Below are positions 1 to 38,519 of a DNA stretch of 38,519 bases, in pieces; the stretch's first letter is position 1; each line of letters opens with the position of its first letter. A model generated the notes under the pieces. It saw nothing but the letters and a program-made list of their open reading frames with translations. It made no database searches and was not told where the DNA came from. The DNA is from an uncultured Nitrospira sp. (GTDB taxonomy: Bacteria > Nitrospirota > Nitrospiria > Nitrospirales > Nitrospiraceae). The translations under genes were made by a program, and so were the position numbers. Where the stretch lies: the NCBI GenBank assembly GCA_902500715.1, contig CABVRO010000018.1:1-38519 (forward strand), read 5' to 3'.

Positions 1-479
1 TGAAGGAAAAGAAGGCGCGCGTGGAAGACGCGTTGCACGCCACCAAGGCGGCCGTTGAAGAAGGCATCGTTCCCGGCGGAGGCACGGCCTATCTGCGCTG
101 TCTCAGGGGTTTGGATTCCCTCAAGGACCTGCCCTTGGAGCAAAAAGTCGGCGTGGACATCGTGCGCCGCTCACTCGAAGAGCCGGTTCGTCAGATCGCC
201 GCCAACGCGGGAGCCGAAGGTTCCGTGGTGGTCGGCCGCGTCCGTGAGGACAAGAATCCGAACGGTGGCTACAATGCCGCCTCCGACGAGTACGTGGACA
301 TGATCAAGACCGGCATCATCGATCCGACCAAGGTGTCGCGCTGCGCCTTGCAGAACGCCGCCAGCGTCGCGGGCTTGATGCTGACGACCGAAGTTATGAT
401 CACCGAATTGCCGGAAGAGAAGAAAGAACCTGCCGGCGGCCATGCTGGTCACAACCACGGCATGGAAGGGATGTACTAA
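1..479 (+). CDS. groL: Chaperonin GroEL (Hsp60), C-terminal part
   Basis: This is the 3' end of the gene for the 60-kDa chaperonin, the cytosolic ATP-driven folding chamber that works with GroES. The gene enters from the left; the frame is open from base 3 with no start needed. The visible 159 residues include the conserved run [20 protein letters not shown] of the equatorial domain, a [10 protein letters not shown] segment and the C-terminal [16 protein letters not shown] block, all hallmark GroEL sequence. The tail is not the usual GGM repeat but Gly/His rich and ends HNHGMEGMY. An intrinsic terminator follows 27 bases after the stop. The stop codon overlaps, by two bases, the stop of the convergent glnE-like gene. 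Identity is certain; only the truncation by the window edge limits it. Confidence 0.97.
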
Positions 480-2290
480 GGTTTCCATTTCTTCTTCACT
501 GTCGAAGACCGGTCCGGCGGTGGCCCCGCCGGGCCGGTCTCTTTTCTGAGCCGAGACGTGCTGCGGCGGGAGTGGCCTTCCGCCGCAGCCACCACCGCAG
601 CCAGTAGATCAGACGTTTCAGGGTGATAGAACAGCGATCTAAACGTGTGGTGCACCACCGCCGTGTGCCGCTGCCGATCTGCGAGAAATTGCTCCAGCGC
701 CGTCTCCCGCGACTCCCCGTAGTACCCCATGCGAATCGCACAACGTTGCAGCTCTTCCTGGCTGTCAGGCAATGCATGCGTCTGTAGATCGTGCATCATC
801 TGCAACTTATGCTCGACATCCCGCAAAAACCAATAGGCCTCGGTCAGTCGGCGCTGATCGTCTGCCTCCACGAACCGGTGCTGGCAAAACCGGTGTAGCG
901 CCCCCACCGTTCTGCGATCCAGAATATCGGGAACCGCCTTGCCGATGAGCACTTGAATTGTTTGGACGAGGAATTCCAGTTCTCGAATCCCCCCCGTGCC
1001 CAACTTCACATTCCGATGCTGATGTCCGCGCCCCGCGATCTTTTCATCGATCATCTCTTTGACGGAACGAACATCGCGGATAATCGCCATCGCCCGCTCC
1101 TTCGAGAGAGGCCGGCGATCAGGCTGAAAGACAAATCCTTCGACCATGTGCACGAACGCCTGTCCGACCGCAGGAGAACCGGCGATGGGCCAAGCCTTTA
1201 ACAACGCCAGCCGTTCCCACACCTGGCCGCGCTGGGCATAATACTTTTCGTAGGCTTCGACCGATCGTGCGAGTTGGCCGACAGATCCCTCTGCACGCAG
1301 CCGCAAATCGACGCGAAACACCGCACCTTCACGGGTCTGTTCGGCCAGGGCCTTTGTGAGTGAACGCGCCAGCAGCTCAAAATATTCTTCGTTGGACAGA
1401 CTCTGACTGTTCGATTGGCGCCCGCCCTTTCCCTTCCTGGTCTCACCGTCTGCGGAGGCATAGACATAAATCAGGTCCACGTCCGAGCTGTAATTCAGCT
1501 CATGCGCACCAAGTTTGCCCATGCCGATCACGACAAACTCCGTCTCCACCCAGGTGCCGTCCGCATCTCGATGCATCGGAGTTCCATGGACCGCCTTGAG
1601 GTCCTGATCGACGATTTCATACGCCGCATGAATGAGGACGGAGGCGAGATCGGACAAGGAACCGGTCGTGTCTTCGACGGTAGTCAGATGCAGCAGGTCG
1701 CGCACACCGATACGCAGCATTTCCCTGCGCCGCACTCGCCGCAAGACGTCCAGCTTCAATTCAATCGCCTTCAGCGAACCCAGGCTTTGCCGAAGGGCCG
1801 CCACCATCCCCTGCCGGGTCGGAGCGGTGGTCAAGACATCTTCTTCCACCAACCAGTACACGAGCATGGGGTCGCGAATCAGCGCGAAGGCGAGGGAGTC
1901 GCTGTTTCCGAAAATCGTGCAGAGCAGCCCCAGCATCTTCGGCGAGGCTTGCAGATACTGCAGGAGCGAGGAGCGATTGACACTCCCCGAAAGCAGTCGC
2001 TCCCAATGATTCAAGGCTTGATCAGGATCGGCCGTGCGGGCAATCTCCGCCAAGAGTCCCGGCAACACCGCAGCCAGAATCCGGCGTGTATGCGGATCCC
2101 CGGCCATACTCTGGATATTCGTATCCGCCTCGGCCGGATGTGTGATCCCGTAGGGGCACAGAATCTTGACCACCTGCTCCGGCTCAAGGCCTGACGCCAC
2201 CAACAAGGGGGCTGGGTCTGGAAAGATCCGGGAGGAAACGGAATCCCGACGCGGCGCAGGCGGATCGTGCTGAGGGGAGCGTCTAACCAT
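476..2290 (-). CDS. GlnE-family glutamine synthetase adenylyltransferase, single N-half type
   Basis: A 604-residue protein of the GlnE family, which transfers AMP to or removes it from glutamine synthetase. Visible are the pre-domain [14 protein letters not shown] (about 187-200), the nucleotidyltransferase motif [18 protein letters not shown] (256-273) with metal-binding D270 and D272, a third Asp in [11 protein letters not shown] (D328), and [13 protein letters not shown] followed by the helical GlnD_UR_UTase-like domain. Typical GlnE proteins are about 950 residues with two such halves; here only one is present, and its [17 protein letters not shown] stretch resembles the N-terminal (AMP-removing) half. 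After about residue 560 the tail becomes Arg/Ser/Pro rich and runs through the groEL terminator, so the end may be the product of a 3' deletion. It is transcribed divergently from another GlnE-like gene. The start is the ATG at 2290. Family is secure; which activity remains is not. Confidence 0.85.
506..547 (+). terminator. Intrinsic terminator of groEL
   Basis: A 15-bp stem (506-520 with 526-540, one G-U pair) with a five-base loop is followed by CTTTTCT. It lies 27 bases downstream of the groEL stop and has a U-rich tail only in the plus direction. It also lies inside the extreme 3' end of the convergent minus-strand glnE-like reading frame. Confidence 0.85.
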
Positions 2291-2361
2291 GGCGCCGCAT
2301 TATACTGGTGCAATTCTCCCGGTACAACGCGACCGCCTTCGCGGTATACTCCACCCGACCC

Positions 2362-4638
2362 ATGCTGCACGCGAACCCAGACCGCGACCAGCTCCTTGCC
2401 ACCCTGACTCCATTTTGTCAGGGCATCGATCGCGACATCCTGCAAGACTTCGTCACGAGGATGGACCCGGACTATTTCTCCGCCTTTCCGTCGAAGACAC
2501 TCGCCGCACACGTCAAGCAAGCCGCCACGCTCACACCGGACCACCCCTGTGACGTGTCGATCGAGGACACCGCAGGAGGTCACTTCGTCATCACCATCGT
2601 GGCCTACGATTACTTCTCGGAATTCGCCACGATCTGCGGGCTCCTGTCTGCCTTCGGTCTCAACATCGAGGAAGGACGCATCTTTACTTCGGCAGAAAGT
2701 GAACAACCCCTCCGTAGCCGGTCGGCCAATCCGTACCCGATCAGGACAAGGCCGCAAGGTCGCGCCGGGCTCACCCGGAAGAAGATCGTGGACGTGTTCA
2801 CGGTGAGCCCCATCGAGGGGCAGACGTTCGCCGCCGCAGATCGCACACGCCTGACCGACCAACTCGCCCGCATGATCATGCTGCTCGACGAAGGGCAACT
2901 GGACGAGGCCCGGCAACAGGTCAACCGCCAACTGGTCGAACACCTCGGCAAACGCCGGAGTTCCTTCAGCAGGCTGCTCCACACCGTCCAGATCACCTTC
3001 GACAACAGCCAGTCGGCGACCGATACGATCATGGACATCCGGTCCGACGACACGCCGGCGTTTCTCTACGCGTTCGCGAACGCGCTCGCGATGCGCAACG
3101 TCTACATCAGCAAGGCGCTGTTCGCGATCGAAGACGGCAAACTGCACGACCGTTTTTACATCCGCAATCGTTTCGGGCAAAAGCTGCTCGACCCAAGCGA
3201 TCTGGAACAGCTGCGCCTCACCGCCGTGCTCATCAAACAGTTCACCCATGCCCTCACCTGGGCGCCCGATCCGGCCAAGGCGCTGGAAGCCTTCGACCAG
3301 TTCCTTGACCTCGTGCTCGAAGGGTCACGGCAGGGTGGAAAGAAACAGGCCTGGGACTTCCTCAACGACAAAAAAACCTTTCCGCTCCTGGCGCGACTGC
3401 TCGGGGCGAGTGATTTTCTGTGGGAAGACTTCCTCCGCCGGCAACACGTCAACCTGCTGCCGTTGCTGAAGGATTATCGCGATGCGCCGCTCATCAAATC
3501 CCAGGCAACATTGCGCAAGGAATTGAATCGCGCCATCGCCAAGGCTAAGACCGACGAGGCACCGAAGGAGGCGCTCAACCGCTTCAAAGACCAGGAACTG
3601 TTTCGCATCGACATGAAACACATCGTCGAACCGGGAACAAGCCTCCCCGACTTCTCACTCGCGATTTCGGAGCTGGCCGAGGTGATCGTGGAGCGCAGCC
3701 TGATCGATTGCCAGGCGAAGCTCACCAAGCTCTACGGCCCCCCTCGACTTGCCAACAAGAAACCCTGCCCCTTCGCCGTCCTCGGCGCGGGGAAATTCGG
3801 CGGGAAGGAAATGGGCTACGCGTCCGACATTGAGGTACTCTTCGTCTACGGCGGACCGGGGCGGACAAGCGGGAAGCAGGGCATCGAGAACAGCGAATAC
3901 TTCGAGCGCCTCGCGCAGGAATTTCTGCAATGGATCGAAGCCAAACAGGAAGGTATTTTCCACATCGACGTCCGGCTACGGCCGCATGGCGGCAAGGGCT
4001 CGCTCGCCAACGCGTTCGACGAAGTCTGCAAGTATTACAGTGCCGACGGGTTGGCTGCCCCGTTCGAGCGGCAGGCCTTGATCAAGCTGCGTCATATCGC
4101 CGGTGACGCCTCACTCGGCAAGAAGGTAGAAACCCATCGAGACAGCTTCGTCTACAGCGGCGCCCCCTGGGACCTTGCTACCGCACTCGATCTGAGGCGG
4201 CAACAGGTGAAACAACTTGTCGAGCCGGGGCAGATCAACCTCAAACACAGCCACGGCGGCATCGTCACGCTGGAGTATGCCATTCAATACCTCCAAGTGA
4301 TGCACGGCCACCGCCATTCCAGCTTGCGCACCCCGAACACGCTCCGCGCACTTGCAGCCCTGATTGATGTAGGCCTCATCCCCCGCGCCACCGGTGAGAA
4401 ACTCCGCAAGTCCTACCTCTTCATCCGCATGCTGATCGACGGCCTGCGCATGGTGCGCGGCAACACCAAGGACCTCGTCATCCCGCCGCCCGACTCCGAC
4501 GAATTCATCTTCCTCGCGCGCCGCGTCGGCTATCAAACCGACGATTGGGAAGCAGGGGCCAGGCATTTACAGACGGATATCGAGCAGCACATGAAGCAAA
4601 ACAGGCAATTCTTCGAGAAGATGTTCGGGAAGGTGTGA
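2362..4638 (+). CDS. Hybrid protein: two GlnD-like ACT domains plus GlnE-type adenylyltransferase
   Basis: A 758-residue protein (from ATG 2362; an in-frame GTG at 2308 would add 18). The N-terminal third has two ACT-like segments resembling those at the C-terminus of GlnD: about residues 64-150 (ending IVDVFTVSP) and about 221-277 (TIMDIRSDDTPAFLYAFANA, then LHDRFYIRNRFG). The rest is GlnE-like: NRFKDQELFRIDMKHIV, nucleotidyltransferase motif VLGAGKFGGKEMGYASDIEV, FHIDVRLRPHGGKGS, and HSHGGIVTLEYAIQYLQ. The second metal-binding Asp of the usual D-x-D is Glu here (SDIEVLF). ACT domains often bind amino acids, so an adenylyltransferase with its own glutamine-type sensor is a reasonable inference, not a demonstrated function. 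A TATACT box at 2345-2350 sits just upstream of ATG 2362, which would give a very short leader. A degraded copy of its 3' end follows the fic gene. Confidence 0.8.
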   Translation: MLHANPDRDQLLATLTPFCQGIDRDILQDFVTRMDPDYFSAFPSKTLAAHVKQAATLTPDHPCDVSIEDTAGGHFVITIVAYDYFSEFATICGLLSAFGLNIEEGRIFTSAESEQPLRSRSANPYPIRTRPQGRAGLTRKKIVDVFTVSPIEGQTFAAADRTRLTDQLARMIMLLDEGQLDEARQQVNRQLVEHLGKRRSSFSRLLHTVQITFDNSQSATDTIMDIRSDDTPAFLYAFANALAMRNVYISKALFAIEDGKLHDRFYIRNRFGQKLLDPSDLEQLRLTAVLIKQFTHALTWAPDPAKALEAFDQFLDLVLEGSRQGGKKQAWDFLNDKKTFPLLARLLGASDFLWEDFLRRQHVNLLPLLKDYRDAPLIKSQATLRKELNRAIAKAKTDEAPKEALNRFKDQELFRIDMKHIVEPGTSLPDFSLAISELAEVIVERSLIDCQAKLTKLYGPPRLANKKPCPFAVLGAGKFGGKEMGYASDIEVLFVYGGPGRTSGKQGIENSEYFERLAQEFLQWIEAKQEGIFHIDVRLRPHGGKGSLANAFDEVCKYYSADGLAAPFERQALIKLRHIAGDASLGKKVETHRDSFVYSGAPWDLATALDLRRQQVKQLVEPGQINLKHSHGGIVTLEYAIQYLQVMHGHRHSSLRTPNTLRALAALIDVGLIPRATGEKLRKSYLFIRMLIDGLRMVRGNTKDLVIPPPDSDEFIFLARRVGYQTDDWEAGARHLQTDIEQHMKQNRQFFEKMFGKV

Positions 4639-4728
4639 CGGAAGGATTGAACCGGCCACGTCACCACTATTCGCTTCATAGACACTCACTCAGCCAGACC
4701 TACAAAGAACCTACCCGCACCCTCCCAC

Positions 4729-4802
4729 GTGAGTTATAGGAAGATCTTCTATAACTCATAAAATTCCATTATTATGAGCCATACGAAAGATCGGTATTAC
4801 TC
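4729..4802 (+). promoter_or_regulatory. Iterated inverted repeats upstream of fic, probable operator
   Basis: A nine-base inverted repeat, GAGTTATAG (4731-4739) and CTATAACTC (4749-4757), encloses the palindrome GAAGATCTTC. Its right arm overlaps a second inverted pair, CTCATAA (4755-4761) and TTATGAG (4772-4778), and a further TTACTCATG half-site runs into the fic start codon. The region is AT-rich compared with its neighbours. The Fic protein has a C-terminal winged-helix segment, so autoregulation through these sites is a plausible inference. Confidence 0.5.
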
Positions 4803-5924
4803 ATGACCTGGAATTGGCAGCAAAAGCAGTGGCCAGCCTTTACATACGAAATAGAGGCATTGGCTCAGCATGAAACTCGCTTCCTGCACGAAGCAGGAAT
4901 AGTGCATGGTGCCGTCAAGCACCTGACGGGAGAGAACAAAACCCGTTTGATGATTGAACTCATCAGCACGGAAGCGGTGACGACATCAGAAATCGAAGGG
5001 GCGATACTCAATCGAGATTCCGTGCAATCATCGCTTCGCCGGAACTTCGGACTCGAAACGGACAATCGCAAAATTCCCGCTGCCGAGCAAGGCATTGCGG
5101 CAATGATGACCGATCTGTACCGTCACTACGACAGCCCCCTGTCCGAGACACAATTGTTTGCCTGGCACGAGATGCTGACACAAGGTCGAAGAGATCTGAA
5201 CTGCATCGGGGCCTACAGGACAGATGCAGAGCCCATGCAGGTCGTTTCAGGTCCCATCGGCAAACCAAAAGTTCATTTCGAAGCGCCGCCGGCAACGACC
5301 ATGACGGCGGAGATGAATCGGTTCCTTACCTGGTTCAACAACACCTCGCCACAAGGACCACAACCACTCCCAGCTTTGACACGCGCAGGGATTGCGCACC
5401 TCCACTTTGTGTCGGTGCATCCATTCGAAGACGGCAACGGGCGGATTGGACGAGCACTGTCCGAAAAGGCGCTAGCCCAATGCCTCGGCCAGCCGACATT
5501 GATTGCCCTCTCGCACACGATCTGCAAGCACCGCGCCACATACTATGCGGCCCTCGAAGCCAACAACAAGCATCTGGAAATCACCGAGTGGCTGATCTAT
5601 TTCGCCCAGACGGTATTAGATGCGCAGCGCTACACTCAGCGATTCATCGATTTCCTCATTGAGAAAACCAAGCTCTATGACCGCCTCCGGGGCCAATTCA
5701 ATCCTCGACAAGGAAAAGTGCTCGCACGCATGTTTCGGGAAGGGCTTGAAGGATTTACAGGCGGACTCAGTGCGGAGAATTACCTGAAGATTACCAACAC
5801 CTCCAGAGCCACCGCCACGAGAGACTTGCAGGATCTTGTCGAGAAAGGCGTGCTCCGAAAAACCGGCGAACTGAAACACACCCGGTACTGGCTGAGTATG
5901 CTTAACGAATCGGGCGAGCGTTAA
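4803..5924 (+). CDS. Fic-family protein AMP-transferase
   Basis: A 373-residue Fic protein. Such enzymes attach AMP (or related groups) from a nucleotide to hydroxyl side chains of target proteins. The catalytic motif HPFEDGNGRIGR is at 206-217 with catalytic His206. An inhibitory motif of the [S/T]xxxE[G/N] type, TSEIEG, is at 61-66 on the N-terminal side, so this is a self-inhibited class with the clamp in the same chain. The N-terminus resembles the DUF4172-type segment found in many bacterial Fic proteins. The last 70 residues (GLSAENYLKITNTSRATATRDLQDLVEKGVL) read as a winged helix. It lacks an obvious antitoxin neighbour. The gene seems less GC-rich than its surroundings and sits between a glnE-like gene and a broken copy of that gene's 3' end, both signs of transfer. 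The target is unknown. Confidence 0.93.
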   Translation: MTWNWQQKQWPAFTYEIEALAQHETRFLHEAGIVHGAVKHLTGENKTRLMIELISTEAVTTSEIEGAILNRDSVQSSLRRNFGLETDNRKIPAAEQGIAAMMTDLYRHYDSPLSETQLFAWHEMLTQGRRDLNCIGAYRTDAEPMQVVSGPIGKPKVHFEAPPATTMTAEMNRFLTWFNNTSPQGPQPLPALTRAGIAHLHFVSVHPFEDGNGRIGRALSEKALAQCLGQPTLIALSHTICKHRATYYAALEANNKHLEITEWLIYFAQTVLDAQRYTQRFIDFLIEKTKLYDRLRGQFNPRQGKVLARMFREGLEGFTGGLSAENYLKITNTSRATATRDLQDLVEKGVLRKTGELKHTRYWLSMLNESGER

Positions 5925-5925
5925 G

Positions 5926-6122
5926 GGGCTGTGCATGGTGCGCAGGAAGGCCAAGGATCTTGTGCTTCTGACGACTGACTCCAACAAATTTATCTCCCTT
6001 GCCCGCCGCATCGGCACACCACCAAAGATCGGGAGGCAGGAGTCAGGTATCTACAGGTGGATATTGAAGAACACATGCAGCTGACGAAGGAGTTTTTCGA
6101 ACGGACATTCGGAAAGCTGTGA
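5926..6122 (+). pseudogene. Frameshifted remnant of the 3' end of a glnE-like gene
   Basis: Directly after the fic stop, the sequence translates as GLCMVRRKAKDLV, DSNKFISLARRIG and, after a one-base deletion near 6030, RYLQVDIEEHM and FFERTFGKL followed by a stop. This aligns along its whole length with the last 65 residues of the upstream ACT-GlnE hybrid (GLRMVRGNTKDLV, DSDEFIFLARRVG, RHLQTDIEQHM, FFEKMFGKV). Roughly 60 percent of aligned residues are identical by eye, so it is an old or foreign paralogue, not a recent target duplication. Confidence 0.8.
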
Positions 6123-6256
6123 GGGAGAATGGGGAGGGTAGCCCGGTCATGTTTCTGCTCGAGAAAAGTGCATGATAAGAAGGAGATGAAGGGCGGGGTA
6201 GTCGTTGCAGCGAGAAAAGACTCCCGCCCATTTCATCGATCCATTTAATTCATTTG

Positions 6257-6496
6257 GTCGATACCGACGAAGGCTCGCATCGCCGCCGAGTCCTACCACG
6301 CCTCCTCGACGCACGGATCGGAGAGATTGACCCACTGCTGGAGGAAAGAGATGCGCCGCATCCGTTCGAGACCGACCGGGCGGCGGCCCGCTCCGTCAGG
6401 CTTCGGATACACCAGCTCGATCAGGGAGCAAAGCAAGGAGGCCCACGGCACGACCCGATTCATCTCAGCGAGCAACTCTTCGCGGCGAGTCGTCAT
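6257..6496 (-). pseudogene. IS5-family transposase, N-terminal remnant
   Basis: Reading from ATG 6496, the product begins MTTRREELLAEMNRVVPWAS and continues LIELVYPKPDGAGRRPVGLE and FLQQWVNLSDPCVEEAW, the N-terminal region of IS5-type transposases (compare the PW...PKxGxGRRP...QxWxNLSDxxxExAL pattern). An in-frame TAG at 6293-6295 stands where a Tyr codon is expected, since the next codons DSAAMRAFVGID still fit the family. Similarity ends near 6257. The catalytic DDE core is absent, so it is dead. A paired IS3-type end lies just beyond its start. Confidence 0.8.
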
Positions 6497-6532
6497 GCGG
6501 AAACGTTTAAAGCTCGTGGCAGTCGCAAACAT

Positions 6533-7110
6533 TGGACTTCCCCTGTTTTAACGGACACCATAGGGTGGTCGTTACAACAGGGGGAGGACCTATGGGTAAT
6601 CGATGGAAAGCGCAGAATGTCCGCTTGAAGTACACCTTCATCAAAGCCCATCGCCGAGAGTTCGATACGGCGGTCATGTGCCGTCTCCTCGGCGTGTCGC
6701 GCAGCGGGTTCTATGCCTGGTTGCAGAACCCCCTCTCGGATCGAGCCGTGGAGGATCAGCGATTGCTTGGCCTCATCCGCGCGGCGTATACGGCGAGCCA
6801 CGGGGTCTACGGAGCCCCGCGGATCTTTCTTGATTTGCGGGAAGCAGGTGAGACCTGTAGCAAGCATCGGGTGGCTCGGATTATGCGGACCAATAACATG
6901 AAGGCCCGGCACGGCTACCGAACGCCCCAGTACATTAAAGGCCACACCACCTCACTCCTCACGCCCAATACGCTGCAACGAGGGTTTACCGTCCCACGGC
7001 CGAACACCGTCTGGGTCACGGACATGACGTATATACGCACGTGGGAAGGCTGGCTCTATCTGGCCGTCGTGATGGATCTCTACTCCCGCCGTATTGTTGG
7101 CTGGCCCACC
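6533..7110 (+). mobile_element. IS3-family element, truncated, with partial OrfB transposase
   Basis: The left edge, TGGACTTCCCCTGTTTTAAC followed by GGACACC, looks like an IS3-type terminal repeat. A reading frame from about ATG 6592 encodes the OrfB N-terminus: a helix-turn-helix (VMCRLLGVSRSGFYAWLQNP), YGAPRIFLDLREAG, RVARIMRTNNMKARHGYR, then the start of the DDE integrase core with the first two Asp (VWVTDMTYI and MDLYSRRIVGW). Similarity stops near 7110, before the glutamate of the DDE triad. OrfA is missing or reduced to a few codons, and no right end is seen. The frame itself stays open to 7233 in unrelated sequence. Inactive remnant. Confidence 0.82.
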
Positions 7111-7245
7111 AAGCCCACACTGCGCTCGCACATTCCACGAGTGTTCCTCATCTTGATTTTCTCTTGCCTATGCCGTGCAACACCCCGCGTCGAGATTCAG
7201 CAAAACCATGGTACAGTGGGAACCGCGGAGTGATTGGAGGGGATG

Positions 7246-7671
7246 ATGCTACGACAACTATCCGTGATCCTGCTCTGTTGCGCAGGTCTGGCTGCGTGCG
7301 GGGAATCCGGTGACGGCGCCGGCCTCAAGCCGGTTGGAGAATGGGCGAAGATCGGCGAAACGGACAATTACGTGTATTACGCCGACTACGCCAGCATCAA
7401 AAAGGCAGATGAGACCGTCGTGATGCTGGACTTGTTCGACTATAAGAGCGCACAGACCGAAGGTGGGAGCGCTCCTGTGCTTTCCAAGGCCACACAACGC
7501 GAATACGACTGCCAGAACAAGAAAAGCCAGGCGCTCAAGTCGAGCTGGTTTTCCGGACAAATGGGAGCGGGAACAGTCGTGCGCTCCGGCAGCAGCTCGA
7601 ACCAATGGTCTGCGGCCACACAGGGCACCGCTACAGGCGGGCTATTGAAAGCCGCCTGCGGCAATTCCTAG
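7246..7671 (+). CDS. Small lipoprotein with surface-adhesin E-like domain
   Basis: A 141-residue exported lipoprotein. The N-terminus MLRQLSVILLCCAGLAAC is a type II signal with lipobox LAAC (Cys18). The mature part has the pattern EWAKIG....YYADYASIKKAD..VVMLDLFDYKSAQ, then SKATQREYDCQNKKSQ and a late Cys in KAACGN, which fits the surface-adhesin protein E-like domain found in many small proteobacterial and Nitrospira proteins; two Cys probably pair. ATG 7246 is preferred over ATG 7243 because the GGAGG at 7236-7240 is better spaced. It lies directly beside IS debris and stands alone on its strand. Role unknown. Confidence 0.75.
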   Translation: MLRQLSVILLCCAGLAACGESGDGAGLKPVGEWAKIGETDNYVYYADYASIKKADETVVMLDLFDYKSAQTEGGSAPVLSKATQREYDCQNKKSQALKSSWFSGQMGAGTVVRSGSSSNQWSAATQGTATGGLLKAACGNS

Positions 7672-7989
7672 TCCGACGATCAGGTTTGGCCGTGGACCAT
7701 AGTTCGGGGCGCGGATCGCTGCGATGCCGCTAGACTAGATGAAACGGCACTGAGGTCGTGGCAATAAGGACGTCCTCATGACGGTCCTGTAGCGAGTGGA
7801 GATCACGCCATGGATCCTGAGTCCGATCCTGGGTTATGGAAGATTGAGCGGAACAGACGATGGGTGACAGGGTATTCACTGTAGCCCCGACGGCGAGGTA
7901 AGAGCCAACGCGGAGGCGAGACGTACCTACTGCCGGTAGCCTCGGCCTCCGCGTGAAGAAAACCGAGTGAGGAGGCTTGAAACCTACCG
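7672..7989. other. Intergenic stretch with a terminator-like hairpin
   Basis: No convincing gene. A ten-base inverted repeat, ACGCGGAGGC (7908-7917) and GCCTCCGCGT (7945-7954), closes a GC-rich hairpin downstream of the minus-strand CBS gene. It lacks a clear U tract, so termination is only a possibility. A GGACGTCC palindrome near 7770 has no six-base loop and does not match the ANTAR-type leaders elsewhere in the window. Confidence 0.45.
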
Positions 7990-8766
7990 CTACAGCTCAA
8001 GCACCTTTTGGTACGCTCTGAGCACATCGCCAACGGACAGCACTCCGATGATCGTGCCGTCCTCCGTGACCGGCAAGTGCCGGATGCCCTCTTTCTTCAT
8101 CAATCTGAGCGCTTCCATCAGCGGCTCACTGTCCTCGATGGTGACCACGGATTTACTCATGCAGGAGAGCACCGTGGTTGCGTTTGGATCCAGTCCCTTG
8201 GCGACGGCCTTCCGGCTGAGATCCGTATCTGTGATGATGCCGATATACCGCGATCCGTCGTCGACAAGCAGAGAACCGATCCGCCACTTCTGCAGCAAAC
8301 GGCCGGCCTCTTTAATCGACGCACTCTTATGGACGCTCCGGACTTCGGCCGACATGAACTCGGCCACCGTGTGACCGTCGATCCGCTCACCGAGTGTCCG
8401 CCGCCAATCCCGTCCGGCTCTGGTGGCTTTTCTCAACTCAAGCTGGGCCAGACAACTTTCCAGCACCTGCTTCCGTTGATGAAGGCTTTCGCGATCCACG
8501 TTGTGCGTGCCGGCCTCCTGCGCTTCCTCCGGCAGGATCGCGGCCTCGCCCAGTTTGGCGTACTGATAGGCTTCGAGTTCCTCGGACGCTCCACCGAAGG
8601 TTTCACTCAGCACCTCTTCGGTCTGCTCATCGAATCCGTCTAACGAGGCGATGGCCTTACGTCGGGATAGGAACGGCTGGATCGCCACCAACGTCGCTTG
8701 AATCTGCTCTATGTGCCGGCTGAGGAGATCGGCCGGTTCCTGACTCGATTTCACTCTCTTGGCCAT
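7990..8766 (-). CDS. CBS-domain protein
   Basis: A 258-residue cytosolic protein. The C-terminal half is a CBS pair (Bateman module): CBS1 about 133-190 (VAEFMSAEVRSVHKSASIKEAG..IGIITDTDLSRKAVAKG) and CBS2 about 198-255 (VLSCMSKSVVTIEDSEPLMEAL..GVLSVGDVLRAYQ). Such pairs bind adenine nucleotides and act as energy or nucleotide sensors. The N-terminal 130 residues are helical and charged with no family I recognise; they may be the partner-binding part. A good AAGGAGG ribosome site precedes ATG 8766, and a promoter-like pair lies about 30 bases upstream. It follows nirA on the same strand but with its own promoter. Confidence 0.85.
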   Translation of the reverse strand: MAKRVKSSQEPADLLSRHIEQIQATLVAIQPFLSRRKAIASLDGFDEQTEEVLSETFGGASEELEAYQYAKLGEAAILPEEAQEAGTHNVDRESLHQRKQVLESCLAQLELRKATRAGRDWRRTLGERIDGHTVAEFMSAEVRSVHKSASIKEAGRLLQKWRIGSLLVDDGSRYIGIITDTDLSRKAVAKGLDPNATTVLSCMSKSVVTIEDSEPLMEALRLMKKEGIRHLPVTEDGTIIGVLSVGDVLRAYQKVLEL

Positions 8767-8790
8767 GCTGCCTCCTTGTTGAGGTCAAGA

Positions 8791-8818
8791 GAATAACGCA
8801 ACTATGGGATTGGCTCAA
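8791..8818 (-). promoter_or_regulatory. Sigma-70-like promoter of the CBS gene
   Basis: On the minus strand TTGAGC (8813-8818) and TTATTC (8791-8796) are separated by 16 bases, and the predicted start of transcription is close to the ribosome site of the CBS gene. Confidence 0.5.
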
Positions 8819-8870
8819 GCCTTCGTGCTTGGCCGGATGCTGAAAATATCCGTCGGCTTTGAAGAACTCT

Positions 8871-10469
8871 CTAAGCAGGAAGCGGTTGGGGCGTGAGCCC
8901 CGTCGTCTCGTTGCCGGATGCCGTCGACTTTGAGGCTCCCGTGCCTTTTGGCACGGCCTTCCCGCGCACACGATGCATTTTTTCGCGCGTGTGGTAGGGC
9001 ATGATCATTTCCAACACCGCTGGAAGCCGATCGCAGGGCACATCCTCCATGATTTTGGTGGCGAGCTTGGGATCGGGGCCCGAGCGCCCGCCCACGAACA
9101 CATCCACGGCATCGACGACCTTGCCGCCCACCTTCGCCTTCTTGCCCAAGAGTCCGATATCCGCCACGAGATGGTTTCCACACCCGGCCGGACAACCGGA
9201 CCAATGCAAGGTGATCGGCTTGAGGGTATCGCCCAGCTTCCGCTCCAGCACCCGCGCCGTTTCGACGGCCCGGCTTTTGGTTTCAATGACGGCCAGATTG
9301 CAGTAGTCGCTTCCCACACAACTGACCAGTCCCTTGTAGAGGGCGGACGGGTTGTAGGCGAATTGCTTCACCAGCGGTTCTTCGGCCAGGTCACCCACCA
9401 GCCGGTCGCTGATATGAGGGATCACGAAGGCTTGCGCCGGTGAGAGACGGACTTCGCCGTTGCCGTACCGTACCGCCAACGCGGCGATGTTCCGGAGATC
9501 AGCGGCCTTCACCCGCCCGACCAATACCTTCAGCCCGACATAGTTCATGCCCCGTTGTTTTTGACGGAAGATGCCGATGTGGTCGCGCTCTCCCGCTCCC
9601 CTCGCATCCACCCCCGCCGTGGGCAGGGTTCTCCCGACCAGCCGCTCGACTTCGTACCGCAACCGAGCTTCGCCCCAGGCTTCCACGAGAAAGGCAAGGC
9701 GCGCTTGGGTGCGATTCTCACGTGGTCCATGATCACGATAGATGTGCAGCAATGCCCGGCAGACATCCAAGGCCTCCGCCGGGTTCACGAACATATCCAG
9801 AGAGCTTGCAATGCGATAGCCGCCGGACCCCAACTTGCCCCCGACCAACACGTTGTACCCGTAACACTTGTCGTGCCCCAGATCGTGATAGGCCGGGACC
9901 AGCGCGATGTCTTGCGTTTCCGTGTGGAGGCAATTGTCCGGACAACCGGTGACGGCAATATTGCATTTGCGCGGCAGATTCGTATAGGCCGGATTACCCA
10001 GCACTTCGTGATTAATCGCGCGCACAATGTCCATCCCGTCGAGCAACTCGTTGGGATTCAGGCCTGCCACGGGACAGGTCATGATGTTCCGTACCGTATC
10101 CATCCCGGTTTGCAGCGACGTCAATCCCGCCTCCTCCAGCTTGCTAAACACCGACGGCACATGGGCAATCGTCAGATGTCGGAGTTGGACTTGTTGCCTG
10201 GTGGTAACATCGACTACGCCGTTGCCGTAGTGCAGCGCGATGTCGGCCAACGCGTCGAGTTGCGCCGAGGTGGTTTGCCCACCGGGCAGGCGCACCCGCA
10301 ACATGAAGTGGCCCGGAGTCGGATTCCGCAAAAACAACCCGTGCCACTTCAACCGTTGCACATCGTCTTCTGGAATCGCCTCCCATCCGGCTTCCGCATA
10401 GTGTGCGATCATGTCGCGCACCGTTAACCCGTCCCGTTCCGACTTGATCGCCTCAATCTTGTTCATCAT
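8871..10469 (-). CDS. nirA: Assimilatory ferredoxin-type nitrite reductase
   Basis: A 532-residue siroheme and 4Fe-4S enzyme that reduces nitrite to ammonium with six electrons, usually from ferredoxin. Two nitrite/sulfite reductase half-domains are seen (LRVRLPGGQTTSAQL near 57; VGLKVLVGRVKAADL near 311). The cluster/siroheme cysteines are C384 and C390 (SCVGSDYCNLAV) and C426 and C430 (SGCPAGCGNH). RKCNIAVTGCPDNCLH near 168 is the conserved substrate/siroheme region. Sulfite reductase is the alternative in this family, but the nitrite channel, cyanase and glutamine synthetase upstream favour nitrite. It is the last gene of the nirC-cynS-small gene-nirA run and overlaps the preceding stop codon. 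Two ATGs (10469, 10466) are possible; the GGGAG site suits 10466 slightly better. Confidence 0.93.
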   Translation of the reverse strand: MMNKIEAIKSERDGLTVRDMIAHYAEAGWEAIPEDDVQRLKWHGLFLRNPTPGHFMLRVRLPGGQTTSAQLDALADIALHYGNGVVDVTTRQQVQLRHLTIAHVPSVFSKLEEAGLTSLQTGMDTVRNIMTCPVAGLNPNELLDGMDIVRAINHEVLGNPAYTNLPRKCNIAVTGCPDNCLHTETQDIALVPAYHDLGHDKCYGYNVLVGGKLGSGGYRIASSLDMFVNPAEALDVCRALLHIYRDHGPRENRTQARLAFLVEAWGEARLRYEVERLVGRTLPTAGVDARGAGERDHIGIFRQKQRGMNYVGLKVLVGRVKAADLRNIAALAVRYGNGEVRLSPAQAFVIPHISDRLVGDLAEEPLVKQFAYNPSALYKGLVSCVGSDYCNLAVIETKSRAVETARVLERKLGDTLKPITLHWSGCPAGCGNHLVADIGLLGKKAKVGGKVVDAVDVFVGGRSGPDPKLATKIMEDVPCDRLPAVLEMIMPYHTREKMHRVRGKAVPKGTGASKSTASGNETTGLTPQPLPA

Positions 10470-10660
10470 GTGTCTCCCAATGCAACGGAATAGTCCTGTC
10501 CGGACTTCCTCAATACCACCGCTCCGGCCCGACTCAACTGATCCACGACCAGCAACACCTGTGACGCGCTCAACCCGGAGAGGGCCATCAGTTGCTCGAA
10601 TGTCTGGGGGGCCTGTCGCTCCAGGACTGTCAGTACGGCAGTTTCGGCATTCGTGCTCAT
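10466..10660 (-). CDS. Small winged-helix protein between cynS and nirA
   Basis: A 64-residue protein from ATG 10660, chosen because AGGAGG lies five bases upstream; an in-frame upstream ATG at 10687 is less likely. The sequence TAVLTVLERQAPQTFEQLMALSGLSASQVLLVVDQLSRAGAVVLRKSGQDYSV has the helix-turn-helix plus wing layout of small MarR/FeoC-like domains. No metal-binding cysteines are visible. Its stop overlaps the nirA start, indicating translational coupling. It could be a local DNA-binding regulator or a protein-binding accessory of NirA; I do not recognise a named family. Confidence 0.65.
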   Translation of the reverse strand: MSTNAETAVLTVLERQAPQTFEQLMALSGLSASQVLLVVDQLSRAGAVVLRKSGQDYSVALGDT

Positions 10661-10711
10661 GATGTCCTCCTTTCGGTTGATTGCCATCCGTGCATCAGGA
10701 ACCGATTCGTC

Positions 10712-11152
10712 TTAAAACGTTTTGTACTCAAGCCACTTGCCGTTGAGCGTGATCTTGCACCGGGCCTCGCCCTGACTGCCGGTGACCTTTTCCATATCCA
10801 GCGTAAAGTCGATGGCGCTCATGATCCCGTCGCCGAACATTTCATTCGCCATCTCCCGCATCGAATCGCCGTAGACACCAATGACTTCCAACAGGCGATA
10901 CTTAAACGGATCCGTCGTATTCGGGAAATCGGCCCGGACGGGAAACGCGCTCAGGGAACTGATTTGTTCTGTATCTAAATCCAGCAACTTCCCCACTTTG
11001 CCCGCTTCCTCCGGTGACAGGCGATGATTCCCGTTCAACGCTGCAGCGACGAAGGTCGGATTCTTCCCGACCGTCTTCGCCACCTCTGCAATTGTGACCT
11101 TCTTGTTCAACCGTTGCGCCCTGATCGTCTTGCGTACTGCTGCTTTTTCCAT
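10712..11152 (-). CDS. cynS: Cyanase (cyanate hydratase)
   Basis: A 146-residue enzyme that converts cyanate and bicarbonate to ammonia and carbon dioxide. The N-terminal helical domain resembles a lambda-repressor fold (TIAEVAKTVGKNPTFVAAALNG), and the C-terminal catalytic part has FKYRLLEVIGVYGDSMREM and FGDGIMSAIDF. The catalytic triad Arg, Glu, Ser is at R86, E89 and S112, matching the E. coli positions shifted by ten. The end (TLNGKWLEYKTF) is typical. Length fits the family (about 150). It lies between the nitrite channel and nirA, so the operon yields ammonium from two external sources. GGGAG precedes the start. Confidence 0.97.
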   Translation of the reverse strand: MEKAAVRKTIRAQRLNKKVTIAEVAKTVGKNPTFVAAALNGNHRLSPEEAGKVGKLLDLDTEQISSLSAFPVRADFPNTTDPFKYRLLEVIGVYGDSMREMANEMFGDGIMSAIDFTLDMEKVTGSQGEARCKITLNGKWLEYKTF

Positions 11153-11205
11153 TGTGATCTCCCTTTAGTGATTCGCCCGTGAATACACTCCCGCACCGCG
11201 CTTCA

Positions 11206-12036
11206 TTACGATCCTGCCACCGCCGACACCACCGGTTGAGCTACCGGGGCCGCCGTCGCTTCCGTTACGCGATAGGGGCTCACCATCCAATAGAGCCCCC
11301 CGACAAACAACCCGCCGCCCACCAGGTTCCCCAGCACGACGAACAGCTGGTTGTACCAAAAGGCCCCCCAACTCACAGCCGCATCATGCGGTAGAAACAA
11401 CGCCATGCCCAACAACGATTGATTGGCGATGCTATGTTCGAACCCGGTACCGATGAAGGCGAACAGGCACCAGAAGATCAGGAGAATCTTCGCCGTATCG
11501 TTGTTGGTTCGTCCCGCCATCCAGACCGCCAGACAGATCAGCCAGTTGCAAAGAATGCCCCGCACGAATAGCTCCCAGGCAGGCAGCGACATTTTTATCG
11601 AGGCCACTTTCTCGATCAGTTCCGTCGTGGGCCCTTTGGCGAACACGCCCGATTGGACAATGAGCCAGGCCAACCCCAACGAGCCCGCCAGATTTCCGAG
11701 CCAGGACCAGGCATTGAGTTGAATGACTTGCGCCCAGGTGAGACTTCTAGTCAGCCCACCGATGGTGCCAATGAGGTTATTGCCGGTGAATAACTCCGAT
11801 CCGGCGAAGATCACGAGTGTCAACGCGATGCCGAACGACACCCCCATCACGAGTTTGACCATCGGAGACGCGGCCGCCGCCAACGGTCCCCCCACACTGA
11901 AGATCAACGCAATTCCAAACCCGAGATAGATCCCGGCCAAGGCCGAGAGGATGAGATATCCGCCCGGTGACCGTTCGAAAAACGACCACTTCTTTGCTGC
12001 CACCCCTGCGATCCGCTCGTGATCCGCTGTATGCAT
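11206..12036 (-). CDS. nirC: Formate/nitrite family (FNT) channel, probable nitrite transporter
   Basis: A 276-residue inner-membrane channel with about six membrane helices, pentameric in known members. Seen are GGYLILSALAGIYLGFGI, the helix-breaking GSELFTGNNL of the first half, the repeat-related GILCNWLICLAVWM, and GFEHSIANQSLLGMALFL near the C-terminus with the central His of the EHS motif. FNT proteins carry small anions such as formate, nitrite or hydrosulfide; nitrite is inferred from nirA in the same operon. The start ATG 12036 follows AAAGGAG; an upstream in-frame start at 12093 would lie in the leader terminator. It is the first gene behind a leader with two antiterminator modules. 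Confidence 0.9.
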   Translation of the reverse strand: MHTADHERIAGVAAKKWSFFERSPGGYLILSALAGIYLGFGIALIFSVGGPLAAAASPMVKLVMGVSFGIALTLVIFAGSELFTGNNLIGTIGGLTRSLTWAQVIQLNAWSWLGNLAGSLGLAWLIVQSGVFAKGPTTELIEKVASIKMSLPAWELFVRGILCNWLICLAVWMAGRTNNDTAKILLIFWCLFAFIGTGFEHSIANQSLLGMALFLPHDAAVSWGAFWYNQLFVVLGNLVGGGLFVGGLYWMVSPYRVTEATAAPVAQPVVSAVAGS

Positions 12037-12075
12037 GAGGCTCTCCTTTCGGTGGTCACTATGTCCGCACAACTC

Positions 12076-12180
12076 AAAAAAAAACGTCCTCATCCCGCAT
12101 TCGGGAAGAGGACGTCGTTGTCCTGCTTGGCAAGGTCGCTACGACCTCGCCCGGTGCTGTGTGCCGACTTCAGCGTCGAC
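12076..12180 (-). promoter_or_regulatory. ANTAR-type antitermination module 2 of the nirC leader
   Basis: Downstream of module 1, the hairpin AGGAC-AACGAC-GTCCT (12109-12124, loop A1 and G4) overlaps a strong terminator, ACGTCCTC pairing with GAGGACGT (12084-12091, 12108-12115) and ending in nine U. A preceding six-base-loop hairpin, GTCGAC-GCTGAA-GTCGGC (12163-12180), has G at loop position 4 but G instead of A at position 1. A separate ten-base-pair hairpin (12129-12151) stands between them. The module is therefore a second gate with a less canonical first hairpin. Confidence 0.7.
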
Positions 12181-12186
12181 AGCAAT

Positions 12187-12278
12187 AAAAAAGGCGCCCG
12201 CCACTCTTGGAAGAATGACGGACACCTTTGTCCGTGTACCGTATTTAATGGGGGTGTGATATCAGGCGTCATTGCCTG
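12187..12278 (-). promoter_or_regulatory. ANTAR-type antitermination module 1 of the nirC leader
   Basis: On the minus strand the first hairpin is CAGGC-AATGAC-GCCTG (12263-12278) and the second ACGGAC-AAAGGT-GTCCGT (12218-12235). Both have six-base loops with A at 1 and G at 4. The 3' side of the second hairpin is shared with a terminator: a 14-bp stem with three G-U pairs (12190-12203 with 12216-12229) and a run of T (12187-12192). Formation of the second hairpin excludes the terminator. This is the known target layout of ANTAR antiterminators. Confidence 0.78.
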
Positions 12279-12297
12279 TTTTCACCCAACCCCCGCA

Positions 12298-12326
12298 TTT
12301 ATACCATCGCCTCGTGGATTCGTCAA
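12298..12326 (-). promoter_or_regulatory. Sigma-70 promoter of the nirC-cynS-nirA operon
   Basis: On the minus strand TTGACG (12321-12326) and TATAAA (12298-12303) are exactly 17 bases apart, a near-consensus promoter. It lies just after the glnA stop, so this operon can be transcribed separately from the upstream nitrogen genes. The predicted RNA starts about 10 to 15 bases before the first leader hairpin. Confidence 0.8.
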
Positions 12327-12353
12327 GCGCCCGAAACCACGAATCGCCGGCTT

Positions 12354-13763
12354 CTACACGTCGTAGTATAGGAAAAACTCATACGGATGCGGGCGCAACC
12401 GCATCGTATCGACTTCCTTCGTCCGCTTATAGCCGATCCAGGCCTCGATGAGGTCTTCGCTGAACACCCCGCCCTTGAGGAGGAACTGATGATCCTTTTC
12501 CAAGTGATTGAGCGCCTCGTCCAAGCTGCCCGGCATCGTCCGAATCTTGGCCGCTTCCTTAGCTTCGAGATCGTACAGATCCTTCTCCGCCGGCTCCCCG
12601 GGATTGATCTTGTTCTCGATTCCGTCCAGGCCGGCCATCAACATCGCGGAAAAAGCCAGATAGGGATTGGCGGCTGGATCCGGGAAGCGCACTTCGATCC
12701 GCTTGGCCTTCGGGCTCGGGGAATACATCGGAATTCGAATGCCCGCCGACCGGTTGCGGCTCGAATAGGCCAGCAACACCGGGGCTTCGAAGCCCGGCGT
12801 CAGCCGCTTGTACGAATTCGTCGACGGGTTGGTGAAGGCCGCCAGTGCGGGGGCATGCTTCAAGATACCGCCGATGTAGTGCAGGCACATCTGCGACACG
12901 CCGGCATATTCTTTTCCGGCAAACAGCGGCTTGCCGTCCTTCCAGATGCTCTGGTGGGTATGCATGCCCGATCCGTTGTCGCCGAAAATCGGCTTCGGCA
13001 TGAAGGTCACCGTCTTCCCATGCCGACGCGCGACGTTCTTGACGATATATTTGAACATCATCATCTTGTCCGCGGTTCTCAGCAGGCTGTCGAAGCGGAT
13101 GTCTATTTCAGCCTGCCCTGCCGTCGCCACCTCATGATGATGCTTTTCAGTGGCGATGCCGGCCTTCTCCATCTCGAGAATCATTTCGGTTCGGATATCC
13201 TGCTGCGTATCGGTCGGCGCAACCGGGAAGTAACCTTCCTTGTGTCGGATCTTGCCGCCCAGATTGACCCCCTCCTGTCCCATATTCCACACGCCCTCGT
13301 CGGAATCGATGTGGTAGTAGGCGCTGTGGTTCGTCTGGTCGTATCGCGCATGATCGAAGATAAAAAATTCGGCTTCCGGTCCCCAGTACGAGGTGTCGCC
13401 GATCTTGGTGCTCTGGAGATACTTTTCGGCTTTCTGGGCGATGAACCGTGGATCGCGGTCATACATTTCCCGCGTGATCGGATCGACGACGTTGCCGATG
13501 AGGCTCAACGTCGGCACCGAACAAAACGGATCCATGCAGGCGGTTGCCGGGTCCGGCACGAGCAGCATGTCGCTGTTATTGATCGCCTTCCAGCCTCGAA
13601 TCGAAGAGCCGTCGAGACCGGAACCGTCCTTGAACAGGCCTTCCGTCAGTTCACTGACTGGAATCGTAAAATGCTGCCACGTCCCGATCAGGTCCACGAA
13701 CTTCATGTCCACAACCTGAACCTTGTTCTTTTTTGCAAACTCTAACACCTCACGAACGTTCAT
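12354..13763 (-). CDS. glnA: Glutamine synthetase, type I (GSI-beta)
   Basis: A 469-residue enzyme joining ammonium to glutamate with ATP, dodecameric in the family. Recognisable are the N-terminal beta-grasp part ([19 protein letters not shown]), the ATP/metal segments [34 protein letters not shown], and NRSAGIRIP. The adenylylation site is intact: [12 protein letters not shown] with the Tyr at residue 397, the same number as in E. coli, so control by GlnE-type enzymes is expected. It follows glnD with a 48-base gap carrying AAAGGAGGAGG before ATG 13763. Members of this class are feedback- and AMP-regulated. Confident call. Confidence 0.98.
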
Positions 13764-13811
13764 CCCCTCCTCCTTTCAACCGCCGATAAAAAAACGCCTT
13801 CCCTCATTGCC

Positions 13812-16496
13812 CTACACCGCATGAGCCCCAAGAAACAGTTCAATCTCATTGAGAATCGACGCCCGAATCGATTCCAAACGACCAGCCTCCTCCACCTTCT
13901 TGCCGTCTACGCCGGTCACATAAAATACGTCGGCCACCTGGTCCAGCCTGGTGGAGATTCTGGAGGCATGGACCGACAACCCCAATTGAAAAATGGCATT
14001 CGTGATGACATATAACAAGCCTTGTCGGTCATCTGCAAACACGTCGAGAATGGTAAAACGGTCCGAGGTTTCATTGTCGATCCGTACCTCGGCAGGCTGC
14101 CGATGCGCGGGCAACGATCGTCCCAGACTCAGCCGGACGCCGCGCCGCATGACCGTATCGATCGACAACCGACCGGTCAACACGTCGGTAATCGTGTCCG
14201 CAACCGACTCTCGTCGCTCCGCAGGAGGTTCCCCCTGATAGTCAGGGTCAGCGACCTGGAAGGTATCCACCACTACGCCATCCTGTCGTGTCACGATTTG
14301 CGCATCCAGGATCTGCAGCCCGCCCGCCGCCATGACCCCGGCGATCTTTGAGAACAGTCCCGGGATCACATCGTTATGTGCGATGACGGCATATTCACAG
14401 GTACCCAGCGGCGCATTATATTCTGTTTCGACCACGACGCCGCCCGCTTGTAGACGCCGGATGGCGCCCAGATGGGCGGCAATGCGCCGCGGACTTGTGC
14501 CGTAGGCATATCGCAAGGGAAACTGTTCGAGTTCCGATCGAATCCAGGCCTTGTCGTTCGGCAGATTCTGATTGTCCGATGCCTGTACCACCACATCATC
14601 GGCGATACGCGCCAACCGCTGCGGCTCGTCTGCGGTCTCACGCTCGCCGGAAACCTCCTGCATCGCCCGCAGATACAACTCAACCAGCAAGGACTCTTTC
14701 CATTTCGTGAGCACGTCCGGACCGACCGCAGCGATGTCTGCAGCCGTCAACGCCAACAGTTTTCGCAGGACCTCCGGGGTGCCGACTTCGCGAGCAAAGG
14801 GGAGCAGCACCTTTTCATCATAAGGATCGCGACGAAACGCCGTGTGGGCCATCAGCAGGTGGCGATGGACGAGCATCACGAGGGTTCGCGCCTCCCGCTC
14901 ATCGAACCCGAGACGTACGGCAGTCTCTTCCGCCAACCGCTTCCCGACTTCACTATGATCTTCCTCATGGCCTTTCCCCAGATCATGAAGGAGGAGAGCC
15001 AGATGCAGCAGGTCCTTTCGCTTGATCTCCCGGTACACATCCCCTAACACGCCGGGATGCTCGGCGAAGGCCTCGGCCTTCGCCACCGCCAGTAAACTAT
15101 GCTCGTCGACCGTATACTTGTGGTACTGATTGAACTGCATCAACCCACGCACACGCGAGAAGGCCGGCACCAGTTTCTCCAACAGGTGCGCGCGATGCAT
15201 GGCGTCCAATGTTTTTGCCGTACCGGGCCCGGATAAAATCGACAGGAAGGTGCGGCCGGTCTCGAGCGTATGGAACTGCTCGACAGTAAGTGTTTCCACA
15301 TGTCGGTGAATGTCTTCCAGCAGCGATGGATCGATGCTCAGCTTGCGCGACCGCGCGAGATCGAATAGCGTGAGCAACAACACCGGGTTACCCAACACCT
15401 GAGAGCGTGATTCGGCCGGAACCGTCAGCGCCTCGCCGTCGATCACAAAATGCCGATCGATTCGCTGAGCCGGCAACCACCGCGACACCCGCTGCCACAA
15501 GGTCCGGCGACGACATCGCTCGACAAATCGCATCAGGGCCGCATGCAACCCCATCGTGTGTCGATAGTACTGCTGCATGAACTGTTCGACGGCCAGCAAA
15601 TGTGGTCGATCGGTAAAACCCAAGTGTTTCGCCAGCCACACCTGCTCATCGAAGGTGAGAATCTCCTGCGCCATGCCGGCTCGAGTGTGGAGGAACGAGC
15701 GCACGCGGAGGAGAAATTCCCGGGCCTCCTTGATCGCCCGATAGTCGGCCTGGGACAGAATGCCGCGATCTGACAACTCACGAATGGTGGGGGCATGGAA
15801 TCGGGCCGAGCCGATCCATTGCAGCAGATGCAGATCCCGCAATCCGCCTTGGCTCTTTTTGACGTTCGGCTCCAGGAGATAGACCGTCTCGCCGAACTTC
15901 TGATATTCACGCTGCCGCTCGGCCATTTTCTGGTCGAGGTAGGCATCGAACCCGCTCGACACGACCTTCCGCTCATACCGGGCGTGGAACTGTTGAAACA
16001 GTTCGGGGCTTCCCGCAAGAAACCGGGCCTCCATCATTGAGGTCCGGACCGTGAGATCCGCCAATCCCAACTCGATACAGTCCTGAATGGTCCGCACACT
16101 ATGCCCGACCTGAAACCCGCTGTCCCAGAGCGGATGAAGCACCTGTTTCACCAAATCCGGCATCACCTTGGCCGCATCTTGATGGAACAGGAACATTAAA
16201 TCGATGTCGGAGTGGGGCGCTAATTCCCGCCGGCCGTAGCCCCCGATTGCCACGAGACAGCAATGCTGAAACCCGGCGGTCGAGAGCGGCTCGCCGCCGG
16301 TTCGCGCCGCAGTCCGATAGCGGCCGACGATCAAGCCGTCGACCAGATCCGTCATGGCCGCGACCTCCTCCTCGCCCGAGGCGCCGGACAATAATCGTTC
16401 GTGAATTGTCCGGCGTTGCTCAGCCAACAACTGGGACACCGGCACGGACACGGTGTCTCGCGTAAAGAAGGAATCCGCGTTCACAGTGAGCGCCAT
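13812..16496 (-). CDS. glnD: PII uridylyltransferase / uridylyl-removing enzyme
   Basis: An 894-residue sensor enzyme that adds UMP to PII under nitrogen limitation and removes it when glutamine is high. The nucleotidyltransferase site is GGYGRRELAPHSDIDL with D97 and D99. A GlnD_UR_UTase helical part follows (VKKSQGGLRDLHLLQW). The HD domain for UMP removal is intact (HKYTVDEHSL near 459 and LLLHDLGKG with H504 and D505). Two ACT domains close the protein (about 720-800 and 825-890, the latter with TILDVFADDRQGLLYVI). Its start lies four bases beyond the glnB stop, so the two are coupled. Length and order fit the family exactly. Confidence 0.97.
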   Translation of the reverse strand: MALTVNADSFFTRDTVSVPVSQLLAEQRRTIHERLLSGASGEEEVAAMTDLVDGLIVGRYRTAARTGGEPLSTAGFQHCCLVAIGGYGRRELAPHSDIDLMFLFHQDAAKVMPDLVKQVLHPLWDSGFQVGHSVRTIQDCIELGLADLTVRTSMMEARFLAGSPELFQQFHARYERKVVSSGFDAYLDQKMAERQREYQKFGETVYLLEPNVKKSQGGLRDLHLLQWIGSARFHAPTIRELSDRGILSQADYRAIKEAREFLLRVRSFLHTRAGMAQEILTFDEQVWLAKHLGFTDRPHLLAVEQFMQQYYRHTMGLHAALMRFVERCRRRTLWQRVSRWLPAQRIDRHFVIDGEALTVPAESRSQVLGNPVLLLTLFDLARSRKLSIDPSLLEDIHRHVETLTVEQFHTLETGRTFLSILSGPGTAKTLDAMHRAHLLEKLVPAFSRVRGLMQFNQYHKYTVDEHSLLAVAKAEAFAEHPGVLGDVYREIKRKDLLHLALLLHDLGKGHEEDHSEVGKRLAEETAVRLGFDEREARTLVMLVHRHLLMAHTAFRRDPYDEKVLLPFAREVGTPEVLRKLLALTAADIAAVGPDVLTKWKESLLVELYLRAMQEVSGERETADEPQRLARIADDVVVQASDNQNLPNDKAWIRSELEQFPLRYAYGTSPRRIAAHLGAIRRLQAGGVVVETEYNAPLGTCEYAVIAHNDVIPGLFSKIAGVMAAGGLQILDAQIVTRQDGVVVDTFQVADPDYQGEPPAERRESVADTITDVLTGRLSIDTVMRRGVRLSLGRSLPAHRQPAEVRIDNETSDRFTILDVFADDRQGLLYVITNAIFQLGLSVHASRISTRLDQVADVFYVTGVDGKKVEEAGRLESIRASILNEIELFLGAHAV

Positions 16497-16499
16497 ACG

Positions 16500-16850
<351 letters not shown>

Positions 16851-18188
16851 TCATGAGTACGCACGCTCGTTGTGTTGACTCAAATCCAGACCGGTCATTT
16901 CCTGTTCCGTCGAGACCCGCAATCCAACCGTCGCATCAACCACCTTGAGAAGAAGATAGGACACGACGACCGAAAATGCTGCCGTTACCATAGCAGTGAC
17001 AAACTGCACCCACAGCTGCCCCGGATTTCCGTACAGCAGCCCATCGGCGCCGGTCGCGTTAATTGCTTTCGAGGCAAAGAGTCCGACGGAGAGAATCCCA
17101 AGAAGTCCGCCGACTCCATGCACACCGACCACATCAAGCGCGTCATCATAGCCAAACTTACCTTTCACAACAATGCCGAAGTAACAGGCCACGCCTGCAA
17201 CAATTCCAATCATAATCGCCGCCCCAACCCCGATATACCCCGAAGCCGGAGTGACCGTCGCCAGCCCCGCGACGGCCCCAGTCACAGCTCCCAAAACGGT
17301 TGGTTTTCCGCGATGTTGCCATTCCACAATGATCCAGACCAAGGTGGCTGTCACCGCCGCGATATGGGTCGCGACAAACGCACTCACGGCATTGGCATTC
17401 GCCCCCAGTGCGCTACCGGCATTGAACCCAAACCAGCCGAACCACAAGAGCCCAGCTCCAAGCACTGTCATCGGCAGATTGTGCGGCGCCATGTATTCTG
17501 TTCCATAGCCCTTCCTGGCCCCCACCACATAGGCACACACGAGTGCGGCGGCCCCGGAACTGATATGCACGACCGCGCCACCGGCAAAATCCAAGGCTCC
17601 GAATTTTGCCAACCATCCCCCACCCCAAATCCAATGGGCCAGAGGGCAATACACCACCACGGTCCAAAGCCCTGAAAACAGGAGCAGTGCACTAAACTTC
17701 ATCCTCTCCGCGAATGCCCCGGTGAAGAGGGCTGGCGTGATCGCGGCAAACATCAGCTGAAACACCATGAACGCCTGGTGAGGAATCGTCGCGCCGTACA
17801 CCGCGTGCGGCGTAAAGCCGACCCCAGAGAGCAGCATCCAGTCAAGATTACCGATTACACCCCCCACATCCGGGCCAAACGCCAAACTGTACCCGAACAC
17901 GACCCATATGAGGCTCACCAACGCCAGAATTGCGAGAGTTTGAACAAGAGTACCGAGCACGTTCTTGCTTCGAACCAGCCCCCCATAAAAGAGGGCAAGG
18001 CCGGGCATTGTCATGGCCAGAACCAAGGCTGAGGAGGTCAGCACCCATGCCGTATCGCCGGTATCGATCTTCCCCGCCCCTTCTTGTCCCCATGCGGGCG
18101 AGAGCCACACGAGACCGACCATCAGATACCCGATGCCCACGAGCGAGCGCAGGCTCAGTATCCGCCTTGCACGATGCACAATACGCAT
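16851..18188 (-). CDS. amt: Ammonium transporter, Amt family (copy 1)
   Basis: A 445-residue inner-membrane ammonium channel with a cleavable-looking signal (LVGIGYLMVGLVWLSPAWG) and about 11 membrane helices. Family marks are DTAWVLTSSALVLAMTMPGLALFYGG, the pore histidines in CPLAHWIWGGGWL and VVGVHGVGGLLG, and GADGLLYGNPGQLW. The Phe-gate region and signature DFAGGAVVHISSG are intact. ATG 18188 is preferred over the upstream TTG because GGGAGG stands at the right distance. It ends EMTGLDLSQHNERAYS, nearly identical to the end of the neighbouring copy, pointing to a tandem duplication. It pairs with the PII gene downstream. Confidence 0.96.
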   Translation of the reverse strand: MRIVHRARRILSLRSLVGIGYLMVGLVWLSPAWGQEGAGKIDTGDTAWVLTSSALVLAMTMPGLALFYGGLVRSKNVLGTLVQTLAILALVSLIWVVFGYSLAFGPDVGGVIGNLDWMLLSGVGFTPHAVYGATIPHQAFMVFQLMFAAITPALFTGAFAERMKFSALLLFSGLWTVVVYCPLAHWIWGGGWLAKFGALDFAGGAVVHISSGAAALVCAYVVGARKGYGTEYMAPHNLPMTVLGAGLLWFGWFGFNAGSALGANANAVSAFVATHIAAVTATLVWIIVEWQHRGKPTVLGAVTGAVAGLATVTPASGYIGVGAAIMIGIVAGVACYFGIVVKGKFGYDDALDVVGVHGVGGLLGILSVGLFASKAINATGADGLLYGNPGQLWVQFVTAMVTAAFSVVVSYLLLKVVDATVGLRVSTEQEMTGLDLSQHNERAYS

Positions 18189-18210
18189 AGAGGTCCCTCC
18201 CAATCCTTAG

Positions 18211-19596
18211 TTAGGAATAGGCCCGTTCCTCATGCTGGCTGAGATCCAGGCCCATTCGCTCTTCTCCCTCAGAGACACAGAGTCCCATAGTCTTGTCGAG
18301 AATCTTCAAGATAATGAAGGTTCCGACGAACGCAAACCCAACGGACACCAGAACCGCTCCGGCTTGAATCAGCACCTGACCCGGATTGCCATACAACAAG
18401 CCATCCGCTCCAGCCGCGTTAACGGCTTTCGAGGCAAAGATTCCGGTCGCGAGAGCCCCCCACGTTCCTCCGACTCCATGGATCCCGACAACGTCGAGAG
18501 AATCGTCGTAGCCCAGCTTCGCCTTCAGCATCACCGCCATGTAACACAGGAGTCCTGCTCCGACACCGATGAGGATCGAGGCCATCGGCCCTACGAATCC
18601 GGAGGCCGGAGTAATAGCCACCAGTCCTGCCACGGCACCAGAGGCGGCACCCAGGACCGTCGGTTTTCCACGGTGCACCCACTCGCCAAACATCCAAGCC
18701 AATCCGGCAGCAGCGGTCGCCGTGTTGGTCACCACAAATGCGCTGGTGGCTAACGCTCCGGACGCCACGGCACTTCCGGCGTTAAACCCGAACCATCCAA
18801 ACCAAAGAAGCGCAGCCCCTAAGACGGTCATTGGAAGGTTATGCGGAGCCATATGTTCCTTCCCGTACCCGAGTCTCGTCCGCATCACGAGAGCACAGGC
18901 TAAGGCCGAGGCACCCGAGCTGATATGGACGACCGTTCCTCCGGCGAAATCGAGTGCCCCAAAATTCCTGAGCCATCCACCCACGGCCCATACCCAATGG
19001 GCAAGCGGATCGTAGATGACTGTGGCCCAGAGCAGTGAAAATACGAGAAACGTGCTGAACCTCATCCGTTCGGCAAACGCGCCCGTAATCAAGGCCGGCG
19101 TGATCACGGCAAACATCATTTGGAATGCCATGAACGCCTGATGGGGTATGGTTGCCGCGTAATCAGCATTCGGATCGAGTCCCACCCCGTTCAACCCCAG
19201 CCACTCGAGGCCGCCGATAATATGCCCTTTATCTGGACCAAATGCGAGGCTATATCCCCACAATACCCATTGGACGCTGATCAGACAGAGAAGGATAAAA
19301 CTCTGCATGATGGTCCCCAAGGCATTCTTCGACCGAACCATGCCGCCATAGAAGAGCGCCAGCCCCGGGGCCGTCATGGCCAACACCATCGCAGTCGACA
19401 CCAGAACCCACGTCGTATCGCCGCTATCGATTTTCGGCGCCGACGCCGCAGCGGCTGCGGCCTGAGGCACGGCTTCCGCTGTCACTGCAATCGGTGCTGC
19501 CGCTTCTTCAGCCCAGACACGCGCTCCACCTGCAAGAAACATCAGGCAGGTGAAAGCGGAAAGAATCCCATGCATAACGCCCATACGCGTGAACAT
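18211..19596 (-). CDS. amt: Ammonium transporter, Amt family (copy 2)
   Basis: A 461-residue paralogue of the downstream Amt, with the same signature (DFAGGTVVHISSG), pore histidines (DPLAHWVWAVGGWL and VVGIHGVGGTWG) and C-terminus (GLDLSQHEERAYS). It differs mainly in a longer N-terminal part, where an Ala-rich linker (about 30-54) follows the signal peptide. The start ATG 19596 has AAGGAAGTGG upstream; an internal Met8 is also possible. It lies 23 bases after the porin gene and 22 before the next amt. Two adjacent copies may differ in affinity or in PII control; the sequence does not decide. Confidence 0.96.
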   Translation of the reverse strand: MFTRMGVMHGILSAFTCLMFLAGGARVWAEEAAAPIAVTAEAVPQAAAAAASAPKIDSGDTTWVLVSTAMVLAMTAPGLALFYGGMVRSKNALGTIMQSFILLCLISVQWVLWGYSLAFGPDKGHIIGGLEWLGLNGVGLDPNADYAATIPHQAFMAFQMMFAVITPALITGAFAERMRFSTFLVFSLLWATVIYDPLAHWVWAVGGWLRNFGALDFAGGTVVHISSGASALACALVMRTRLGYGKEHMAPHNLPMTVLGAALLWFGWFGFNAGSAVASGALATSAFVVTNTATAAAGLAWMFGEWVHRGKPTVLGAASGAVAGLVAITPASGFVGPMASILIGVGAGLLCYMAVMLKAKLGYDDSLDVVGIHGVGGTWGALATGIFASKAVNAAGADGLLYGNPGQVLIQAGAVLVSVGFAFVGTFIILKILDKTMGLCVSEGEERMGLDLSQHEERAYS

Positions 19597-19619
19597 GATC
19601 CACTTCCTTTCTCCCCTGC

Positions 19620-20927
19620 CTAAAAGAGGTACACGACTTGGAATGAGAGAGTCTCTTGGTGATTCGCCGGATCGTTGCCGTTCAGAAACACGTTGCGGTT
19701 CGATTTGTCGTACCGGAATTCAGCCCGGGTAATCAGGGACGGAGTCGGCTTGTACTGCAGCGTATAGGTCGTGTCCCAGAGCGTTTGCGCCACACCCCCA
19801 GCCGGATTGCCGGCACAGGTGTTCCATCCGCCTGGTACCCCGGTAAAGGATCCAAGGGTACCGGCCACCCCCCCGGTGCACGTTCTGGCTCCACCGGCAT
19901 CTTCAAAAATTTCTCCCCGGATACGAGCACTCCACTGATCGTCGAACTCATGGATGAGGTACGCCCCCAGTCCGTTCCACCTGGCATTCTTCCCGGCCTT
20001 CCCGGCCACCAGATTGGCATTCGCTTCATTGGCATAGTAGGGCTCCAACACGATCGTATCCTGGCTGGTCGCCTTAAACGTAATGATGGACCCCGCGACT
20101 GTTCTTGTGGCGCTGGCATCGCCGGCGACGAGGCCCCCGACCGAATTCGATTGTTCAGGACCGACCGATCCATAGAAGCTCACTCCTAACCGCTCATGCG
20201 GAGTCAGAGCGACCAACCATTCGAAGGTTTTCCCCTTGTTGTTATCGTCCACGTTATCCCAGCCGTTCACCACCCCGACGGAAGCCGTCACCATCGGATT
20301 GAAGGTGTAGCTCAATCGAATGCCTGTTGTAGTGAAGGCCTGCCCGAGCCCGAACATGAAGGTCCTGGAAAAGTTCGGGTTCTCCCAACTGTTGATGACC
20401 TCATACCCGATCAGCGTGTTCATTTTTCCAACTTGAACCTTGAGCCCATTGCCGACCGGGAGTATGTACTCACCATAAAGCTCTTGGAAATCGACCTCGT
20501 CGCTGCCCACGCCCGGTTGAAAGTTCGTCCTCGCCCGCGTGACTCTGGCATCGAGCCCGAAATTCAAGCGCGCGCGAAACCCTGCCCGATCGACCGCACT
20601 CCCGCCGGCGTCCGCCGGTCGTTCCAGGAGCAACTGCGCCAGATGGGGCATGAACGAGCTGGCATTTGTATCGAAGACGTGGAGCTGGTTCAGATTCGTA
20701 CTGGGGTTATTGAAATTATGCGTGTAGGCGACGTCGACAGCCCCCGACAGTTTTAGCCCCAGGCGTTTCCAGACCGAGGCGGCATCGCTCTGTTTCTCCA
20801 GCGCTTCTACCCGTTCCTGTAAACTCGCTCCCCCAGCGGGAGGAACGGGAGCCACTTGCCCGAACGCGAACCCTCCCGTGAGCACCGTCATCAGCATCCC
20901 TATTCCACACTGCCTCAAAACCGACAT
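19620..20927 (-). CDS. Outer-membrane porin, BBP2/OprL-like beta-barrel
   Basis: A 435-residue outer-membrane protein. MSVLRQCGIGMLMTVLTGGFAFGQ is a signal peptide, followed by a short coiled coil (ASLQERVEALEKQSDA) and alternating aromatic strands to the terminal Phe (ETLSFQVVYLF), the usual mark of a beta-barrel. Blocks such as KLSGAVDVAYTHNF, QELYGEYILPVGNGLKVQVGKM and TRAEFRYDKSNRNVF fit the putative beta-barrel porin-2 family. First gene of the amt cluster, so a role in passing ammonium or related small nitrogen compounds across the outer membrane is inferred. ATG 20927 is preceded by GGAGG at five bases; an upstream ATG at 20960 lacks one. Confidence 0.85.
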   Translation of the reverse strand: MSVLRQCGIGMLMTVLTGGFAFGQVAPVPPAGGASLQERVEALEKQSDAASVWKRLGLKLSGAVDVAYTHNFNNPSTNLNQLHVFDTNASSFMPHLAQLLLERPADAGGSAVDRAGFRARLNFGLDARVTRARTNFQPGVGSDEVDFQELYGEYILPVGNGLKVQVGKMNTLIGYEVINSWENPNFSRTFMFGLGQAFTTTGIRLSYTFNPMVTASVGVVNGWDNVDDNNKGKTFEWLVALTPHERLGVSFYGSVGPEQSNSVGGLVAGDASATRTVAGSIITFKATSQDTIVLEPYYANEANANLVAGKAGKNARWNGLGAYLIHEFDDQWSARIRGEIFEDAGGARTCTGGVAGTLGSFTGVPGGWNTCAGNPAGGVAQTLWDTTYTLQYKPTPSLITRAEFRYDKSNRNVFLNGNDPANHQETLSFQVVYLF

Positions 20928-20991
20928 GCTGGCCTCCTCCTTCGTCACGTAATGGTACAACTCCCTCTCAGAGATCGCTCCGCTACCACCA

Positions 20992-21025
20992 CGACGACAT
21001 CGTCGCCACGCACGCCTTTGTGCGT
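20992..21025 (-). promoter_or_regulatory. Pair of six-base-loop hairpins just before the porin gene
   Basis: On the minus strand ACGCAC-AAAGGC-GTGCGT (21008-21025) has the same loop as both hairpins of the distant porin leader, with A at 1 and G at 4. It is followed two bases later by CGAC-GATGTC-GTCG (20992-21005), a six-base loop with G at 1 and 4. No terminator follows, so this pair would have to act in another way, for instance on mRNA stability or translation, or it is a degraded module. Confidence 0.45.
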
Positions 21026-21316
21026 CATCTATGCTGTCCCCTGCGCCATGCTGCCCACATTTTCCGCCCTTACGCGGCCAGCTGTGCGATCGGCCTCCCG
21101 GCAGGAGCCGTTCTCAATCCCACATATCGTTTCGTGTCTCTCCCAGTGCAAGCGCGAAAAGTCGACACCGCCCGGTACTCGTGAGACGAAAGGTGACCCG
21201 ATCCGTTCGCGGGGTCGTTCGGAAGAGCTATGGCCCAACCGAGCAGGCCCACAATTGGATTCACACACTCTCCGGTGAATTGAATTTCTCATGAGTTGAA
21301 TTTCTAACATCGTGAG

Positions 21317-21412
21317 AAAAAAAAACGTCCTCGAGCCCTAACGGGCCTGAGGACGCCTTTGTCCGTAACCTACTCTTGGTACAAACCGCTGGGAGACGCC
21401 TTTGTATCCCAG
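21317..21412 (-). promoter_or_regulatory. ANTAR-type antitermination leader of the porin-amt-glnB-glnD-glnA cluster
   Basis: The first hairpin on the minus strand is CTGGGATAC-AAAGGC-GTCTCCCAG (21389-21412, one mismatch), the second GGAC-AAAGGC-GTCC (21351-21364). Both have the six-base loop AAAGGC with A1 and G4. The second overlaps a terminator whose stem CGTCCTC/GAGGACG extends with GGCCC/GGGCT (21326-21355) and ends in nine U (21317-21325). It is the cleanest single-module example in the window. Confidence 0.82.
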
Positions 21413-21781
21413 ATTTTTTAGGGTACCTCTATCATTCGAATGGAGAACCTGTCAACCAAAACCTACCATGAGCCGCATTCTTCCTGACGGTGGTCGCGCA
21501 GCCGCCAGGGGAGGAAGGGCGCCCGGAACCCCTCGCGGCCAAGGCGCAGGCGAACAAGTACCTGGAGGCAGGAGGAGCGAGCACGCATCACGACTGTCGG
21601 AACCGGAGCTTGCCGGTCGTCTCACAGAGGTGGGCTCCCAGCAATGCACAGCATCGCTGGGAGGGAATCGGCTATCTACACATTCACGGTTATCCCGAGC
21701 CTGCTCGCGGTGCGCCGTTACGATCCGCGCTCGAACAGCGAACCACCCAGGAATCCGATGGGATTGAACAGTCAGCTCCGT
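21413..21781. other. Non-coding stretch between porin promoter and the helical-protein gene
   Basis: Apart from the promoter at 21428-21455, I see no gene. An eight-base inverted repeat, CTCCCAGC (21635-21642) and GCTGGGAG (21656-21663), forms a hairpin downstream of the minus-strand helical-protein gene; it has no U tract. Confidence 0.5.
21428..21455 (-). promoter_or_regulatory. Promoter of the porin/amt leader
   Basis: On the minus strand TTGACA (21450-21455) is followed after 16 bases by GATAGA (21428-21433). The -35 box is consensus, the -10 box weaker. The predicted RNA begins about 10 bases before the first leader hairpin. Confidence 0.6.
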
Positions 21782-22189
21782 TCACTTCGCATGGTCTCTG
21801 CCGCGCGATTTTTCAGTCAACAATTCCGCCTCCATTCGGTGAACTCGCGCGCGAAAACGAAATTCGCTGGCCATCGAACTGTGCGACTCCGCTGCCATTT
21901 TCATCCCATCGCGACGAAAGCCCTTGGTGTCCATCAACTGAGTAATAGCTGACGCCTTCTCCTCGTAGCGTTTGGCTTCTGCTTCATGATGCTGCGCATC
22001 CTTGTCGTACTGCGTGGCGAGATCAAGATGTTCCTGTATCGCTTCCTTCTCCTCGTCTCCGCCCGCCAGCGCCTCAGTGCCCACGATGGTGGGAGTTACA
22101 CCTGTGTGCTGCCAGAGTGCGGGCAGACCGATTGTGCCAACCACGAGCATCCCCGCCAACCCGAACGCCATTCGCATGCCTGTATTCAT
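21782..22189 (-). CDS. Small exported helical protein
   Basis: A 135-residue protein with a membrane-spanning signal (MRMAFGLAGMLVVGTIGLPAL) and a mature part that is almost wholly helical and charged: AIQEHLDLATQYDKDAQHHEAEAKRYEEKA, then LMDTKGFRRDGMKMAAESHSSMASEF. It resembles the lipoprotein at 24974-25360 on the other side of the two-component system: both share a L.D.KG.RR.G...AA pattern and the same helical layout. AAGGAGG stands eight bases before ATG 22189. It would act in the periplasm or on a membrane face. I do not recognise a named family. Confidence 0.7.
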   Translation of the reverse strand: MNTGMRMAFGLAGMLVVGTIGLPALWQHTGVTPTIVGTEALAGGDEEKEAIQEHLDLATQYDKDAQHHEAEAKRYEEKASAITQLMDTKGFRRDGMKMAAESHSSMASEFRFRARVHRMEAELLTEKSRGRDHAK

Positions 22190-22731
22190 AGGTTTACCTC
22201 CTTCTTTGTCCTACATGGTGAAAGTAACGGCGGATCCGCACCCTCGATAGAAGCCTGCCGCCCGAAGGCTTCCCGCAACAAACGATCTCTCGGGCATTCC
22301 CGCAACTCAGTAAGGTGGATGAGAACGTCTGCAGCCTCCCCTGCTAACGATTCGCCCGGCAGCCGCGTGCGACAGCTGCGCTCTCGAACCCTCGAGGATC
22401 ACGGGCCAGCTGGCGTGAGAGGATAGTCGATTCAGTTGGGTCATACAGGCGCCGTCAAGCGCGCTCCGGCAGGCATACCCCGTTGACCCTGTGGGCCGTT
22501 CCTTTGCCGCCGGTTATGGTTGAACCGCTTCGTTATCGTACCACGGCCGAACGTGCCTCAGCACCAGGATGAAGCGAGCGACGACATGGCATCCAGCAAT
22601 TCAGCTCGCGCCAGGGTACCGGCGATGCAGAGGCTGGGGATGGGCAGTTCGGAACCGCTCCACTGAGTGAGAGCATTTGGGGCCGACATTCTAGTAAAAT
22701 CCGGACACTGCCTAGATGCGAGGGAGAAACC
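22190..22731. other. Long divergent intergenic region
   Basis: 540 bases between a minus-strand and a plus-strand gene. No supported gene or RNA is seen. A TAAAAT box about 35 bases before the histidine kinase start (within 22690-22705) could be its -10 element, but no matching -35 is clear. Confidence 0.45.
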
Positions 22732-24180
22732 GTGACACTCTCGGTGATAGTCGGGATTACGGGCGCTGTGTTCATACTCGATATCCTGTCACCGCTCCAG
22801 CTACCCTGGGCGACCTTGTATCTCGTTCCACTGGCGTTGATGTCCGCAGTTCCGAACCGCAACGCACCGGTATTGTTTGCGGCATGCACTACGGGCTTAG
22901 TCTTGATCAGCTACGTCCTCACGTTTGCAGGCCGGGCGGCTGGCCCACCCCATTTCGGAGAAAGGAACAGCCTCTTTGCGGCGGCGGCAATATGGACGGC
23001 ACTTCTCCTGCTGCAGGTCTTTCAGCGCGATCTCTTCCCGCTCGCCCAAGCGGAAACCCCAGATGAGGAGGAGCAGCGGCGACTCCGCCACCTTTTCGGC
23101 GAACGTGTCAAGGAACTGACTGCTCTGCATCGAACCGTACGCCTCCTGCAAGATAGCGCCAAACCCGTCGACGACGTGCTTAGCCAAATCGTCGCGCTCC
23201 TCCCCCCGGCCTGGCAATATCCGGACAACACCGCAGCCCGGATTCAGTTTGGGGACATCATCGTCGCAACGCCGTCCTTTGCCGAGTCCCCATGGAAACA
23301 AACCGCTGCCTGGGTCACCACGGACGGCTCGAAGGGCACCATCGAGGTCATCTATCGTGACGCGCGGCCACGCGAAACAGAAGGGCCGTTTCTCGCTGAG
23401 GAGCGCGACTTGATCAATTCGTTGGCCGACAGCCTCTCGTCTTATCTCAACCGCCGACATGCGGAACAGGCGCTTCATGCAGCCAATGAACGGTTACAAG
23501 CTCTCTCGCAACAACTGATGGACGTGCAGGAAAACGAGCGTCGCCGTCTGGCACTTGATCTACATGACGAAATCGGTCAGTCTCTAACCGTCGTAAAAAT
23601 GAATCTGCAGAGGTTGCAACGCACCGACAATGCCTCGGACATTGCGGTGCTCCTGAAAGACTGTTCAACCGTCATCGACCAAACTTTGCAGTATGCCCGC
23701 AACCTCTCCCTTGAGTTGCGCCCCTCTTTGCTGGATGATCTTGGACTGGTGCCGGCCGTACGTTGGTATCTGAGCCGTCAAGCCGAGCGCGCCGGTTGGA
23801 AGCTGCAGGTACAGGCGGACGAAGCTCTGTCGCCACCGCAACATGTCGCGGTCGCGTGTTTTCGGGTGCTTCAAGAGGCGGTCACCAATATCATGCGCCA
23901 CTCGAAGGCCACGGTGGTGACCGTGTCGTTGTCGCAACAGAAGAGGGATCTCCTTCTTGTCATCCACGACGATGGAATTGGATTCGACGTCGGGAGGACA
24001 TTCGACGACGCAACCAGCGGCCATAGCATGGGCCTGCTTGGAATGCAGGAACGCGTTCGTGTTTTGAATGGCACCCTCTCCATCGACTCGCATCCAGGGC
24101 AGGGGAGCGAAGTCCGGATACGCATCCCCTTGCCTCCGATTCCGTCATCCAACCGGACCGAGGCTTCCCAGTCGTTATGA
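22732..24180 (+). CDS. NarX/UhpB-type sensor histidine kinase
   Basis: A 482-residue membrane sensor. Four hydrophobic segments in residues 1-100 form the membrane part, with no large periplasmic domain. A GAF-like linker (about 130-235) and a coiled coil (QALHAANERLQALSQQLMDVQ) lead to a HisKA_3 dimer domain with the phosphorylated His278 in ALDLHDEIGQS. The ATPase domain has its N-box in EAVTNIMRHS (N386) and the G boxes DDGIGFD and GLLGMQERV. The start is GTG 22732 with GGGAG upstream. The stop overlaps the ATG of the response regulator (ATGA). The signal it reads cannot be told from sequence. Confidence 0.92.
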   Translation: MTLSVIVGITGAVFILDILSPLQLPWATLYLVPLALMSAVPNRNAPVLFAACTTGLVLISYVLTFAGRAAGPPHFGERNSLFAAAAIWTALLLLQVFQRDLFPLAQAETPDEEEQRRLRHLFGERVKELTALHRTVRLLQDSAKPVDDVLSQIVALLPPAWQYPDNTAARIQFGDIIVATPSFAESPWKQTAAWVTTDGSKGTIEVIYRDARPRETEGPFLAEERDLINSLADSLSSYLNRRHAEQALHAANERLQALSQQLMDVQENERRRLALDLHDEIGQSLTVVKMNLQRLQRTDNASDIAVLLKDCSTVIDQTLQYARNLSLELRPSLLDDLGLVPAVRWYLSRQAERAGWKLQVQADEALSPPQHVAVACFRVLQEAVTNIMRHSKATVVTVSLSQQKRDLLLVIHDDGIGFDVGRTFDDATSGHSMGLLGMQERVRVLNGTLSIDSHPGQGSEVRIRIPLPPIPSSNRTEASQSL

Positions 24181-24830
24181 ATAGCATCCGGGTTCTGCTG
24201 GCAGATGATCACCGTCTCATGCGGGCCGGCATTCGTGCCCTTCTGAAGAGCCTGGATCTGGTCCAGGTTATCGCTGAAGCGGGAACCGGTCATGAGGCGA
24301 TCGACCTCGCGGAGCAGCACCAGCCGGATCTTGTGATCATGGACATTGGCATGCCGGAACTGAACGGCCTGGAGGCGACGGCCAGACTGAAAAAACTTTC
24401 CCCGCCGCCTCGAGTCATTATCCTCTCGATGCACGCCAATGAGGAATATGTGAAGCGGGCACTCCAAGCGGGAGCAGCAGGCTATCTTCTCAAGGGAGCG
24501 GAACCGGCGGAGTTGGAACTGGCAATCAAAGCAGTCATGCGAGGAGAGACCTACCTGACCTCAGCCATCTCAAAGCAAGTGGTCCAGAACTATTTGTATC
24601 CAGAGAGGAGAAAAACGAGCCCACACCAAGAACTGACTCCACGTCAACGTGAGATCCTACAACTGGTCGCCGAGGGTCACTCTTCTAAGGACATCGCCTT
24701 AAAGCTCAACCTGAGCGTAAAAACCGTCGATACCCATCGAACCGAACTGATGCAACGTCTGGACATTCATGATATCGCCGGCCTGGTGAGATATGCGATC
24801 CGGATCGGGCTCATTAGCGCGGATTCGTAG
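24177..24830 (+). CDS. NarL/LuxR-family response regulator
   Basis: A 217-residue DNA-binding partner of the preceding kinase. The receiver domain has the acidic pair D10-D11, the phosphorylation site D56 (LVIMDIGMPE), the switch residue in ILSMHANEEY and the Lys in GYLLKGAEPAE. The C-terminal LuxR-type helix-turn-helix is ELTPRQREILQLVAEGHSSKDIALKLNLSVKTVDTHRTELMQRL. It overlaps the kinase by four bases. The small lipoprotein gene 140 bases downstream is a likely target, given its paralogue on the other side of the pair. Confidence 0.95.
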   Translation: MNSIRVLLADDHRLMRAGIRALLKSLDLVQVIAEAGTGHEAIDLAEQHQPDLVIMDIGMPELNGLEATARLKKLSPPPRVIILSMHANEEYVKRALQAGAAGYLLKGAEPAELELAIKAVMRGETYLTSAISKQVVQNYLYPERRKTSPHQELTPRQREILQLVAEGHSSKDIALKLNLSVKTVDTHRTELMQRLDIHDIAGLVRYAIRIGLISADS

Positions 24831-24973
24831 CGCGATTCCCAGAAGCGGTTCCTGCCTACCGGTTCACTTCCCCGGCAAAGTCGATAGTTTCAAGATCGTT
24901 TCCCGGGTGTTTACCTGATACAGCTTGGGTTGTCTCTCTGGCATGCTCACATCAGAGAACAAGGAGGTGCCCC

Positions 24974-25360
24974 GTGAAACGAACGATGCCTTTCGCCGTT
25001 GCAACAATGATCGCTGTCGCCGGACTGGCCCTCGCGACGACCGGATGTTCGGCTTTAGCACAGAAGGGTATGCCCCTAGACGTCGCCGATAGAATTGCCC
25101 ATGAAAACGGCACGGCCGACGACCATATAGCCGCTGCGATGTTATACCTGCAAAAAGCCAAGCAGGTTCAGACCCAGGCCGATGCATATCAGGCGGTGGC
25201 TTCGACGATTAAACCGCTTGAAGACCCTAAAGGAATTCGTCGGAGCGGATTAATGACGGCAGCTCAGACGCGGCGGAACGATGCAGCTGAACTGCAACAA
25301 CTCTATGCGGCACATTACGAGAAGGCTCAAACTCTTTTAGGCAAACAGCAACCGCAATAA
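24974..25360 (+). CDS. Small helical lipoprotein
   Basis: A 128-residue lipoprotein with signal MKRTMPFAVATMIAVAGLALATTGC (lipobox TTGC, Cys25). The mature part is helical: DHIAAAMLYLQKAKQVQTQADAYQAVASTIK, LEDPKGIRRSGLMTAAQTRRNDAAEL, then YAAHYEKAQTLL. It matches the exported protein at 21782-22189 in layout and in the KG.RR.G...AA core, so the two are likely distant paralogues. AAGGAGG stands six bases before the GTG start. It may be a stress- or envelope-linked protein controlled by the adjacent two-component system; that is inference. Confidence 0.75.
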   Translation: MKRTMPFAVATMIAVAGLALATTGCSALAQKGMPLDVADRIAHENGTADDHIAAAMLYLQKAKQVQTQADAYQAVASTIKPLEDPKGIRRSGLMTAAQTRRNDAAELQQLYAAHYEKAQTLLGKQQPQ

Positions 25361-25960
25361 TACGCGGCGGCGGGCTGGCCTGCATTTTTCATGACGTTTC
25401 GTTACGAAAGTGCTGATCCGCGTCGCAAGGCTGGAGTGTCGAAGCCCGAAGGCCACAAGGCATACTCGTGCAGTACGTTGAGGGGCGCGCGGGGTGAAAA
25501 AGAAAGAGCGCCATGACTGTTGCGCCGTCGAGTCGTGAGACCGTTGGATCGGATGGGCGAACTCGCTGACCGAGGCCTGTCGCAGCAGTGAATCGGCAAG
25601 CGCAGCAGACACGCTGCTTTCAAAGCGACCACCGAAACGATTGAAAGCACTTCCGTGCGTCAAATCGTCCACGTATCGCGGTGGTCGTGAAGAACAGGAG
25701 TATATTCACCATGCGCAGGTGAACGCCTTGCATCCTGATACATTATTAGGATCCATCCCGTAGGTCAGGCCCCTCTCGCCGCTTCCGCTTGATTCTACCG
25801 CGACCGATTAAAGCGCTCATCGCCTGTTTTTTTGCCCCATAGTATGCTAGCCCCTACCCGACGCTATGCCTCCCCACTTGCCTCCGCCGTTGACGCCCTA
25901 CGGCACTTCGGGGAAAGTACCGAGGTGACAGGGACTACCTTACAGACATAGAACTATGGA
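25361..25960. other. 600-base intergenic region with a repeat core
   Basis: No supported gene. A 23-base segment at 25459-25481 around CATACTCGTGCAGTACG recurs, with two mismatches, inside the 125-base palindrome near nadE. The rest shows no clear structure until the promoter at 25961. Confidence 0.5.
25459..25481 (+). repeat. REP-like repeat core, copy 1
   Basis: The segment GGCATACTCGTGCAGTACGT (then TGA) contains TACT and AGTA arms around CGTGC. Copy 2 at 30128-30150 differs at two positions. Two copies in one window suggest a dispersed intergenic repeat family. Confidence 0.55.
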
Positions 25961-25989
25961 TTGACAGCAAGCGACATTCTTTGTATACA
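25961..25989 (+). promoter_or_regulatory. Sigma-70 promoter of the 26227 lipoprotein leader
   Basis: TTGACA (25961-25966) and TATACA (25984-25989) are 17 bases apart. The first leader hairpin begins about 11 bases after the box, near the predicted RNA start. Confidence 0.8.
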
Positions 25990-26000
25990 TATAAATGAGT

Positions 26001-26081
26001 GACGGAAAACAAGGGCGTTTTCCTGTCAGAGTGAGTGGACAATGAGGTCCTCCGGTCGTGCTGGCCAGAGGGCTTTTTTTT
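26001..26081 (+). promoter_or_regulatory. ANTAR-type antitermination module 1 of the 26227 leader
   Basis: Hairpin one is GGAAAAC-AAGGGC-GTTTTCC (26004-26023, extended by GAC/GTC), hairpin two GGAC-AATGAG-GTCC (26037-26050). Both loops have six bases with A1 and G4. Hairpin two shares GTCC with a terminator stem, 26047-26057 pairing with 26063-26073 (one mismatch and two G-U pairs), ending in eight U (26074-26081). Confidence 0.78.
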
Positions 26082-26097
26082 GACTACATGACTGCTG

Positions 26098-26182
26098 GAG
26101 GCGATGACGCCTCGGTCGGGCCAGTGCCCGGCAGATGGACAAAGACGTCCTCAGGTCCTGCGGACCCGAGGACGTTTTTTTT
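26098..26182 (+). promoter_or_regulatory. ANTAR-type antitermination module 2 of the 26227 leader
   Basis: GAGGC-GATGAC-GCCTC (26098-26113) has a six-base loop with G at position 4 but G at position 1. A short separate hairpin CGGGC-CAGT-GCCCG (26117-26130) follows, then GGAC-AAAGAC-GTCC (26137-26150, A1 and G4). The last shares its 3' side with the terminator ACGTCCTC..GAGGACGT (26145-26175), which ends in eight U. The order repeats that of module 2 in the nirC leader. Confidence 0.72.
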
Positions 26183-26226
26183 GGCTCCAGTCGATTGACG
26201 CCAGCTACAATTTTGCGGAGGCACCC

Positions 26227-27141
26227 ATGCATGCCAAGCCGAGACTAACCAACCCTGCGGCCCTATTGCTCGGACTCGCCGGCCTCCTGGCAGGATGCGG
26301 AGCCCTCACACCCCCCTTGACGGCGGACGCTCTGCCCGTGAATTCGAAAGCCTATGATCTTCCGTCCGACATGGATCCCAACGTGGTGACCCGCATGGTC
26401 GAAAGTTCATTTTGGCATGTGCTGAAGACCCCTCCGGCCGTCACTGAAGGAGCGATGCCCGCTTCCCTCCCCCTCACTCCATTTGGCTTTTACGTTGAGG
26501 ATAAGATGTTCACACTCGACCGCCTGGGCTCGGTACATTTCCCCCAAGCTGTCTGCCCTCACTCCCTGGCGATGATCGAGGGTCTTCACAGTGGCTCCCA
26601 GGCCGTCTACCGTTATACAGCCTGCATGGAACCGTACCAGGGCGGAGTTCGTCTCTACCTAATTGAAACGAAGGCTGCTTTCGGCTTCACCGATACCGCC
26701 GCATCTTCATCGGCCTCCTTCTCCGATCTGCTGAAGCGCCTGGCCGCCGGCGTGACCGAGGCCATGCCCCATGCAAGGGTTGCGTCGGCTGATCCCGGCA
26801 GCGATGTGGACTCTACTTCGAAAGGAGCGCACAGCGGTGATCGGAGTGTGGCTCAAGACTCACCAGGGAAATCGCGATCGCTCGGAACCTCTCCGTCTCA
26901 TGAGGTTGAAGCGGAAATCAGGGGCACCTCACCGCTGATCTGTCTCACTCCCGATCGAAACGAAATCGTGGTGCGATCTCTTCCCGGCGAGGGACGTATT
27001 GTCGGAACAGTGACATCGGGATTGGCCATCGGAGATAATTCGCCGCTCGATGGGGCCTACATTCATGTGAGAACCGACCAGGGGCTAGCGGGATGGGCAC
27101 AGAGGAGTGACCTACATTGGAGCTCCTGCCCGATCGGGTGA
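26227..27141 (+). CDS. Lipoprotein with C-terminal SH3-like domain
   Basis: A 304-residue exported protein. MHAKPRLTNPAALLLGLAGLLAGC is a lipoprotein signal (lipobox LAGC). The first half (AYDLPSDMDPNVVTRMVESSFWHVL to GGVRLYLIETKAAFGF) is a compact domain with two conserved-looking Cys; a Ser/Gly-rich linker follows; residues about 235-300 (NEIVVRSLPGEGRIVGTVTSGLAIGD..GAYIHVRTDQGLAGWAQRSDL) read as a bacterial SH3 domain, often a peptidoglycan binder. GGAGG at 26217-26221 fixes ATG 26227. It is the only gene directly behind the tandem leader at 26001-26182. I do not recognise the N-terminal family. Confidence 0.7.
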   Translation: MHAKPRLTNPAALLLGLAGLLAGCGALTPPLTADALPVNSKAYDLPSDMDPNVVTRMVESSFWHVLKTPPAVTEGAMPASLPLTPFGFYVEDKMFTLDRLGSVHFPQAVCPHSLAMIEGLHSGSQAVYRYTACMEPYQGGVRLYLIETKAAFGFTDTAASSSASFSDLLKRLAAGVTEAMPHARVASADPGSDVDSTSKGAHSGDRSVAQDSPGKSRSLGTSPSHEVEAEIRGTSPLICLTPDRNEIVVRSLPGEGRIVGTVTSGLAIGDNSPLDGAYIHVRTDQGLAGWAQRSDLHWSSCPIG

Positions 27142-27233
27142 GAGCTGCATCCGACAAGGTTTTGTCGCGCGCCAATCTTCGGGCGTGAGCGTTTAGCGGT
27201 GCCACTTCACTTGTGCTACACTCCGCCCCGATT

Positions 27234-28163
27234 ATGGTATGCACATACGGTCGGTTCATAAGGGAATTCCTGCGCGGTCTCTCACTCCTTGCGGTGTCGC
27301 TTTGCCTCGCAAGCGCGGCATGCCGTGCAACTCCAACGACCACCACAACTCTTTTTGAGGACACGCGCGGATCTGTGTTTTTGCAGGATGTAGCCGATCG
27401 ATCCTTCCACGCCAGTCACCCGATCAGGCTGGAACCCTCCCTTCTCGTCCGCATTTTGGAGGGCGTCTCAGTCCAGGAACGCCAGCGAGCGCTGCAAACG
27501 GTTCTCGCTGGATCAGCGCCAGCCCTTTCCGTCTTTTCAGCCGAAAACATTCAATTCCTGGTTCCATTGATTGAAAAAGCGCTCGTCTCTGCTCAGGCCA
27601 ACCAGGTGATCGGATTCTCGCTCTCTCGACGTCGTCCTGAGCAGTCTCCGTTAGGCTCTCCCACCACGGAGACGACCTTGGGATCCCTCTACGTCCATGG
27701 CACATCGTTGTACTTTTCCCTGTCACAATATCGATCGGCACCGGCCAGGACAGATACCGACAGCATCGCGCACCGTCGTCTTCCGGACTCCTCGGGCCTA
27801 TCCGAGCATGTGCTCCTGTTCAGCCCCAGTTTCGCACAAGGCTCCGACACCGTTCATCGATCAATCAGCGGTGGTCGCACCGAAAAAGTGCTCGTCATCA
27901 ATTATCCGCTGTTGGAACAACCATCGCCATCCACAACAGAACCCAGAGCTGCACAAGAATCCTTGAATGACCCTTCTCAACAGGATGGGCCGCTTGTCCA
28001 TCCACCCGTAAATCCAGTGAAGGCCCTGAATTCAACCGAGCAACGAGACGTGGAAATTCACACGCTGAAAGATCTCATCGTAAAGAAGGATTTAGAGTTG
28101 GAGGCGCTCAGACAGGAACTGCAGTCGACCCGACGACAACTCGACGACCGACGAAAGCGGTAG
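27234..28163 (+). CDS. Lineage-type lipoprotein with C-terminal coiled coil (paralogue A)
   Basis: A 309-residue protein starting at ATG 27234, only about six bases after a TACACT box, so its leader would be very short. The signal ends in a possible lipobox, SAAC (Cys30). The core runs LFEDTRGSVFLQDVADRSFHASHPIRLEPSLLVRILEGVSV, AENIQFLVPLIEKALVSAQANQVIGFSLS and LGSLYVHGTSLYFSLSQYRS. The end is a coiled coil, TLKDLIVKKDLELEALRQELQSTRRQLDDR. The same core and coil occur in the product of 30424-31335 on the other side of nadE, so the two are paralogues. Function unknown. Confidence 0.7.
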   Translation: MVCTYGRFIREFLRGLSLLAVSLCLASAACRATPTTTTTLFEDTRGSVFLQDVADRSFHASHPIRLEPSLLVRILEGVSVQERQRALQTVLAGSAPALSVFSAENIQFLVPLIEKALVSAQANQVIGFSLSRRRPEQSPLGSPTTETTLGSLYVHGTSLYFSLSQYRSAPARTDTDSIAHRRLPDSSGLSEHVLLFSPSFAQGSDTVHRSISGGRTEKVLVINYPLLEQPSPSTTEPRAAQESLNDPSQQDGPLVHPPVNPVKALNSTEQRDVEIHTLKDLIVKKDLELEALRQELQSTRRQLDDRRKR

Positions 28164-28252
28164 ATACCAGCAACCACTCCACCGTCTGAAGTCAGACCAA
28201 TAACTCCCTGCCTCTGCCCGGAACATCCTGCGGCCCGTTCGGGATTTCCTAG

Positions 28253-30028
28253 CTAATAACTGCAATATCGGTTCGTGATCGGCATCCGGCGGTCTTTGCC
28301 GAATGCCCGATGCGTAATCTTGATGCCGAGCGGCGCCTGTCGCCGCTTATACTCACTGCGATCGACCATCCCCATGACCCGCGCGACCGTCTCCCGATCG
28401 AACCCCATCGCTGTAATATCTTCCAACGCACGGTCCTGCTCGACGTAGGCCTTGAGAATCGGATCGAGGATGGCATAGGGCGGCAGACTGTCTTCGTCCT
28501 TTTGGTCGGGACGCAACTCCGCGGTCGGAGCCCGCTCGAGCACACGTTTCGGGATGACTGGAACCGGCCCGACCAGATTTCGCAGATGCGACAACTCGTA
28601 CACCATGGTCTTCGGCACATCCTTGATCACCGCAAACCCTCCGGCCATATCGCCGTACAACGTGGCGTACCCGACACTCATTTCGCTCTTATTCCCGGTG
28701 GTCAGAACCAAATGGCCGAACTTGTTCGAATAGGCCATCAATAAATTTCCCCTGATCCGGGCCTGTAAATTTTCCTCGGTCGTGTCGGGACGAGCGCCGG
28801 CAAACGGCTTCGATAACGTCCGAAGGTAACTCTTGAAGGTCGTCGTGATCGGTAGGGTATCCACCTGGATGCGCAGGCGCCGGGCCAGATCGACCACATC
28901 TTCACGACTGGCTCGCGACGTATACGGCGAGGGCATGAACACCCCGAGCACATTCTCCGCGCCCAAGGCGTCTACCGCGATGACTGCGGTGATGGCCGAG
29001 TCCACCCCTCCGCTCAACCCGATGACGACGCGCTTGAACCCGTTCTTGCGGACATAGTCCTGCACCCCGAGGACCAAGGCGCGATAGGCCTCGTCGAGCC
29101 GACCTAGCGGAGGCTCCAGATCCGGCACCACGACCGACTGCGACTTTCTCGCAGGCAGGCGCACATCGACCCGATCAATGAGGGCTGCCACAGCCGGCGG
29201 AAGGGGTTTCTTACGTCCCTGGGCCAGCCGTGCCCGCCCCACGGCCGCGACATCGAGATCCGCCACGATGAGATCCTGCTCAAACGCCTTCCCCCGCCCC
29301 ACGATCTCGCCCGCCTGGTCCACAATCATGCTGCAGCCGTCGAACACCAGTTCGTCCTGCCCACCGACTGTGTTGGTGTACGTCACGATCACGCGATTTT
29401 CACGGGCCCTGGTCGCCAGCACCTGTTCGCGCATCCGTCCCTTCCCGACATGGAACGGGGATGCGTTGATATTGACGATGACCTCGGCCCCCGCTGCAGC
29501 CTGCGCACGGGTGGGACCGTCAGAAAACCAGATGTCTTCGCAAATATTGACGCCGATCGTCGCGCCGTTCAGGACCAGCAGCGGCAGACGGGAGCCGGGG
29601 TGGAAATACCGGCTCTCGTCGAACACGCCGTAGTTCGGCAGATGCCGTTTCCGGTAGGTGGCCAGAATCCGCCGATCGGACAGTACCGCCGCCTCGTTGT
29701 ACAACTCATGCCGACCGGCCAGCGGGAATGAAGGCGCCTCCGAGGCCAAAACAGCCGTCGCCCCTTGGCCGACATACCCCACGACCACGACCAACCCGCG
29801 CGCTTCGGCAGCAACCGCCTTCAAGGCACGATGCGTGTCCTCGATAAAGCGAGACTTGAACAACAAATCCTCCGGCGGATAGCCGGTGATAGCCAGTTCC
29901 GGGAAGGCCACGAGATCGGCTTTAGCCCGGCGCGCTTCCTTGATCCACGTCTGGATCAAGCGCGTGTTGCCGGCAATATCCCCGACGGTCGGATTGATTT
30001 GGGCCATGGCAATTCGGAGCGGCCGCAT
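28253..30028 (-). CDS. nadE: Glutamine-dependent NAD+ synthetase
   Basis: A 591-residue two-domain enzyme that makes NAD+ from deamido-NAD+, ATP and ammonia drawn from glutamine. The N-terminal nitrilase-like glutaminase has the Glu-Lys-Cys triad at E44 (FPELAITGYPPEDLL), K128 (YRKRHLPNYGVFDE) and C163 (VNICEDIWF). The synthetase domain has the PP-loop SGGVDSA (339-345) and GNKSEMSVGYATLYGDMAGG. The start at ATG 30028 gives the family's usual beginning (MRPLRIAMAQINPTVGDI); an upstream in-frame start would add an unrelated 13 residues. It lies behind an antitermination leader, with a 125-base palindrome between. Confidence 0.97.
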   Translation of the reverse strand: MRPLRIAMAQINPTVGDIAGNTRLIQTWIKEARRAKADLVAFPELAITGYPPEDLLFKSRFIEDTHRALKAVAAEARGLVVVVGYVGQGATAVLASEAPSFPLAGRHELYNEAAVLSDRRILATYRKRHLPNYGVFDESRYFHPGSRLPLLVLNGATIGVNICEDIWFSDGPTRAQAAAGAEVIVNINASPFHVGKGRMREQVLATRARENRVIVTYTNTVGGQDELVFDGCSMIVDQAGEIVGRGKAFEQDLIVADLDVAAVGRARLAQGRKKPLPPAVAALIDRVDVRLPARKSQSVVVPDLEPPLGRLDEAYRALVLGVQDYVRKNGFKRVVIGLSGGVDSAITAVIAVDALGAENVLGVFMPSPYTSRASREDVVDLARRLRIQVDTLPITTTFKSYLRTLSKPFAGARPDTTEENLQARIRGNLLMAYSNKFGHLVLTTGNKSEMSVGYATLYGDMAGGFAVIKDVPKTMVYELSHLRNLVGPVPVIPKRVLERAPTAELRPDQKDEDSLPPYAILDPILKAYVEQDRALEDITAMGFDRETVARVMGMVDRSEYKRRQAPLGIKITHRAFGKDRRMPITNRYCSY

Positions 30029-30074
30029 CAGTATTCCCAAAGCTCCGGCATTTCGGAGATACAACACATTCCGC

Positions 30075-30199
30075 GCAGCATGCTCAAAACCGTTGTCCTG
30101 CGAGGCCGCAGCGCAATGAAGATCTGAGGCGTACTCGCGCAGTACGTTGAAGATCCGAGTCAGCGAGGACGAAACGGGCGGCGGTTTTCAGCATGCTGC
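30075..30199. repeat. 125-base imperfect palindrome in the nadE leader (repeat core, copy 2)
   Basis: The outer arms, GCAGCATGCTCAAAACCG (30075-30092) and CGGTTTTCAGCATGCTGC (30182-30199), are complementary with one mismatch. Inside, the core GCGTACTCGCGCAGTACG carries CGTACT/AGTACG arms, flanked by GATCT..AAGATC. The core matches 25459-25481 with two mismatches. It may be a mobile MITE/REP-like element or an RNA structure between the leader terminator and the nadE start. Confidence 0.7.
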
Positions 30200-30203
30200 C
30201 GAT

Positions 30204-30307
30204 AAAAAAAAAGTCCTCAGACCCACCTCGGTGGATCGGAGGACGTCGTTGTCCTGGTTCCAATGTATCGTTCGGAACGAATTGCTCGCCGGAGACGCCA
30301 TTGTCCC
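30204..30307 (-). promoter_or_regulatory. ANTAR-type antitermination leader of nadE
   Basis: On the minus strand hairpin one is GGGAC-AATGGC-GTCTC (30292-30307, one G-U pair) and hairpin two AGGAC-AACGAC-GTCCT (30240-30255); both loops have A1 and G4. Hairpin two shares its 3' arm with a terminator (30213-30227 with 30230-30244) that ends in nine U (30204-30212). Loop two equals that of module 2 in the nirC leader. Confidence 0.75.
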
Positions 30308-30323
30308 TTGAAATTGTCCCGAG

Positions 30324-30353
30324 TGTATACCACCGGCCTAAACAAGCTGTCAA
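30324..30353 (-). promoter_or_regulatory. Sigma-70 promoter of the nadE leader
   Basis: On the minus strand TTGACA (30348-30353) and TATACA (30324-30329) are 18 bases apart. It diverges from the promoter of the 30424 gene, whose TACAAT box is near 30411-30416. Confidence 0.7.
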
Positions 30354-30423
30354 CCATTTGATTCGCATTTTTCCAATGGAAACCAAGCGGTTCTGCAGTC
30401 AACCTGTGGTACAATCCTTCGCC

Positions 30424-31335
30424 ATGCGGCCCATGATTCGCCGTCCCACTCCAACACAATCACGACTCAACAGTTTCCGGTTCACCTGGCAGCTGGCACT
30501 CCCCTGCCTCCTCCTCTACGCCTGCAGCCTCGGGGCGAACCTGACCCCTGTCGGACAGGGGCCCCTAGGAACCGTCGCCCTTGAACGTCAGACCACCCGT
30601 GGTACCACCGTCAAATACGGTACCCTGCAGACTTTTCAGGCATCGCATCCTGCCCATCTGACGGCCTCGCTGACGGGACGCCTGCTCACGGGCCTGACCG
30701 TTTCAGGACTCAATCGACCTGACAGCAGTATGGCGCAGGAGAGTTATCCGCTGTTCTCCCACGAGGAAGTGGAGTTTCTGGCCCCGCTCATCGTCACCGC
30801 ACTCGCACAGGCCCAGCCCGACCAGCGGGTTCGCTTCACCATGCAGGACGACGGTCTCACGACCCAAGGCACACTCTACGTGTACGAGACCACGCTACGA
30901 GTGACCCTGTCTCGCTACCGATCGACATCCGCGGATGGACAGACCAGACCCGGGACGCTCAGGTTCTCCTTCACGCCCTCCCAAGCCCTGGTGCCAGCCG
31001 ACGCCCCCCAACCCTGGATGATCGTCGAGCCGGAACAGCCGCGTATCGCGGTCTCCCTTGAAGCGCTGAGTCAGCTTCCTGCGCCATCTCCTGTCGCGGC
31101 AGACCACAACTCCACTGCCGAGGCAGCCTCGACACACACCTCGCCCGAGGCCCAACAGAGCCGCTTGCAGCAGGAACTCCAATCCACGAAGGATGTGGTG
31201 GTCAAACAGGCGGAGGAACTCCAGAAGCTCAAGGCAGAGTTGGAATCGGTACGGCGCCAGTTAGCTGAGAAAGACGTCGCTGCGTCCAAGCCCAAGCCGA
31301 AAGCGGCGCCCCGCAAGCCGACGGCAACACCCTAA
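30424..31335 (+). CDS. Lineage-type lipoprotein with C-terminal coiled coil (paralogue B)
   Basis: A 303-residue protein whose ATG 30424 lies about eight bases after a TACAAT box, so the leader is very short. The signal FTWQLALPCLLLYAC ends in a possible lipobox (Cys34). The core TTVKYGTLQTFQASHPAHLTASLTGRLLTGLTV, EVEFLAPLIVTALAQAQPDQRVRFTM and TQGTLYVYETTLRVTLSRYRS matches paralogue A at 27234-28163 segment by segment. The end is a coiled coil (SRLQQELQSTKDVVVKQAEELQKLKAEL) with a basic Pro/Lys tail. No named family recognised. It converges with the next gene at 16 bases distance. Confidence 0.7.
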   Translation: MRPMIRRPTPTQSRLNSFRFTWQLALPCLLLYACSLGANLTPVGQGPLGTVALERQTTRGTTVKYGTLQTFQASHPAHLTASLTGRLLTGLTVSGLNRPDSSMAQESYPLFSHEEVEFLAPLIVTALAQAQPDQRVRFTMQDDGLTTQGTLYVYETTLRVTLSRYRSTSADGQTRPGTLRFSFTPSQALVPADAPQPWMIVEPEQPRIAVSLEALSQLPAPSPVAADHNSTAEAASTHTSPEAQQSRLQQELQSTKDVVVKQAEELQKLKAELESVRRQLAEKDVAASKPKPKAAPRKPTATP

Positions 31336-31351
31336 CGGCGAACGGCAGCGG

Positions 31352-31741
31352 TCATTGGCTGCCGGAAAGGAGGTCCGGCTGCGCCAAGACCTCCTTCGCG
31401 TCATAGACGTCATCAGCGCCCACCGGCTTCTTGCCCTTGTACATCGTCACCGTCATCGACGTTCGTCGTGAGAGTGCCAGCACATCCGCACGCTGGGCGA
31501 GATGGAAGAAATCATAGCCCTCGCGCAAGGTCAGCTCCGCGCAACGCCGTCGCAGGTAGGCATCCAGTTGTTCTTGCGAGGTAAACGAACTGACGCGGTA
31601 TTCCACACGATAGACATTCTCCTTGAGCTGCTCCACCTCATCGCGATCGGCCCCGACCAACGGAGTGTATTGCCCGGTGGCGCAGGCGCTTGCCATAAGA
31701 GTTAGCAGAACAGCTGTGGCAACGCGTCGGCTCTTCGCCAT
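31352..31741 (-). CDS. Small lipoprotein, CC0125/CC1285-like
   Basis: A 129-residue lipoprotein from ATG 31741. MAKSRRVATAVLLTLMASAC is the signal (lipobox ASAC, Cys20). The mature part, VYRVEYRVSSFTSQEQLDAYLRRRCAELTLREGYDFFHLAQRA, has the pattern of the CC0125/CC1285-type lipoproteins of unknown role (a YRV..G-T....YL..R.AELT...GYD.F motif). The longer frame upstream to 32008 is very unlike a protein start. It stands downstream of the ANTAR gene on the same strand, 260 bases away, in a stretch with no other feature. Confidence 0.75.
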   Translation of the reverse strand: MAKSRRVATAVLLTLMASACATGQYTPLVGADRDEVEQLKENVYRVEYRVSSFTSQEQLDAYLRRRCAELTLREGYDFFHLAQRADVLALSRRTSMTVTMYKGKKPVGADDVYDAKEVLAQPDLLSGSQ

Positions 31742-32004
31742 CCCAACCTCACCTATTCCCAGACAGTCTCGAACATGTGCTGTTGCGTTCATTGATGTGT
31801 GGACATCAGGCGGGCTACAAGTCGGTCTCACCCCCTGAGCCCTCCAAGAGAGTACCGCCAATGAAGCAGAATGAGGAGCAGAAGACAAACGAAGCGTGAA
31901 GTAATCTGGAAGGAACGGCTCGGGCTCAACCCCAGCACCGCGAAGATCGATCCAACTGCCAGGGCCTGCACCCTCCTCTGGTCGTAAAGTTCGCCTAGTG
32001 GCGA

Positions 32005-33264
32005 TCAACTCCTGCCCTTATCGGCCCGCTCTTCGATTTCTCCGGCCAGGAGAATGGCTTCTGCGATCTCTCGCATGGATTTGCGAAGATCCATGCTCTG
32101 GCGTTGAATCAATTTGAACGCGTCTTCTTCCGACAGCCGTTTCGACCGCATGAGATATCCCTTGGCCCGGTCGAGTAACTTGCGGACCTGCAAGGCTTCC
32201 TGCATTTCAAACGATTTCTCCAGCAACGTGGTGTGCTCGATGGAAATCGCGGCCTGATTGGCAATCGCCTGCATCAGTTTGACATCCTCTGCCATGAAGG
32301 TATGCGGCTTGGACGTATACGTATTGATGACCCCGATGGCCTTTTCCCGCACGAGCATCGGGACGCACAGGAGCGAGCAGAGGCCCTCCTTCGCAGCCAT
32401 GTCCGGATACATATAGGTGCCTTCTTTGGTGACATCCGGCACGATGATCGGCCGGCGATCCTGAACGGCACGCCCGCTGATACTTTGCCCGATCTTCACG
32501 TTGGGCTTGCGTCGGTACTGCTCGCTCAGACTTTGTGTGGCGGCGATCCGAAGTTCACCGGTCGGCTGATCCAAAAGAATGATGGAGCAAATCTTCGATC
32601 CCATCATTTGAGCCGTCATCGTCACAATCAACTGCAGTACGTCCTCGATCAATCGATTCGACGACACGGTCTCCGAAACCTGGGACAGCGTATCCAGTTG
32701 CAGCGCCTTCCGTGTCATCTGATCGTAGAGACGGGCGTTTTCAATGGCCCCTCCGACCTGCGTGGCGATAGTCGAGAGCAACGCGAGCTCGTCGGGCCGG
32801 TAGCGGCGCGACCGTTTGTGCTGCACATTGATGACGCCGACGACTTCCTGTTTGGTCGTAATCGGGACCGAGACGAACGCCTGGTAGCGGTCTTCGGGAA
32901 GGTGGTGAAAGAATTTAAACCGCGGGTCATCGCTGGCGCTGTTGGGAATGACGACGCGCGTGCGCTCCCGCGCGACCCATCCGGTGATGCCCTCGCCCAT
33001 GCCGATGGTAATCCGCCCAATCAGCTTCGGATGCGGATTCTTGGAGGCCCGTAGGATCAACTCGTCTCTGGTATCCGACAACAAATACAGCAAGCAGGCG
33101 TCAGCCTTGGTCACTTCCACGACCATATCCACGATATGCCGGAGCACGGCCTCCAAATCGAGCGTGTTGCTGATCGACTCGCTGATGCGATGGAGGACAT
33201 CCACCTCACGCGTCTTTTCACGCAAGGCTTGCTCGACTTGAGTCAGCGTTCGTTTGGTCGCCAT
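32005..33264 (-). CDS. GAF-GAF-ANTAR transcription antitermination regulator
   Basis: A 419-residue cytosolic regulator. GAF1 covers about 35-180 (ADACLLYLL..GMGEGITGWVARERTRVVIPNSASDDPRF..ISVPI-like VSVPITTKQEVVGVINVQHK), GAF2 about 205-345 (KICSIILLDQPTGELRIAATQ..LCSLLCVPMLVREKAIGVINTY). The C-terminal 60 residues are an ANTAR domain: QVRKLLDRAKGYLMRSKRLSEEDAFKLIQRQSMDLRKSMREIAEAIL. ANTAR proteins (AmiR, NasR and EutV are known) bind paired hexaloop hairpins in RNA leaders and prevent termination; the GAF domains would sense a small molecule or phosphorylation-like input, identity unknown. The ribosome site AGGAG overlaps the aroB stop, seven bases upstream, so the two are co-translated. 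Four candidate leaders lie in this window. Confidence 0.92.
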   Translation of the reverse strand: MATKRTLTQVEQALREKTREVDVLHRISESISNTLDLEAVLRHIVDMVVEVTKADACLLYLLSDTRDELILRASKNPHPKLIGRITIGMGEGITGWVARERTRVVIPNSASDDPRFKFFHHLPEDRYQAFVSVPITTKQEVVGVINVQHKRSRRYRPDELALLSTIATQVGGAIENARLYDQMTRKALQLDTLSQVSETVSSNRLIEDVLQLIVTMTAQMMGSKICSIILLDQPTGELRIAATQSLSEQYRRKPNVKIGQSISGRAVQDRRPIIVPDVTKEGTYMYPDMAAKEGLCSLLCVPMLVREKAIGVINTYTSKPHTFMAEDVKLMQAIANQAAISIEHTTLLEKSFEMQEALQVRKLLDRAKGYLMRSKRLSEEDAFKLIQRQSMDLRKSMREIAEAILLAGEIEERADKGRS

Positions 33265-33271
33265 TCCACTC

Positions 33272-34429
33272 CTAACGTGCCCGTACGACAGGCCTTACAC
33301 GCTTCAATTCGGCGGTTTCCCTCGTGCGGACATCTTGAAACCAGGCGCGCGTCTTGCCCTTTTCCAGCGGGACGATGCGTACAGTCCCGATCTGCTCCGG
33401 CAGTACACAAAAAATCTTTCCGGCGGACACTTTCTTGTCCTGCTGCATGGCACCCCACAACACATTGAACGCGACCTTCGGCAACCGGTCCGGCAAACCC
33501 GCAGCCTTCACCAGTGCGCGTAATCGAGCAACCACCTCAGCTTCACAATAGCCGAGATATCTGGCCAGATCGGCCTCGTACACCATACCGACCGCAACCG
33601 CCTCACCGTGAATGAAGCCCCGATACCCGCCGAGGGATTCCAGCGCATGGCCGATCGTATGGCCGAAGTTCAAAATGCGGCGTCGGTCTGCCTCACGCTC
33701 ATCCTCCGACACCACCTGCGCCTTGATCTCACAGGACCGCTTCACGATGTGCGCAACGAGGTCATCGTTCGGCTTCTGGATCGATTCCATGTTCTGTTCC
33801 AGATACTCAAAGAAGGCCGCGTCCGCAATCACACCATACTTGATGACCTCAGCCAGACCGGCCACCCACTCGCGCGGCGGCAGAGTCGCCAGCATCGCAG
33901 GATCGATGAACACCGCGCGCGGCTGGTTGAAAGCCCCGATCAGATTCTTCCCCTTGGGGTGATCGACCCCTGTCTTCCCGCCGACGCTTGAATCGACCTG
34001 GGCCACCAGACTCGTCGGCATTTGCACGAAGGAGATGCCCCGCTGGTAGATCGCGGCAGCAAACCCCGTGATGTCGCCGATCACACCTCCGCCCAAGGCC
34101 AGCAACGTCGAGGAACGCTCAAATCTGGCATTCACGAGGGCATCCATGACCGTCCCGATGGAGCGAAGGGTTTTTGTCCGCTCCCCGGGAGGCAGCACGA
34201 CGGGAACGACCGTAAACCCGGCGGCCTTCAGCCTGCGAGTCACCTGCGTGAGATAGTGCTTGGCAAGATTGCGATCGGTCACGACCCCTACCTTGCCCGC
34301 GCATTTGAGATGCTTCAGCTCCTCCCCGATTTCCTTGAGAAGATCACGGCGAATGACGATGGCGTAACTTCGCACACCGAGCTTGACATGAATGGAGTGG
34401 GAGGGCTTATCAATAGCAGGACGTGTCAT
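33272..34429 (-). CDS. aroB: 3-dehydroquinate synthase
   Basis: A 385-residue NAD- and zinc-dependent enzyme of the shikimate pathway that turns DAHP into 3-dehydroquinate. Visible are the Rossmann-like LPPGERTKTLRSIGTVMDAL, the GGGVIGDITGFAAAIYQRGI and PTSLVAQVDSSVGGKTGVDHPKGKNLIGAF signature, and the metal ligands in the HTIGHALESLGGYRGFIHGEAVAVGM region. The C-terminus has a 20-residue basic addition. ATG 34429 is the natural start, though no strong ribosome site is seen. It is followed after seven bases by the ANTAR gene. Confidence 0.97.
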   Translation of the reverse strand: MTRPAIDKPSHSIHVKLGVRSYAIVIRRDLLKEIGEELKHLKCAGKVGVVTDRNLAKHYLTQVTRRLKAAGFTVVPVVLPPGERTKTLRSIGTVMDALVNARFERSSTLLALGGGVIGDITGFAAAIYQRGISFVQMPTSLVAQVDSSVGGKTGVDHPKGKNLIGAFNQPRAVFIDPAMLATLPPREWVAGLAEVIKYGVIADAAFFEYLEQNMESIQKPNDDLVAHIVKRSCEIKAQVVSEDEREADRRRILNFGHTIGHALESLGGYRGFIHGEAVAVGMVYEADLARYLGYCEAEVVARLRALVKAAGLPDRLPKVAFNVLWGAMQQDKKVSAGKIFCVLPEQIGTVRIVPLEKGKTRAWFQDVRTRETAELKRVRPVVRAR

Positions 34430-34632
34430 CAGATATCACGCAGTGTGTGGACGCAGGGCTGAGTCTCAAATCCATGATGGCGGCATGGCCCGTGAAGCGA
34501 GCCACGCGAATAATCCAGACACCCGATAGGCCATGAGACGAAGGAGACTGGATCGTAACCTGCGATATTAGGGGAAGAAGACTTCCGGAAGGAGCGCTAT
34601 CAGATAGGGGGAGAAGACACGTTCCGCAGGAT

Positions 34633-34673
34633 TCGCCCCCATTGAGATAGCGTACCATCTTCAATGGGGGCGA
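34633..34673. terminator. Strong hairpin between pilQ and aroB
   Basis: A perfect 13-bp stem (34633-34645 with 34661-34673, TCGCCCCCATTGA and complement) lies 27 bases beyond the pilQ stop. It lacks a U tract in either direction, so it may be a processing or stabilising element rather than a true terminator. Confidence 0.5.
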
Positions 34674-34699
34674 TTATTAACTTGCCGCGCTGGGACCTG

Positions 34700-36673
34700 T
34701 CAAGTTGTCGAGCGCACGATCGTCGGCGTCAGGAAGATCAGCAACTCTTGCTTGGAGACGTTCTCGGTCTTGTTCTTGAACAACCAGCCCAGGACCGGGA
34801 TACGTGACAGATAGGGAATTCCTGCCACGTTGTTCGACTGAGTATCGACGAAGACACCGCCGATGACCATGGTTTCCCCGTCACGCACCAGCACCTGGGT
34901 CGTCGCTTCACGACGATCGATGCTCGGACCGGCCGGGTTGCTCCGGGCGCCGACGGCGTTCCGGGTGGCCCGCACCTTCATGAGAATCTGCTTGCCGATC
35001 TCTTTCGGGTCGCGAGAGGTGATTTGCGGCGTCACGTTCAGCTCCAGGTTCGCATCCACGAAGGTCGTCTGCGTTCCCTGCAAAGACGTGGTCTGGAACG
35101 GGATCGATTCGCCCTGGGCGATCTTGGCGTCCCGCTTATCCAGCGTCGTAATCTTCGGCGCCGCGATCACTTTGGTTAACCCCAGCAATTCACCGGCCGA
35201 CAACCGCACATCCAACATCGCACCATCAGTTTTTCCGATCGAGAACCCGGCACCCGGCACCGACGGCAATCCGGGGTTAGCCGGCAAGTTGATCAAGAAG
35301 TCCGAGACTTGAGCGCCGAAGGCTCCGGTGGTGCCGGTCTTGAAGGCAGACGTTCCGCTGGAGGCTCCCAATTGGTTGACGTTCTGGATACCCCACTGCA
35401 CGCCGAGTGAGCGGGTGTAGGTCGTGTCGGCCTGAACGATGCGGGCCTCAATCTGCACTTGTGGCACTTCGAGATCGACCCCGTCCAGCAACTGCCGCAG
35501 GACTTCCAGCTTGGATTCCGTGTCGCTGATGATGAGGGCATTGCTCGCGGCGCTGACCGTCATGGTCCCGCGCGGACTCAAGTTCTGTCGTAGCGACGTT
35601 TGCACTTCTGTGGCGTTCAGATTGCGGATATAGAAGACGCGGGTGACGATCGGCTCGGCCTTGGCTCTGGAATCCTTAGCGCGCGCTTCTTCGTCCTGCT
35701 GCTTAGCGATATTCTGCAAGGTATCGACCCACACGATATTGCCTTGGCGAATCATGCCCAGGGCGTTCATCTTCAACAGCATGTCGAGAGCCTGATCCCA
35801 GGGTACATTGGCCAACTTCATGGTGACTTTGCTTTTGACACCCTCACCCACCACAATGTTGAAGCCGCTGACCTCCGCAATCAACCGCAGCACATTACTA
35901 ATATCGGCTTGCTGGAAATCGAGGGAGATACGACGGCCGACAAATCTGGACGCGCCGTTCACCACCTCATTGTTCTCCGGCTTCCGGTCTTCTTTTTGAA
36001 CCGACTCCGCCGTCAACTGAATCGGCTGGATACGAAACAACGCTTTGGGTGATTTATGCGCCACCAACATGGGATGGGACATCGGCTGCTTCGGTTCCAG
36101 CGAGTCCGACTGTTCCACCGACGCCTCAACCTGGGTTATGGCCCCACCGTCCACGGCTTTGGTTTCAGGGACGGAGGCCACCACTTTCGGCTCCAGCATC
36201 AGGATCAGGCGGCCGTCGGTTGAATCGATGGTATGTTCGACAGACTGCGTTAAATCCAGCACTAACCTCACCTTGTCCGGGTGATACCCGAATCGAACTC
36301 TCGACAACAAGGCATGCCCGACCATCAGCTGTGACTGGTGGCCGACCGCCTGAATGTGCGGCATATCGACGACCATCCGACGATCCCCGATCATCTTGAC
36401 CGTATGCGTAAAGACGCCGTTCCCGCTCAGAATCAAGGCCATCCGACTCCCATCAGGCTTCGCTTCCACTTTTGTCAGCATCGTCGCAGCCGGGACCGCG
36501 ACAACGGCGCGCTCCACGGACACGGCCGTACTCTGGTCAGTGGCCTGCGTGAATCCGGCCAGTCCGGTCGTCTCGCCTGGCGCCGCGGCTTGCACATATC
36601 CGGCAAGCCCCAACACTCCGGCCATCACAGTGACACTCAGCAGCGGATGTACACCAACCTGTGTTTGTTTCAT
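34700..36673 (-). CDS. pilQ: Type IV pilus secretin PilQ
   Basis: A 657-residue outer-membrane secretin through which the type IV pilus leaves the cell. The signal peptide VHPLLSVTVMAGVLGLAGYVQA precedes one AMIN domain (about 55-155, peptidoglycan binding), an STN/N0 domain (RRISLDFQQADISNVLRLIAEVSGFNIV, near 245-320), a secretin-N part (VFYIRNLNATEVQTSLRQNL) and the secretin core ending VLGWLFKNKTENVSKQELLIFLTPTIV. It overlaps pilP by four bases (ATGA). Length is in the normal range. The operon order M-N-O-P-Q is complete here apart from the cut pilM. Confidence 0.97.
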   Translation of the reverse strand: MKQTQVGVHPLLSVTVMAGVLGLAGYVQAAAPGETTGLAGFTQATDQSTAVSVERAVVAVPAATMLTKVEAKPDGSRMALILSGNGVFTHTVKMIGDRRMVVDMPHIQAVGHQSQLMVGHALLSRVRFGYHPDKVRLVLDLTQSVEHTIDSTDGRLILMLEPKVVASVPETKAVDGGAITQVEASVEQSDSLEPKQPMSHPMLVAHKSPKALFRIQPIQLTAESVQKEDRKPENNEVVNGASRFVGRRISLDFQQADISNVLRLIAEVSGFNIVVGEGVKSKVTMKLANVPWDQALDMLLKMNALGMIRQGNIVWVDTLQNIAKQQDEEARAKDSRAKAEPIVTRVFYIRNLNATEVQTSLRQNLSPRGTMTVSAASNALIISDTESKLEVLRQLLDGVDLEVPQVQIEARIVQADTTYTRSLGVQWGIQNVNQLGASSGTSAFKTGTTGAFGAQVSDFLINLPANPGLPSVPGAGFSIGKTDGAMLDVRLSAGELLGLTKVIAAPKITTLDKRDAKIAQGESIPFQTTSLQGTQTTFVDANLELNVTPQITSRDPKEIGKQILMKVRATRNAVGARSNPAGPSIDRREATTQVLVRDGETMVIGGVFVDTQSNNVAGIPYLSRIPVLGWLFKNKTENVSKQELLIFLTPTIVRSTT

Positions 36674-37299
36674 TCTGTGCCCTCTTTCGGGTGCAGGAGC
36701 TTGACGTACTCACGCTCCTGTTTATTCCCGTACACGTCCGTGAACCGCTCTTGAACGATGATGCCTCGTTCGGTGATTGAACTGACCACACCATTGTTGG
36801 GCCCGATTCGTGTCCCGCGGCGGATGCTGTACCCTTTGCCGTCCGGTGTCTGAACCATGGCCGTGTAACCGTAGTTGCCCCAGAGCACCCCGATCAAACT
36901 CAGCTCCGTGAGGCCGACACGCTGCAGCGGAGGAAGAGTCGCATCCTGCTCCGTCTGCTGGCCCAGCTGGATCATAGGCAGGAAGGGATCCCGACGACCA
37001 GACGGATCGTACGAGGTTCCTGAAAATTCCGTCGATAGTGAATCCCCCGAGGCTGAGACCGCCGCTTCGGCACGCGGGGCCGGAGCTTCAACTGCCGGCC
37101 CGGAGCGCGGCCCCTCCGGCAACGGCATGACCTTCAAGGAATCGGCCGGCCGCATGGACGCCACTTGGGCCAAGTGCGGCAGAGTCTTCGCCTCGACAGA
37201 CGACACCGCGCCTCCACTGACCAGCAGTACCACTGCTGCGGCCATCGACCCGTGCCACCAGATTCGCCTCTTCACAGTGCTTCCCCTCGCGTTGAGCAT
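36670..37299 (-). CDS. pilP: Type IV pilus lipoprotein-like assembly protein PilP
   Basis: A 209-residue periplasmic link between the inner-membrane PilN/PilO complex and the secretin. A hydrophobic N-terminal segment (GSMAAAVVLLVSGGAVSSV) is followed by an extended linker and the PilP beta domain (RVGLTELSLIGVLWGNYGYTAMVQTPDGKGYSIRRGTRIGPNNGVVSSI). There is no lipobox Cys after the signal, unlike many PilP proteins. Stop overlaps the pilQ start. Confidence 0.9.
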   Translation of the reverse strand: MLNARGSTVKRRIWWHGSMAAAVVLLVSGGAVSSVEAKTLPHLAQVASMRPADSLKVMPLPEGPRSGPAVEAPAPRAEAAVSASGDSLSTEFSGTSYDPSGRRDPFLPMIQLGQQTEQDATLPPLQRVGLTELSLIGVLWGNYGYTAMVQTPDGKGYSIRRGTRIGPNNGVVSSITERGIIVQERFTDVYGNKQEREYVKLLHPKEGTE

Positions 37300-37316
37300 A
37301 GGCTAGGCTCCAATCC

Positions 37317-37940
37317 TCACTTTGGCTTTGCCGCAGGAACCGGCGCAGCGGCCTTTTTCTCTCCCGGTGCAGCATAGGCCACCAGATCGAACACCGTCTG
37401 TGTAACCACACGTCCTTGATCGACACGAGCCGCGCCGATCCGCACATCCTGCACCGTTACGATCCGGGACAGCTTACTGATACGATCGAAGAAGATGGCC
37501 GCTGTATGGTATCCGCCGGCCACTTCCACGTTGATCGGCATCCGAATAAAGAGCTTCGACGGATCCTCTGCTTGCGTTCCTGGCTTCCAGAGCCGGACAT
37601 CCAAACCCAGTCGCATACCAAGATCGGACACTTGCTTGAGCAGCATCACCGCCTCTTCTTCCGGCGGGAGGCGTTCCTTCTTCGCGGCCAATTCGATTTC
37701 CAGCTGCTTGCTCGCCGCCACCAATTCATCCAGATGTTTGACCTTCAAGGTCAGATTCTGAATCTCGGTATCCAACTGGGCGACCTGACCCTGAACCGCT
37801 TCCAGCTCCATGGTCTTGGGATCGACCACGTAGAAATAGAACCCTACCAAAATCGCCGCCACCAACAGTCCGAGCAGCGCGACTTTCTGACCTGTCGGAA
37901 TGCTGCGGAGGCCGTCTAAGCTGATTGCATTCAGACTCAT
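37317..37940 (-). CDS. pilO: Type IV pilus inner-membrane protein PilO
   Basis: A 207-residue protein with one membrane helix (VALLGLLVAAILVGFYFYVV), a coiled coil (QGQVAQLDTEIQNLTLKVKHLDELVA) and a ferredoxin-like periplasmic part (LFIRMPINVEVAGGYHTAAIFFDRISKLSRIVTVQDVRI). It pairs with PilN in the alignment complex. A Lys/Pro-rich tail ends the chain. It starts one base after the pilN stop. Confidence 0.94.
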   Translation of the reverse strand: MSLNAISLDGLRSIPTGQKVALLGLLVAAILVGFYFYVVDPKTMELEAVQGQVAQLDTEIQNLTLKVKHLDELVAASKQLEIELAAKKERLPPEEEAVMLLKQVSDLGMRLGLDVRLWKPGTQAEDPSKLFIRMPINVEVAGGYHTAAIFFDRISKLSRIVTVQDVRIGAARVDQGRVVTQTVFDLVAYAAPGEKKAAAPVPAAKPK

Positions 37941-37941
37941 G

Positions 37942-38496
37942 TTAGCCTTTCATCGACAGGTCGAGTTTGAATTGATAGGTGTTCATCTTGTTATCCAGTC
38001 CTGCCCGGCTCTCCATCAACTTGATGGCACCGAATTGATCGGTCCGCCGCAGGTTGTTCACGAATTCCACTACATCATCGTTCGTCAGCGCGCGACCTTC
38101 GAGCTCAACGTTGTTACCTTTGAGATTCAATCGCACGAGCCAGACCTTCAGCGGATTCAGACTCCGGCTGACGTGGTCCAACACTTTAACCGGTCCTGTC
38201 CGGCTCTTTTCGAGCTGATCGATGATGCGATTCTTCGCTTCAAGTTGCTTCTTTTTCTCTTCAAAGTCTTGCACGGCCTTGACTTGCTCTTTCAGCTGAG
38301 CGACCTGCTTGTCCTTCACCTGCTTCTCGCTCTGTTTCGCTTGAATCTCCTCATCAAGCGAAGCGGCGTAATACCAACACCCCGTCAAGGTGATCAGTAA
38401 CACCCCGATGCCGATCAAGGCCTCAGCACGTACATCCCACTGCGGTTTAGCTTTTCTGGACCGTGGTCCAGTTGCGAGCAAGTTGATTCTAATCAT
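37942..38496 (-). CDS. pilN: Type IV pilus inner-membrane protein PilN
   Basis: A 184-residue protein. The first residues MIRINLLA form the conserved PilM-binding peptide. One membrane helix (ALIGIGVLLITLTGCWYYAA) is followed by a long coiled coil and a periplasmic domain (SRSLNPLKVWLVRLNLKGNNVELEGRALTNDDVVEFVNNLR). Its start overlaps the stop of pilM. Confidence 0.95.
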   Translation of the reverse strand: MIRINLLATGPRSRKAKPQWDVRAEALIGIGVLLITLTGCWYYAASLDEEIQAKQSEKQVKDKQVAQLKEQVKAVQDFEEKKKQLEAKNRIIDQLEKSRTGPVKVLDHVSRSLNPLKVWLVRLNLKGNNVELEGRALTNDDVVEFVNNLRRTDQFGAIKLMESRAGLDNKMNTYQFKLDLSMKG

Positions 38497-38519
38497 CGGT
38501 CCCCCACCGTCCGGAGCGC
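38493..38519 (-). CDS. pilM: PilM, last codons
   Basis: The last eight residues, ALRTVGDR, and a TGA that overlaps the pilN ATG are visible. This matches the usual C-terminal end of the actin-like PilM and its usual place before pilN. The rest is beyond the window. Confidence 0.75.
   Translation of the reverse strand, partial: ALRTVGDR

What the first reader, a model, noticed from the sequence alone, without database searches (positions are those of the whole stretch)
12076..33264. A candidate ANTAR-controlled antitermination regulon for nitrogen assimilation, with regulator and at least four target leaders in one window
Seen in sequence: four promoter-proximal leaders (12076-12326, 21317-21455, 25961-26182, 30204-30353) each carry two hairpins with six-base loops, A at loop position 1 and G at 4, the second sharing bases with a U-tailed terminator. 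A GAF-GAF-ANTAR protein is encoded at 32005-33264. Known: ANTAR proteins bind exactly such paired hexaloops and block termination. Inferred: this protein reads these leaders and links porin-amt-glnB-glnD-glnA, nirC-cynS-nirA, a lipoprotein and nadE. I know of no described ANTAR regulon of this scope in such an organism.
Basis: partly seen in the sequence, partly recalled or inferred. Interest (0 to 1): 0.93.

Follow-up and report, generated by a model that had tools for sequence, protein, structure and literature searches.

The report
Nitrospira's RNA-reading nitrogen switch
In a Nitrospira-like genome, four leaders, three of them ahead of genes for nitrogen uptake, nitrogen assimilation or glutamine-dependent NAD synthesis, carry paired hairpins that overlap predicted transcription terminators and mostly occur together with one GAF-GAF-ANTAR protein across relatives; that protein likely binds the hairpins and keeps transcription going, and the protein and nearly all such hairpins are missing from a related group that holds most of the sampled genomes with the comammox (ammonia-oxidation) gene.

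Summary
The four leaders carry six P1-P2 hexaloop modules (A and C are tandem), each P2 overlapping a U-tailed terminator; loop G4 is kept in 12 of 12 loops, A1 in 10 of 12. Two covariance models, one without the terminator, put every strong match of the 3.66-Mb assembly inside this window, beside its only ANTAR gene. In relatives P1 stems covary (56 double-changed cells against 17.2 in shuffles), and the modules precede nadE, porin-amt, nirC-cynS, urtA-like, nirB and glnA genes.

ANTAR gene and RNA co-occur: the RNA is in 88 of 91 ANTAR+ genomes and 7 of 27 ANTAR- ones. In one genus 22 of 26 genomes lack both the ANTAR gene and the nadE leader; 16 of these 22 carry amoA, and one keeps an ANTAR remnant and one leader. 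Binding and signal are inferred.

ANTAR nitrogen regulons are known (PMC3369931), so the kind is not new. New here: the order Nitrospirales, a GAF-GAF sensor, P1-P2 linkers of 13-42 nt (5-12 nt in E. faecalis, where 14 nt impaired induction), and loss linked, imperfectly, with comammox. Verdict: real, likely functional, a new variant.

The parts
32005..33264 (-). GAF-GAF-ANTAR protein (419 aa), the presumed antiterminator; 7 bases after aroB (33272-34429), same strand
   Evidence: Pfam GAF x2 and ANTAR; only ANTAR match in the assembly; NasR R340, K345, K347, W362 correspond to R361, R366, K368, F383 (alignment; NasR residues from PMC7496416)
12298..12326 (-). Leader A promoter-like site TTGACG-17-TATAAA
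12263..12278 (-). Leader A module 1, P1 hairpin, loop AAUGAC
12218..12235 (-). Leader A module 1, P2 hairpin, loop AAAGGU
12187..12229 (-). Leader A module 1, terminator overlapping P2, with U-run
   Evidence: scan; -24.1 kcal/mol
12163..12180 (-). Leader A module 2, first hairpin, loop GCUGAA (departs from A1; weakest module)
   Evidence: (20.5 bits)
12109..12124 (-). Leader A module 2, P2 hairpin, loop AACGAC
12076..12114 (-). Leader A module 2, terminator, with U-run
8871..12093 (-). Target of leader A: nirC (11206-12093), cynS (10712-11152), nirA (8871-10469)
   Evidence: Pfam
21428..21455 (-). Leader B promoter-like site TTGACA-16-GATAGA
21389..21412 (-). Leader B P1 hairpin, loop AAAGGC, one stem mismatch
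21351..21364 (-). Leader B P2 hairpin, loop AAAGGC
21317..21355 (-). Leader B terminator, with U-run
12354..20960 (-). Target of leader B: BBP2 porin (19620-20960), two amt (18211-19596, 16851-18203), PII (16500-16838), glnD (13812-16496), glnA (12354-13763)
   Evidence: Pfam; that they form one operon is inferred from strand and spacing
25961..25989 (+). Leader C promoter-like site TTGACA-17-TATACA
26004..26023 (+). Leader C module 1, P1 hairpin, loop AAGGGC
26037..26050 (+). Leader C module 1, P2 hairpin, loop AAUGAG
26046..26081 (+). Leader C module 1, terminator, with U-run
26098..26113 (+). Leader C module 2, P1 hairpin, loop GAUGAC (G1)
26137..26150 (+). Leader C module 2, P2 hairpin, loop AAAGAC
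26146..26181 (+). Leader C module 2, terminator, with U-run
26224..27141 (+). Target of leader C: protein of unknown function with a lipoprotein-like start (start codon chosen by me; the listed frame begins at 26104)
   Evidence: no Pfam match for the 26104-27141 frame; 15 homologues, the three with a named organism Nitrospira
30324..30353 (-). Leader D promoter-like site TTGACA-18-TATACA
30292..30307 (-). Leader D P1 hairpin, loop AAUGGC
30240..30255 (-). Leader D P2 hairpin, loop AACGAC
30204..30244 (-). Leader D terminator, with U-run
28253..30067 (-). Target of leader D: glutamine-dependent NAD synthetase nadE
   Evidence: CN_hydrolase + NAD_synthase; the commonest first gene, after 38 of 100 modules

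Best explanation
Four promoter-proximal leaders carry six two-hairpin hexaloop modules, each overlapping a predicted intrinsic terminator, and they are likely the RNA targets of the one GAF-GAF-ANTAR protein encoded beside them, which would bind each hairpin pair, keep the terminator from forming and so let RNA polymerase into the genes behind, mostly genes for nitrogen uptake and assimilation. Shown from sequence: the modules, their conservation and covariation, their placement, and their co-occurrence and joint absence with the ANTAR gene. Inferred: RNA binding; that termination is the default (isolated terminators fold at -16 to -24 kcal/mol, isolated P2 hairpins at -4 to -9); and that the GAF domains sense nitrogen status. 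By sequence the first GAF domain is nearest, among solved structures with a named function, to the GAF of PtsP, so glutamine or 2-oxoglutarate is my guess for the ligand, with nothing else behind it. The tandem modules before nirC and the lipoprotein-like gene would make readthrough need two antitermination events.
For: R1 and R2 place all strong matches of the assembly in this window, next to its only ANTAR gene. P1 located by loop letters and closing pair alone: 77 of 99 modules have at least 4 of 5 further stem pairs, against a mean of 0.76 (maximum 4) in 100 shuffles. Alignment A7 (44 of the 51 dissimilar modules with at least 5 of 6 P1 pairs, so percent paired is biased): 56 cells changed on both sides against 17.2 in shuffles and 1-20 in slid controls; covariation score 0.371 against 0.158 and at most 0.173. 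Promoter of 9 of 12 or better within 80 nt before P1: 71 of 75 modules, 2.8 expected. ANTAR x RNA over 118 genomes of the family: both 88, ANTAR only 3, RNA only 7, neither 20. Family f2 of the same order: 9 of 9 ANTAR+ genomes have the RNA. Genus g6: nadE in 26 of 26; in 22 of 22 ANTAR- genomes aroB is in the same stretch as nadE and no leader precedes nadE; one (G087) has an ANTAR remnant. 89 of 91 ANTAR+ genomes have exactly one ANTAR match.
Against: No binding, term-seq or expression data. The ANTAR x RNA table is not corrected for shared ancestry; the nadE tree allows as few as one to three losses. 3 of 91 ANTAR+ genomes have no R1 match, nor has the named Nitrospira sp. CG24A, which encodes the protein. 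22 of 99 modules failed the P1 test; 10 of them are second nirC modules. On A7 the number of pairs with a double change (6) is no better than shuffles (mean 5.3, 213 of 500 as high). Linkers of 13-42 nt exceed what was tolerated in E. faecalis eutP. NasR R366 and N373, needed for its RNA binding, are Q387 and R394 here; the Rv1626 row has the same two residues. By fold, tandem-GAF cyclases and phosphodiesterases rank above PtsP GAFs, so a cyclic nucleotide is not excluded as ligand. The generic scans missed five of six terminators and all four promoters, probably because of the internal mismatch and the last -10 base.
Confidence: 0.86

Rival explanations
1. The ANTAR protein reads the leaders, but its signal is a specific cue (nitrite, cyanate-derived compounds, NO, a cyclic nucleotide) rather than general nitrogen status.
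For: NasR, a relative in its output domain, senses nitrate (PMC7496416, passages). Targets include nitrite and cyanate genes. Tandem-GAF cyclases and phosphodiesterases are the best whole-chain fold matches.
Against: The commonest target is nadE, and amt, PII, glnD, glnA and urtA-like genes are targets too: a substrate cue would not suit all of them (inference). A nitrite oxidiser meets nitrite continually (inference). GAF1 is nearest to PtsP GAFs by sequence among named solved structures.
Confidence: 0.25
2. The leaders attenuate transcription, but another factor (leader peptide, other RNA-binding protein, small RNA) controls them; the ANTAR protein works elsewhere.
For: No binding data exist. 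The linkers are longer than in E. faecalis eut. The nearly invariant P2 stem could serve any P2-binding factor. Two ANTAR- genomes over 98% complete keep one weak R1 match each (G059, G087).
Against: Absence of the ANTAR gene goes with absence of the leaders in g6. In several distant relatives (L110, L140, L143, L153) the R1 match begins about 115-145 bases after the end of the ANTAR match and nadE follows. 89 of 91 ANTAR+ genomes have one ANTAR match only.
Confidence: 0.07
3. The structures are ordinary terminators that insulate neighbouring genes; P1 and P2 loops are chance or by-products.
For: Leader A follows glnA on the same strand (glnA ends at 12354, leader starts at 12326) and could end that operon.
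Against: P1 is outside the terminator and still covaries. Each leader has its own promoter-like site. A terminator needs no conserved GGACAAnGnnGUCC (established knowledge).
Confidence: 0.02
4. The protein binds the leaders but favours termination or acts on translation, repressing under nitrogen excess.
For: [quoted passage not shown]
Against: In all six modules P2 shares its 3' strand with the terminator, the layout of characterised antitermination (PMC3369931, passages).
Confidence: 0.06

Closest known systems
EutV-eut leaders of Enterococcus faecalis (PMC3369931, passages)
   Same: Two hexaloop hairpins, loop G4 and mostly A1, P2 tied to the terminator, conserved closing base pair, several transcription units
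   Different: EutV is a two-component response regulator; linker 5-12 nt there (14 nt drastically reduced induction), 13-42 nt here; ethanolamine genes there
NasR-nasF of Klebsiella oxytoca (PMC7496416, passages)
   Same: One-component ANTAR protein controlling nitrogen assimilation by antitermination
   Different: NIT sensor for nitrate, not GAF-GAF; two NasR residues needed for RNA binding are replaced here
Predicted ANTAR regulons of Desulfotomaculum acetoxidans, D. reducens and Pelobacter carbinolicus (PMC3369931, passages)
   Same: Predicted multi-operon regulons for nitrogen metabolism; [quoted passage not shown]
   Different: Other phyla (recalled); their linkers, sensor domains and tandem modules were not visible to me; the passages name no nadE, cynS or porin targets
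Nitrogen gene cluster of canonical Nitrospira (PMC6311188, passages)
   Same: The genes (amtB, glnB, glnD, glnA, nadE, nirC, cynS, nirA, urt) are known as a syntenic cluster that differs in comammox
   Different: The passages and figure legend that I read name no ANTAR regulator or leader RNAs

Membership tests
ANTAR proteins (PF03861) | ANTAR domain over the curated cut-off | tested here: met
   67.4 bits, cut-off 27.3
ANTAR proteins (PF03861) | RNA-binding residues known from NasR | tested here: inconclusive
   R340, K345, K347 and aromatic W362 kept as R, R, K and F; R366 and N373 are Q and R, as in the Rv1626 row
ANTAR target RNA (dual hairpin) | Two hairpins with six-base loops | tested here: met
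   6 of 6 modules; covariation of P1
ANTAR target RNA (dual hairpin) | A at loop position 1 and G at position 4 | tested here: met
   Window: G4 12 of 12, A1 10 of 12. Relatives: of 56 distinct P1 loops 49 have A1 and 7 G1 (found by a pattern that fixes R1, A2, G4 and R5)
ANTAR target RNA (dual hairpin) | P2 overlaps an intrinsic terminator | tested here: met
   6 of 6 modules; predicted from sequence
ANTAR target RNA (dual hairpin) | Short linker between P1 and P2 (5-12 nt in E. faecalis eut) | tested here: not met
   Window 13, 23, 24, 27, 36, 38 nt; relatives 0 of 66 distinct linkers at most 12 nt, range 13-42, median 27. The published search motif allowed a variable linker, so this marks a variant, not an exclusion
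ANTAR target RNA (dual hairpin) | Binding by the ANTAR protein and signal-dependent antitermination | not testable with these tools
   needs binding and transcription assays
Rfam families | Match over a gathering score | tested here: not met
   0 matches in the window

The most novel reading that the evidence does not exclude
Nitrospirales run nitrogen assimilation through an order-wide, RNA-level master switch: a GAF-GAF-ANTAR sensor of glutamine or 2-oxoglutarate reading long-linker, often tandem antiterminators that have a built-in weak point in the terminator stem, and this switch was dismantled, gene and leaders together, on the path to clade-A-type comammox.
Probability: 0.38. Interest if true: 0.78.

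Novelty: new variant of a known kind. Interest (0 to 1): 0.62.

Why it matters
Nitrospira are major nitrite oxidisers, and their nitrogen gene cluster has been described without, in the passages I read, a dedicated regulator. This names a single candidate regulator and its exact RNA sites, in the cultured N. moscoviensis and in N. defluvii too. It offers a target set for a GAF-type ANTAR protein; PMC3369931 (2012) says none had been characterised and PMC7496416 (2020) counts only PAL and NasR as characterised among one-component ANTAR proteins (passages). It adds a regulatory loss to the known gene losses in comammox, with one genome that keeps remnants. The long linkers pose a clear question about how an ANTAR dimer spans two hairpins.

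Tried and rejected
Rfam scan of the window: nothing. Extra targets elsewhere in the assembly: the R1 place at C36 is inside an open frame, the R2 places at C117, C66 and C10 have 19.4, 14.1 and 13.3 bits; treated as chance, C117 without a look at its surroundings; the assembly is incomplete and in 241 contigs. A structured linker as the reason for its length: mean z -0.34 over 65 linkers against single-base shuffles, so not general, though the linkers of window modules C2 and D do fold. A clean rule 'comammox lacks ANTAR' was rejected: 10 of 26 amoA+ genomes (all in genus g10) keep the ANTAR gene and 8 of these 10 have R1 matches; 6 of 22 ANTAR- g6 genomes have no amoA match. A universal terminator mismatch was rejected: 59 of 73 distinct GTCCTC-type terminators have a mismatch or bulge at step 7, but 0 of 8 GTCCGT-type and at most 1 of 20 GTCCTT-type do; my control gave only 9 usable ordinary terminators, 0 broken at step 7 and 3 at step 8. 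Fold search of the regulator: tandem-GAF cyclases, phosphodiesterases and phytochromes first, PtsP GAF at ranks 24, 37 and 45; the whole-chain model has pTM 0.55, so domain placement is uncertain. Rows dropped: of 125 R1 matches begin GGAC/GGGC in the expected place and 100 have a distinct upstream; L101, whose upstream is N, was left out of the P1 test (99); A7 took 44 of the 51 dissimilar modules that passed the P1 filter. Of the first-look candidates only a part was scored in genome searches: 52 per genome, 31, 150.
Full report
WHAT IS IN THE WINDOW. The window lies in a 3.66-Mb assembly of 241 contigs, 93.5% complete. Its nearest named relatives by regulator are Nitrospira, e.g. Ca. N. defluvii at 98% identity. 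The minus strand carries aroB, the GAF-GAF-ANTAR gene, nadE, then porin - amt - amt - PII - glnD - glnA, then nirC - cynS - nirA. Four leaders precede nadE, the porin operon, nirC and, on the plus strand, a lipoprotein-like gene of unknown function. Each starts with a TTGACA-like site 16-18 nt from a TATA-like site and holds one (B, D) or two (A, C) modules. A module is P1 (hexaloop hairpin), linker, P2 (hexaloop hairpin), and a terminator whose 5' strand includes P2's 3' strand, ending in a U-run.

IS IT MORE THAN CHANCE. Model R1 (P2 and terminator, six seed modules) gives in the whole assembly 51-63 bits to these six, 30.7 bits to an opposite-strand echo and 28.4 to the next separate place. 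Model R2 (P1-linker-P2, 44 rows, three from this window) gives 40.8-50.3 bits to five modules and 20.5 to the sixth; the next place has 19.4. Only the best 150 first-look candidates were scored in each. The set found is thus confined to 18 kb of one contig.

RELATIVES. R1 was run over 80 loci around ANTAR genes (63 matches) and over the window and 29 other loci (62 matches). After removing echoes and repeats 100 modules remained, tandem ones counted apart. When P1 was located only by a C-RANGRN-G pattern, 77 of 99 modules had at least 4 of 5 further stem pairs, against a mean of 0.76 in 100 shuffled sets. Among 56 distinct P1 hairpins the pairs beyond the closing one form in 53, 53, 51, 50 and 38 cases, against 45.7, 44.4, 44.0, 33.3 and 23.8 when partners are shuffled. 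On alignment A7, 56 cells changed on both sides, against 17.2 in shuffles and at most 20 when partners are slid; the covariation score was 0.371, against 0.158 and at most 0.173; the count of pairs with a double change, 6, did not differ from shuffles (5.3). The P2 stem hardly varies (one cell of 176), so it says nothing on pairing. A7 rows were chosen for at least 5 of 6 P1 pairs, which biases percent paired; the test is free of that choice.

TARGETS. First gene after the 100 modules that resembles a protein of the window: nadE 38, nirC 20, porin 16, lipoprotein-like 4, one NirA-like and one kinase-like, 20 none. I listed the frames after twelve such modules and searched nine products: four porin-size proteins and one short protein without Pfam match, two urea/amide-type binding proteins (Peripla_BP_5) behind such porin-size genes, one NirB-type nitrite reductase, one carbonic anhydrase. 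Twenty further stretches were chosen from the R1 rows; ten products searched gave four BBP2 porins, one sigma-54 activator, GlnA (G214, another family of the same class) and four without match; two more sigma-54 activators came. In N. moscoviensis (G270) R1 places precede nadE, follow glnA (two in tandem) and stand between cynS and two amt genes; in N. defluvii (G269) they precede nadE and nirC.

CO-OCCURRENCE AND CO-LOSS. Of 118 genomes of the family, 91 have an ANTAR match and 95 an R1 match at E of 0.05 or less: both 88, ANTAR only 3, RNA only 7, neither 20; Fisher p = 6e-14, without correction for ancestry. Of the seven RNA-only genomes five are 72-89% complete; the other two are G059 (E = 4e-4) and G087 (4.5e-5), one match each. 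In the phylum draw 9 of 9 ANTAR+ genomes of family f2 have R1 matches at E of 0.01 or less, but only 2 of 7 in other families of the class and 1 of 33 elsewhere in the phylum, weakly; one ANTAR- genome there also has a weak match. So R1 describes an order-level RNA. Genus g6 is informative. Its 26 sampled genomes all have nadE. The 4 with ANTAR have 3-5 R1 matches each; before nadE, G056 and G073 show both hairpins and a U-run, G078 shows P2 and a U-run, and in G005 nadE directly follows ANTAR. In the 22 without ANTAR, aroB lies within the same 4.5-4.8-kb stretch as nadE and no leader stands in the about 400 bases before nadE (one hairpin in G096 lacks a U-run). G087 has a remnant of the ANTAR gene between aroB and nadE and keeps one R1 leader after ureD, with no same-strand open frame over 68 aa in the next 1.3 kb. 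amoA is in 16 of these 22 and in 0 of the 4; NirC-type transporters are in 1 of 22 (G087) and 4 of 4. The nadE tree unites the 4 ANTAR+ genomes (with L090), puts G087 as sister to 18 ANTAR- genomes, and sets three ANTAR- genomes apart, one on a long branch; the losses number perhaps one to three, and the p-value above overstates independence. Genus g10 has 10 amoA+ genomes, all ANTAR+, 8 with R1 matches. PMC6311188 (passages) reports that comammox genomes lack assimilatory nitrite reductase and cyanase and that canonical Nitrospira share a syntenic nitrogen cluster. That g6 and g10 correspond to comammox clades A and B is my inference.

HOW IT PROBABLY WORKS. Isolated terminators fold at -16 to -24 kcal/mol, isolated P2 hairpins at -4 to -9, so the default would be termination; protein bound to P1 and P2 would hold P2 and block the terminator, the model given for EutV (PMC3369931, passages). 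The regulator keeps NasR's R340, K347 and aromatic 362 positions, with R for K345; NasR's R366 and N373 are Q and R, as in Rv1626. By sequence GAF1 resembles first an unnamed GAF protein (3e0y, E 3e-26) and then PtsP GAFs (3e-22 and 2e-18). By fold the whole chain is nearest to tandem-GAF cyclases and phosphodiesterases; PtsP GAFs rank 24th, 37th and 45th, covering one domain at TM 0.84-0.89 of the target and 26-30% identity. A paper on glutamine and PtsP in Caulobacter turned up in a listing (PMC4848567, listing only). nadE as a target fits the PII-NadE complex reported in PMC7196632 (abstract).

WHAT DIFFERS FROM KNOWN SYSTEMS. Linkers in the window are 13, 23, 24, 27, 36 and 38 nt, and 0 of 66 distinct linkers is 12 nt or shorter (13-42, median 27), while E. 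faecalis eut uses 5-12 and lengthening to 14 cut induction drastically. The sensor is GAF-GAF. Some leaders hold modules in tandem. In the main terminator class the step just above the P2-shared sequence is usually broken: 57 of 58 in the sequence test, 59 of 73 in the fold test; other classes not.

NOVELTY. ANTAR nitrogen regulons are known. I found no paper on an ANTAR or antitermination system of Nitrospira (searches; open-licence papers only, hits judged from the listings). Hence a new variant of a known kind.

Noticed in passing
window 12076-12114, 21317-21355, 26046-26081, 26146-26181, 30204-30244; relatives: In terminators of the type GTCCTC...GAGGRC the pair just above this shared core is unpaired in 57 of 58 distinct sequences, with ten mismatch types, while the next pair forms in 55 of 58. 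It may act as a barrier to strand invasion of P2. Weaker by folding (59 of 73) and absent in other terminator classes.
   Followed up: partly
window 26224-27141; L047; L221:2938-3834: Lipoprotein-like genes of unknown function stand behind tandem modules in three places, suggesting an uncharacterised gene for nitrogen scarcity; 15 homologues of the window's copy, the three with a named organism Nitrospira. Whether L221's protein is related was not tested.
   Followed up: partly
L204:4080-4126 (G087): A P1-P2 leader remains after ureD in a genome whose ANTAR gene is a remnant, with no same-strand open frame over 68 aa in the next 1.3 kb.
   Followed up: partly
L207, L210, L212: In family f2 genomes R1-like leaders precede genes for sigma-54 activators, hinting at a link from the RNA switch to sigma-54 control.
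   Followed up: partly
window 12163-12180 and relatives L052, L054, L055, L057, L059, L062-L064, L067: The second nirC module has a first hairpin whose loop departs from the consensus (listing); it may be a decaying or a differently used site.
   Followed up: no
L216:1017-1065 (G214): A P2-like terminator stands before glnA in another family of the same class, without a recognised P1.
   Followed up: no
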